From assembly GCA_031213475.1 (NCBI GenBank), contig JARUPZ010000037.1, positions 248,001 through 312,000 of the forward strand: 64,000 nucleotides of DNA. Direction: 5' to 3'. The DNA comes from Nereocystis luetkeana. Taxonomy: Eukaryota > Sar > Phaeophyceae > Laminariales > Laminariaceae. The notes beneath the pieces were generated by a model, which saw nothing but the letters and a program-made list of their open reading frames with translations, made no database searches and was not told where the DNA came from. A program made the position numbers and the translations under genes. This document shows, in pieces, positions 1 through 64,000 of the stretch (within the stretch, counting starts at the first letter, position 1; every line of letters begins with the position of its first letter).

Positions 1-640
1 CGCTTGGTGTCCGGCAAGGCCAACGAATATAGATGACGGCCTCGAGATATCAGGTGGGTCCATGGTCTAGGGGGCGAGAGCTCGCAAGCGGCGTCCTACG
101 GTATCCTTCCAAGCCTGAAAAAAAGTCTATATTTTGCCTTTCGAGACGGATGGAGAAGTTTTGTCTTTTGTTTTGTGCACACGAGCGGCCAATTGTTTTT
201 TTATCGTACGCCTGGTCAGCTCCCGCCACATTACACCGGCCATGGTCTGAAGACGGTGACTCTAGGGTGGGTCGGGGCCCCTCACGGGCGCTTTCTGTTC
301 ATAATTCATGACGCAGTCGTTGGTTTTGTCGATCGATGTCTGCCAAGGACTCGGAATCTCGCCGCTTCGAACCAAAGATCGGCCGGAGTTTTTCTGAAGC
401 CGATGTTGGCCCAATATCGGCCCCAGATTTGCTTTTTTCGGGCTTTTCCAAAAGTTTGGAACTTTTTTCTCTCAACGTGCCCATAGGAAGCGTGTTCTAA
501 AATATTCTGGAGGGTATCTTTGAAATTCAAACATTTTATTGATACTTCGCTTTCCCATTGGCATAGGTCTTAGTGGGAAAATATTTGCAGAAAAGGATGC
601 AACCAAGGAGGGATTGGAACCCTCAACCACACCTAGGACA
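1..640 (-). repeat. Dispersed repeat R1, copy 1, cut by the window edge
   Basis: The reverse complement of this stretch aligns over most of its length with 58740-59326. Shared blocks include the end bases CGCTTGGTGT (antisense at about 59317-59326), the stretch around the EcoRI-like GAATTC/GAATTA near 300, and AGACCTATGCCAATGG near 565. The two copies face each other at opposite ends of the window. No protein family is recognised. Bases 600-640 carry an internal-promoter-like string on the minus strand (GGTTCCAATCC), similar to a tRNA B box. Probably an unclassified mobile element. Confidence 0.7.
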
Positions 641-644
641 TTAT

Positions 645-1560
645 TTGATTTTCATGTGGGGGGTCGAAATGACTTGATTTCAGTACCGGGGGTCAAAATT
701 GACTTGGTTTCATGTTGAAATCGATAGACTCGATTTTTGTGTGGGTGGTCGGAACGGGCTTCGTTTTTAGTGTGTGGGCCGAAAATGACTTGGTTTTTTG
801 TGTTGGGGATCAAAATTGGCGTGGTTTTTGTGTTGGGGATCGAAATTGACGTGGTTTTTGTGAGGGTGGTCGAAATGGACTTGAGTTTCGCGCGCGGACC
901 GAAAATCACTTGGTTCTTGTGTAGGGGATCGAAATGGACTTGGTGTTTGTGTGGATGGTCAAATTTGACTTGATTATTGTGTTCGGTCGAAAATGACGTG
1001 GTTTTAGTGCGGGGATCGATTCACCTGTTTTTTCTATCCGGGATCGAATGGGTTTTATTTTATGTGGATGGTCGCAATAGACTTCTTATGTGAACTATGT
1101 GTTCGGCCGGAAATGACGTGGTTTAAATATGGGGATCGATTAACCTGCCTATTGTGTCGGTGGTTAAAATCGACTTGTTTTGCGGGTCCAGACCGAAAAT
1201 GACTTGATTTCTGTGAGGATCAAAATTGAATTGGTTCTTGTGGCAGTGGTCGAAATTGGCTTGGTTTTCGTGTGCCGGCCGAAAATGACTTCGTTTTCGT
1301 GTGGGTGAACCAAAAGGACTTGTTTTTGTGTAGTTGGTCGAAATTGACTTGTTTTTTGTGTTCGGCCGGAAATAACTTGGATCTTAGTGTGGAGATCGAT
1401 GCACTCTATTTGTGTGGGTGAACGAAATTGACGTGTTTTTCGTGTGGGTGGTTTAATTGACTTCGGTTTGGTGTGCGGGCCGGAAATGACTTGGCTTTTC
1501 ACCGTGATGGATCGAAATTGACTTTATTTCAGTGAGGGGTCGAAATTGGGTTTGCAAAAA
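645..1560. repeat. Degenerate minisatellite rich in GAAAATGACTTGGTTTTTGTG
   Basis: About thirty irregular units of roughly 25-35 bp built on the alternation TCGAAATTGACTTG / GTTTTTGTGTGGGG. Units differ by substitutions and small indels, so open frames across it, which read as low-complexity Lys/Thr/Ile/Ser peptides, are not genes. Confidence 0.8.
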
Positions 1561-3119
1561 AACAAATGGGACCCAACGTGAGCATGGAAACACGATGCCG
1601 GAAATATCATTGACCAGGATCAAATGCCTTCGCTACAACATAGCTGCATATAAGCTTACAACGAGTCTTTTTTACGCTCTTTAAAAATAAATAAAAAGTT
1701 GCGCAACCTCTTGCCGCAGCCCACGTACGACGCATATATGTATCATGTGCGTACTCGTATCATACGAAGTATCATGATATATCGGCATTGCAGGATAAGA
1801 CTGCACGCAACTACGGGCATATAGTGCTACCCTTTCGGCTCACTGTAACAATAACGCTCTACTGCTCTCTGTAGGAGAAGCCCGGTAGTATACAGCAGCA
1901 GCAGTAGGGCAAACAGACGTCAGTGTTTCGTACGATGATTGTGCGAACGATGTATAAGTCATATGTAAGCGTTCACGGGACGTGGGGATCGGATCCACTT
2001 GGGAGCGGCGAAAATTGCAAAAAAGCCTGCAGACTGCAGCAAGCCGAGCAAGTAGCAAAGTGTGCCTGGTGTGTAGCAGCCAATATGGCAACAGCAACGA
2101 GCAACAAGTACTCGTAGGTATATAGTTGCTGATTTCTGGCCTCTCCGCTGCTGCGAGCATCGCACTACTGCTTTACTGCTTTACTGCTGCTGCTGCTGCT
2201 GCTTTGCAGTTGTCTATCGATAGCACGCAAAAGAAGGGCACAGCAACAGCAGTAAAAATCTAGTTGTGCCGTCATAAACCAAAAATGTCAAGAGTCAAGT
2301 CAAGCAACGAAAAACGTGCGCTGTCAAGGTTGTAGGGCCGAGTATTCCACAGTAAAACCCAGTAGTTTGGTGACAACGCATGTTATGGCGAAGTTGCTGG
2401 TTGTCAAGGGGTTAAAAAACTGTCTCCTGGCGTATTTGTCACACACAGCAAGCAGCAGCAGAGCGAAGGCGTTATCTGATATCTCGGACAGGCTCCGATA
2501 TAGAGCAAGGTACAACGCGGGTGTACCACACGTGCATGGTGCTGCCTGCTGTTGATGTACTGTACTAGTAGTTAGCTGGGGGTTAGCACGCTCTCTGCGC
2601 TGCTGGTGTTGATGGCTGTTGCCCGAATCGCGCTGCTGTGTGCAACAGTGCCAACAATTTGTACGATCACACGATCGCGCACACCATCAGAGAGAGGGGG
2701 GGTGTTGTTGCGCGGTGAACAAATCTCGGTCTCAGATAAAACCAGCTAGCCACAGCAGTAAAATCGTTACCCAATCCAAGGAACCAACACTTGGCACAAC
2801 GATACAAGATTCCCCTTCGGGATGTGGGTGGCGTCAAACTATGGGATATGACAGTAAAAAAAGGGATGTTACTGTCATAGCCCATAGGCGTGATATCCGG
2901 GGTGTCGCAAGTTGAAAACGAAGACGCAGGTAGAACCCTTGCACCTCTTCTTGGAGCAAAATTGATCTCGGAGTAAATGAGTAATGGGTTACTGTATTGC
3001 TAAAAGCGAAGAGTAGTGGTCTCGTCATTGATGCTCTCGCATGTCTTGGCATATACCAGGTAGGAGGCATGGATTACTGTACTGCTCAAAGGAGAGCGTA
3101 GCACTCAGCAGAAAATTGA
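1561..3119. other. No gene recognised
   Basis: Intergenic sequence. It holds scattered CTG/CAG runs (a (CTG)n stretch near 2180-2205), and one TACCAGGTA at 3054. Open frames are short, overlap on both strands and resemble nothing known. Confidence 0.6.
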
Positions 3120-4545
3120 TGGGATGTGTATCATCCAGATATTTATCGCCTGGGTGGGATCTGTATCATCGATATATGTGTGATCCTTGATGATTTGAGC
3201 ACCTCTACCGGGTGGGGTCTGCACGATCTGCATGAACTGCACACGTTAATCGAACATACATGTACCGTGATTAACTGATGAACAGCTTTGCGTGGGCGGG
3301 TCTGCATGATCTGAAGGATCTGTACGATCTGCAGGATTTGTAAAATATAGATGTATCACCCTTTATTGGGCTAGGTGATATGCGCTTGATCTTCATGATT
3401 GCACTTGCGTGCCGGGTGGGATCTGTATGTTCTGAATGCCATGCGCATGATGTGGAGGATCTGCATGGTCTGAAGGATCTATTATCTACACACTCCAAAT
3501 AGTTTGCCCGGGGAGATATATATGTTCCATTTGCACTTGTGTGCCAGGTGAGGTCTGGTTGATCCCAGTGACATGCACATGTTTAGCCGGAATGGGATCT
3601 GTTTGGTTACGATTTTCATAGATATGTGCCTGAGTGGAATCTGCGTGATCTGTGCAGTCTGTACATTTTGACCGGGATGGAATCTGTCCTATCTGCCTGA
3701 TCTGTACACCTTTAGCGAAATAGCGTTTGTAAGATCTGCATGATCTACACATGTAGTTTATCGGTGAGTGCGCATGATCTGCAGAATCTATATAATCTGC
3801 AGGATCTGTATGATCTACCTGAGTGGAATCTGTATGATCTGTACGCCGGGATGGGGTATGTACGATCTGCATGATCCGCACATTTTTATCGGCGGGTCTG
3901 TATGATCTGCAGGATATGTATAGTCTACAGAACCTGTATGATCTGCTGGATTTCTGTATGACCTGAAGGATTAGTAAAATCTGGATACTCCACACTTGTT
4001 TACAGCATGTTTACCGGGATGGGGTCTGCATGAGGTAGATATTCACACGTATACGCCTAAGTGGGAATTTGTGTTATCTGTATGATCTGTTCATCTTGAC
4101 AGGGATGGGGTCTGTATGATCTGCATGATCCGCACATTTTCGGTGTGTTTGCATGACCTGCAGGATCTGAATTATCTGCACGACCTGTAATATTTGACAG
4201 GTGTATACCTGAGTGGGGTCGTGATGTGAGTGATCAGTACATCTTTACCGGGTGGGATCTGTATGATGAGGTAGATAATTCACACGTGTGTACCTGAGTG
4301 GGAATATGCAGAATTTCTGCGTGATCTGCAGGATCTATAAATCTGGATACTTCACACTTGTTTACATCATGTTTAGCCGGGATGGGGTCTGTATGAGGTA
4401 GATATTTGACACGTATACGCCTGAGTGGGAACTTGAATAGTGTGATCTGTGCATACATGGGATCTGCAGGATGTGTGTGATCTACCTGAGTGGAATCTGT
4501 GTGATCTGTATGATATGTTCATCTTGACCGAGATGGGGTCTGTAC
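3120..4545. repeat. Degenerate minisatellite of TGATCTGYA-type units
   Basis: More than 1.4 kb of short units around GATCTG(C/T)A(T/G)GATCTG, interspersed with longer modules ending in CACACTTGTTTAC and GGGATGGGGTCTG. Larger modules recur about every 150-350 bp, for example near 4010, 4100 and 4370, which points to layered amplification. Read on the minus strand it gives Asp/His/Thr/Ser-rich peptides; these are by-products of the repeat. Confidence 0.8.
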
Positions 4546-4735
4546 GTACAAAATGAGGCCTCTCGTACTGAAACCAGGGAAATCGTATCATTCACTCCCG
4601 CTGAAAAAAAGTTTGAGGGCGTGCCACGCGCTCCAGAGCGTACGGATCGCGCCCGGACCTCGACCAACGTATCCGGCCGGGCTTCCCGTACCGACTACCT
4701 GGCATTTTGCCCAAAAAAAGCCGCATGTCTTTATC
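4543..4735 (+). repeat. Inverted repeat pair R2, left arm
   Basis: About 190 bp whose reverse complement is found at 8487-8695. Shared features are the CTCGTA...GAAACCAGGGAAATCG block, the CGCTCCAGAG block, and the GGCCGGGCTTC block. Poly-A in this copy faces poly-T in the other. The two arms differ by many substitutions, so they are old copies of a dispersed element rather than a recent palindrome. Confidence 0.65.
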
Positions 4736-5579
4736 ACGCATCACATATTCTCAATATGATTGTTTAATTTGCAAATGTGCAGCGAAGGCAGTGTAGCCGC
4801 CACATGACGGCACACCATCCAAGATAGGAAATTGAAAATATCCACAAGCACGTAAACGAAGTTATATAGACAAAGAAGCGAGAACCAACAACCCGCCCCG
4901 CCCCCGGCCCCCGGCACTCCCAAGAAGCATAGAGCAAAAATGTGCTGCCCATAGAAATGGCCGGTTTCAAACTGCCGAGCATGTGTTTCAACGCACAACA
5001 GGCTGTGCGGTGTTGCTGCTCCATACTGCTATCGGTCGTACCAAGTAAATGCTCACTGTTGTCTCGCTCCCCCTCTGCAACTGCTCTCCCAAAAACCTAC
5101 AGCTCGCTGCTGCTCCTGCCCTTGCCTCTTGCCCCCGTACCTGCCTTCTCCCCTCGCAAGGGACAAGACCTCCCCACCAAGCATATTATACACAGAAGTA
5201 TCGAATAACAACCCGTTGTCTACATAAATGGTTGGGTTGAAGAAATTGACGGTTTTGGCGGCAATCAATGGTCGCGATCTCTCCACCGGGGGTGCAATCT
5301 CATGTCAGCAATTCCCCGCAAAGATATCGGAACCAATACTCTGACCTTGGACTGCACAGTATTCCGAGATATCAGCGATACATCATGTGATACATCGGAA
5401 AATCAACCACGGGTATATCTCAAAATAGACACGGAGAGGTTCAATGATATACCTGTCACATCCTATATTCTTGGGATAGCGGCGGCGGCCCTGCTGTCTA
5501 ATCTGCCGTTGCCGCCGCCGTCTATTTGCTGTTGCTCCTAACAACCGCGTGTGCAAGTGCGGCGTGTGTGTGCATTTTG
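4736..5579. other. No gene recognised
   Basis: C-rich and CTG-rich stretch. It includes a GC-rich inverted segment of (GGC)n-like and (GCC)n-like sequence near 5475-5525. Short frames overlap on both strands with no family resemblance. Confidence 0.5.
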
Positions 5580-6260
5580 AACGTATCAAATATCTTCGGT
5601 ACGGCCTCGATACCGGTACAGTATCCGGCAAGTCGGTAAGGTTCGGTACGGCCTTGATACCAACCCCCCACACTTCGGTAAGGTTCGGTACGGCCCCGAT
5701 ACCGGTACCCGACACTTCGGTAAGGTTCGGTACGAACTCGATACCGGTACCAGGCATTTCGGTGAGTACGGTACGCCCACTCAGATATACCGCGGGTACC
5801 GGTATACCTTTCACCAAAATACCGGGGGTGCCGGCAATCGTTTGGTGATGCCTCAGTACCCTACCAAAAACTCCGGTATGGTGTGGTACTAACTCGATAC
5901 GGTTACACTGTACTTCGTTAAACTCCGTGCGAACTCAATTCCGGTGCCTGACATTTCGGTAAGTATGATAGGACCTGAATACCGCTACCCGGCACCTCTG
6001 GAAGTGCGTTACGCCCACACAAACATACCCCGGGTACCGGTATACCCTCGACCATAATACCGGGGGTACCGGTGTTTGTACGGTACGACCTCAATACCCT
6101 ACCGAATACTCCCGTAAGGTCCGGTACGAACTCAACACCGGTATCCGACATTTCGGCACGTTCGGTGCGACCCCAATACCGGTACCCGATAATTCCGGGG
6201 GTTCGGTACGACAACCGAAAATAACCCGGGTACCGGTATATCCTACCGACCATCCCGTCG
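5580..6260. repeat. GGTTCGGTACGG...GATACCGGTACC minisatellite
   Basis: Degenerate units of about 55-65 bp in which TAAGGTTCGGTACG is followed by GATACCGGTACC, with a CACTTCGG spacer. GGTACC and ACCGGT palindromes recur throughout. Long open frames on both strands reflect the repeat and are not called as genes. Confidence 0.8.
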
Positions 6261-6529
6261 TATTTTTATAGAGAAATGGTCCTGTTGACCCTGGCACTAA
6301 ATACCCAGGGGAGTCACCGAACTATACCCTATATATGTCCTTGACGGACACTGTAATAACTAATGGAGAACACGCGCCACCGACGTATGAAGTACACACG
6401 ATACCTTGCAATGATCATTACTATTAATAATAATGCCTTCCCGTTGTAGCAGGTATATAGTAGCTACGTACATATGTACGCATACGCATACCAGGTTAAG
6501 TGACAGCAATGTTTCACAGATGTTCCCAG

Positions 6530-7060
6530 TACCGTACCTGAGAGTAATGTAAGCTTTTCGAGAGAAAATATTCGTAGGTACTTCGATATTCAACGTATTC
6601 GGGTTGATGTACTGCAGATACTGCGAGTACTCGCAGTATTTTTACGCTCAGTACCGCGTATACTTCCAGACTTGCAGTCTTTCGGGTTCGATACTGTGGA
6701 TACTCCCTGTTCTTCGCGTATTGCAGGGTTGTGCACTGTGGGTACTGCAAGTACTGGCAGTATTCGTCCGTTGGTACTGCTCGTACTGCGAGTAACTCAC
6801 AGTATCAAAATACTCTCAATATGCGCATTCTACCATCTGTGCACCGTTTCGATCATTCCATCCCCCTATTCACAGGTGGTCCCACGAGTGGGAGTTGGAG
6901 CAATTTCTCCCGGGGGGGGGGACTAGAGTACTCAAGAGTACTGGGAGTGTATCACAGTAATCATGGCTCAATACTCTGGATACTCTTCAGTATTGCCAAT
7001 ATTTCGGACGTTTACACTGCGGGTAGTGTTTTTTTCTCGGGGTCCTCAAGTTTTCAATGT
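6530..7060. repeat. Dispersed CGAGTACTCGCAGTATT repeat block, copy 1
   Basis: Short, partly palindromic units around GTACTGCGAGTACTCGCAGTA. A longer conserved tail contains CTGTGCACCGTTTCGA and GAGTTGGAGCAA. The same arrangement recurs at 9770-10195, and a small piece at 7775-7930. The shared tail shows that the blocks are copies of one element and not independent microsatellites. Confidence 0.7.
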
Positions 7061-7189
7061 ATCTGGATTGCTGACGTGTGTATGCTGTGACCGTCATACC
7101 CATTGTCTAAACTCCTTGCTGCATTTTACTACGTACAGGAGTAGAATCTCTGTGTTGTGGTTTTGTTACAACAGCAATTGTATTTAGGA

Positions 7190-7245
7190 CGAAAAATCGG
7201 CACGGACACTGGGTGTGCTGGATGTGGACGGGTAGGAATAACAAA
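7190..7245 (+). repeat. R5 motif: CACGGACACTGGGTGTGCTGGATG
   Basis: A roughly 45-bp sequence, GGACACTGGGTGTGCTGGAT followed by a GACGGGTAG string. It is also present near 27886-27930 (+), 33326-33365 (+) and 21776-21822 (-). All four share the core with a few changes and are followed by AT-rich sequence with a GGTTTAA/GGGTTAA-like string. It is likely the conserved end of a dispersed mobile element. Confidence 0.6.
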
Positions 7246-7261
7246 GGCGTTTCTCGGGGTT

Positions 7262-7690
7262 TTTGCCGCAGAATTTATTCCGCGGTTCTGTGCGGGATGT
7301 AAATCCCGTTCCCGCACAAACGCGTCCCGCCCGAAGTATATTATCTCGTGCCCGCACAAACACGTCCCGCACAGAAAGAGGGAAAAAACACGCCGCAACT
7401 GACCATTCTACACAAAACCTCATGAACAAAGACAAGCCACGAAAGACGAAATAGGGCTGCGTTTCTTATGAGGTTCGTGAAGGCGTCGGATGCCCCACAC
7501 AGCAGTCGAAGACAGTCAGAAACCCCGCAGTCCCGTGGTGAATGAGAAATCCCGTGCACGCACGAACGCATCCCGCACGAATTATATTATCCTGCTCCCG
7601 CGGCACGGAAAAGTGTAAATCCCATTCCCGCGAACAAACACGTCCCGCGGTGGCTACATCCCATACGAATAGTATCGTTCAGTCCCGAGG
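7262..7690. repeat. CCCGCACAAACGCGTCCCGC repeats
   Basis: Several imperfect units of about 30-40 bp with CCCG(C/T)ACAAACACGTCCCGCAC. Both strands show short open frames that are low-complexity. Confidence 0.65.
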
Positions 7691-8486
7691 TCTCTGAGTC
7701 ACGCGAGATATCGTCTCGGAGTAGAAAAGGCATCCCGAGGAATGTCCTAGAAATAACGGTTCAATGTGAACAAAACACACTGCTCATCTTCAATACTCGC
7801 CGTATTTTGGCCTTCACTGCTGCTCATACTCCCACTACTCGCAGTGTCTAGGCCGCCAGTACCGCAATACTCTCAGCACTCGGAATACGAAAGGTACTCG
7901 ATACTGTACTCCAAATAATCCCGAATCGCACTGTCAGTACCAACAGCCAAACCTGATTTCTGTACCGTATCAGTAGACGGCAGACGGCAGGCGACATACG
8001 ACACAAACGTCATAGATTGCACCAGTAGCCGCCAGCACCCTCCACACCTTGTGAGAAAACCACACGCCATAAACAGTACCAGGTATCATACAACTGGAAA
8101 AACAGTGGTTGAAAGTTGCTGGACAGGGTAAGAACAGCACGATGTATATCACGACACCGCAACACTATCCTGTATCACGCTGAAGCACCAAGTCTGTACG
8201 GCGGCCTGAAAATACCGATATACTGCTTGCTGCTTGCACTGACTGCACGGAATACAATCTAGAGCGGTGACTCACTTTGCACATGCATATATATCGTACT
8301 CGTACGGAGCAGTAGCATACAATAGTAGTCTATCGTACCTCACCAACGTACACCTGGTATCACAGCAGTGTATTACAACACACCCCCGGTGGTAATAGTT
8401 TGAGTTTCGGATTTCAATCACCTCGGGGTGGTATCCTGAGCGGTGTGGTATATGTTTACGTGATGTTTGTCAAATTTTCGTATTTT
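7691..8486. other. No gene recognised
   Basis: Contains a partial copy (7775-7930) of the CGAGTACTCGCAGTATT block, one TACCAGGTA (8077) and a GC-rich inverted motif ACCCCCGGTGGT / CGGGGTGGT at 8373-8432 like those near 15690 and 19014. Confidence 0.5.
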
Positions 8487-8695
8487 TGCCAACTTTTCTC
8501 TTCGTACCAAACACTTTTCGGCAAAAAACCTAATGCTCGGGCACATGAAGCCCGGCCGGACACATTGGCCGAGGTCTCGGCGCGATCCGTGCACTCTGGA
8601 GCGCGTGGCAGGCGCTCATTTTTTTTTTTTTCGGCGGGAGTGGATAAGACGATTTCCCTGGTTTCGATACGAGAGGCATTATTTCGTCCGTGCGT
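8487..8695 (-). repeat. Inverted repeat pair R2, right arm
   Basis: Reverse-complement partner of 4543-4735. It carries a poly-T run where the other arm has poly-A, which would fit an old retroposed sequence. The open frames through it are repeat-derived. Confidence 0.65.
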
Positions 8696-9769
8696 ATCGG
8701 TAAATTGTCGTCTGTTTTCTTCACACCAGGTACACAACAGACAATCGCAGATCTTATCGTTCCAACGCTGCCGCCCACTCGCCGTGCGTGTGCGACACAC
8801 CCATATGCGCAGTATTGCTGTGGCTCGTTGTGTTTGTCGGAGCCTGCCGTCCGTATTTCACCATCTGCCTTTCCAAGTACCATATTTTGTTTCATACCTG
8901 GTACTTTTTTTACGTACAAACCCAGGCTGGCGTACCAGTTAACCTGCATCATCATCACCTCTCTCCCTGCTGCTTCTTCTGCCGCTGCGTGCTGCTGTGT
9001 GTGATCCAACAATGCCACTGCTCCAGCTGTGCTCGGCACAGTGCGCCAACAGTAGAAGTAGGCAGCATACTGTACGCATGCACTCTCAGTACTACAGCAA
9101 TGTTTGTTGTTGTCATCGGCATTTGGCCTATGCACATACATACCTACCTGCTGCTGTGTGTGACCGGCATTTTTTGCTCCATACCGATCCCTGGATCCTG
9201 GATTGTGTACTACTCGTACCTTCGTCGAGTCCAGTACAACCAGTCGGTCGTAGCATCGTGTACTGCAGCATTCATACAAAAATACTTACAGGAGCAGTAG
9301 TTACTGACTGTTGTGTGTCCTGCGTACTCCTGACCGATAGGCCCTAGAGCCAGCTGAAAGAGCACAGCAGTACACGTTCCTTTGTCGCAGTACGCGTATC
9401 CTCTGCGGCTCTTATAGAGTGGCATTTTACAGCAGTACAAGCTACTCTAAAAGATCCTGCAATGTGTTTTACTTGACGAAAAAAACATACTGGTACATGT
9501 ATAGTTGGTGATAAGTGTGATAACCTGCACTTGATTCTATCTGCGCTACCGGGGTTCCACCCTCACCATCCACGATTATTTTTTAATTTTCACCTTTCCT
9601 TTTATTTTGTACCGGTACACCCCCACCTTGCTTTTTTCTGACCTACCAGGCACTATATTTATACGTACTACTAGTTGTGTGTTTTTACGCAAGGAAGACC
9701 GCGGAGTTTGGGCGCGCTCATGTGTGGCGTGCGTACATACCTCAACCTTTCACAGCTACTTGCTCCCAA
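8696..9769. other. No gene recognised
   Basis: Long but unremarkable open frames on both strands (for example minus 8530-9279) overlap each other and read as compositionally mixed peptides without family features. CAG and CTG runs are common. A TACCTGGTA lies at 8895. Confidence 0.5.
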
Positions 9770-10195
9770 TACTTGGGACTAAATATGTTCGAGACAAAAC
9801 TACTGTAGGTACTTCGTGCTTTCTCGCAGTATGAGTGCTTCGGGTATCTCGAGGTTCTCTGTACTGATGCGGGCACTGCAAGTACCGGGTATACTTTCGT
9901 CCGTTGTGTTCGTACTGCGAGAACTCGCAGTACCGAAATACTCTCAATATGTTCAGTAATACTTGGAGTACGAAGTATACTTCGATCGTCTGTGCACCGT
10001 GTCGACAATTCTCAGGCCCAGTGTTCGGCACAAATCACTCACAGATAGATGGTTCGACGAGTTGGAGTTGGAGCAAATTACTTTCTTCGCTGGGGACAAC
10101 TCGAAAATAGTTGAAGCACTGGCAGTATTTCGGGAATATGTACCGCGAGGAGTATTTACTGCGAGTACTCTCAGTATCTCGACGTTCTCCTTATT
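9770..10195. repeat. Dispersed CGAGTACTCGCAGTATT repeat block, copy 2
   Basis: Same organisation as 6530-7060, including the CGTCTGTGCACCGTGTCGA and GAGTTGGAGTTGGAGCAA strings, so the two blocks are homologous copies. Confidence 0.7.
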
Positions 10196-11915
10196 TTTAC
10201 CCTGAGCGCCAAGAAACATTTATTTTGCGGGAATAAATTTTGTATGTTGTGCTAGATTTTACTCAGCCGGTCACAAATTATCATGACAATGTCGCAACCA
10301 CGACCTCGCGCAACTTTTTGTACTTACGTTTAAGCCTCACAAGCATTGAATTGATCGCCGCGAGTCACTGTTCAGGATCAATATCCACTTACTACCCATA
10401 CCTGGTATACCCTCGATATTATTGTTGTAGCATTAATAGTAACGATCCCACACTATTCCCACAAACAGCGGTACATATAGTCTGTGGTCGAAAATGTGTG
10501 TGTGTGTTCTTCGGGTGGATGCAGTTAATTACCTGGTATGTAGTTCTAAACCGAGAGGTGTGCAGGTAATTCAAACGACGAGTACTATTTCTTGCGCCAC
10601 TCCCCTAGGCACGTTCCGGAGGGGAACCTTGTACCCCGTACCACTGGTGATTAAGTGGGTGGTCGTTTGGGGGTTCAAGTTATTCACCCCCAGGTGGTAA
10701 AGTGTAGGGGTGTGCTAAGGTTTGGAGTGTACTCGATACCATGCATGCCGTAGCCGTCTAGTCGTTTGACCATAGACCCGCGCATCCCTGCAAATGCCGG
10801 GACGGAGCACGCCGGGTTTTCACCGACCAGGCAGATATTGCTTGCATCAAGCGCGAAGCGCCGTGAGGTGCCGTGAGGTGCTAGGCGAGTCGCATGAAGG
10901 GTGAGCTGCGTCTTACGAAGAACCGCTTGCGGGGCGTACTTGCGTGCGAATTACAGCTCCAATACGCACCTGCATGCTGATTTATTTTCCGGTGTGGCCT
11001 TTTCCAGAGGCAGCAGTGGGGGTACTACCAGGTATGTAACTACCTGGTAGGGGGGATGTAACAGTGGTTGGGTACTTGAACGTTTTCAATCACGATGAGA
11101 CAACACCAACTACTCCCATCTCCCACCGTCTACCATCCACCAACGGAGTAAGGCACACATGTTCCCGACAGATACAAATATCCTGCTGCGCGGGTTCGCA
11201 TTGATAGCGACAACTACAGTACTATACCTGGTATACACTTATTAATAGGTAGACAAGACGTCCGAAACGAATAATGTGCCGCGCGGCGACTGTTTTCACC
11301 GTGTGCTCGACATCGCGACGTTCGTCCGGTGCGAAGTCTGAGAGCCAGATTGTTCAAGGATGCCATACGAGTATGCAAACACAAGGAAAGAGGAAAACTG
11401 GTCTGGAATGCGATTGCTTGCACAACACACGGACTACTCACGGGAACTGGCTCATCTGGTGACACTGCTGTGGGGATAGCTCAGGGTGTGTGGTATACAC
11501 CGTACCCCGGGTGATTCTCTCGTGTGGTCGTGAAGGATTTTAATAGTCACCCGGGTGGAATACTGCTGTAAGGGTGTGGTATACACGATGGGGCGTGTTG
11601 TATCTGGTGCACTGCTGCTGCCATACCAGTATACGATAAGCTACCGCCCGTCATCGTAACAGCAACAGCAGTACGAGTTCGATAGAGAGAAATGTGTACC
11701 TGGTATCTATTTCCACGGACGCCTATTATTATACCAGAGTGCGTATCAGATCGCTCGGCGTTGCATCCTCCCTGTCGTCGGAAAAATCGGGTTGGAATTT
11801 CGTCCAAGGGGTGTGCTTTTCGCCTGGTTCACTTGCTACCAGCACCAGGTATCATAGATGCATGTACCTTGTGGTATTAATATTAGCAGCAGCAAATACT
11901 GACGAAACCACATCC

Positions 11916-11948
<33 letters not shown>

Positions 11949-12918
11949 TCAGAAGTCAGCCTGGCAGCATTTTTTACCTGTTGCTGCTGCATATGACAAC
12001 AACATCAAGCATCAGACACGGGGCACCAGTGCAAAAACAGAACGCCGCAACCCGACGCAACTGGGAAAACAACAACGAGGTCATGCAGCAGCACAGGACA
12101 GAGCAGACACTGCTACTCTGTTGCACAGAACAACAGCAAACACCAGCGCTGACAGCTGTACCACGAATGAATGTCTCAAGAGACCGTCTGAGATTGACAG
12201 CAGTTGCATGAAGTACACGAGCCGCAATCTCATCAATGGAAGGGTTATATCACATCACCTGCAGTAGTCGCGGACCTGCTGATATGCTCTCGCCACAGGC
12301 TGTCGGTGATGTACACTGGTACTGCTGTAGGCGTCGAAGCCGAGACCCGTTTGGTAACTTGACGCTCGTAGCACTGGATGACACTCCGGTTCTCGAACGA
12401 CGGTTCTCGAACGTCTGGGACGCAAAACTACTCCCTGTGCGACGAAAAGCACCCCACAATAGCAGTCCCCTCAAAAGTATTTTTTGCGGCCAGCGAGGCC
12501 TGGTGTTTCAAGATCACAGGAGGGGGGCGTGGTTCAGTCGGGGTGGAGGCCCAACGACGGCGGCAGCGTGCAGCACCGTAAGACCGTAAGTGCACTACGC
12601 GTGTATACAAGTAGTTGAGTCTGGAGTAGTTGATCACGTCATCTTAAAGATAGCGCCCATAAAATAAATGTGTTCTCCCTGTTCTCCCATTTCTCCCTGT
12701 TCTCCCATTGTTTTCCAAAGGATAGGGATGCATCCAGATTTCAGATAATTTTCCTGATGATTATTCCCGTGGCCCGATTCTCCTCGCACCCTCTGCCCTG
12801 GTATGTTTAGTTTTCGTGTTCTGTCGACTTTTTCTCCGAAGTCGTCCATTTCGTTTTCTCCTAATCTGGTACGATTGTCTGTTGTAGATTATTATAAACA
12901 GTCCAGATATTGATATTA
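10196..12918. other. No gene recognised; dense in TACC(A/T)GGTA words
   Basis: Six copies of the 9-bp word lie here (10399, 10530, 11026, 11041, 11225, 11697). The pair at 11026 and 11041 is inverted, with 6 bp between. GC-rich fold-back strings such as CACCCCCAGGTGGTA (10672-10686) also occur. Open frames are short and unremarkable. Confidence 0.5.
11917..11947. repeat. (CAG)n microsatellite
   Basis: About ten uninterrupted CAG triplets. Similar CAG/CTG tracts recur near 2180, 22260, 22310, 54604 and 55580, and give poly-Ala, poly-Ser or poly-Leu frames. Confidence 0.9.
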
Positions 12919-13017
12919 CGGGCGACCATATTAAGTAGGGCCTACGGTACACACGAACACCTACATATTTCGTTGTTATTACGAACAACATTTGGTCCTA
13001 TTTATTATGGTCCTCCG
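12919..13017 (+). mobile_element. 99-bp TA-flanked inverted-repeat element (MITE-like), copy 1
   Basis: Flanked by TA on both sides (12917-12918 and 13018-13019). The left end begins CGGGCGACCATATTAAGTAG and the right end, read inward, begins CGGAGGACCATAATAAATAG, giving inverted repeats of about 25 bp. An inverted relative lies at 25290-25378. TA flanks, terminal inverted repeats and lack of coding capacity are the usual signs of a Tc1/mariner-type non-autonomous element. Confidence 0.75.
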
Positions 13018-13460
13018 TAAAATAGTGTTGAAATTATTTCCGCAATTTCGAAAAAAACAAAAAACAAAATCGGAACACCCGCGGAATTGATTTTGAAAGT
13101 TGCGACACAACTTTAACTTTCCACAACCAAGGCTGTGCAGTTTGATACCTGGTACCTGGTACAGAGAACAGACCACGAGCAGTGCAGCAGTGCAGCAGCA
13201 GCAGTACAGAGTGCAGCAGCATTACCGCAATCTACTGGGAGCACGACATCGTAGTGTCGAACTAGCATCGGCAAGCGCTTGCAGCCGGATACCCTGTGGT
13301 GTTATTGTGTATGCCATCAATGACCCTCTACAGGCCTAGTGAGTCATAACTCGGGAGGTCGATCCGCACCATAAACTTGTGATCGCAGCCTACACTGAAC
13401 GTCTCAAGCGTTGGCATTACTACGCACCGCTGTGAGGTACCAGGCATGTCCCTTGCGCAG

Positions 13461-13667
13461 ACCTCATCAGGTGTGAACGAGGATGATGGGGCACGATCTG
13501 TTGTAGCTACGGCATCAGTGTCGATATCCGCAAGAGATGCTGGAGGGGGCAGGGCTCGGCCCACAGATGTGTCTGAATTTCATGGGCCGGCGGCTCCCTC
13601 AATAAAGCTCCTTACAGCCAAGGAACAAGCAGCGGCCGAGGAAGCAAAGGAGAAACTGGAAAGGATG
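13461..13667 (+). CDS. Candidate isolated exon, unknown
   Basis: An open stretch bounded by a possible acceptor (CTTGCGCAG before 13461) and a possible donor (GATG then GTAAAG after 13667). The peptide is Ser/Ala-rich, then has a charged helix-like piece (AKEQAAAEEAKEKLERM). No family is recognised and no partner exon is obvious nearby, so this may be chance. Confidence 0.2.
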
Positions 13668-14305
13668 GTAAAGGTGCGAACGAATCCGGGCGGGCGGGCC
13701 ATTGCCGGCGGTACAGCTGTACTTTGTGATCAGGCCTACTAATAGCTCATGAAGCCCTTCGAGCCCGCGAAACAGCTGTGCATGTAACCTCCGGGATGCC
13801 AGAACGTATTCTTCAGTAGAAGTTTTGAAAAGGTGGAGTCTTTTACAACAGAGGACTGGTGCATATCAGGTACCAACCTGGTTTGTTTCGGTGTGTTCCA
13901 GACACAGACAGGCAGCACTCACCTGATCCATGGCGGTTCACAGCAATACGAGTACACCCTTGGGTATACTCGTACCTACCTATATGTCATGTAAGCTTAT
14001 ACCCTCGTTTTGCGCACTGTTCTTGAGATGGGAAATACTTAATAGAATGCCGTGCGAGTATGTCGTAAACGGTACCTGGTAAACGATACCGGGACACCTG
14101 CACACTGGCTGCTGGTACTGACTGGTACTGCAGTTGTAATACCAGGTATTATTGTACTTTGTGTTGATAGTGCTGTTCGTACTGATGTAGAGTACGAGTA
14201 TAGGCGTGTGAAGTTGTATTGTTGTTCCGTACGTACTCGTGCTCGTAGCGGGTACGAGTGGTTGTTGGTACCTGGTATATATGTACCAAAGTACCTGGTA
14301 CGGTA
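13668..14305. other. No gene recognised; clustered TACC(A/T)GGTA words
   Basis: Words at 14073, 14140, 14269 and 14292 lie within 230 bp. Frames here are short and full of the codons that TACCTGGTA creates. Confidence 0.5.
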
Positions 14306-15424
14306 TTACAAGGCGCTTCGCTCCGCGGGCGGCCTACGCCGCCCGCTACGCTCGCTCAGAAGGAAAAATACATCAAATTACCATGCGAAGCGGACAGAGG
14401 TCCATGATTGAATATAGGTTTTTATGATGATCGTAGTTGCAAACTGGCGACTTGATAATGCCAAGAGTCCCGCTGCCATGCTTCAGGAGAAACCATCTCG
14501 GACGCCACATACGCTTCGCATCGCGGGCGGTTGCCGCACGTACTTACATACCCCAGGTAGGGTACTTAATTTCTTCTTTTGATATGCTGTACATGTGTAT
14601 ATACGAAAAAGAGAAAGCACAACACGGCACAGCAGCACCGCAAAAACAATGTGAAATGAAACCGAAAAATTCGGGAAGAAAATAAAACCCCCGTCCCTCC
14701 TGTAAAAAAAAACTGCCTGATTGGAACACCTTGCACCGGTCAAATAAAGAAAAAAAAAAGTAGACCTTGTCTCTCAGCCTCGTACGCCGCCCGCCCCTCT
14801 CGCGACCACCTCGCCACCGATTCGGTCCGGGTAAAGCTTTCCTCACTCTCTGCCACAGTCAGCCCCGTCGCCCGCCTCGCGTGGAGCCCGGTGCTCACCG
14901 TGGCCGTCGTTCGCCAGCTCGACAGTATTGGTACTCAGACTGGGAGCTCCCTCTTTCAACTTCAGCGTGGTTGCAAAAATAAGCACCGCTTGAATATAAT
15001 CTTGCAATTTCGAACGATTCTTATATCTCGTACATACTCTATCCAAACTCACAAATGGAGGCCAGACAGAGTCCGTTCATGCATACCTCGTGTCTCGAGG
15101 CACAAGCGACGCCTAGGCACGAAAGCGGCGACCGCGTTCCTTGCTACCCCCCCTCTACCCGCCAGCACCCGCGGACACCCGCGACGGCGCTGGGCGCTCC
15201 TGCGGTGCCGTGCTCGGAGTACACGCACGCACGCGGAAGGAAAGAAGAAAAAAGGAAGAAAGGACCGAGAGTGCCAAGAGAAATAAATGGAGAGAACAAA
15301 GAACCGCTGGTAAGGTCTGGCAAGTAATGAAAGGAGGCGGTTGCGAAGTTGGAGCTCTGAGAGACCAGGGATGCACCAACCGAGCACGCTCAGGGATTTA
15401 GATCTACGAGCAAGTGGTTCTATA
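14306..15424 (+). repeat. Repeat R3, copy A, about 1.1 kb
   Basis: Nearly the whole stretch recurs in opposite orientation at 20872-22243. The left end carries the fold-back GCGGGCGGCCTACGCCGCCC after ACAAGGCGCTTCGCT; the right end carries GAGCACGCTCAG and a GTGGTTCTATAG string. An internal CGAATCGGT/GGTAAAGCTTTCCTCACTC block is strongly conserved between copies. The copies share short frames (for example VRRPPLSRPPRHRFGPGKAF), but these resemble no known protein. Likely a non-coding or eroded mobile element. Confidence 0.75.
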
Positions 15425-16723
15425 GCGCCTCGACCCTTCCGTCCCGCCCTCTCCCTACGTTCGCACGTGAACAATCGGTGGGCATTCGTCAGGGCCCTGT
15501 GCCATCTGGAGCTCCCTTTTTCACGAATTTAATTGATACCTGTAGCACTTTTGACCTTGACCACGTGAGAAGTGCAAAAGGCTTCACACGTACCCTACAG
15601 TTAGTACTAAAAAAAAGGTACCAGGTATAATATAACATTTGTACCATCCTGTAAATGACGTATGTGGCGTAAGGTCCCCCTCGTCTTAGATACCACCCCG
15701 CCACAAAAAAACTCCCCAACGGGTGATAAAAAAAAGCAACACTAAAATCAGAAGGCAATTTTATCACCCCACGTCAAATATCCCCCTGAACCGATACGCT
15801 TCCAAACAGCATAACAACATATCGTCCCCGAGGGGCCTACATATAGACCCCTTTATGGACGGGGAGCGAAGCGAGGCTTGAATCAGTCTCATAGAAATCG
15901 AGCGGAGCGAACTATTAATATTAATTAGCCTACCACAGGCGCGATTTTTTTGGGGAAGACGAGTGCATCTTGCAGTAGCTGTTGTAACCCCCTCGGGGCT
16001 TCAATGGGAAAAATTAAAAATTGACGATATTACTTAAATTGACGATTGCAGCGACGGGAACTGCGTGATTTGTACGTACGTGTGTTCAAGTTATAATGGT
16101 TGAATGCAAGAAGTCGTACGGCACGGATCCCAACCCCCAACACGATCCTACCCATACAGCTGGACGCTTATGGTTGCTGCTTCCTCATTGGTCGTTGCTC
16201 ATACTGCATACCACGGCTATCAATACACGGTTGACACAAATTGTTATCGTTGCTTTGGTCGCTGTTGCGCTGTTGCTATCTTCAACACTCAACACCCAAA
16301 GACACACGCCTCAGGGTTAGGGTTAGCACGTTTTTGGGTTCGTCTTAGCACGTCGAATATTCGTCTGTTCAAGTCTGAATTCGGTTTGAAGTCGTTAAAA
16401 GTCTTTTCCGCAGACCCGTAGTAAATAGGTCCTAAATGTAGCATCTACTTTGGTGCGTTGTATGTTGCATCTGAACAACTACTGCGTGAATCGAAAAAAG
16501 TTGTTCGATTAAAATACGCGGTTGACGATAGGCTTTCCACCGAGGCTACGTTTGTAATCGTCAGGGATACATTGGGATGCCTCTCTCTCCTCGTTTTGGG
16601 CCGATATATTAAGGGCCACAACTGTGATATACCTGGTATTCTTTTCCACGTCTGACATGTGCCTCAGCGCTAAGCACGTGTTGGATTCGTTCCCAGCACG
16701 TCTCGCATTCGTGTTATCCTTTT
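15425..16723. other. No gene recognised
   Basis: Includes a GC-rich string family (TACCACCCCGCCACA at 15691, ATCACCCCACGTC at 15763), one TATTAATA (15913), a short telomere-like CAGGGTTAGGGTTAGC at 16312-16327 and TACC(A/T)GGTA words at 15619 and 16630. None of the frames resembles a gene. Confidence 0.5.
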
Positions 16724-16813
16724 ACTGTAGGACTGCACTCCCATTTTGGGGATGAAATATTAATGCTGAGAGTTTGAGTGGTTTGTCCCCAAAACGGGAC
16801 TGCAGTTCTACAA
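16724..16813. mobile_element. About 80-90 bp fold-back element (MITE-like)
   Basis: The left arm TGTAGGACTGCACTCCCATT continues into TTGGGG. The right arm, read inward, is TGTAGAACTGCAGTCCCGTT continuing into TTGGGG. The two arms match at about 27 of 30 positions around a short AT-rich centre. TA dinucleotides sit at both candidate borders. No coding capacity. Confidence 0.7.
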
Positions 16814-18395
16814 CGCCTGCCCAAGATTTGTTTGTAATCGTGTCGGCAATTGAAGTATTATAGTATTATAGTATTATAGTAAGAGCCCATCCTTTGAAGA
16901 AAAAAAGGGAGACAAGACTGAAGCAAATTACACGTAGCACAAACAACTTGAGAACAAACGAAGTCATCAATACGAACAGTACTACTGATTTGTAGTACCT
17001 TGAAAAACTGTGAGAGCTCCCGCCATGCCAACAGACTCAAACCAAACCAGCATACCACCCCCTATAGTATAATGCGCAAATTCTGCTTTGAAATGCAAAC
17101 GGTGCGGTGGTGAGTAGATACCAGTATGTCGGGATTAGTGGTAGTGCAGTGGTGTGTGCGGTGTGTGCGGTGTGTGGCGGTAAGCTTTGGTTGGAGCGGG
17201 AAGTGGGCGTGTGGGTGTGGCGGGGTCGATCGTGATCTTCACAAACCGTTGAAAGGCAAGGAAGGAATGTAATCCGCGAAATAAACCGGGGGACAGGAGA
17301 CAGGAGGTGTTGCTAAGAGACAAGAAAAACTTTTCAGCGCTCCTAAAGAAGGTTCGTAAGAAGAAAATGTGAGTTAAGGACTCAACTGCTGTGCCCGGTG
17401 GGTTTCCACGGCTCGACGTTGTCGTCCGGATCACCTAAGATGGCCTTAGAGCCCATCTCAACGAAAAACGTTTTTTTATGGTACGAGTCCTCCGCCAATA
17501 TTTGTTTCGTGTGGTTGGATTTGCATCTGATTGGTCGAAAAGTGAATCACCAAGCAGGCATTTAGACTTTTGATTCGATAAACCGAAAAAAAAAAGAATT
17601 CGACGAGAAGGCTTTGGGACTTATTTTGCTCTTCGTGTTATTCACTGTGGGGAGTTGTCCAACTCGACGTGGCATGTTCCCGAAACCGAAGCAAGCCACG
17701 CAAACTTGAGCCGTGTCGTCGACTGCCTCACAGGTGAGATCCACCATCCCCGAGAGACAGGACCACTGGAGCAGCCGCAGCGCGAGGTCCGACGGTCCCT
17801 AGCATAGAGTAGACCATCCGCGGCGCCTCAAAATTTACAAGGCCATCGCAAACCCAGTTTTGCATCCCTCTTTGCCCCGCAAACCAGACATGACCACCGA
17901 ACACATGACGACTTTGCTCAGAAGTCCGATCGCTGTATCCCCGTCGCTGCTGCCTCTTCGCGGTGCCGGCAGAAACAATCGGCTGCTGACCGCGGCACCC
18001 CGGGGAGGATGCGGGCCGTCGCTTGCCTCGTTGGTTGCCCTCGGGTGTTCGTTGACCCCTGCGCGTTATTCGTTTTTTTTTTTCAAATATGGTACTCCTC
18101 GATAGCACGCAAAGGGATACTCTTCACGAATTCTATTGAAATCAAATCGGAGTCATTTTTTCCTATTCGATTATCATGAAAAAAGTTTCTCGTTAAGACG
18201 GGCCCTTAGCTGCGCCTGGCACATCCTAAAACTAATAAAAGACAGGCTAAGCTGCAATATAGCGATTGAGACAAGGCTTTCTCTGGGAAATGAATTGAGT
18301 TCGATTTTTTTCAAGACTCGTCTTGGAGAAGGGGGCCTACGGGGGGCCCACACACAAAAGGGCTAATTGTAGTACCGATATTTTCCGGCAGCGCG
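16814..18395. other. No gene recognised
   Basis: Mixed sequence with a (GTGTGTGCG)n-like patch near 17150 and an ATTATAGT triplication near 16856-16880. A minus-strand open frame at 17728-18108 is compositionally ordinary but resembles nothing known. Confidence 0.5.
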
Positions 18396-18399
18396 TATC

Positions 18400-18900
18400 A
18401 TGGAGAACGACGACAACACCGAACAGGCGCAGACCCCTTCCGGACGGGCGCCCATCCCCGTGGGCCAAACGCAGCTTTGGCCCCTGAGAAGCCAGCTGCC
18501 CCGACACGGTCTTCTTGCGCGTCTCTAGCCATGAGCAGGACCAAGATCGATTCGTTCTTCGTCCGTCCGCAAACCGCCCCTGCTGCACCTGCGCATGGAA
18601 CTCCGGCTGCAGTGCTAAATCGAGCTAGCCACGGCAGCGCATGCCACGCCAGCCACAGCAGTAAGTCCTGCGCCAGCCACAGTGTCTGCGGTCCCGGCAC
18701 AGCTCATCGCGCCTCAAGCCCCAGCATCAGCAGCGCTAGGCCCCCCGTCAGGAGCAGCACTAAGCACTCCGGCAGCAGCAGCGCCAGGCCCCCTGAACGC
18801 AGCAGCGCCAACCCCCCCCTTGATATCACCCCCCGTGCGGCCGGGGTGGGTGTGCGACGTGTGCCGAATATTGCCCATTGCTATCACCCCCCGCCGTAGT
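18400..18900 (+). CDS. Pro/Ala/Ser-rich candidate exon, frame-broken
   Basis: Several plus-strand frames carry peptides such as MSRTKIDSFFVRPQTAP (from 18532) and then a long Ala/Pro-rich run. Starting with an IDSFF-type peptide followed by low-complexity sequence is common at the N-termini of hAT-type transposases, but no BED finger or catalytic core follows and the run changes frame near 18650. Treat as an unidentified, possibly dead first exon. Confidence 0.22.
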
Positions 18901-19013
18901 CACGCCTGAGGAATCACCCCCCGGTGATGTATATTGTTAAGCTCGAATAAAATATGTCAATTGTCACCGGGGTACGTTCTATCAATAGATATAATACCAC
19001 CCCACCACAGGAA

Positions 19014-19063
19014 ACCACCCCGTGAAAAAGCGAAACGCGATTTAGCTACCCCCCGGGGTGGTT
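19014..19063. repeat. Short GC-rich inverted repeat ACCACCCCG...CGGGGTGGT
   Basis: A 50-bp fold-back with nine-base perfect arms. Similar strings recur at 8373-8432, 10672-10686, 15691, 18826-18925 and 18992, suggesting a family of small fold-back elements or fragments of one. Confidence 0.55.
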
Positions 19064-19065
19064 TC

Positions 19066-20871
19066 TTACGTAGTATATGATATACTTCAGTATGTACCAG
19101 TTGTACTGCTGTAACGCTGTAAGAGATTGCGACCTGTGGCTTTTATAAAATTGTACCTGCTACTATGTTTTCATTGGCAAAAGTATATTTTTGTATCAGG
19201 CGGTCGGTACGACTGGGCTATAGCTTTTAGGTGCGACTAAACTAGCTTTTGGCGCCAGAAGGTGACGGAAGGCGACGTACGCACAACGACTAGCCCAAGC
19301 TGGGTACGTTTCAGCGACAGATGGCAGAAGGCGACGTAGGCAACGTTGACTAACCCGAGTAGCTGGCAACATACGACAGAACATGCAGGACGGGCATCTT
19401 CAGCAATCTGTGAACTGACAGCTTAAGACAGCCCCCACCAGGCTTATTTATGTGGTCTTCTTGTCCTTGCTCGCAGTTTGTCACTCACGGGAAAGCCCCG
19501 GTCGCATACGCCTTTGCCTTCGTGTCATAGCTGCCCACCCTGCTGTTGCTGGGGTGTGGCTGTCTGCCGCTGGTGGGCTGTGGTCGTCCGCTTCCAAGAA
19601 AGCTGCACAGACAACTTCGAAGCTTCTGCTGCAGACCCTCCATCGCTGTTGTGTTGTGTTTTCGGTTCATACGAACAATCATCGATCGTTTTGTTGTCAT
19701 TAATTCCAAGTTGTTTTTCCCTCTGCAAAAGCTGTAGGAACTGAATACCTGGTATGTCCGTATGAGCCCAATGGTTATGTTCCTACTATATTCTCAAGTA
19801 GTTATGACCCAATAAAAGCACAGACAGCACAGAGCAGCACCGTTCGCCATCGCCCCAATATCCAACCCAACTACAGCTACAGCAGCAGCAGCAGTACAAC
19901 AGCAATCTGCTCTGTGCAGCATGAAAATACGGGAATAAATATGCGTCAAAAACAGCAGCAATGTTGGCGACGATCGGGAGCAAGCAAACACAGAGCAACA
20001 ACAAACTAGCACTATCGGCAAAAATCAACAGCAAGAGGTATGATGAATACCTACGAGGCTTAGTTTTTTCGGATACCCTCCCTGTACCGACGAGTATGAT
20101 ATACTTGCTTCGACTACGTTGTATATTTTCATTAGTATCAATCCTGATTTCCGCTTTGGGACACAAGAACAAGTAGTCTCCTCGCTCCTGTACGTACAAT
20201 ATTTTACCTGGTACATATATACCTGGCACGTCAAAGTAGCATGTAAGTATATAGTACTATTAATAGTGGCATACTTTTTGGGTCACCCTCTGAAAACCAA
20301 AACCATCAGACTTGAGAATCGTATCTTACTTTGTGCAGCTGGGTTCATTTCCATGCCTACTGTACTTGGAAAAGTAATACCACATAACACCTCATATTGT
20401 CTTTTTTCGTCTACCTGTGGTCGTTACTAACCACTCCGGAGGAAAATATTATAATCTGTACAAATACATCAGCTGTGAGTACAGCAGATTGAATGGTTGA
20501 AACTCATCTTGGCAAGCTGCGAAGCTGCGTGTTTTGTTATTGTCGAAATTACGCCGGCAATTGTCTGAGTGGTGAGCGGTTACGTTGATGTCGACCGAAT
20601 ATTTACGCGTGATTACGGAGAAGCCGAATTTCGAAAAACTTACGCGTGATTACATATATTAATAGAGTGTCTGCACATAATATTTTTGTCTAACAAGGAA
20701 TTCCGTCGGAAAGATAGTCATATTCGAAGGCCTTCTGGCATGCGCATAAATCGGAGACACGAAAAATAGCACAATATTGGATTCTTATTTGAAAAAAACA
20801 CTTGCAGCAGCGGCAACACTCTTGCAGGACCAAACGACCCGAACAGAGGTCGTGCAAGCAGCAGTAGTATA
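19066..20871. other. No gene recognised
   Basis: Contains two TACCTGGTA words (19746, 20205), a decayed TACCTGGCA at 20219, and TATTAATA at 20258 and 20657. Frames overlap on both strands without similarity to known proteins. Confidence 0.5.
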
Positions 20872-22243
20872 GAACTACTTACATATATCTCACTCTCTGA
20901 GCGTGCTCGGTTGGTACATCCCTGGCCTCTCAGAGCTCCCACTTGGAAATCGCCTCCCTTATTACTTACCGGACCTTTCCGGCGGTTCTTCGTTTTCTCC
21001 ATTTCTCTTGGCACTTTCGTTTTTCTTCCTTTTTTCTTATTTGTTTTCTTATTTCGTTCCGTGTGCGTGCGTGTACTCGGAGCACGGCACCGCGGGCGAG
21101 CCCGGCGCCGTCGCGGGTGTCAACGGATGCTGGCGGGTAGAGGGGGGGTTGCAAGGAACGCGGTCGCCGTTTTCGTGGCTAGGCGTTGCGTGTGCCTCCA
21201 GACACAAGGGAACATGAATGGGCTCTGTCTGGCCTCCATTTGTGATTTTGGATAGAATATGCACGAGTCGATAAAGGTCGTTCGGGATTGCAGAATACTA
21301 TTCAAGAGGTGATTATTTTCGCGACCAAGGTGATGTTCACAGAGAGAGCTACGCAGTCTGAGCACCAACATAGTCGAGGTGGCGAACGAGTGCCACGGTG
21401 AGCACCGGGCTTAACGCGAGGCGGGCGACAAGGCTCACTGTGGCAAAGGGTGAGGAAAGCTTTACCCGGACCGAATCGATGACGAGGTGGTCGCGAGAGG
21501 GGCGGGCGGCGTACGAGGCTGAGAAGGAAGCTCTGTTGTTCGATTTTTTTTGTCTTTTTTACTTGTGCAAGGTGTTCCAATCAGGCAGAAAATTTGTACA
21601 TCACGAGACGGAGATTTGTTTTTTTTCCAATATGTTATTTTGCATTTCCGTTGTTTTTGCGGTGCTGCTGTGCCGTGCTGTGCTTTCTCTTTCGTACATA
21701 CAGCAAGCATATCAAAAGAAGAAAATGATTGCCCTACCTGGGATATGTATATGTGTATTCGTCACTTTAAACCGTTATTTCTACCCGTCGACATTCAGCA
21801 CAACCAGTGCCCGTGCCGATTCTTCAATCCTAGAGAGATACCTGGTACAAATTATGTGGTCATAAAACTACGCCACAGAGATACTACGTTGCGACGTATG
21901 CAGTAGGCAGCGGACAATGCGATGACATGTCATCGTACTGGATACGACAGGCGCGACATACCCATTCTATGAAATAGAGAAACGTATGCACGTACGCACG
22001 GCACGTGTGAGCGAGCGTAGCTGGCGGAACCGCCCGCGACACGAATCGTATGTGGCGTCCGAGCTGTTTTTTCCTGAAGCATGACGGCGGGACTCTTGAC
22101 ATTATCAAGTCGCTAGTTTTCAACTAAAAAAACTATGTTCAATCTTGGACCTCTGTCCGCTTCGATTAATTTGATGTGCTTTGCCTTCCTGGGCGAGCGT
22201 AGCGGACGGCGTGGGCCGCCCGCGGAGCGAAGCGCCTTGTAGT
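20872..22243 (-). repeat. Repeat R3, copy B, inverted, about 1.4 kb
   Basis: Opposite-strand partner of 14306-15424. It is longer because it carries about 240 bp (roughly 21745-22010) that copy A lacks; that extra block contains the R5 motif (21776-21822, minus strand) and a TACCTGGTA (21839). The right end reads GGGCCGCCCGCGGAGCGAAGCGCCTTGT, the fold-back end of the family. So an R5-bearing element seems to have inserted into this copy. Confidence 0.75.
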
Positions 22244-22249
22244 ATCTAA

Positions 22250-22930
22250 GTGCACCAGTAGCAGCAGCAGCCAGCTGCAGAAGCAGTAAGCAGCAGCATG
22301 CACCAACAGCAGCAGCAGCAGCAGCACACGGAACGCGAGCATATCATATGGTGCGCGTGTGAAACTTTCATTTGCGAATGTAGGCTGTGATCTTTCTTGC
22401 GCTCCTCGATACTCGGTGTGCTAGCAACACAGCCACAACGAGAAGATCGCCCTCCTTCTTCTTCGATGTCCTCTCTGCCCTAGAAGGGATCGTAGCGGCG
22501 AAGATCAGGAGCGTGGCGGCAAGCAGCAGTAGCGCCTGCAACAGCGCTTGCGGCAGCGCATGCTTGAGGCGGCTCTCTTGTTTGCAGCAGAGCTTGCTTG
22601 TGCAGCAGCGCTCATCGCTTGGAGCAGCGCTCTTCTTGTTTTCAGCAGGGCCCGCCCACCGCAGTTCTTGCTTGTCGCAGCGCTTGCAGCAACAGCACAG
22701 CAACGAACAGCACACTTACTTACAGCAGCAGCAGCAGGAGCGCACTATGCAGTAGTAGCAGCAGTAGCCCCGTGACGTGCAGCAGCAGCTGCAGCAGCAC
22801 CTATCTACTGCTGCAGAAGGAGCAGCACACTACATTCAGTAGTAGCAGTAGTAGTCCGTGACGTGCAGCAGCAGCTGCAGCAGCACCTACCTGCTGCAGC
22901 AGCAGGTAGCAGAGGCATGCAGCATCAACG
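22250..22930. repeat. CAG/CTG-rich low-complexity tract with a tandem duplication
   Basis: CAG triplets in several phases. The block CGTGACGTGCAGCAGCAGCT occurs at about 22771 and again about 85 bp later, together with flanking GCAGTAGTAGCAG sequence. Long poly-Ala, poly-Ser and poly-Gln frames in both directions are products of the triplets. Confidence 0.8.
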
Positions 22931-23576
22931 GCAATAATTCTTCTCGCAGAAACCCGCCGGCAGCAGGCATGGTCCGAGGCCACTCTCGGGGCAAGGTTGG
23001 CCGATCCAAAGGGTCCGGAGAGTTTTCGGCGAACAGACTACTCTAGCGGTCGGATCTCATATAACACGAATATGGCTTTACAGTAGTATAATATGTTTTC
23101 CAAAAATGCGTAAGTTCGTCATTTTATGCAAATTTGATAAGGCTTTTTGATTTGTCGTCAGTAACGAGGGAATAGATGGGCGAAATTCGTACCAGGTAGT
23201 ATTTTTCCTTTTGCGCAGACACTCTAATAGTACCAGGTGGTTTTTGCAGTTATCCCCCGGGGATGATAAAAGTATATCCCCGGTATACCTTGTATGCACT
23301 TGCTTTGCACCGGTACTCAAGTGGCATCATTCGAACACTCAAGACATTATTTTATATTGATATTTTTATAGTCATCGTGTACTGCTGTCAATACGAGGTA
23401 CCGGGTCCAACTATTAATAGGTGCAGCGTTGTTTGCGTCGTGTTCGCTGTACAAAAGCAGGGAGCAGGGAGAAGTAGATGTCATGACACTAGTCGGTGCT
23501 TTACTTTGGTGGGCAAATTTTGTGCGTCATGGCACAGCTTTGGTAGACTCTGGAGGTAACTTTTATGGTGACCCTC

Positions 23577-24010
23577 GGCAGACGACGATCGACAAAACCC
23601 ACGACTCCATCATGAAACCTGAACGGAACGAGTTCACAGTCCTCGCACCTCGGTCGGCGATATGTGGCGTGGGCCTGCCAGTCGTCTGATAAAAACTCAT
23701 GTCGCCACTGGTGTGTAGGAAACAGAATACAAGAACTTCGATCCCTCTCCGATTCCGATTGCAAAAAAAGCAGACCAATTTTCAGGTTTAACATCCATCA
23801 ACAACCCCGACGACTGCATCATGAAATCTGAGCGACGCGCGCTGGTTAAAGGCTCCGACCCACCCTACCGAGTGTCACGCCAAAGTGCTCACGCCTCGGT
23901 CGGTTGTATGTGACGTGGGCCAGCCAGGCGTCTGATTGAAAAAAAAAATGGCCGCAAGTGTGTAGAAAACAGACTACAAAAACTTTTGTCTCTCTCGGAC
24001 GGCAAAACAT
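23577..24010 (+). repeat. R1-related sequence in two tandem diverged copies
   Basis: The order of blocks ATCGACAAAACCCACGACTCC..., CCTCGGTCGGCGATATGTGGCGTGGGCC and GGTGTGTAGGAAACAGA (23577-23776) recurs with changes at 23795-24000. Both resemble parts of the R1 repeat at the window start and at 58890-59326. No gene. Confidence 0.65.
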
Positions 24011-24529
24011 ACAACTATTGGAACGTTTCGGCGAAGAGCGTAGGACGCCGCGGCCAACCTCTCGCCCCCTACATCGTGGATTCCATTCCTAAACCCGAGG
24101 CCACCATGTGCACTCCTTGGCCTTGCCCGGTACGAAGCAGGTCGAACGTGGGTCAATTACATGTCGAAATCGAAGGTCAACCGTCGCGTGACTGGAATTC
24201 CGGCATCGGTACGATGCGATACCGAAACTCGTAAAAAAACGGGTACGGTATCGGTAAATACCGACACCGAAATACCGGACATACATTTTGTCCTCCCTGT
24301 TTCAAAAGGCCCCCATACGGCATATAACAACACTTACAGCCTAAAAGCGAACCACAAAGGACCACAACTCACGACTCCTAGGACGTTTGACCTAAAGTGA
24401 AAAACGAATACCGTAATTCGGTATTGTTTCGGTATTTGTCAACTTGTTGTACAGCAGGGCGTGGTGCGGCACCCGCTCCACGAGCCGTAGCGGAGGTGCG
24501 TTCGCCCGCAGGGGCCGCCGGAAAGTCCC
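24011..24529. other. No gene recognised
   Basis: Includes GGTACGATGCGATACCG-type degenerate repeats near 24205-24280 and the first GC-rich part of the next repeat. Nothing coding is supported. Confidence 0.45.
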
Positions 24530-25245
24530 TGGAGGCCCGCCGGAACCCCCTCCGGGCGACCGCCAGAATCCGACTTTGTTTTTCAACATGTACATATATG
24601 CGTGAATGTCCTTGTCCCCTTATAGACGTGGGGCCGGTTTTCTTGGTTGAACTATTTGCAATATATTTTTCAAGAAAGGAGAAATTGGCGATCAATAAGC
24701 AGTGGTTAATGGTAACCAGGTAGCGATCACAGACACGTTTCGGCGAAAAGCACGCCTGATTTTTTTTCTGCGGCGAAACAGACCCAAAAAAATATTGTGG
24801 CCTGCGGCCAAGAAAAAACGCACATTCGTAGTGCAGGAGCCAAGAAAAAACGCACATTCGTGGTGCAGGGGACCACTCGAGCCCCGCCGGAACCCCGCCA
24901 GAGTCCGATTGTGTCTCAACATGTATTCACCAATATGATGGAAATGTGCGTCTTGCCCGCTCGTGTCATCCTCTATTAGACATGGTGCCGGCCGGGCTTT
25001 ATTAGAATGTTACCAGGGTATGCAAAATTTGCGAAGAAACAAAAACAAAATGGCGATCAATAAGCGAAGTGACCAGGTAGCAATCAGACGCATTTCGGCG
25101 ACCTCCCCCCCGCCGAGAAAATTTCGTCTGCGGGGAAACATACCTAATTTGGTTTTTCGACTGCGACGAAACGGACCTTTTTTCGAATACGGACTAAAAA
25201 AGACGCACTTTTTGTTTTCGCCTGGTTCGGCACACAAAACTCGTG
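24530..25245. repeat. Two diverged tandem copies of a roughly 360-bp repeat
   Basis: The block series GCCGGAACCCC..., CAACATGTA..., TTATAGACGTGG/TATTAGACATGG, GGCGATCAATAAGC, and CAGACACGTTTCGGCGA appears at 24530-24780 and again at 24885-25120. A shorter internal duplication, AAGAAAAAACGCACATTCGT, lies at about 24810 and 24842. No gene recognised. Confidence 0.7.
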
Positions 25246-25289
25246 TGCGGTAAACCGCTCCACGCCTACGGCTCCTGGCGACACTATTA

Positions 25290-25378
25290 CGGGGGATAGG
25301 ACCAAATATTGTTAGTAAAAATTGACAAATATATAGCTTTTGGTGTGTACCATAGGTCCTGTTTACTATGGTCCCCCG
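25290..25378 (-). mobile_element. 89-bp TA-flanked inverted-repeat element (MITE-like), copy 2
   Basis: Flanked by TA (25288-25289 and 25379-25380). In reverse orientation it aligns with 12919-13017 through AGGACCAAATNTTGTT and GTGTGTACC. The right end keeps the CGGGGGACCATAGTAAACAG arm; the left arm (CGGGGGATAGGACC) has lost about 15 bp of it. So the family has at least two copies here with the same TA target. Confidence 0.75.
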
Positions 25379-25380
25379 TA

Positions 25381-26644
25381 ATAGTGAAGCTTGAGAAAAA
25401 AAGGTGCGTCACCGCAACATTTCACCACCTAATTCACGCCCTAGGGCATGCAGTATGCATCATGTTACATGCACTACTCGGTGCTAGGTCCAGCGAAAGG
25501 TACATGCAGCTGACGATTGTCCGGGAAACCAAAAAGAACAGAGTGTATTCGGGTACTTTTACCGGAATTCCATATTCTGGAATACCGAGAAATACCGAAA
25601 TTCTTTTTTCTTGGATTACCGAAAAATACCGGAAAAAATACCGTAATAACTTTCTCGCGACGGTATTTTGAATTTTCCGACCGTCCTGTTTTCGAAGTTG
25701 GTAACCAACGCTGGACCGCGGGTGTGCGAGCTGTGCCCGCAATCTTGTGTGCGGCGTGATTAGTGTAGTTCGTGTTCGCGTTACTACAGCGATCTGATTG
25801 ATTGATTGATAGATAGCTAGCGCAATTTGTCCCGTGCAGTTTCAGACTTACCGCTTTGGTGGTGCTGTGTGGTGTATTTATTGGGGTTCAATATTCCTGA
25901 AGGAGTGTTTCTGTATAGGGTCCCTGGGGACAGGTGTAGTTACGGCAAATTTTGCTGTTATATACAGCCAGCCCAACTTGATTACGCATAATTACGTTTA
26001 CGTCGTAACAGCCATCCCTGGTTTCAACGTTTAACCCCTTCCGGACAAAACCACCCTTTTGGGCTCATATTTCTTCTTGTGGGACCTTAATATACGTTTC
26101 TGCGTATCCTGTTTGTGGACTGCCTTGTATTCTGGTCGTTTCGGATGTTGATTTGCTTGGTTTTGTCATTTAATTCGCCACTCACACCGTGCATTTGGTT
26201 TGTTTTCCCGGGATATTTCCTTTCTTCCCTTCCTTCTTGCGTGTCCATTTTAGTGTTGCGTCTCAACTAAGAAATCAATCGCTCTTCTCAGTTCAACTGT
26301 GACTAGATCAATATCGGTCGAGATCTCGATCACTGTTGTTTCATTTGTTGCTCGGGAGGTTGATTGTTTTTATTTGCTCTCTGAGCCGTCCGCATGGCCT
26401 CTCCTCGCCATGCCGCGCCCCCACCAGAGCACACAAAATCTGTGGCTGGTCGTTTGCGTCTCTTGTGCCTGTTACACCTGATATATGGTACCTGGTATGG
26501 TACTGCTAAACCACTAAATGGGTCTACCTGGTGTACTACAACGTAGCATCTATCTTCTCGTGTTCGCCTCTCCTGTACACTGCTGTATATGCCACTACAC
26601 GGCAAATACTAGTGTGCATTGATTGCTAATATTAATAGTAGACT
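25381..26644. other. No gene recognised
   Basis: T-rich and mixed sequence, TACCTGGTA at 26489, TATTAATA at 26630, a (GATT)n patch near 25795. Frames overlap on both strands without family features. Confidence 0.5.
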
Positions 26645-27151
26645 TTAATGCTGTTCGATGGTGGAGGACGTCAACCCACGAGTACCCGCTACCGCGCTAT
26701 TATTAGCACAGACCCCGAGCACCAGCCACCCTGTTACCACAGACAACTTGTTCTTCAGAGTCTCGTGCAGAAAAAAAACTGCTGCCGTCTCTCCACGCAA
26801 GCGATTGCGCTTACTTATGATCCTGTTTGCTTCTACTGGGAACAGACGTTCTGATGCGGCGGACGATGCCTGCTCTGCGAGATACTTGCGGACCAACTTG
26901 GCGACGGTCGGAAGCGTGCTTGACTTTCCCGCGCACCACGTAAGGGGGCCGCCGAGGATTTTCACACGGTTCAAGCCGACTTGCTTCTGGTTCCGGTAAA
27001 GGGGCCATTCATGATGGTGTCCTTCACCGAAAGAGTGGTCATGCGACCATAGTTTTGAGCGCGCGCGGGGGGGGGTGTCTGCGCCTACACCTGTTTGTAC
27101 ATCGAGCTGTTTGGCTTGTTTCCCTTTCTTCAACAGATGCGTGAGAGACAT
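26645..27151 (-). pseudogene. hAT transposase C-terminal fragment
   Basis: A minus-strand open frame of 168 residues. Residues about 68-140 match the hAT C-terminal dimerisation region: PLTWCAGKSS, a short helix PTVAKLVRKYL, then SSAASERLF and RNRLRGETAAVFFLHE. In the family this region follows the RNase H-like catalytic core and ends in the ...SER.FS...R..L..E pattern. Here the F is followed by P where S is usual and the N-terminal core is absent upstream, so it is a decayed fragment. Residues 1-60 show no recognised similarity. The match is from memory of the motif, not a search. Confidence 0.7.
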
Positions 27152-28908
27152 TTCATCTGACCCCCCTCATCCGACACCATGTCAAATGTGGAGGTCTTCT
27201 TGTCCCTCTCCCGTTGGGTTGATGAGGTTACCCATTCGCATCGCTGTTGGTTACCCTTAGTGGCGAACGTAATTGATATGATTGTATAGCCGGCTCTGCA
27301 GCTACTGCTTCGTCTGTGGCTGCACGTTTAGATACTACCGTAGATGCCCTTCTCTGCCGTCTGCAAGCTCCGTCGAGAAAGAAAGTTGAGAGGCGGGTTA
27401 AAAAAACTCCGCAAAAAAATCATCTATCGGTAATATAAATCATATCAACCGAGAAGTTGTTTTTTTATTTGAAGCAATTTCGAGCGAGAACCCAATCAGC
27501 TTTAGACCCTAACCCTCTGATCAAATGTCGGAGCAAGTTGTTTTTCAAAGTTGAGACACAAACGCTAGTCCACTTCGGCTCGTGCTCAGATAATAATTTC
27601 CTCTTCCGAGCTTCGTAATGCTTTATTTTCCTTCCACTTTTTGTTGGTGTTTATTTGTTTTTTTTCTTTTCGTTTTGTGTTGTTTTGTTTTGTTTCACTT
27701 TTCTCTCTCTCAATGTGTTTAGGTTGCTGGCGTATGTACGTTGTAACTTTGTGCTTGTCGTACCCAGGACGGTGGCGTGGCATGGGGTTGTCTAGTCGGC
27801 TTGCGAATTCTGCACCGTGATGTAGTATCAATATCGCTGTGTCGTGGCACAGAGGTTGTATCTCTTGTCTAGCAGGGTGAAAAATTAGCACGGACACTGG
27901 GGGTGCTGGATGCCGACGAGTAGAAAAAGGGGTTAATGTGAAGAAGGTGAAGAAGACGAACAGTAGTATTATTAAATAGCAGTGCGGTACTGAAAGGGTT
28001 GAGCGCTTTACCGCGCTTGTGTCACAGAATGCGTGCCATAGCTCACTTCCCTCTGCTCGCTTACATGTCCCTTCTTTGGTTTATATCTCGCTGTGTGCAG
28101 GTCGAGGCGTTGGTCGGCAAGCGAAAGCGGTTTTTCGGCTACTTGAAAAAAACCCACGAGGAGGGGGGATTCTGGTTGAACTGCGTCCAGCTTACACGCC
28201 AGGTGGGGGTTATGGGTCTAGGTTACAATACCCCTTTTTTCTTCGTCAGGCTTGAGCCGAGGCCTGAATTAGTTCGGTGTATCCGGTCGCCATTGGTTGT
28301 TTCTCGACTGGGCATGTGCGGCGTCAAGGGTTGGCAACAGGTATAAAGAATCGTGCCCCCCCGTTTCGTTTGATCCCGCCTACCCATTTATGCTTGTATT
28401 CCAAGACTACAACAAGATACGTACATTTTACCGAAATGTTTTCGCTGGTCGTTTCCATTAGTTAGTACCTGGTACGCCTTGCGGTTTTTGGGTTACATAC
28501 GCTGCAAATAATATGACTCTGAACGACTGGTGGGCCTTTGGCTTTATTTGCTTCACCAAACGCCATCGGAGTTTACCTTGCGTCGCCCCACGTCCGAATG
28601 CCTCCATAAATTAAAACCGTGTACCTGGTAGTAGGTACGAAGTAATGTCCTCGTAATGGCACGGTGTTTGTTGCAAATCATGTATTGTCGTGTTGTCGGT
28701 GTAAAGTGTGAAGGTGTTGACGTGTTGACCGCTTTGAGGCTTTGGAGGGGGAAATGTCTAAATCACGTGACGATTTTAATGGTTGATTATTATACCGCCG
28801 GCTACACGGAGCAGCGTTGGCTTGTGGGTGTGGGGTGATCAGTGAAGGCTCGAAGCTATGCAATACTGGCAGTGAATACGAGGACGATGTCAACAGGTGT
28901 GATACAGC
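27152..28908. other. No gene recognised; includes an R5 motif at 27886-27930
   Basis: The R5 motif reads CACGGACACTGGGGGTGCTG here. A CCCTAACCCT telomere-like string is at about 27507. T-rich stretch 27600-27730. The open frames near 28000-28350 change strand and frame and resemble nothing known. TACCTGGTA words at 28466 and 28622. Confidence 0.5.
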
Positions 28909-28976
28909 ATGAGCCTATCATGCTCCTACAGCATGAGCCTATCATGCTACTACAGCATGAGCCTATCATGCTACTC
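28909..28976. repeat. Three tandem 24-bp units, each a 7-bp-stem hairpin
   Basis: The unit contains AGCATGAGCCTATCATGCT, in which AGCATGA pairs with TCATGCT around the loop GCCTA. Three near-identical copies follow one another with a spacer of about five bases. Confidence 0.85.
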
Positions 28977-29429
28977 GTACTGCTGCGTGCTCGCACTTCT
29001 GATAGATATCGACGAGGACCGTACTCTAGTTGTCTTTTCGGCGGCTGACGGTACTTGGACCCAAAAGAGACCACGCACTCCAATACAGCAGAAGTATTTT
29101 TGTTGCGTTACGTTTTATAAAAATGACCTAAAACACAGACGTGATAAGTTTGCCGTGTGATTAATGAAATGTCTGTGTTTGTTTGCAGTATCTCGGGAAC
29201 CGTCCTCGAGACAATAGTTGTTGTTTTTTTCATTCGCTTTCCGACAATCACAACGCATACTTATGTATATGCCCAACATAGAAGGAATGATCACGCCTCT
29301 CTTCGGAGGCGCGTCTTACAAAACCTGACCAAACAACACGCCGGTCCCTCCTCTTTAGTCTCCTGCGTTCATTCATTTGAAGACGGCGCTACCGTCCCAT
29401 AGGTATTATTCTTACCACCCCCGTGTTAT
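28977..29429. other. No gene recognised
   Basis: AT-rich stretch without supported coding features. Confidence 0.45.
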
Positions 29430-31150
29430 GCTCTGTTCTGTCCAAATCGTCGTTTGTCCTTCTTCGCATCTATAGGACACTTCCAGATCATGGGCAGTAG
29501 TCCTCTAGCACCCTTCTTTCCCCCCCTAGCGCCTTGTCGGTCCTGTAGATCCATTTTTAACGGTGCACTCGGCGCGAAATGGCGACCTGGGTGATCACTA
29601 AACCAATTTGAAAATACACTGGTTACAGACGCCTTTTCTTGACAAGGAACTCCCTTCCGTTTTTCCGGCGACGCTCGCCGCCAGCTGGTCCATGAATTCG
29701 CGCTGCCTTCATTTCCGAGACATCCAAAGGTTGCCACCGCCAGGGTGATGAGTTTATGGCTGCGCTCATCAAAGGCCACCTGTCCCGGATGAGCTCATCG
29801 AAGGCCACCTGTCCCGGACGAGCGTAATCGTTGCACTTTTGCGCCTCGGATGTAGGGGCAGGCAAGTGTCCCATCTCAATCAGCGCTGCCAGCCGACATG
29901 CGAACCCCCGCTTGTGGGTCTACGTTCGTGAAGTCGAGGGCTCGCCCTAAATGGACGGTCCGGCAAAAAGCTTTCTGCAAGTCGTCGGTGGTTCGTCTTC
30001 AATCTTACACGTCGGCCCAGGCTGACCCTAACCCTGAACCTTTGGGGGGATCGACGTCGGCAGCGACGATCGCGTAGCTCCGCATCGTGTTTTGGTGACG
30101 TTTAAAATAATATCCGGACGGCCGGAAGCCAGCCTCGAACAATCAGACCAACGATTTGCCGGTGAATTTAGCCGGGCCGTCTGCATTTAGGGCGATTTCG
30201 ACGTCGACGAGTATCGCTTTGTTGCGGTTTTCTGGCGACGTAACGTCCCGGAAGTCGTCCGTCACAACGACGATGTCCGCACGCGAAAATCCCTGTATGC
30301 GTTGAGTGGCACCCCGCTTTCAGCCTCATGGCGGGCGGACAGTTGCTTCAAGGTGCGGGAGAGCGCGCGGACCAGCGACTGGTGCTAGTGTACCGGTGCA
30401 TCTGTTTGATGGCATAAACGTCCACGACGCGTGTTGACATTCGTCGCGCGCAGTAGGGGCACCTCACCGCTAGGGGCCCCTCCATCCTCAGAACGCGCCG
30501 TCCTATTATGTGCATACAAACTCTGAGGCAGGTTTGACTCGGGGCGAGTCTACGGGCCTTGCCATCGAAACAGCTGACAAGTCCTCGTCCAGATAGGCTC
30601 CGTTGTCGAACCTGGGCGAGATCTCTGATCTAGGCCCCCACGAGCGGGCTGACAGCACCCAGCGGGCGTCCCGACCTGGGGGGCTGGTTCAGAGAAGCAA
30701 CGCATCACTGATAACCGAGCCGATTTAGCTCCTGCCCCAGCCTGTGCTGCACCTTATGAGAGTTGATAGTTTTTGCGTCTTGTGCCGGCAACAGCTCCAC
30801 GTAATATTGACACTTTCCCCTCCAGCGCGGAATCCTCCGATCCCCCATGCACGTTGCTAAGCTCCCTGACGCGGCGGGCGAGTTCCGGATTGGGCAGCTC
30901 CCTTCATTGTTGTTCCCAAGTGCTGGAGAGGCCAGCTAAACCCTTCCGTACCGTCGCCACCAAGCTCCAGACGGGCGTCGACATTCTTCGTGCTTCAGCG
31001 GGCGGCAATCGAACCCCTCCCTGGGCCTTGAATTCGTTGGCATTCACTCTTCGGTAGTGCTGCGCCACCAACCGGATCGATGTACCCGTCCTCGAAGCAG
31101 GACGATTTCCCGCTGTCCCTGGAAGCTCCAGCAGGCATTCATGCACCCAC
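29430..31150 (-). pseudogene. Decayed C-terminal part of a reverse-transcriptase-type retroelement
   Basis: Read on the minus strand, peptide pieces in changing frames occur in the order expected for the C-terminus of many protist retroelement polyproteins. Around 30310-30170: QGFSRADIVVVTDD followed by KAILVDVEIA, which resembles the R.DIV...LVDV pattern. Around 29880-29700: IEMGHLPAPTSEAQKCNDYA. Around 29770-29690: HKLITLAVATFGCLGNEGS, resembling the common LAVETFG.LG tail. At least two frameshifts and several stops interrupt it. A 24-bp direct duplication (GAAGGCCACCTGTCCCGGA) at 29772-29820 breaks the tail. The polymerase core with its catalytic YxDD is not recognised, so class is unsure. 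Confidence 0.45.
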
Positions 31151-31689
31151 ACCGTAATAGTTCGTCGTGTCTGCTATCTATCGCGCGGGCGGGGGCGGCT
31201 TCGTGCCTATACAATGTAGGTGACCCGATGCACCATGGAGGTGGTGGAGATGAGGTTGTCGGATATTTTGTCCGGCATACGCAGCAATATACGCGCGAGT
31301 TGCCTCTTCCTCGTCTCAGACTATCTCAATAGCGCTACCGGGTCCAACACGTATGTTTTATTATAGTATGGATGTCATTAAGAACTCGCGCAGCACAGTA
31401 TTTGCGACTGACGTTAACTTGTGTGCGTCGGTGGATTGTGAGCGGTTCTTCTTGCTCTTGTTGTTGTTGTTGTTGTTGTGAACAAACCGTTCCCGCCATA
31501 TCCCAATTCTTACCGTGCACGAGACTGAAGACAAAATGGAGTGGAAGAACTAAAAAACAAGAATTAGGAAAAATAAAGCAATCCCTTAATCGAATTGCGC
31601 GAAAACGAAATGGCATTTCAACACAGACAGGTGAAATCGGTCGATGTCTGATAAATGACGAATTTCTCCCGATAGAGAGGCACGGATGC
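31151..31689. other. No gene recognised
   Basis: Flank of the retroelement remnant; contains a (TTGTTG)n patch near 31460. Long frames on both strands overlap and are not supported. Confidence 0.4.
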
Positions 31690-32530
31690 CAGGCCGGTGC
31701 ACGCCTCGTCGTCTGCTGGTGCTTCGCAGTCGCTAATCGCCTCTCCCTCTCTTGCTGCGGCGCGTGGTGCTTGTCTTGTATGTACGCCTCGCTGTTGTTG
31801 GTATCTGTGCTATTATGCCCCCTTCGGAATATGGGGCGAAACAAGCAGCGGATTGGAATAACCACGGTCTCGACATATGATACATGCAGAAGAGAGCCCA
31901 GCGAACGGGTCCCATCCACGAGACTGCGTGCGCACGATATCAACAACGGCTGTCCTTCGCTCGTTCCCTCCCGCTCTTGCTGCGGCGCGTTGCGCTTGCC
32001 TTGAACATACACCTCGCTGTCGTTGCTGCTTCTGTGCTACTCTCTGTACTACTGAGCCCTCAACGAAATTGGGATCGAGGCAACAATAGGTTGCAGATGT
32101 GCTGTGTCGACATACATGCAGAAGGAATCGTACAGAAGCAAGCTTACCAGTGAAACAAAATGCAAGCACGGAACCGAGCGAACGATTCCATCGGCGAGAC
32201 TGAGGGCACACGGCATGAGCGGTGGCTGTCCTTCGCTCAATTCCTCACTCTCTTGCCTCAGCGCGTGGTGCTTGCTGCGTACGTACTTCGCCTCGCTGTT
32301 GTTGCTGCCGGTGTTGCTGTGCCTCCAATGAAGCGGTGTGCTGGATGCATTGGTTACAATATTGCCTTGCTGTTAGGGTTGAGGTTACCGAAATGAATTG
32401 CCGTCTCGACTTGCAGAAAAGATCGGACAGCAGCAAGCACACGAGGGCAGTAAAACACAACAGGGGGCCCGGCGAGCGGGTGCCATCCGCGACACTGGAT
32501 GCACACGTCATGATCGGCGACTGTTCCTCT
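31690..32530. repeat. About 3-4 tandem units of roughly 220-290 bp
   Basis: The string CCTCGCTGTTGTTG (or GTCGTTG) occurs near 31788, 32013 and 32293. Each unit also carries GTCTCGACATA...ATGCAGAA, a GCGAACGGGTCCCATCC-type string, CTGTCCTTCGCTC and GCGGCGCGT. Units are diverged. The long frames on both strands recur from unit to unit and are by-products. Confidence 0.75.
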
Positions 32531-35240
32531 GCCTTGTGGTGTTCTGATGGATCCCGGTTTGATCAAGTCCCGCTGTTTGTGCTAAAGATGGCTCCCCGCT
32601 GTGGTGTATTGCCGAGATTGATTGGTCACACTAAAATGTCGCCGAGGTTGATCTGATTCATGTCGATGTATTCGGGTCGGTTAAAAATATTACGTTCGAG
32701 GCAGTTTTGCCTCTGCATCTTACCCTTGTGCAACGGGTGCATTGCAGCAGCAGGATTCATGAGTACACTATTTTTCGTGTAACATACAGCAGCGAGTCGG
32801 AGTAGCGAGCCTGGTCGTAGCCAAGGTAAAAGTGCCTTGTACCTCGCATTCTAAATATGGTGTATGTCGCGGTACTAGTATTGACGTTACTCGCACAGTC
32901 TAATGTAGCAGTACCAGTACTACGGCTGCTTGTGGTATGCCTGATATACGAGTGCGAGGTCTGATACGAGGGTACATCTTGGCTTACCGTTGTAAAGTGA
33001 TCCTTTGGTGTTGCAACTTCTGCGAGTATACACACAGCAGTATGGAATTTTTTATGTCAGATAAACTGTATGCAACCTTGTTGAAGATCTTGTGTCGTTG
33101 GTTTTCCGTCGCACATCCAATTCCTATTGTTTTCGTTGTAATGGTGTTTGTTTCTTGGTTGGCTTGGGTATTGTGTTCTGGTACTCATGCTGGCATTAAT
33201 TGGCTTACCTTGCTCCAACATCTATTATTTTTTGGCTTACCTTGCTCCAACTTCGATTATTTTGGTTTTGTCTATTTTATAGTCTGTGACCCCATACTTT
33301 GTATCTCTCTGCGTAGGATGAATCAGGACAGACACTGGGTGTACGGATGTCGTTAGGTGGAAAAAACGGTTTGTTGTCGAGACAACACGCACGTATACTA
33401 GTAGCGCCTTTACCCGTAGGAAATGCGCTACGTTTTGCTAGAAATCTCCCGAAAATAGCCACCAACACGGTGCTACACATCCCAATTCAGAGCTAGAAAA
33501 TCGTGTTGTGATAGCCTTCCTGTGGAGTGGAACAGACGTCCTCTACTCATCGGCTAGCTTTCTTCCTAGACGGGCAGCGTCACTGGCAGCCTTTGTCGGC
33601 CTTCGCTAGCGTCCCAACCAACTACGCACGCTGAAGCCCCATCCGTGCTGTGACTTCAAGGCTGAGCATGCGGGCATAGCTTACGCCATCGACGTAACCA
33701 CGGTAAATGTTGGCCCTCGGCGCAAGTTTCGTTGAACATTGTACTGCACCTCGGACACTACCTATGACCCTAGCAGATACCGATTTGGCGGCAGCTGTGG
33801 CTTCCGTAGTCTAGATACCCTCACAGCTTGCCTCGTAGGCTGGCGCTAGATCCTGTCTTCCAGCTTATTTGCAACTTGGTAAAAAATGCGGACATCTCCA
33901 AGCACACAACACATAATTCCAAGGCACACAACTCACCATTTCGTGGGGTTCGCGTAGCCTACTATTAATACTGCTGTAGTGGTAGTGTAAGACGATTGTC
34001 CACGGAAAGCGGTCATTTACCCTTGTGTGTGGTGATTGCAGAAGTCACCCGTTTTGGGGCAACCACGCACCCGGCCTCATTGTCTATAACCGGGCTCCAT
34101 TATTTTGGATACTTCGCGGAAGTCAATATCCTTTATCCCGACGGAACGACCGCCTCCGAAACTGACTGGAGCCACAAGCATGGCCAGGTTGCCTCGCTGT
34201 CCTATCGAGGTGACCTTTTTCTCTCGATGGCCACTTAATCCTTACGCCCTGGCAATTTGCTACAATTTTGGGTTTTCCAGAACGTGTGAAACTATACAAG
34301 ACCTCTTTCCTCCTTTTCCATTGGCCTACACACCACCGCTAACATGGTAACGGTAGTAAAAACTAAAACAGGTTAATTTTCTTATTTTTATAGAGAGAAC
34401 TTGCCCTTTAAGGTGCGATGTTCGTGCAACATCGAACAACTGCTTCAAAGGATTGCGCCGTTGTTGCTTGACGTTGTGTATGCCATGCGGATCGTTCTCC
34501 AGGGGGATCTGGCCATCTATGCTGCCGAGTTGTCCTCGCAGCGAATCCTGCGACTCTTCTACCTCGGGGTGGGGCTGGCTAAACTTTTGCAGGTTCGAAT
34601 ACAGAGGAACAGGCACTTGTGCACTTCTGTTTGTATTGTCTTCGTGGTATATCCCCATTGGGCTTTTCAGCATTTGATTGCAGGCTTGCTCTTGGAGGGG
34701 TTAGCCTTGCCCTCACAAGGTCGCACAACTTGTAGAAGGTAGAACGTACAATGTAACGTACGGTGACTTTTCATTGTTATTGTTGGTGTTGTTGTAGCGG
34801 CATGCAGCATCGTGAGTCGCCTTCGGAGGCGTGGTGGTCTCCAGATTACACTACTGTAATTATTTCAATATGAATAATAGTCGTTTTGTCGACAGTAGTG
34901 ATAGTGGTATAGGATTATCTTGTCCCGCCACAGTCGATGCATAATCTACATTACTCTGCACTGCACTGATTTACACTGTCTTATACTGCACTACTGTAAT
35001 TTTATCTCAATTTTTTTTCCCAAACGTGGTGCGGGTACACGGGCATTCGCGGACGTCGTGTATGGTCGGCAAAAATAAATATATGTCGAAGTATGCGCTC
35101 GTATGTACCGGTATGCACCATCTGAATTACTCTGGCCAGTTGTGTCGTGCATGAACGCCCCTAGACTACTGTAGTCGAATTACTGTACCCATGTCTTGCT
35201 CGGCCGATGTAACGCCAGACGTGTAGCTGTTGCACTCCCT
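32531..35240. other. No gene recognised
   Basis: Contains a duplicated TTGGCTTACCTTGCTCCAAC (33201 and 33234 regions), an R5 motif at 33326-33365, TATTAATA at 33963 followed by TACTGCTGTA at 33969. A minus-strand frame at 34326-34673 and its plus-strand counterpart are of ordinary composition, but no splice-bounded exon or family could be supported. Confidence 0.45.
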
Positions 35241-38200
35241 ATGAGCAGTTTCCACGAACACGCTGCTGCTGCTGCGAAAGCGCATAACATTCGCTGCGTT
35301 CGTTATGGTGACTCGAACGGCGCGTTCGGCTCTGCTCGCTACTTCACTACCGCGGGACGCATGACTTCCTGGACTTGGGGCGGCATAGTGTAAAGGAGGG
35401 GCGCAGCTGATACGGGGCATTCTGCAGCTCATGGAGGAGTGGGAGTATCACTTCGCCTTGGCTGGTGTGGCGCATCACTCGGTGAAGGCAATGCTAGCCA
35501 AAAACATCGACGGGCCGTCGAGAGACGTGACCAGGGAGATGGGGGGCGAGGGCAACAAGCAGCAAGAGCAAGTAAGTCTGCCCAAGGTCTTTGATTGTAG
35601 TACTACAGTGCTGCTGTATCAACTAATAGCGGGTACTGTACGACGCATGCGTCCGAGGGTAACAATGCGGAAGAGAGCTTTGTAAACGGTGTGACGCCGG
35701 CTTGGGCCATGATGGCGAAGATATGTTTTCTGCGAATTCTCAAGTGTTATCTTGGTCGTTTGGCCGGTCGAGTTTGGTTGAGCGTATCAAACCCTAACAA
35801 CGCTCTCGTACTGTGGTCTGACTGTTTCGTGTTGAAGAAACGCGATCCATCCTCCATATCCATAACTGCGACTGCTGAGCGATGTTCAACGGTATCCTTT
35901 ATGAAGAAACGAAACAACTGCCCTTTTCGGTGGTATTAGCAAGATACATATAGTGCGCAGTTTCGGTGTTTTATAGTACATATTTGTGCACATGACGAAA
36001 GCGTACTGCAGTGTGGTACGTATCCATACAGTAAACTATTTGGTAATACGTAATACCAAGCCATAAATCTGAGCTCCGCAGTGTACATGAAGTCCTGCAG
36101 TAATTCAATCGGAGTTCCTGCGGCCACGGTTCAAACTTCCAACCGCCGCCGCATGGACGGCCAACAGCTAATATCGCGGCGATCGATCGGGTTGCGTTCC
36201 ACGCATGCATTTCATACTTCATGTATGTATGTGAAGGGCATCATGGTGATTGCGCTCTTGACTGCACAAGTACGGATGCCATCCGTGGTACACAAGGATG
36301 CCAAACGCTGCCCGGGCCAAAGCGATTGGAGGCAACCTTCCTTCCTTCCTTTTGCTGTCTACCGCAGCCCAAGAAACCCTGTACAGCAGTACCACTCCGC
36401 CCTATGCTCGGCTCCCTCCCCGTTTGCTGTTCGGTGTTGTATTACCGCGTCCAAACGCGCATGCGCTGATCATGACAAACTATAGCCTGCGTTGTGGCCC
36501 ACGCTAGGATACCTGCCAACCCAGCGTCACAGCGTGACGACCTCGATCACCAGCCTGTCTGTCGATCACCAGGCTCTCTGTGCTGCAGGAGAGGCGGCAA
36601 GACGAGCTCGTGCGCGTTGAGTGATGCACTTCCTTGTAACTTATTCAGTACCACACATATTTATGGTATGTGATACTGGCATACTGCCGCGTGTTACTTC
36701 GTGTTTTTCATGCACCAATCAGGTTGTGGCACGCCTACTCAAGTTCAACAACGAGGTGGTGTACGAGCATCTGCTGACGCCGGAGGTGCCTTTCGCGCTG
36801 GATTACTTGGAAGTGGTGTTCTCCCTTTGCGAGGTCATGTGTCGTGTTTACGCGAAATTTGTTGAAGAGGTAAGAAGCGGTACCGTGCACTGCGATTTCG
36901 TCTTTTTGAGTTGGAGTTTTTTTCTGCTCTGAGCGGTCCGAAGGTTTTTCCTATAGGTCGTGAGCGAGGTATCTGAGCTGTGACCGGGCAGTAATAGAAG
37001 GAGGGCAGGAGGGCGCTCTTTTCGTGAGGAGTGTATTCAGCGGCGTTTTGCCCGGCCACAGCTGTGCTCCCCGCGCGACTTTTGTGGAGTGATGTGTGTA
37101 AAACTGCACAGCCAATGTGTTGTTTTTTGTAACACTTGCTGGAACAGGGCACAGGTAACCTGCACCAGTTACATCGGTTGCGTTTGGTGCTGGCTTGCGA
37201 CTGTTCCATTTAATATATATATATCAATCTGCGTTACATATAAACCGCGAATGCCTTCACGGTATAGATTCAGTATATTGCTGTGGGCATGTCGTACTGT
37301 GAGGTACTGGGGCAGTACTCTTGGCGCAACGAGCGGTGAGATATTGGGTTCCCCGTATTTTGGGCTACTAGACTATACTGCCAAGTGCTGAGTCTGCGAT
37401 GTACCTTGTATGGTTGTAGTGTATTGTGAGGTGAGGGGACATTGCCCAGTTTGTTTCCAGCAACTGTACTGTACAGACTACCTGGTACCTGGTATCCAAT
37501 AGCGACAATCCAATAGTCCAATATTTTGCGCCTGGCGTACTCTGAGGTGCTCTGCTTCTGTCGAGATATATACTTGCGATGTACCTTGTATGGTTGTAGT
37601 GTATTGTGAGGTGATGGGACATTGCCCAGTTTGTTTCCAGCAACTGTACTGTACAGACTACCTGGTATCCAATAGCGACAATCCAATAGTCCAATATTTC
37701 GCGCCTGGCGTACTCTGAGGTGCTCTGCTTCTGTCGAGATATATACTTGGAGCACTTGCAGCACCCTCGAGTATCAGCTTGTGGCGGCATTTGAAACATG
37801 CCCGCGTGTGCAGCATAAACAAACAACCAGGTGGAGAAGAGGTTCGACCTGGCGTGGTGACGTCTTAGACACAGAGTAGAGATCATGTGGCATATTGCGT
37901 GAACGCACGCGAATATGGGTTTCCAGTAAAAACCATGTGCCAAGTGTTGCGCACTGATATATTACCAAATATTCAAGTGGTTTGAGACCGCCGTACGTAG
38001 CTATACACAGTCTGTTGAGGGTATCGTACTGCGAGGTATTGAGATACGAGTATAACTTGCAATATTTGCGTGTGTACTGTGAGGAACGATATTGAGGGCA
38101 TACCCAGTACTTTTTTCACGCGATTTCGATTTAAACTGAGACTATCCGGTATTGTGGGGCCGGCGTACTCTGAGGTACTCGTTTATTGTGATGTGAGGTG

Positions 38201-38520
38201 GTGGTACTGGCGAGGTACTGGGAGGATTGGCTGTATGCTTGATCCTGTGACGACCTGAGAAACTGTATGTGGATATATCCGGGTGCGCCGCCCCCCACAT
38301 CTTCAGTAATGACATCTGCCACGCGCCTACGGACCGATGCGTTCCTCTCTTGTTTACTTGTGGTCCCATTCTGAAGGAGTGCTACAAGAATGGGTTCGTC
38401 TACGACGGCTTGGTGAAAGTCGACAACAAGATCAAGCACCACATCATCAACGTCTTCGCCAAAGAGCTAACGGACATGAGCACCACCATCGCCAAAGCAG
38501 AGCTCAAGACCCTTCGCTGA
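35241..38520 (+). CDS. Unknown conserved-looking gene, three visible exons, one apparent frameshift
   Basis: Exon 1 is 35241-35571, starting at ATG with MSSFHEHAAAAAKAHNIRC and ending at donor GTAAGT. Exon 2 is 36723-36869 between CAATCAG and GTAAGA (VVARLLKFNNEVVYEHLL...). Exon 3 is 38377-38520, from the AG of TTCTGAAG to TGA, ending in IINVFAKELTDMSTTIAKAE. All junctions are phase 0 and the introns are 1151 and 1507 nt. The exons read as soluble, helix-rich protein with no membrane segment or signal peptide. A single extra base near 35391 breaks exon 1; without it the frame runs from SWTWGGIV into GGAQLIRGILQLMEEWEYHF. That could be a sequencing error, a real lesion, or a missed exon border. 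More exons could lie in intron 2. I do not recognise the family and assign no function. Confidence 0.6.
37395..37747 (+). repeat. Tandem duplication, 180- and 173-bp units, inside the intron
   Basis: Unit 1 (37395-37574) and unit 2 (37575-37747) both run from TGCGATGTACCTTGTATGG to GTCGAGATATATACT and differ by only a few bases. The length difference is exactly 7 bp: unit 1 has TACCTGGTACCTGGTA where unit 2 has TACCTGGTA. Confidence 0.9.
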
Positions 38521-40469
38521 AGTATGCTTGTATAGCCCTACGATGCTGTTGGCGAAAGGCCCGGTCGTACGTATGTGTGATATCCGTGTGTTTTTGCGTG
38601 TTGCGGTGTTGAGTACAGTAGAGCCTACTCGTAAATTTGTTGCGGCCGGTGTCTGATCTCCTTCAGAATCTCCTCTACACTAGAGCAGGAGAATTCAATA
38701 GTGCTGTGCCTTATTATCTTGTTTATGTTTTCTTCTGCTTTTGTGGTGATCGTCGCCGACCAGTCTACGCTGACCGGGTCAGCCTCTAGTCTGTGCACGT
38801 TCGTGCCGAGATTCGAATCGAACGTTCGCGATCGGTGATGATGGTGATGGTGATGACAGCGAACGTTTCAGTTGTTGTTTCTCGCACCGTTCACCGATCC
38901 CTTGCGGGTCCATCGACGCGTTCGTTCCGGCTGCAGGGGCTATGGTAGGGTCGAATATAGGGTAGGGTAGGGTAGCGTTCGGTAGGATAGTATTATACGT
39001 CACCGGTTCCTCTTTTCATGCTCGAATCGCTTCGCGCATTCCTGGCCAAGGCAAATACCTGGTAGTATTGGCCGGCGACATTGTGGTGATGATGCTTTGC
39101 GGCGTACCAGGTACACACGTACGAGCACAAGACAAGCATAAAAAAAACACCGGGTGCGTTACGTGGGAATGGCGTGGACACCAGATGGATGGGTGGCTCG
39201 TGCTAGACGCTAGACGGCGCCTACCTGTTTGTGTGTCAAGTTTGATGTACTGTAGTTTTAGTGGCTTCAGGTAGTCTGTGATGTAATACATACCGTGGGT
39301 GTTTGTATGACCATCGCCATCAGGCGTATAGCAGGACCACCACGTACACGTGAGTCTGATCCACTGCTGATGTACACTGTACACTGCAGCCTTTCCATGT
39401 ATTTAGGAAAGTTTAAGTTACGTGTCACTGGGCGGCATGTAAAATACGCACATTGACATGGATGGGGGGCGTGAGGGCGTGATTATTGATACGTGGATGA
39501 TCTTGGTCTGGGTTATGTGCGTGATGGGGGGAGGGGGGGGGGGGTTCTTGTAGGTATACAGTGGTATATATCGTGCTCACATTTTGTTGTGTTGGTGTTG
39601 AAAGCACTGCGAAATAACGTGGCCGTTCTGTGAACAGCGAAAAAAACCTGTGTGGTGTTGATCTGCTGTGCGTCGTCTTCATCGTTGTGCAAGGAAATGG
39701 GTTTAGGCAGCATTTGGGGGAACAATAAGGGTGATCGAAGACAGCGCTATAGTCTGGCGGTGTCGGACAGAACAGTTGCATTAGTACGTTAGCGCTTCAC
39801 AGAGCGGGATCCTGCCTCAGGCTGTTGTGCTTGACACCCACCTGTAGACAATAAGAACGATTCGTTTATAATAATAGACGATGCGCGGGTTTTCGGCCTC
39901 GCACGGTTTTCCTAAGAATCTTGTTTTAACACGAGAGGCTACGAAGCGCGGAGAGGAAAAGGAGGCTGCGAAGGAAGGGGGTATCTTCTCTACGACCCTA
40001 CAGAAGATGAAGAACAGTAGCAGCAGCACGGCCGCAGCAGCAGCGGCAGCACAGGGAAATCACCAACACCACCAAACCCCCGAAAACCCACGGGGAAAAC
40101 AACCCAAATCCACAAAAAAAAACACGTAATCCAACGAAAAGCAATTCCACATACACCTAACAAACACAACGCAACCACGAAAAAACACTACCAGGTACAC
40201 CACTATCACGAAAAAGTCGAATATACACGGAAAATCCACAAGAATACCTAAAGGCGAGAAACTTGAAAAACACGAAAGACCCACGAAAACCCAACAAGAC
40301 CACTAAAAAAATGATACCAGGTACCTACGTATTACTCGAATACCGCAACACTTGCCAGGTAACTTAAAGTCGTAACATTACGTTACTACGTTCAATACGT
40401 TCTGGAGTTGCTCAGTTTGTGAAACGGAGTCTCTTGTTTGTTATTTGCAAAGCTGTTTGTCTGTCCGCA
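38521..40469. other. No gene recognised
   Basis: Includes (GATGGT)n at about 38837, (GGGTA)n at 38947-38977, a G-run at 39527-39543, CAG runs near 40018 and four TACC(A/T)GGTA words (39056, 39105, 40189, 40315). Open frames on both strands are short or low-complexity. Confidence 0.5.
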
Positions 40470-40930
40470 GCCACCGGGGTCCACCTCGGTACTTGGTACA
40501 TGGGTGGAAGATCCCACTCGAATTCTATTCGACTTCCGAAATGGATTTTGAAGTCAGCATGGAGGTTTTGGAAGTCAAATGGAAGTTGAATAGACGTAAG
40601 TATAGTGGAAGTCCATGAAAGAGAAACTTCCATGTATCCCTGCGGTAACTTCCATCTCCGTCCGTAAAGCTTCCTTCCACTTCTTTGCGCAAGCATGACA
40701 TTCACCTACTTCCATTCCTTCAAATGAGCTTCCAGTACTTTCACGCGACATACATCTGCTTTTACGGAATATTTCATCTACGTCCGCAGAAGCAAACATC
40801 ACTCTCTTTCGACTACTTCCTCCCACTTCCATCTCTTTCCAATAAGTTTCTAGTATCTCCATTTGGCTCTTCTTTTTACGGAAACTTCCATCTACGCCCG
40901 CAATAACTTCCACTCCCTCTCATCCGACGG
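40470..40930. repeat. Degenerate ACTTCCAT / ATGGAAGT repeats in two orientations
   Basis: Purine-strand units (ATGGAAGT, TGGAAGTC) dominate up to about 40615 and their complements (ACTTCCATCT, CGTCCGCA) after it. The block therefore has a fold-back character on top of short tandem repetition. Confidence 0.6.
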
Positions 40931-42725
40931 TTCAACCGTTCGACGACCTCTGACCTTTTGCGGTTCGCGCTTCGCGCTCACGGCCTCCGGCGGCATGCCT
41001 GCACCTTGTGGATGAGAGCAGGGGGCCAAATGAGATCACACCCAGATGGGATCAGATCCGGGTGGAGTATAGGAGCGGATAGAAGCTTCTGCGGACGCCG
41101 ATGGAAATTTCCTCAAAGATAGAAGTCAAATGGGAGTTCTATTAATAGTGTGTAAAAAATGCTGTGTTTTGCAATCCCTGTGTTTTTCCATTATTTGTTT
41201 TCTACCAGGTATTTGTTTTTGTTTGTTGTGGTGCCCTGTTCCCTTCCAAATCGATGATGCCCCCCCTTCCTCGTACCCTGCCATTTTGCGTCGGCTGCGT
41301 CACCTTTCTATTTGTGTGACCCTTTGCTACTTTCCTTTTTTTCCGATTGTTGTTATTTTTTTACATGATTTTAGCCTCACCTTGGTCCCCGTCTGTCTCT
41401 TGTCCTCTTTATGTCGGTTGTGTCGTCCTCGGCCCAACAATTGGACGTAGGATTGCTCGTTTTTGTTTGTTACCATGGGAGTTCTTTGCCTTTACCCTCT
41501 TCTTGTATTCTTGCCTTCGGTCTGTGGTCTTCTTGTGGCGTCCTTATGTTGGTCTATCAGCGCAAAATATCGTAGGACTGAGTGTACTAGCAGACAGCAA
41601 CCTTGTCCTCGGGACTCTGCCTGCGCCCTGAGCGCACCTTTGATTCGTTTTCCTCGCTTCTCTCCTTTCTTCCCTCTTTCTGTTCCCTCCTCGTGTTTTT
41701 CTTTTTTTCGTTTGTCTTATTTTTTTTCGACTACTACTGCTGTACAAGTATAATTCGTACCATGGATTGATATATATATGTTCATGGTGTTGGATGGTAT
41801 CCCTGATACCACACCACGTTAATACGAGCCGTTTCGCTTACGGACTGGTATGATACTGCCGTGCACACTATTTCGTACCTGGTACTTGTTTGTTTTCTCC
41901 CATAGAGGTGTATTCTTGTCACAGCCGGTTTTGATACCACAGGCAGGATTCCTGGGAAGTAAGTAAGCATTTTATAGTGTGAGAATATCATTACTATAGA
42001 GCACGGCAATCGTTGCCCTGCTGTTCCCCAGATGGTACCATTTTAGTAGTATTGTCGCGGCCTTGTGCAGTGTCGTGCAGTGTTGTGTTGTTGTATTGTG
42101 CAGTGTTGTGCAGTGTTGTTGTATTGATTAAACCGGGTAGTTTGTACATGATACAGCAGCGCGAAGGGTAGACTCGTCGAACAAGGACACGACGGTCGCG
42201 AGCGAACGATCGACGGTCGCCACTATTAATACTTCTGCGTAGTAAATACTCGACGTATATTCCAGAAAGCAGCCTCACAGGGATAGAAACATCGTGAGCC
42301 GGTCGAACGATGCTGTGGCACGGTATAGAAAGGTTCAACGTACATGACCACCGTTACAAGCGTAGAAAAGCACTGCATCTAATCTACGCGGGCATGTTTT
42401 CTCTTTGCCCCCCCCGGGCACCAGGCCCCCTAACGTACGCAACACAACCCAACACAGCCCAACCAAATAGGCTATGGTACGTTTGCTACACAAACCCCAA
42501 CACCGTTGCAGAGAGGCAGATAGGGCGAAACGAATCCGATCAGAAACGCGCTGCATCTATATTACGCGGGGCCGTTTTCCCTTATCCCCGGACACAAGGG
42601 TCCCTAGCTGTCGGGGCTGTAGTACAGCTGGGACCATCGGAACGTTGGTGAATTAGTGGGCGGGTTTTATTAAATAGTGTGCTGCTGTAGTACTGCTGTA
42701 CTGTAGTACTGCTGTCCTGTTGCAC
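40931..42725. other. No gene recognised; T/C-rich block and one hairpin
   Basis: 41130-41750 is strongly pyrimidine-rich, giving long hydrophobic frames that are compositional. 41999-42036 holds a hairpin string, GCACGGCAATCGTTGCCCTGC, that recurs at 53970-54007. TATTAATA at 41140 and 42225. 42668-42725 consists of TACTGCTGTA-type CTG/GTA repeats. Confidence 0.5.
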
Positions 42726-43165
42726 TGAAACGGAAAGCTGGCTACCTGGGCTGAGGTCTTAAGTCATTGTCACAAGGCAACACATGTAGGGTTCTGCAAT
42801 AGTTGGTAGGAGTGGCAGCTGGGGACCCCAGGTTACCACTCAGAGACGCATAACCCAAAAGGGGCACATAAAGACGAGACATGAATGACCGACCTCAGTG
42901 ACAGAGCAGAGCTTAAGTCCGACCGAGTCGAGAGGTGCGCTCCTAGGTCTCCAGGAGAGTAGGGCGAGCTTGTGGTTCTTCTGTGAAGAGGCTCCAACTG
43001 GAGATGGCTAGATGGTAAGTGATTGCTTGTTCCGTGACCGTGGTGATGGTCGCGGGAACTGAGTGAGACGGAAGGGGGATGAAACCTTCCGTCCGGAACG
43101 GAGCTACAATATGAAAACGCCTCTATGTCATCATAACTCCTGAGACGGTCAACCGAACCGTAACA
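42726..43165 (-). repeat. 3' LTR (low-coordinate copy), 440 bp
   Basis: On the minus strand it starts TGTTACGGTTCGG and ends CCGTTTCA. I found no difference from 52049-52488 on reading both through. Left flank ends in GCAC, matching the GCAC after the other LTR. Confidence 0.93.
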
Positions 43166-43176
43166 TGCCCCCTAGC
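43166..43176 (-). other. Probable polypurine tract
   Basis: On the minus strand GCTAGGGGGCA sits directly before the TG of the 3' LTR, the usual position of the plus-strand primer of LTR elements. It is short and contains two pyrimidines, so the call is positional. Confidence 0.6.
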
Positions 43177-43564
43177 ATAATGCGAATGACGGAATGAGCA
43201 TTATGCTATCGCAATCTTGTGACTATAACCAAGTTTAAAGAGCCGCAAAGCCCTTTAACACAAATAACGGCCTCAGGGATAAACAACCAAACCGAAATCG
43301 CAAAGGCCATCAAAGGGAAATCCCCGAGAAAAACCCCTACCCTTGCTTTTTCACTGCGTGTTTGGTTGCCCGACCACTATTCCATGGCTAAAGTCCCCCC
43401 ACGCTCATTCAGCGATGAAATAAGCGCAGTGTCCCCTAACGCCTAAGCATATAAATCGCTTCTATTGCGTCCTCAACAATTCAACGAAAATCGAACACAA
43501 CAGAGAAGGCAACTCCGCCTCCTCGGTTAAAACTGTAGGCTAGCCTACACGGCAAGACTAAATC
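43177..43564. other. Element interior, no gene recognised
   Basis: Between the purine tract and the 71-bp array. It contains an inverted string GCATAATGCG / GAGCATTATGC at 43178-43208 and the word CTCCTCGGTTAAAACTG, a diverged relative of the array unit. Confidence 0.5.
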
Positions 43565-44613
43565 GAAAACCACGAGAACAAAACGGAAAAGAACCAACAC
43601 GGCCTCTTCGGTTGAAACACTGGATAAATAAAATCGAAAACCACGAGAACAAAACGGAAAAGAACCAACACGGCCTCTTCGGTTGAAACACTGGATGAAT
43701 AAAATCGAAAACCACAAGAACAAAACGGAAAAGAACCAACACGGCCTCTTCGGTTGAAACACTGGATAAATAAAATCGAAAACCACGAGAACAAAACGGA
43801 AAAGAACCAACACGGCCTCTTCGGTTGAAACACGGGATAAATAAAATCGAAAACCACGAGAACAAAACGGAAAAGAACCAACACGGCCTCTTCGGTTGAA
43901 ACACTGGATAAATAAAATCGAAAACCACGAGAACAAAACGGAAAAGAACCAACACGGCCTCTTCGGTTGAAACACTGGATAAATAAAATCGAAAACCACG
44001 AGAACAAAACGGAAAAGAACCAACACGGCCTCTTCGGTTGAAACACTGGATAAATAAAATCGAAAACCACGAGAACAAAACGGAAAAGAACCAACACGGC
44101 CTCTTCGGTTGAAACACTGGATAAATAAAATCGAAAACCACGAGAACAAAACGGAAAAGAACCAACACGGCCTCTTCGGTTGAAACACTGGATAAATAAA
44201 ATCGAAAACCACGAGAACAAAACGGAAAAGAACCAACACGGCCTCTTCGGTTGAAACACTGGATAAATAAAATCGAAAACCACGAGAACAAAACGGAAAA
44301 GAACCAACACGGCCTCTTCGGTTGAAACACTGGATAAATAAAATCGAAAACCACGAGAACAAAACGGAAAAGAACCAACACGGCCTCTTCGGTTGAAACA
44401 CTGGATAAATAAAATCGAAAACCACGAGAACAAAACGGAAAAGAACCAACACGGCCTCTTCGGTTGAAACACTGGATAAATAAAATCGAAAACCACGAGA
44501 ACAAAACGGAAAAGAACCAACACGGCCTCTTCGGTTGAAACACTGGATAAATAAAATCGAAAACCACGAGAACAAAACGGAAAAGAACCAACACGGCCTC
44601 TTCGGTTGAAACA
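43565..44613. repeat. 71-bp satellite array, about 14.7 units
   Basis: The unit runs from GAAAACCACGAGAACAAAAC through GGCCTCTTCGGTTGAAACAC to GGATAAATAAAATC. Units are nearly identical; the visible variants are GGATGAAT and CCACAAG near 43694-43715 and CACGGGAT near 43831. Because 71 is not a multiple of three and the minus strand lacks stops in every phase of the unit, all three minus frames stay open for over 1 kb and give the same hydrophobic 71-residue period. That is geometry and not evidence for a protein. Confidence 0.97.
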
Positions 44614-44765
44614 CGACACACCAAAAGCAAGCAGAAACACTAGATGAATTAGAGAGATGTGTGCAGGGGAAGATCTTCGCAGGGGAAGGTCTTCGCAGGG
44701 GAGGATCCTCGCCGGAATTGCCGGATGAAGGAGCAGATCTTCGTCCATGCAGAGCGTGGATCGTT
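44614..44765. other. Short GC repeats next to the integrase tail
   Basis: Three tandem copies of GCAGGGGAAGATCTTC-type 16-18 bp units at about 44666-44710. Confidence 0.7.
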
Positions 44766-46500
44766 TCAGTCCTGCAGCCGTTCCATCTCGCGACGGGTCA
44801 GTTCTTCCCAGTTGTTATCGGTGTAGCGCACTCGCCAGTAGCGGTCTCTGTAATCGTACACTTGCCCCTGCAGTCGCAACCCACCGCCAAAGTCCTTCCA
44901 GATGGTAAACCCTATCGGAAACAGCGTCAAGGCTTCGCGACGACGAAGGGCGGGTGTACGAGGGGTGACTGAGACTGGGGTCGTGTCTTTAGTAGGGTCG
45001 GGGTTGTACAAGTGCCAGAGTGCGATGAAACCGTCCAACTGCAAGGGTGTAAAACTCTGTAACACGTCATTCCCAGTTCGCCATCCTGTCTCTACTCCCT
45101 CTCTCGATCTCCCCTTGTACTCCCATCTAGTGGTGCCGGAGGCAGTGGTCGATCTGCGGCAGGTCACGAGCGAGTCTAACACTGGCGAATTGACTCCTTC
45201 AACTGGCAGTTTGAAATCCGCGCCCCACGCATACTGTGCAAACTCGTCTGCTATCGAGTGTCTTAGTGTCAGAGGTCAGAGGTGGTGCGGCTTCACATCT
45301 GCGGTGGATACATTTCGGGTACGTTGTTTTCTGCCTCGCATCGTTACTTGTACGCTTAGGCCTGTCTGTAATACTTCCGTGACCCTCCAAGGGCCTGTGT
45401 AGTGGTCGTGCTGCAGCTTCTTCCCTCTGCTGTCGCGGTGTTTGCTGCTATCGGACTCGCGCACCAGCACGAGGCTACCCTTCTCAGCGATAACTCCGGC
45501 TGATGGTCTCGAGATGGCAGCGTTGGCTCGGGCCCGCGCCGTTACTCTTTGGCTGTCGCGCTTCTCGAGCGCCAGGCGGACTTCTCGGAGGTTCTGTCTG
45601 CGGCGCTCCACGAAGTTGTCCAGGCCGCCGCTCTGATCTGTCTCTTCTGACAGGGGTACCAAAGAGTCTAAAGACGTGCGAGGCTTGCGACCGAACAACA
45701 ACTCGAAAGGTGTCATGTTAGAAGGCAGTGACACGTCTGGTAGAGTGCGTTTGATCCATATTGCCGGTGATACGTACTCGTCCCACCTCTCGGGCCACGA
45801 TCTACATAGCTCTGCATAGCTCCTGCAACCAACCTCCTAGTCTCTCTACAGAACCCTGTCCTCGCGGGTGGTCGGCTGGGCCGAACTTTATGTCCGCATT
45901 CATCCAACGGCATAAGTGTGTCACTACTTCTGCTCTGAACTCTCTGCCGCCGTCGCAACGTACTGTCTTGGGTACACCGAACGTTAGGCACAGCTTGGTA
46001 AGCGCTCGTGCTACGCCTATTGCTTGCTTAGTTTCTAGAGGGATACCGAAAGGGAACTTGGAGGCTCGATCTACTACCAGCAGAACGTACTTGTTACCTG
46101 AAAGGGGAGGCGTGTCTATTTTCGGGATATCCATCTGTAGTTCATCCCACGGTTCTAGTGCGCGTCCGGGAAACATTGCGACGCGTCTGCTGTTGGGTCG
46201 TTTACGTCTCCTGCACCCGCATGACAACACGTATTGTCGCGTGTCGCGAATGACTGAAGGCCAGTGAAAGTGCTCTTAAGACTAGCGCTAACGTGGCTCC
46301 TACTCCAGAGTGACCATGCAGAGTGTGTACCAACGCGAGTACATCGGCAACCATGGATTCGGGTATGGCTGGCAGGTTCCTACCTTTTCCGTCGGCAAAC
46401 CTGATTACATCGTTCTCGTCTAGACTATACCCAGTCTCATCTACTTCCGCGGCGTTCGCATTGCTATCTTCCCGCAGACGCTTGCTAACCTGACCCGGAT
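44766..46500 (-). pseudogene. Ty3/gypsy-type integrase with chromo/Tudor-like tail, frame-broken
   Basis: Pieces on the minus strand in order: a pre-integrase region with LVHTLHGHSGVGATLALV (about 46340-46280); the core at 46230-45802 with acidic residues in DELQMDIPKID, RCDGGREF and QGSVERLGG, the D, D, E of the DDE triad; the C-terminal part at 45734-45276 with MTPFELLFGRKP and GPWRVTEV; and a tail at 45182-44766 with YRDRYWRVRYTDNNWEEL, a small beta-barrel reader-like fold as in chromo-integrases. A frameshift separates the pre-integrase Zn-binding half from the core. A 10-bp tandem duplication (CATAGCTCTG near 45807-45826) lies at the frame change between core and C-terminal part, and a stop separates the tail. 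In the family, integrase inserts the cDNA and the tail steers it to chromatin. This copy should be inactive. Confidence 0.8.
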
Positions 46501-46829
46501 GAGCGTCGTTCCGTTGCCTTCTCGCGAGGGATGCCGGATTGGTGAGTACCTCGACCGCCCGATGGATGACCGGCGTCCTCCTACCCGACGACAGCGGAAC
46601 CTGCCCCCCTGCTGAAAGCACCTCTTTCAACAGCTCCATATAGCGGCTGGTCGACTCCTGACCCAGATGAGCGTCGTTCCGTTGCCTTCTCGCGAGGGAT
46701 GCCGGATTGGTGAGTACCTCGACCGCCCGGTGGATGACCGGCGTCCTCCTACCCGACGACAGCGGAACCTGCCCCCCTGCTGAAAGCACCTCTTTCAACA
46801 GCTCCATATAGCGGCTGGTCGACTCCTTC
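46489..46829 (-). repeat. 168-bp in-frame tandem duplication (56 codons)
   Basis: Two copies differing at a few bases. On the minus strand each encodes a 56-residue unit with STSRYMELLKEVLSAGG and RTPVIHRAVEVLTNPASLAR. The unit length is a multiple of three and the frame is kept, so the duplication may once have been translated upstream of integrase. Its function is unknown. Confidence 0.85.
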
Positions 46830-49179
46830 AAGATCTGGTCGTTGGGCAGTACGATCAAGGCATCGGGGCGATAGAGCAGAGCACGGACACGGCTTCCGAG
46901 CGAGCAAACGACGGACGAGCAAGACGCCGGAGCGAGGAAATGCACGGCGTCGTAGCGGGGGAACGACACCGCGGGCGGCGGGCGAACAAGACACAGGAAC
47001 GGGCTAACGCACGGCGTCGGAGCGAGGGAGCGGCGCAGCGAGCGGCGGACAGGCAAGACACCGGAGCGAGGGAACGCACCGCGTCGGAGCAAGGGAGCGG
47101 TGCAGCAAGCTGTGGACGAGCAAGACACCGGGACATGGGAGATGTCACGCCGTCGCAGGCTTCCGACGAACGCGTCGCCCTCCCCCCGTCAACGAGAATG
47201 GAAGCGAAAAACGAGGCGAAGGGGAGGAAGAGAACTGGAGAGCCCTCACAGTCAAGCAAAGGCAAAAAGACACATACATGTCAGTGCAAGATCCTCCTTG
47301 ATGTGTCCTTTTCACGGCCAACATTTAAAGAGAAAACAACAAAGCGGTAAGGAACAAAGTAACTACGATGAACACGAACATACACAGCGAACACGGGACG
47401 CAGGTAAACTGCTGGACACATGCGACAGAGTACGGGTGTCAGTAAAGGTCATAGCCAGCGCAGTCGGGTGCACGGGCATGCGGGTTTGCAACAAACACAC
47501 CAGCAAACAAACGACCGAACTATCCACTTTAGCGAACAGAATAAACAACAAGATCAAACATGACAGCCACAAAACGGACGAACGACAAATGACTAAATAA
47601 AAACAGGCAGCAAGCCCCGTGGCAAGGCTCGGACCTAGAGGGGCCTGGTTGCTGTCTCCCTTCAGCATGGGCGACAGCAACAAAGGTCCCAATAGGTACA
47701 GACCCGACCATTCTGTTCATTCACCCCGTCTAAATAAACAAACAACGAGCGGACAAACAAAAGAAGGCGGATAAAAAGAAACCAAAAGAAAAGAAAACAG
47801 GTATAAGCCTCGTGGCTAAGGCACAGGCCTAGAGGGGCCTGGTTGCCGTCTCCCTTCAGCATGGGAGGCAGCAACAACGGTCCCAATAGGCGCAGACCCA
47901 ACCAATCTGGGCATCCACTCTCTATCCGAGAAATGAAGCGAACACAACGAACACAAAACATACAACAAGATGTGCTGCGTTCCCAGCGACGCGGAGCAAA
48001 GCGTCGCGGGTTTGACGAGCGGCGTACGGCGAGGGCAGCCGATACGCAGACAGGCAAATGATAAGCGAATGTCAAGATAAGATATAGGACGAGTACAGCA
48101 GCAGTGGAACACGGGACGTCAGCAGAATAGCTGCCGGTAAGCACATATATACATGTACGCGGTATACGAGAGTGTGTTAATCTCCTGCTGCCCGCACAGC
48201 GTGTTGAAATCGGCGGTACAGATCAGCCGAACATATTAGTATTCCAGAGAGACCTCGTTGTTATCTCTCTGCCGGATGGAGACGGCAACAATGGTCCTCT
48301 CAGGCTCAGACAAACCCATATATATGTTATGCATGCGCCAACAAGGTGAGATAGGAAAATCGTAATGCATCCGGCCGTTTCTGTCTCCCGCTCGCCCTTC
48401 GTTGCTGGAACATGTTGCGATGACGGAGCATAGAAAATAGTACAAATATCAACTCCAATAAAAGCGGGAAAATCAGTACAACCAGCAGCAGAGCAGCATA
48501 ATGAGATAAGCGCAGATGTCAGCACCGATACAAGCGTGAAAATCAGTATAACCAACTGAAGCAGAGTAAGATGTTGAGTGCGACTCACACCTGTAATGAA
48601 TAAGCGGATCGACAACGAATTGTATTCCAGGTGGCAAGTGCATACACTGGATACGCTCAGCAGCTGTACGCCCACAAAATAAACGAAGTAAAATTGTAGT
48701 CAGCATACTAACAGACCGTGTAGGTAGGACAGGCACAGACCTCGTGGAACTTCGTCTCTGTCTTCCACGACGGGTGAAGAGACAACACCGCTCCCACGAG
48801 GCACATATCTATCTCTTCTATACTATATTTGACAAATACAGGTAGGGGAGGCACAGACCCTATGGAGGCTCGGATCAGAGACCGTAACCACGTCCCCACA
48901 AGGCACAGACCCATCTCCAATAAAACAGAACGCATGCTAGGTAGTAGGTAGGATAGGGGCAGACCTTGTGAAGGCTCGGTTCAAGACCATAACGGCACAG
49001 CAGTAACGTAATGCATCCGGGAAAGACGCAGACTCAAAAGACGTGGTCGTCCTTCGACCGCAGACCATCCGGTTATTACGACAGTGGCGTAAAATCACGG
49101 CACAGTAGTACAGTAATGTAACCAGGACAGGCGCAGACTCAATAGACTTGGAGGTCGTTCAAGTGCAGACCCATTTATT
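46830..49179. other. Element interior with diverged repeats, no gene recognised
   Basis: 46860-47130 repeats CGGACGAGCAAGACGCCGGAGCGAGG-type strings with a period near 50-75. 47631-47702 recurs at 47826-47897 (period 195) with AGAGGGGCCTGGTTGC and GGTCCCAATAGG, and in weaker form near 48240, 48727 and 48845. No capsid or reverse transcriptase motif (such as YxDD) was found in any frame. Confidence 0.6.
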
Positions 49180-50940
49180 ACGACAAGAGTGAGGAAATTA
49201 GCATAGGATCAGCGAGAAATCTCCGCATAACCGTACTACCGTGGCGTGAAATCACGGCACAGTAGTACAGTGGCGAAAAATCAAAAGTGAAAAAATAATA
49301 AAAGTGAACAAAAAATAATAATGATCAGAGTAAAAAACTAACAACAGCGGCAAAACGTGCAGAAGACGAAAGAACATACCGTTAACAGACACACCGCAGT
49401 ACAGCAGTACAGGGAATTAGCATAGGATCAGCGAGAAAACCACGCATAACCGTACTAAGGCAGTGGCGCGAAATCACGGCACAGCAGTAGTCAGTCGGGC
49501 GGTAGCAAAATCGCAGTACAGCAGCAAAATCGCAGTACAGCAGCGCACACGGTGTTGTTAAGACATTAAAATGAATAGCAAAAGTGAACAAAAATAAATA
49601 ATGATCAGAGTAAAAAAATTAACAACAGCGGCAAAACGTGCAGAAGACGAAAGAACATACCATTAACAGACACACCGCAGTACAGCAGTACAGGAAATTA
49701 GCATAGGATCAGCGAGAAAACCACGCATAACCGTACTAAGGCAGTGGCGCGAAATCACGGCACAGCAGTAGTCAGTCGGGCGGTAGCAAAATCGCAGTAC
49801 AGCAGCAAAATCGCAGTACAGCAGCGCACACGGTTTTGTTAAGACATTAAAATGAATAGCAAAAGTGAACAAAAATAAATACCTGGTAATGATCAGAGTA
49901 AAAAAAAATAACAACAGCGGCAAAACGTGCAGAAGACGAAAGAAAATACCGTTCACAGACACGCCGCAGTACAGCAGAACAGGAAATTAGCATAGGATCA
50001 GCGAGAAAACCACGCATAACCGTACTAAGGTAAGGCAGTGGCGCGAAATCACGGCACAGCAGTAGTCAGTCGGGCGGTAGCAAAATCGCAGTACAGCAGC
50101 AAAATCGCAGTACAGCAGCGCACACGGTTTTGTTAAGACATTAAAATGAATAGCAAAAGTGAACAAAAATAAATAATGATCAGAGTAAAAAAAAATAACA
50201 ACAGCGGCAAAACGTGCAGAAGACGAAAGAAAATACCGTTCACAGACACGCCGCAGTACAGCAGAACAGGAAATTAGCATAGGATCAGCGAGAAAACCAC
50301 GCATAACCGTACTAAGGTAAGGCAGTGGCGCGAAATCACGGCACAGCAGTAGTCAGTCGGGCGGTAGCAAAATCGCAGTACAGCAGCAAAATCGCAGTAC
50401 AGCAGCGCACACGGTTTTGTTAAGACATTAAAATGAATAGCAAAAGTGAACAAAAATAAATAATGATCAGAGTAAAAAAAATAACAACAGCGGCAAAACG
50501 TGCAGAAGACGAAAGAACATAACGTTAACAGACACGCCGCAGTACAGCAGTACAGGAAATTAGCATAGGATCAGCGAGAAAACCACGCATAACCGTACCA
50601 AGGCAGTGGCGCGAAATCACGGCACAGCAGTAGTCAGTCGGGCGGTAGCAAAATCGCAGTACAGCAGCAAAATCGCAGTACAGCAGCGCACACGGTTTTG
50701 TTAAGACAATTAAAATGAATAGCAAAAGTGAACAAAAAAAAATAATGATCAGAGTAAAAAAAAATAACAACGGCGGCAAACGAAAAAGCAAAATCGCAGT
50801 ACAGCCGCAAAATCGCAGTACAGCCGCGGTTGTGGTGGCCAAAACGCAGTACAGCAGTAACATCGCCGTACAACAGCGGTAGGCCGGTACCGTGAACCTA
50901 CTGAAGAGAGAGATAGAGAGGTCGACATGCAATACCACAG
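49180..50940. repeat. Tandem repeat with 281-289 bp period, four full units plus partials
   Basis: Equivalent points (the G of CCGTTAACAGACAC, or its variants) lie at 49381, 49662, 49951, 50238 and 50524, giving steps of 281, 289, 287 and 286 bp. Units share AGCATAGGATCAGCGAGAAA, CGGGCGGTAGCAAAATCGCA and two copies of AAAATCGCAGTACAGCAGC. The second full unit alone contains TACCTGGTA (49880), which explains 7 of its extra bases. The array lies between the primer site and the integrase, where gag and pol would normally be. Confidence 0.95.
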
Positions 50941-52018
50941 TGTATACTCGTACGTACGTAATTTTGCCTACTGCTGTAGTCTATTAAAATGAAAAACGTG
51001 GCTTGCAAGGTTTGCAGGGATGCTTATCGACCTCTAACTTGCCAGAACAATAACTAAGAAAGGGGGATGGAAAAGGACGTGCGTTAAATTAGTATGTTGC
51101 GTTAGCCGTGAGGCATTTTTATTTCACAGATAACAGCAGCAACGAAACGTGGCGAGGCGGCGACGGCAGCGGCAACATACACGCACGTGGTAAGGGCAGC
51201 ACACAAGCACGTGACGGCAAGCGACGGCAGTAACGACGTACGTGACAGCAGCTGGCTTGTGGAACACGAGCCTGAGAGTCTCAGCGAGCGCACTTGGACA
51301 CTCGCGCTCTCAAACCCCGCATCATCGTCAGGCTTACGCTTATTTTTCATTCATTCTTTATTTTGGCTGCTGTGTGGAAAAGGTGATGGGGGTCTGACAA
51401 GTGCGCTGCCGGCTCCCACCTGCGCCATTTGTTCAATACACGTCGAGCCAAGCACGCAAACTCAGGGTACCAGAGTGAGAATCAACGATGTGGACACGCG
51501 CCAGGGAGCAAGTCGCTTCCTGGTTGTGTCATGCATCATGAATTATACCAGGTACTCAGGCATTCCCCACCGAAATAAAATAATTAATTGAGTACAGACC
51601 CCCTAAATAATGAGCACCCGTTCAGAGTCCTGGGTGTTATCGTACGCGCGGGACGCGCAGTACTGCTGCTGCTGTATCCGTGATACAGCCTATACCCCGT
51701 AGTAGGTACCAGTGGGGTTGAGTTTCCACGTGGTCCATGGTTGCATGTGGTCAGCGGTGGGTCAGAGTTGCTTGCAGGAAGAGCGCTATCAGCGCGTGTA
51801 CCCCCCGTAGAGGCAAAGGAAAGGCGAGGTGCAACACACAAAAAAAAAACAATAAAACGCTGCCACCCGCAGCTACCAAAAAAGTTACTCAAGATAAAAA
51901 ATAAAATCGAAAGGAACAGGTCGGAGGCGCGAAGGCCGCCGCTCGTTCCGGCACGGGAAATGCAAACCCGTGCAGTAAGCGCGCAGCATGTACAGGGACT
52001 GAACACCATGAAACGGAA
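50941..52018. other. Element leader region, no gene recognised
   Basis: Corresponds to sequence downstream of the primer site in the element's sense. It contains TACTGCTGTA (50969) and TACCAGGTA (51546). Frames at 51584-52009 (-) and 51187-51591 (+) overlap and show no capsid features. Confidence 0.55.
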
Positions 52019-52048
52019 ACCCGAGTTCGATTCTCGGATTGGACACCA
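52019..52048 (-). other. tRNA primer-binding site extended through a whole T-arm
   Basis: On the plus strand the bases read as the 3' end of a tRNA: T-stem CCGAG (52021-52025), loop TTCGATT, T-stem CTCGG (52033-52037), acceptor strand ATTGGAC, then ACCA ending at 52048, directly against the LTR. Normal primer sites copy about 18 nt, up to position 58. Here the complete arm is present. An 11-nt copy of the LTR end preceded by ACACCA lies 40 bp away at 52003-52019. The tRNA identity is not resolved. Confidence 0.88.
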
Positions 52049-52488
52049 TGAAACGGAAAGCTGGCTACCTGGGCTGAGGTCTTAAGTCATTGTCACAAGG
52101 CAACACATGTAGGGTTCTGCAATAGTTGGTAGGAGTGGCAGCTGGGGACCCCAGGTTACCACTCAGAGACGCATAACCCAAAAGGGGCACATAAAGACGA
52201 GACATGAATGACCGACCTCAGTGACAGAGCAGAGCTTAAGTCCGACCGAGTCGAGAGGTGCGCTCCTAGGTCTCCAGGAGAGTAGGGCGAGCTTGTGGTT
52301 CTTCTGTGAAGAGGCTCCAACTGGAGATGGCTAGATGGTAAGTGATTGCTTGTTCCGTGACCGTGGTGATGGTCGCGGGAACTGAGTGAGACGGAAGGGG
52401 GATGAAACCTTCCGTCCGGAACGGAGCTACAATATGAAAACGCCTCTATGTCATCATAACTCCTGAGACGGTCAACCGAACCGTAACA
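52049..52488 (-). repeat. 5' LTR (high-coordinate copy), 440 bp
   Basis: Same sequence and length as 42726-43165. Followed outside by GCAC, the probable target-site duplicate. Confidence 0.93.
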
Positions 52489-52508
52489 GCACTGCTTTAT
52501 TGCTGCAC

Positions 52509-52995
52509 TGCTGGGGGTGTGGGTGGTTTGTGTGGATAAGTAGGTTAATTTTTCATAGCGTTGCAGCATGGGCGGGTCGTCAGCAACGCAACCCAAAGCA
52601 TGAGTAAGCATCGGAAAGTTGGTGGTGTGGGTATTAGCGTATGCTAGCCCCGCTGGTGGGGCAGCTGTCGTAGCACTATTAATAGTACCGCAGTAAGCAG
52701 CGGAACGTCGGAGGGTTAGCGGGCGGATTTGCTCGAAATAAACTGTGCTGGGGGTGTGGGTGGTTTGGGTGGAGAAGTGGGTTTTGTTTTTGCTACATAC
52801 CTGGTAGTTTATAGCGTTGCAGCATGAGCCCGTGATCGGCAAGCATAGCCCAAAGCATTGAGTAAGCAGTGGAACGTCGGCGGTGTGGGTATATATGTAT
52901 ACAGGGCCCACTGGCATGGCAGCGGTCGCACCACTATGAATAGTACAGCAGGAAGCATCGGAACATCGGTGGGGTTTTTTCAAGTGGGCGGATTA
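52509..52995 (+). repeat. Two tandem diverged units of about 235-250 bp
   Basis: Both start GGGGGTGTGGGTGGTTTG and carry ATAGCGTTGCAGCATG, CCAAAGCAT, GAGTAAGCA and GGTGTGGGTAT. The first has CTATTAATAGTACCGCAG where the second has CTATGAATAGTACAGCAG. The second has a TACCTGGTA (52798) absent from the first, but the flanks there are too diverged to define a clean insertion. Confidence 0.8.
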
Positions 52996-54504
52996 GTTCG
53001 AAAGAAAATGGCTACCAGACTGTTTCCTATGCGTTCGATATCGAGCTTCAGATTCACTGTCTCTAAATTGAAGATGTTTTCCACGACAGCAAGCAGCAGC
53101 AGGACGATCGATGACTTGGAGGGTGACACAGCTGTATAGTGACGTTGTTCCGTGCCCAACGCGTGGTCGACGGGCGGTGCGTCTCTCCGAGGCCAGACTA
53201 CCGTCGGCTGGCGAGGGCTCGGGCCTAGAGACCAAGAGAAGCGCGCACTCGGCGCGCACCTCTCCATTCAACATCCAAGACTTCCATTCCTTCCACGAGA
53301 AATTACGCGATCTATCGCGATCTTTGAGGCGGTTCGGGGTCAGGCAAGGGGTCAATTTTCTTTACGAAGTGGTTCGAGATTTGCAGTAACAATGCAGACG
53401 GAGAAATCTCCGAGAAACATGGGCCACCAAGCCACGCATCGTTATAACGTAGAGGCAGCTCGTATAATGCATCAATTCCGTGTGCTCCGACCTGTGCTTG
53501 CTTGAATGTGATCATCGCTTGTTGCTTTCCAGACCAATTCGTAGAATCGGTAGGTTTTACCCTTAGCGGTACTCTGGACAGTCGCAGACTATAGCAGTAT
53601 AGCCACGGTCACAAATATGTTGTCCATTATTCCCCGGGGTCCCGGCCTTAATTTGTTTTTGCGCGTACGTAGGAATCGGCATTGAGTTTCCCACTATCGG
53701 TCGATTTCCATCGAATTTTGCAAACTCGTGCTCTCGCACTTACAACGACGGGAGACTCACAAACATGCCTAACGAAATGTTAAAACCAGCACTGACTGGT
53801 TCGAAAACCGGTGGCCGCCTGTAAATTCACAGCCTACCCGATGGAGTACAACAAACCCCGACGTACAATTATAATAACTGAAAAATACAAACATATCCAT
53901 ATCCATGCAACGGCATGCATCAACCTCCCTATTATTAGCTCCTTCGAATGTGAAACAAACTAATTGTAGAGCAGGGCAAGCGTTGCCCTGCTGTTCCCTA
54001 GGAGTTACCAGTTAATACAAGGTTGGACGGAGGTATGGAAATTTCAGGGATTAATCGGGCTTAGAAAATCGGCAATAAAGCAGAAACAAAACGTTTGCGA
54101 AGACGTCGACCCGAAACAAAAAGCATGTATGTGCATTTGGGGTAGGAGCGAAAAAAAGCAGCAGCGATACAAAAACACCATGCTACATCTGTGGGACTAT
54201 AATTTTTTTAGACGTAGAATTTGGAAAAAAAATGTCCCATGTCGTTCTCTGGGGAAAAAAATCTTTAGAAAATCAACCAATCAGCGATGGGGGGAAAGGA
54301 CCCACGTCATCAACAAAAATCTATTCGTAAAGAAAAAGCTGTGCCGCTGCTGCTGCTGTGCCGCAAAAAAGTAGGAGCGTGGCCAGGTGCTGAGTGTGAA
54401 AAAAAGTTTGTGCTGCTGCTGCTAATGCTGCTGCTGCTGCGTGTTGCTGCTCGAGGTGCTGCTGCACCACACCACGCGCAGAAGCGTACACAGCGGCCAG
54501 CTTA
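52996..54504. other. No gene recognised; hairpin at 53970-54007
   Basis: The hairpin GCAGGGCAAGCGTTGCCCTGC has a perfect 9-bp stem and a 3-base loop, and repeats the string at 41999-42036. Frames at 53100-53510 overlap on both strands without family features. 54330-54500 is CTG-rich. Confidence 0.5.
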
Positions 54505-55573
54505 AGTGAGTGGGCCACATCGTCTGGTAGGCCCTCCGGCACGATGGCTGACAGCAGACCAATGCATCCCGTGTCGGACACGCTCGAAGGCGGAGGTGCT
54601 GACCTCTCTGCTGCTGCTGCTGCTGCTGCTGCTGGAGCTTCTGCTGCTGGAGCTTCTGCTGCTAGAGAGGATACCCCCATCTTCGCCCATCGGATCGGCT
54701 GTGTGTTGCACATCTTGCACCTCGCCGTGACTGCGGGGTTGACGAACCCCTTCTTCATGGGCCCTCTCGGCAAGGGGAGTTGGCATGAGTGGGAGTCTGA
54801 CCATTTGGTGGCGCTGCTTGGCTCTGTCTGGTACAATATCAGCAGATAAAATACATGCAACGCGACTTTCAAGCAGTTCCAGAATCTGGTAGCCGAGCGC
54901 TTCCCAGGAGAACAATGGAAAACCAAGTCCATCAGGCCTGCCGAGACGCGATGGATGGTGATTTGGGAGGGTGCCGCGCTTCTGGATGAGCGCTGGGACG
55001 AGCTCCAGTGGGTATTTGGCACGTGGGCGCCGGAAAATATGCTCGGTACTCCGTTTCAAAAGTACTGGCTGCAAGGTGCCTTCATGCTGAACCACCCGGT
55101 TTTTCGAGTGCAGGCACGCTTTGCTAAAGAGCTACCTGGTAGGTGACCTCGTTCTGAAGTGGGCGTACAACTGGCTTCGAGGTGAGGGCGGATATTTCGT
55201 GGAACGGGAAGGGACGCGGGGGCGGCTCCCTCCTGCAATGCGTCTGGTGGAGGTGGCTGACTTTGCTTTAGAGTTCATTACGCGCTTGGAGGAGCTCCGG
55301 AAAAACAAGGACACCCATTTCAAGACGCTGATCCAGTTCGCCAGATCAACACTCGAGACGCACGAGGTGAGTTTTTTTTTGTAGCTTCTTGTATTTTTTT
55401 GTTGCGCTGCGAAAAATTGAAAAAATGTTGCCTGCTTATTTTTATCTGTGTCGCATGTCTGCTTTCGAATTGTCTACCTGGTATTTTTGTGCGTGCCCAT
55501 CGAAGCTATGACGCACTGAGGATCATCACTCTTGTCTCATCACTCTTGTCTCTCGCCCTGCCGGTGCTGTTGT

Positions 55574-55608
<35 letters not shown>

Positions 55609-56176
55609 CCCTGCTGGTGCATATTCAATTTTTTTTTTTTTTCTCCAGTTCGAGTATTTCATGAGGAATTTCAGCGAGGACGAGGGTTTTTTCTATGAAG
55701 CCTTGCGTATCTGGAACAAGTGGATGGCGAGGCACCAGCGCTTGCCGTTGGCGATGGCACGTTCGGGGTGCTCGTCGTTTGTGGTGGGGGGATGGGCTAG
55801 TGGGGCTCCACCAGTGGAGCGGGCGGTGGGGCAAGAGTTTGCGAGTGCTTTTCTAGCGGTGCTGTACCCTACTAGGTCGGAACGCTCGGCGTCTGTGTCG
55901 GAACGCGAGGCGTCGTATCGGGAAATTCTTTCGGTAGATCTAGAGGGAGCCGATACTGACAGCAAAAAAGATCAGTTGACTCTCGGACTTTTTTCGGTTT
56001 TTGCCAAGTCTCCTGCTCTGATGGCAGAGTTGGAGCTCTACGCAAAGTCGGCCAAGGGGGACGTGGAACTCGGTGTGAGGGGCGTGTCACACTTTCCATT
56101 GGTTTCCGGGTTCGGGGGTCAGCTGTACGAGTTGTTTTGCCACCGCTTCTTTTTTTCTCCGATTCACCAACAGTAG
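54505..56176 (+). pseudogene. hAT-like transposase pseudogene with one intron
   Basis: The plus frame contains a poly-Ala run (CTG/CTGCTG DNA, 54604-54665), then HRIGCVLHILHLAVTAGL, resembling the GC..H.LNLA segment of hAT RNase H-like cores, then RPAETRWMVIWEGAALLDER, resembling the TRW...L.R segment. A stop (TAA 54847-54849) interrupts between them in the same frame. A 7-bp CCTGGTA (55135-55141, part of TACCTGGTA) shifts the frame at ARFAKEL. The second frame continues LVLKWAYNWLRGEGG to HETHE-like sequence and a donor GTGAGT at 55367; an acceptor after a T-run ends at 55648, an intron of 282 nt, and the frame resumes FEYFMRNFSEDEGFFYEALR to a stop at 56174-56176. The C-terminal SER.F dimerisation motif is not seen. 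Family assignment is by motif memory and moderate. Confidence 0.5.
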
Positions 56177-57907
56177 AGGTGAGGTGCATTTTGGGTATAG
56201 GAGTGAAAATTCGCAGCTGCGACACGAGAATTACATACCGCAAACAAAAAGGTCGACTGAGTACCATTGCCCAGTCATCGGGACTCCATCGTTGACTCGC
56301 GAATACCGGTCATTTTGATTTACCGAGTCGAAGAGTACGTCAAAGTACTGAAACGACAGAAGAATCCTCGTGAGTGAGCCTCAAGGGTACGAGGGGCTGA
56401 AATGATTGAGTCCTCGCGAGTCTCATGGGTATTCTTAGATTCGAAATATACAACCAAACATGATGTTACAGTCGAACCACGCAGCTTGCGATGGCTTCGA
56501 CGTGCCGTGTACACCATCATCATACTAAATAAGACGCCGCAGAAAAGCCCCAAGATGGCAAAAGGCATACGAGAACTTTCGCCGACGGTCGTTTTTACGT
56601 GCATGCACCCCGTAAACATCACCAGGTATAACTCTGTAGACAAGACAGCTATTAATAGTACAAATGAAGCTGCGCAGAACTCGACGCGCCGTTCAACAAC
56701 CTAAACCAAAGAAACGAACGCAGGCACGACCTCAACGATGACGTCAACCAGGGGTACAGTGAATGTCGTCCTTCGTGGGTCGTTATCGTCGTAATGTGGG
56801 TATCGAGAAAGTACCTAGAAAGTACGCACTCCTGCTATAGTCTAATACAGTTCGCAGTTAGCTCCTTCGAACATGACAATAAAAGTTACCGTACGCGTAT
56901 ATAGGGTACGCACCTCCCATGGATTAATAGGATTCCGTCGCGCTGCAAAAAACAAAATGACCTTGAATGACCGCAAAGAACACTTTTGAACTGCTATACC
57001 AGTGCCTATTATAAATATTTCATGCACGGATGTATTCCGCGAAGCTTGCGCTGCACTACGTAATCGTCATGTGAGTATGGTGTACATGTTGATACTCTGC
57101 TGCATGTGTTGAATCGCTACGGAACCTCTTGAACGTCATTCGTCCACAAAATGCCTGTTGCCCTATCTATTGCATTGTATGTAACACCATCATGCGGCTG
57201 TGAAGCGCAGGGCTTTTCCCATTCGCCATCCACGCGTAGGGTGCACCTGGATGTCCGTCATATTATTGTAGTGCGATACTTCAACGTAGAGTAACAGTTG
57301 TACCTGGATACCCATCATACTGTATCGGTATTAATAGTAGCACGACAAGTAGCAAATCGGACACCACAACACTCAACATGATACATTACATTCAATACAT
57401 GCGATCGGAACAACACACATCGCAGCGATGGCCGTATGCAGCATACAACATAATTTCGTGCGCATTCTAAATGATGCCTCACGCACATGCCCATCCTGTT
57501 GTCACATCGTGCAACCAATAGCTGACAGATCCCAGCCTGGGTATTACCCTGCCCGAGCCTCCCTTATCAATGGTCTAGCTTTGCCTACCCTACCAATAGC
57601 CTAGCCTGCTGCTATTATTACTTTCATGCACTGCACAGAACACTGCCAACCACCGTTGTCTACAGTGTATCGAGTGCACGGCACCATAGCCTGGTTGTTC
57701 CCAGTTCCGGTCGCTCTGCTACAATATGCTATGATGCAATATGGTGCCGTCATTCTCGATACGGCATGTAGCATGTGGCATGTACTTTTTACTCCTAAGG
57801 TCTGCCAGGGGCTTGATCCGTGACTCTTGTTTTCCGTGATGCCGCGTTATACGATGTGATCACTGCTTAAAGGCTCATCCACCGTCCACTCCCCCTCCTG
57901 TGAGCAC
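56177..57907. other. No gene recognised
   Basis: Short frames only; TATTAATA at 56650 and 57329. A plus-strand frame at 56402-56704 of ordinary composition has no splice or family support. Confidence 0.5.
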
Positions 57908-57934
57908 GATGATGATGATGATGATGATGATGAT
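57908..57934. repeat. (GAT)9 microsatellite
   Basis: Nine perfect GAT triplets. Confidence 0.95.
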
Positions 57935-58363
57935 GAGCACGGTTATGACGGGGAACACGACGATGGCACGAACGCGATGACAGCGGTATAGACGAGGCGG
58001 CGGGCAAGAAAACTTAACGAGTGAATTGGCCTAAAGGGCGACGAGGATACGGACGAGTTGAGATGCAAGGCCAGTACCGTAACTAAGTGCGGTCTTTGTG
58101 CTCTGCCTGAGTATGCTACTTCTATGGTTGTTTTATTGTGTTCTAGTACTGCAGTTGGGACGGGCCAGTTGAGGTTGGAGCGCACACAGCAGGTATGTTT
58201 GTATCACAGTATTGTCGACGTACTTAACGGAAGAAATAGCAGCATAGACAGTGTATCATAGACAGTATCATACCTAAGGTACGTAGGGTGAAAAAAAGCG
58301 TTAGAAAGGGCGAGAGACACAACGGCTATACCTCGTACAAAAAAAACTATTGAAATTTTGCTC

Positions 58364-58365
<2 letters not shown>

Positions 58366-58406
<41 letters not shown>
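58366..58406. repeat. Poly-T run of about 41 bases
   Basis: An uninterrupted T homopolymer followed by pyrimidine-rich DNA. It could be the reversed poly-A tail of a retroposed copy, or only a homopolymer; no target duplication was found. Confidence 0.9.
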
Positions 58407-58655
58407 CATCCCATTCATTATCTTCGCACATCTTCTTGTCTCTCTCCTTCCAACTCGTAACTCAGATCCGGGGTCACATAGCAGGCTCTTCTCCCCCCTT
58501 CCCGCTACGGTACGTGCCTTCATTTTTTATCGCGAGAAGATTTCAGCCTTTTCTTCCCTCGTCGACTCGCATCGAATCGTGCCTACCCACGCTGCAAGGC
58601 GCTCTCAACAATTGAATCCCTTTTTTTTATTTTTGCAAATAAAGTCAAAGTCCGA

Positions 58656-58727
58656 CCCTCCTGGGGCTCGAACCCAGGACTCAAACAAGTAGAATTCGAG
58701 GTTAACCACTTGAACCACCGGGGCGAC
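58656..58727 (-). tRNA. tRNA-like sequence, degenerate
   Basis: On the minus strand TGGTTCAAGTGGTTAACC fits an A box and D-arm, and GGGTTCGAGCCCC fits a B box and T-loop with a strong CTGGG/CCCAG stem. The spacing is about that of a tRNA. The acceptor strands (about GTCGCCC and GAGGGTC) pair poorly and the anticodon stem is irregular, so this is more likely a tRNA pseudogene or a tRNA-derived end of the adjacent R1 repeat than a working tRNA. Confidence 0.4.
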
Positions 58728-58739
58728 CGGCGGTCTATT

Positions 58740-59326
58740 AGACCTCTGCCAATGGAAACGCGAAGTTCCCATAAAAAAATTGAATTCCAGACACCCGTCA
58801 GATTTTTTCAGGTACAGCTTTTGCTATGAGCACGGTTATTGAAACGGAAAGTAACAAAAAATGGAAAACCCAGAAAAAAATGATTCTGGAGCCGATGTTG
58901 GGCCAAGATCGGCTTCAGAAAAACTCAGACGGATGTTTGGTTTGAAGCGGCGAGATTCCGAGTTCTCGACAGACATCGATCGACACAACCAACGACTGCG
59001 TCATGAATTCTGAACGGAGTGCGCTCGTTAGGAGCTCCCACTCACCCTAGAGGCACCGACTTCACACAATGGCCGATGATATGTGTTGGGCGCTGGCGAG
59101 GCGTATGATTAAAAAACAAATGACCGCTGGTGTGCACGAAACAGATGACAAAATTTCTTGACCCGTCTCAAACGGGAAAAATAGTTTTTTTCTCAGCTTT
59201 GGGAGGAAACCGTAGGACGCCGCCGGCAAGTTCTCGCCACCTATAGACCATACATCCACCTGGTGTCTTCGAGGCCGTCCTATATACTCGTTGGCCTCGC
59301 CCAACACCAAGCGGGTTGGCCGTCGG
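58740..59326 (+). repeat. Dispersed repeat R1, copy 2
   Basis: Faces the copy at 1-640. Shared strings run from AGACCTCTGCCAATGG through GCGGCGAGATTCCGAGT and ATCGATCGACA to GCCAACACCAAGCG. The end at about 59326 matches base 1 of the window. No coding sequence recognised. Confidence 0.7.
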
Positions 59327-60223
59327 CTGAGTATGTGTCGACATCGAGAGTCTTTCGTTGCACGAGCTGATTTTCAGCAGTGTTGACAATTTGCATCGAG
59401 AAAAAAATAATGCGCCGCCTGCAGCCATTAGAAGAAAAAAATGAAAAATCAAGCATGTTTGCCCTTTTTCCCCGCAGCGGCGGTACGGGGATATTTTCGG
59501 CTGTTTTCTTCAAGCACTATTTAAAGAAAACTTTTTGACTTCGCGGTTTCCAGTGGTATAATAAGTCTGAGGCTTGCCACACTTGTATTGTCGAATGTGT
59601 ACAGCTACAGTGTACCCAATGTGTAAATACAAATGCAGTAGACCGGAGTATCCTTTAATAGGGCCGAAATTGGTACTATTAATATTGTACATCATCGTAA
59701 CACAGAAATTAGCGGCAGGGAATATCCCAGCGGCGAAGGGCAAGCTTGGCCGCAGCACAGGGGCGTGGCGATACACACACGCATGCACACAAATAAACAT
59801 ATATGCGACCAAACCTAATGCTAGCAGCTCTAACGGTATGAATAGTTACAGTAGTTACAGTAACAGCTCTAGCAAAACAGCTGCAGCCTTGTAATATACA
59901 GAGTTTAACGAAACCGCACAGAAGAGGACAGAAGGGAGTACCCAAAGGCCACAGCACCGCAACTAGCAGCCGCCGCATAAAACTATCACTATCACTATTA
60001 CGAGAGTCCATCAGAGTTATCACAACCAAATATGGTTGGTAAGGATACAGTAGGGAGATAGATGTTTTGGGGCCCGCCGTGGGTTCTGATTACTATGTAA
60101 TGGTATGCCCCCCCGTAATACTAGTAATACTACCACTGCCACTGTAATAATGTGCCGGCTCAATACACGCAGTGCCAGCGATTGGAGAGCATCTCGCAAG
60201 GAAAACATGCCGCATGGACTCAC
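59327..60223. other. No gene recognised
   Basis: Contains TATTAATA (59677), TTACAGTAG repeats near 59846-59870 and, at 60080-60118, a string (TTACTATG...CCCCCCCGTA) resembling one end of the small TA-flanked element at 12919 and 25290. A last exon of the DHHC gene could lie here, but none was identified. Confidence 0.45.
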
Positions 60224-63200
60224 ATCCGAGAAGCGTTGCCTTCGGTCCTGCTGCTCGGGAGGGAAAAAGTCCACCACAGGGGGTGGGGGAGGACACCTGC
60301 TGGGCATCAGACCCAAGAGGAACGATTTTTGGCCGAAGACCTGCTGCCAGTTTCCCTTGTATCCCACATCGAAGGGGTTACTCCACACCTTTCACGCAAA
60401 GCCAAGCACACAAACACACAACCCAAACCGCAGACAGAACGGGGGGGGGGGAAGACGAAAAGCTGGGATGATCTGCGAACGACAGGCAGTCAATAGCAGA
60501 TAGAGGCGTAGAGCAACGGAGCGTAACTAGCGGAACACCAGAGCTTCGAAATGCAATAGACCTACAGCTGTCAAAACAAATAAACGATGCCCTTTCACAC
60601 TCTTTGGGTTAGTTATAGCCACGTATTGAAATACTCGCAAGAACTTTTTGCACTCGCGGTTTTCTGAACAAGTCATGATTCACGTGTCTACTCGGTACAT
60701 GCCTTCGGGTTTTGGTCGTGCAGAGGATTCAGCATTCACGCAACTCGTCGGTTCTCATCGATCTCATCCATCTCATCCAACCTTGCCGACTCGCGGACCA
60801 ACAAGGTCACCAACCCAACAGTTGGAGCACCAACACAGACTGCAGTACCTATAACTGACGCCTAGGACTGCTATACGAGCGGGTTCAAGCTGAACGCCTC
60901 TTTTGTTTTCGCCCACGAATGCCGCTTGCAATATCTACTCGAACGCCGTTTCTTTGGTATTATACTGACCCCCATCAACGCCGGAAGGCGGTGTCACAGA
61001 CAGTATTGCGTTTAGAACCTAGGGCTGGCTCTAGCAGTCAAAACGTGTCGAGGTCAACTACAACCGCAGGATTCCTAAACATAGAAGAATAGTTTCCGAT
61101 GGAACATCGTACCGTTTTGTATTTCTTTATATTTTGTTCTGCACGAGCTTGTTCCAGGTACTCGAAGGCATGCCTGTAATTGTTTGGTGCAAACATTTCA
61201 TGAATTGACGTAAAATCAATACCTGGTGTCAACTACCCCCAACATGGACCCTACACTGAAATTACTGGAGGTATTCAAAGGCAACGACGCAATTTATACA
61301 TTTTCCCGCACAAAACTCCTAATGCCCACGCCGCTTTTATGAGATAGACCCTAAAAATTTGCACATGTGCTTTTTTTTTCTTTGTCCCAACTTGAAGGAG
61401 CGGTATACCCTCGTATATATCTATTATTTAATTCCTTCGCCGAAAATATTGGGCTGAAGGAGGCCCAAAGCTTCCAGAACATTATAAATGACAATCAGTC
61501 GAAAACAAAATGTCAGGTAACCCTAACATAACGTGCCGTCAAATGTTGGCAAGAGGTCATTGTAAATTTTCAGGGTTTGACTCGAAATAACGGCGTCGAC
61601 TTTGGCTGAGGAACACAATTACTCCACATTGATGCTGAAGATAATGGGTCGCCACGCAGCAATATGAACGTTCTGTTCAGAACGTCGTTCCCCTCCGTAC
61701 CACTGATGCACAGTACGGTCAGCGCCTCGTGCGTATGTACCTCTCTGTGATGCAGGCAGAGTATACCTGGTATTGCCTTTTGCGGGCAATTGTATCGATA
61801 ATGGCACAACCAATAATATGATTTTTTGGCCTTCGAGTATTCGCTCACCTCTCCCCATTGTCGAGCCCTCGATCGATTGGTCTGGTTTTGGTAGAACTCA
61901 ATAGTCGTTTGCGCCGTTAAGATAAGGTAGATGTGCCAGCCCAGGAGCACTGAGATAGCGATGCCCACGGACAATGCCAGCACAAAAGTCAACATGACCG
62001 CAGACTGGGCCTTCGTCTCCGACGCCGTCGGCTTTCGGTGTCGCTGGTCAGTAAAGAAACCATTAAAGCGCATCGGTACGTGAAACGGGGCATGAAACGG
62101 CGCGTGAAACGATCCGTTGGCGGCGGGAACTATGAATAAACTATTATAGGGTCAGAGCTGATGTAAACCGCAGACAGCAGCAATGGGTGCGACAACGGTT
62201 GAGTGTAATGCTTGATGAGTTCACCACTCCATGAAATGATGCACAATATCAACAGTACTACAATAGCAGGACAACAACGGTGCTACTGTGCAGCAAAAAC
62301 AGCAACCATCTTCGAATCACCATATTCCCGGGGAATGCGATCGCTAGTTTGTACCCAGGGTGCGTACCCCCGGCGGAAGAAGTTACTGTCACTTTCAGGG
62401 TTTCAGATTGGTCATATTGCGTTTCGAATCGGGGATGCGTTTACACCGGCCCCGACGTGGTGAGCTCGTGAAAACAGCAATGCCGGCGTTTCAGCACCCA
62501 AAATAACACAAGCACACTGCTGTACGATACTACAATAGGTATAGCCAGGGTACTTCCTGGAAGGATAAGCGATAGGCACAGGGCGTGGTGAAGGGCCGTT
62601 CGAATACGTTGTCGTCGTTAGCAAAATGACGGCATGCGCTATTATATCAGCATGATGGGAGAAAATGAACGATGACATGACGGTTCTTCATCTTTGGGGG
62701 AGAAACAGCCATCCAAATACAAGCGTGAGAAGCCTCAGGCGTGAAACACCAATCAAACTCACCCAACCGAAGTGTAAATATGCACCAAAAATAGAGGGAA
62801 ACAAGGCACAACAGCCACTGCCATACTTCGTACCCAAGGTGTATAAATATCTATAGAAACTTTCCTCACTCGTGAATCTTCTTCATACCAGGTACATGGC
62901 AACATGGATTTTGAAACAAGCATAGCGATAGCCGCCGACATCAAGTCACCTAACTGAGGGTTTAGTGTTTCGCCCGCACAAAAAGCACCCGGGGGATACA
63001 AAAAACAAAAACAAAGCAAAGACTAGGTTCGTCGCGCTCGAGCACGGTACGAGTAGCCTCCTCTCCATAGCCCCATACAAAACGACATAACAGGTACCAA
63101 GTAGAAAGCAAGTATTCGTGCCGCGCCACAAATCCGCGCGCAACCATACGATGAACCGGCGACCCCCCGCAGCATTGCGCTTGAACTGTTTTAATCGCGC

Positions 63201-63587
63201 CTTTTGAATAGGGGTGCATTTGACCCGGGGTGGGTGATTGGTCGTATCGTAATTTAGTGTTTATTGGCAGTGTAACACGTGCGTGCTCATACCCCCAACA
63301 AAAAAGAAAAAAGAAACAGACCACGAAATTCATCGCAGCACTATTACTATATTGTGTATCAACAGTTTGTATGTACACTGAGGAATGTAATGACCTGAGT
63401 ACACGTACTACTGTAGTGAATACTGGTATTGTCTCACCCCGGTGTTGTTGGCCATGGCAAGAAAGTGGGGTGCGGAGACGAGGACAGCGTAGACGCAGCC
63501 AACAAACATGTAAAGAAGAAACAGCACGAAGTACCGGTAGTTGAGGTAACCCACACAGTTGTTCATCCATGGGCAGTGGTGGTCCAT
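60224..63587 (-). CDS. DHHC-type protein S-acyltransferase, 3' part, three exons visible
   Basis: Exons on the minus strand: 63587-63438 (starts after [23 protein letters not shown] then a membrane helix), 62043-61849 (membrane helix, then [17 protein letters not shown]), and 60388-60224 ([19 protein letters not shown]). They are joined by introns of 1394 and 1460 nt. Donors are GTGAGA, GTGAGC and GTGAGT, and all junctions are phase 0. DHHC is the catalytic motif of palmitoyltransferases, whose cysteine takes the acyl group; the TTxE motif (TTIE) and the NPF..G..NW..VFG block follow at normal positions. These enzymes sit in endomembranes or plasma membrane and attach palmitate to cysteines of other proteins. 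The upstream cysteine-rich exon, first two membrane helices and start lie beyond the right edge; the C-terminal exon is not identified. Introns contain TACCAGGTA (62886) and TACCTGGTA (61764). Confidence 0.88.
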
Positions 63588-64000
63588 CTGTTTGCACAAA
63601 ATTCGCGGGCAAGAACCATGGGCAGCGCGTGTAGTGGGTGGACGGAAGGGTAAATAGGTGGTAAGACAGCAAGGATCGCCGCAGTACGCAAGTGGCAGGG
63701 CCTACGTTCTCGTGTTCTTACGATATGCCTCACCAGGTAGTTCGCACCATCGGGCCTTTCTGCATGATGACCACGTCTGCCAAGTGTCAAAACGCATGGT
63801 AGAGCACACCACCTACAGCCAACTACATTAGCACTGCTGTAATTGCAAACGAAGCCCACGGCAGCGTTCGGAGCAGCGCGACTTGCAACGAAGGTATTCT
63901 ACATTGTACAACTACACTACGTGTTAACGCTGCGCCAGCAACACTAGTCCAGCCGGAATCGTTCCGAACCAGATAATTTTGATACTATCGTAGCGAGTCG
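63588..64000. other. Upstream intron of the DHHC gene, probably
   Basis: No exon with the expected Cys-rich CxxC...HC motif was found here. The reading frame just before the DHHC exon is open for a while, but its peptide does not fit the cysteine spacing, so it is taken as intron. Confidence 0.45.

What the first reader, a model, noticed from the sequence alone, without database searches (positions are those of the whole stretch)
3054..62894. Genome-littering 9-mer TACC(A/T)GGTA, at least 40 copies in 64 kb: candidate transposon excision scar
Seen: 28 TACCTGGTA and 12 TACCAGGTA, against about 0.5 expected for both. The word is TA + CCWGG + TA. Nothing is conserved outside it. Known: Tc1/mariner elements insert at TA and leave short scars flanked by duplicated TA; Sleeping Beauty leaves TAC(A/T)GTA, with the ambiguous centre coming from a mismatch between the two ends. 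Inference: a TA-targeting element whose ends begin CCWGG, and which cuts with a five-base stagger, would leave exactly this word, including the A/T ambiguity. If so, hundreds of thousands of excisions could be recorded across the genome.
Basis: partly seen in the sequence, partly recalled or inferred. Interest (0 to 1): 0.9.

Follow-up and report, generated by a model that had tools for sequence, protein, structure and literature searches.

The report
Genome-wide transposon excision scars in kelp
A kelp-like genome carries about 180,000 copies of one nine-letter word that behave like scars left where a mobile element jumped into a TA and out again, a long record of past jumps in a genome where we have not yet found the element itself.

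Summary
TACC(A/T)GGTA occurs 40 times in the window against 0.38 expected, and 182,395 times in the 465-Mb genome against 1,744 for the reversed word. The organism is a brown alga, probably a kelp.

The key prediction also holds. Related copies carry plain TA where the word sits: gap-free paralog rows were 13 empty to 1 filled for the word, 3 to 221 for other TA-N5-TA words (few independent sites). Two homologous intron readings lack the seven bases exactly. So the word is a 7-base insertion at a TA.

Two corrections. The A/T centre is only the other strand. The flanks are not random: a mirror-symmetric target preference, WA-NNNN-R-[TA]-Y-NNNN-TW, held on new loci, as expected of a dimeric transposase.

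A second word, TATTAATA, behaves the same way.

Best reading: excision footprints of a TA-targeting cut-and-paste transposon with CCWGG ends. The element and transposase were not found: one transposase family gave no hit, two others did not complete. Superfamily membership is open.

The parts
3054..3062 (.). CCWGG scar
8077..8085 (.). CCWGG scar
8895..8903 (.). CCWGG scar
10399..10407 (.). CCWGG scar
10530..10538 (.). CCWGG scar
11026..11034 (.). CCWGG scar
11041..11049 (.). CCWGG scar
11225..11233 (.). CCWGG scar
11697..11705 (.). CCWGG scar
13146..13161 (.). two CCWGG scars sharing a TA (double hit)
14073..14081 (.). CCWGG scar
14140..14148 (.). CCWGG scar
14269..14277 (.). CCWGG scar
14292..14300 (.). 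CCWGG scar
15619..15627 (.). CCWGG scar
16630..16638 (.). CCWGG scar
19746..19754 (.). CCWGG scar
20205..20213 (.). CCWGG scar
21839..21847. CCWGG scar inside a dispersed repeat; 10 of 11 aligned copies have TA there, one has CA; most rows have a gap a few bases away, so none counts as clean
23190..23198 (.). CCWGG scar
26489..26497 (.). CCWGG scar
28466..28474 (.). CCWGG scar
28622..28630 (.). CCWGG scar
37479..37494 (.). two CCWGG scars sharing a TA; the duplicate copy at 37659 has only one unit
37659..37667 (.). CCWGG scar, one-unit copy of the duplicated segment
39056..39064 (.). CCWGG scar
39105..39113 (.). CCWGG scar
40189..40197 (.). CCWGG scar
40315..40323 (.). CCWGG scar
41203..41211 (.). 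CCWGG scar
41876..41884 (.). CCWGG scar
49880..49888 (.). CCWGG scar in one unit of a 281-bp tandem array; five other unit alignments have plain TA
51546..51554 (.). CCWGG scar
52798..52806 (.). CCWGG scar (its one aligned paralog, 75% identical and gapped, has TT)
55133..55141 (.). CCWGG scar
55475..55483 (.). CCWGG scar
61764..61772 (.). CCWGG scar in the inferred intron after a DHHC-palmitoyltransferase exon; two homologous readings are empty here
62886..62894 (.). CCWGG scar
6422..6429 (.). TATTAATA word (second scar type)
11240..11247 (.). TATTAATA word
11875..11882 (.). TATTAATA word
15913..15920 (.). TATTAATA word
20258..20265 (.). TATTAATA word
20657..20664 (.). TATTAATA word
23412..23419 (.). 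TATTAATA word
26630..26637 (.). TATTAATA word
33963..33970 (.). TATTAATA word
41140..41147 (.). TATTAATA word
42224..42231 (.). TATTAATA word
52677..52684 (.). TATTAATA word (its aligned paralog is filled, as TATGAATA)
56650..56657 (.). TATTAATA word
57329..57336 (.). TATTAATA word
59677..59684 (.). TATTAATA word

Best explanation
Each TACCWGGTA is the footprint of one insertion and excision of a cut-and-paste DNA transposon that targets TA. Shown, at the sites that could be compared: the word is a 7-base insertion at a TA that is still plain in related copies and in homologous introns. Shown for the set as a whole: the target has a mirror-symmetric preference, decayed forms are in excess, and some scars are double. 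Inferred: the element duplicates TA on insertion and its ends begin CCWGG. On excision the transposase cuts the other strand five bases inside each end. That leaves self-complementary 3' overhangs (CC-W-GG, with one W:W mismatch if both ends are alike), which the host anneals and joins, giving TA-CCWGG-TA. A second TA-targeting element with TTAA ends made TATTAATA in the same way. The target preference makes chains likely: a fresh scar reads T-A-CCWG-G-TA, which is a perfect half-target.
For: Enrichment. Empty sites in paralogs: (13 empty, 1 filled, 17 unclear rows, against 3, 221 and 340 for control TA-N5-TA words). In the 281-bp tandem array another unit, 100% identical to the joined flanks over 202 bp, is empty. 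Two against one unit in a 180-bp duplication. Homologous intron: the window with the seven bases removed reads GNILCLHH, exactly as in P0001 and P0002, while with the scar it reads PGILCLHH. Symmetric target preference over 115 loci, and on 15 held-out loci; scars per available TA rise from 0 to 10.5% with motif score (motif chosen on the same data). A scar-like TACCTGGTT at the same TA in another copy of the L025:7056 repeat, an apparently independent hit (L013 position 141). Double scars at 8 of 120 loci. [quoted passage not shown]
Against: No intact element with TA-CCWGG ends was found in the 279 kb sampled at that point. Among 120 cases of TACCWGG not followed by TA, no four-base continuation occurs more than 4 times; three similar ones in L017 and L018 turned out to be copies of one repeat, in two of which the likeness runs on across the word, so it is no element end there. 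The DDE_3 transposase family has no match in the genome. Clean paralog evidence comes from few independent sites: 4 of 117 queried (two of these four are the two halves of the double scar at 37479), and 2 of 128 under the stricter rule. Some aligned paralogs have neither TA nor the word (e.g. window 52798, L015:8093, two copies of L025:7056). A five-base footprint lies outside the 2-4 bp quoted for Tc1/mariner (PMC7913693, passage).
Confidence: 0.77

Rival explanations
1. Direct insertion without an element: a TA-specific enzyme adds or templates CCWGG-TA at TA sites in one step, for example an integrase joining very short end fragments or a nuclease with templated repair.
For: No intact element seen in the sampled sequence, while scars are dense. 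The insertion and the symmetric target fit any dimeric TA-specific integrase.
Against: No such process is known to me. A constant five-base core flanked by TA, and a second unrelated core (TTAA) with the same layout in the same genome, fit two ordinary excision footprints.
Confidence: 0.12
2. A functional, selected DNA motif: a protein-binding, replication, methylation or splicing signal kept at fixed positions.
For: Extreme word enrichment and a symmetric flank preference could also describe a dimer binding site.
Against: Where homologs could be compared they mostly lack the word altogether. One-base derivatives are in excess as expected from decay: 156 seen against 56 expected beside 128 intact (corrected for one pair counted twice). 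One scar sits in an intron, one in a tandem array.
Confidence: 0.04
3. Microsatellite-like growth, or a spreading repeat family that happens to contain the word.
For: 8 of 120 loci have two units sharing a TA, which slippage could also produce; the 37479/37659 pair could be slippage.
Against: 112 of 120 loci have a single unit, the symmetrised flanks show little beyond the target motif within 15 bases, and single units are seen against TA in several unrelated repeats.
Confidence: 0.03
4. Footprints of programmed DNA elimination rather than of a freely moving transposon: sequences bounded by TA-CCWGG are cut out at some life stage by a domesticated transposase, and the assembly shows the eliminated state.
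For: Scars far outnumber any visible elements. Programmed elimination with a domesticated piggyBac transposase exists in Paramecium (PMC3408717, title and abstract start in the listing).
Against: At the scars that could be compared, paralogs show plain TA, which means a new insertion each time. Recalled: Paramecium sequences are TA-bounded and excision restores the original site. No second, unprocessed genome was examined.
Confidence: 0.04

Closest known systems
Sleeping Beauty / Tc1-mariner excision footprints
   Same: TA on both sides, a short core that is palindromic apart from its central base, produced at a duplicated TA (PMC2874221 passages); palindromic AT-rich target preference (PMC5481204 passage).
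   Different: The core here is five bases, and the abundance is 182,395 per genome. The parent element is unknown.
Passer (pogo superfamily) footprints
   Same: Passer leaves 0-4 bp (PMC9976928, passage), the range in which the TTAA scar falls.
   Different: Five bases for the CCWGG scar; no pogo transposase was tested here.
Mariner-Tc1 elements of Ectocarpus (TcMar families and their MITEs)
   Same: Also a brown alga; 17 families and almost 12,000 copies, mostly non-autonomous (PMC12477816, section 5).
   Different: The words excision, footprint and scar do not occur in the main text. Section 5 prints no terminal sequences and figures are not held, so no comparison of ends was possible.
Paramecium internal eliminated sequences
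   Same: Excision by a domesticated piggyBac transposase (PMC3408717, title and abstract start only); TA-bounded (recalled).
   Different: Recalled: excision there restores a single TA without a scar; here seven bases stay.

Membership tests
Tc1/mariner (IS630-Tc1-mariner) superfamily | Inserts at and duplicates TA | tested here: met
   Plain TA in paralogs and in two homologous readings, TA on both sides of the core in scars. The duplication itself is inferred from the scar.
Tc1/mariner (IS630-Tc1-mariner) superfamily | DDE/D transposase of this superfamily encoded in the genome | tested here: inconclusive
   PF13358: no match at E <= 0.001. PF01359 (and repeats) and PF03184 (asked once) did not complete.
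Tc1/mariner (IS630-Tc1-mariner) superfamily | Intact elements with terminal inverted repeats that begin with the scar core | tested here: inconclusive
   None seen in the sampled 279 kb (with 70 of 436 pairs printed, 52); absence in 0.06% of the genome does not exclude them.
Tc1/mariner (IS630-Tc1-mariner) superfamily | Footprint of 2-4 bp (usual, not strictly defining) | tested here: not met
   Five bases for CCWGG; four for the TTAA scar, which would fit. Range quoted from PMC7913693 passage.
Tc1/mariner (IS630-Tc1-mariner) superfamily | Palindromic target around TA (usual, not strictly defining) | tested here: met
   Symmetric preference; literature statement in PMC5481204 passage.
piggyBac | TTAA target and seamless excision | tested here: not met
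   Target is TA and seven bases stay. The piggyBac features are from PMC10512250 passages.
PIF/Harbinger | Three-base target duplication | tested here: not met
   Only TA is repeated on the two sides; the bases at -1 and +1 are R and Y. The three-base rule is in PMC12477816 section 5.
Selected binding motif | Conservation of the word at homologous positions | tested here: not met
   Absent in two homologous intron readings and in 13 of 14 resolved paralog rows; excess of decayed forms. Few sites tested.

The most novel reading that the evidence does not exclude
At least two TA-targeting transposons with self-complementary ends (CCWGG and TTAA) have written several hundred thousand clean, uniform scars into one kelp genome, while intact copies are now rare. 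Self-complementary five- and four-base overhangs would make every excision close the same way, and the scar itself builds half of the next target, so the record grows in chains. Most of the transposition history of this lineage would then be readable only in the scars, which are too short for ordinary repeat annotation to see.
Probability: 0.5. Interest if true: 0.85.

Novelty: new variant of a known kind. Interest (0 to 1): 0.74.

Why it matters
Transposon activity is normally counted from the copies that remain. Here the excisions themselves could be counted, roughly dated by decay and mapped, with a measured target preference. If true, each scar is a small insertion marker of low homoplasy for kelp phylogeny and population genetics (not free of it, since favoured TAs can be hit twice), and the genome becomes a direct record of how often a cut-and-paste element moves over evolutionary time. 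The same simple test (TA-core-TA words with empty homologs) could be run on any genome.

Tried and rejected
Search for intact elements in the 279-kb sample: inverted CCWGG ends with at least one flanking TA (17 pairs, which by eye are scar-to-scar or chance matches); TA-flanked inverted repeats of any sequence (436 pairs, 70 printed, none of those begins CCWGG; the other 366 were not seen); paralogs with a long insert at a scar's TA (the gaps look like neighbouring repeat copies, and apart from scar units no insert starts CCWGG). A general indel spectrum of the sample was thin: two of eight 7-base indels were this word. A general screen of TA-Nk-TA words for empty paralogs gave this word at 3 sites and TATTAATA at 1; TACGACTA/TAGTCGTA scored 6 sites (four in L003, one each in L012 and L013), apparently one repeat family. 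TACAGTA, TACAGCAGTA, TACGAGTA and TACCGGTA are enriched to various degrees but were not shown to be scars.

A large open frame with a scar (window 52156-52989, minus) had no homologs. L019:5750-6499 found a nearly identical protein that also carries the scar reading, and a distant one that does not reach it: no test of emptiness. Of the 43 scar-bearing frames of at least 125 codons, 25 were scanned with Pfam (20, five); only the DHHC frame and one match below its cut-off in L014 came up.

The exact words are not printed as whole words in any paper of the held library (three strings; words inside longer sequences would be missed). A search for brown algae with transposon, excision and footprint gave 4 papers, none of which looked relevant from title and abstract start. 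Other novelty searches. This is no proof that the phenomenon is unreported.

My notes give the first sample as 287 kb; the true size is 279,045 bases (window, L001-L004, L007, L009-L028), then 319,045 and 349,045 (of which 2,500 read N). My note of about 95 nt into the intron should read about 76.


Full report
WHAT WAS CHECKED. The window is bases 248,001-312,000 of contig 37 of a 465-Mb eukaryotic assembly with chromosome-size contigs. A frame at 61573-62151 on the minus strand contains a DHHC palmitoyltransferase stretch (E 4.5e-5, below Pfam's cut-off). It is 97% identical over 66 residues to a protein of the kelp Laminaria digitata that carries the DHHC domain, so the organism is a brown alga and probably a kelp; this rests on one gene. 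The word TACC(A/T)GGTA occurs exactly 40 times, at the stated places, against a shuffled mean of 0.38, and 182,395 times in the genome against 1,744 for the reversed word. In the first sample of 279,045 bases there are 122 copies against 2.8 expected from a third-order Markov model. L001-L004 and L007 (7 of the 122 words) were fetched because they hold the word, so they are biased towards it.

STRAND. TACCTGGTA and TACCAGGTA are the same word on opposite strands. The 28 to 12 split in the window is therefore orientation only, and the A/T centre is not evidence about mismatch repair.

THE WORD IS AN INSERTION AT TA. The flanks of 113 scar loci, joined with TA, were compared with the sample; 63 alignment rows spanned the junction. 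Some of these, in AT-rich and tandem repeats, are unreliable. The clearest cases follow. Window 49880: one unit of a 281-bp array has the scar and five other unit alignments have plain TA, one of them 100% identical over 202 bp. Window 37479 and 37659: two units of the word in one copy, one in the other. L025:7056: of 13 aligned copies of a dispersed repeat, 10 have TA, two have other bases, and one has its own scar-like TACCTGGTT at the same TA, apparently an independent hit. L003:1501: all 8 aligned copies have TA. Window 21839: 10 of 11 have TA, one CA. The last two have gaps or mismatches near the junction and did not pass the stricter rule. Against: the one paralog of window 52798 has TT, and the two of L015:8093 have CA and GA.

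CONTROL. The same rule was applied to other TA-N5-TA words (low-complexity flanks removed, which drops 49880). The word gave 13 empty, 1 filled and 17 unclear paralog rows from 8 of 117 queried sites; empty rows came from four sites, two of which are the halves of the double scar at 37479, where 'empty' means one unit fewer. The control words gave 3 empty, 221 filled and 340 unclear rows from 137 of 1,071 sites; two of the three empty control rows lie in the 37479 cluster itself. Under a stricter rule, without the complexity filter, 2 of 128 scar loci have a clean empty paralog (49880 and L025:7056). The number of independent sites is thus small, but the direction is consistent.

HOMOLOGOUS INTRON. 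The scar at 61764-61772 lies about 76 bases into the inferred intron after the DHHC exon. Two predicted proteins from another source, P0001 (79% identical over 64% of the query) and P0002 (73% over 57%), read through the same intron and both contain GNILCLHH. The window reads PGILCLHH with the scar, and GNILCLHH exactly when the seven bases are removed. The other 20 proteins do not contain this stretch and say nothing. The DNA behind P0001 and P0002 was not available, so this is a reading at protein level; their organisms are not named.

TARGET PREFERENCE. Against 14,979 plain TAs, 115 scar loci show R at -1, A at -6 and W at -7, mirrored on the right. The share of TAs that carry a scar rises from 0 in the lowest class to 10.5% in the best class. 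The motif was chosen on these data; on seven other loci 15 scars had mean score 4.2 against 2.71 for 3,133 plain TAs, p = 4e-6 (four of the seven loci, with 5 of the 15 scars, were already seen). Consensus targets of DDE/D recombinases are usually palindromic (PMC5481204, passages). A scar supplies -7 T, -6 A and -1 G to its own outer TA. That would explain why 8 of 120 loci are double: 8 of 240 scar edges against about 0.8% of TAs in general.

DECAY. One-base derivatives total 156 against 56 expected, beside 128 intact words, in 319,045 bases (the printed totals of 168 and 58.4 count one reverse-complement pair twice). This fits scars of mixed age that decay neutrally. If all had one age it would correspond to roughly 9% change per site; this figure is an inference. 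More excisions than 182,395 may therefore have happened.

A SECOND SCAR. TATTAATA occurs 15 times in the window and 67 times against 6.0 expected in the first sample, with flank preference TAC[..]GTA. It also has empty homologs: L012:4568, L018:6282 and L015:7096, and there were 16 empty, 1 filled and 13 unclear rows from 7 of 61 sites. The matching TA-N4-TA control had 23 empty, 329 filled, 3 both and 420 unclear rows from 162 of 1,287 sites. Many other rows lie in simple repeats and do not help. Its whole-genome count was not obtained; extrapolation from the sample suggests about 100,000.

MECHANISM. The simplest mechanism is insertion at TA with TA duplication, then excision with cuts five bases (or four) inside the ends, leaving self-complementary overhangs that anneal and are joined. 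The insertion at TA, the TA on both sides and the symmetric target are shown. The element, its ends, the stagger and the transposase are inferred. No intact element was found in the sample, PF13358 has no match at E <= 0.001, and the requests for PF01359 and PF03184 did not complete. Footprints of Tc1/mariner elements are quoted as 2-4 bp (PMC7913693, passage) and 0-4 bp for Passer (PMC9976928, passage), so five bases would extend the range. Because of these gaps the finding is said to work like a Tc1/mariner footprint and is not filed as one.

NOVELTY. Excision footprints are long known. What appears new is the scale, the uniformity, the five-base core and the coexistence of two scar types in one genome. 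The searches for prior reports were made, in an open-access library only. The Ectocarpus transposon paper (PMC12477816, passages, section 5 in full) reports many Mariner-Tc1 families but has no occurrence of excision, footprint or scar in its main text.

Noticed in passing
window, 15 sites; e.g. 20258, 52677, 56650; L012:4568: A second scar-like word, TATTAATA (TA-TTAA-TA), 15 in the window against 0.39 expected, with plain TA in related copies of some sites.
   Followed up: partly
10-kb loci L009-L032: Counts of the two scar words per 10 kb rise and fall together (correlation 0.53 over 24 loci).
   Followed up: no
window and sample: TACAGCAGTA (32 against 1.6 expected) and TACAGTA (112 against 45) are enriched in the sample; whether these are scars or belong to CAG-rich repeats was not settled.
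   Followed up: no
window 43560-44614: A 71-bp unit repeated about 15 times at 99% matches; no CCWGG scar lies in it.
   Followed up: no
window 26648-27166, minus: Frame with a hAT transposase dimerisation domain (PF05699, E 2.7e-8).
   Followed up: no
L003:72 and three more sites in L003, L012:4423, L013:6758: A 6-base difference, TAGTCGTA or TACGACTA against TA, separates copies of what looks like one repeat family.
   Followed up: no
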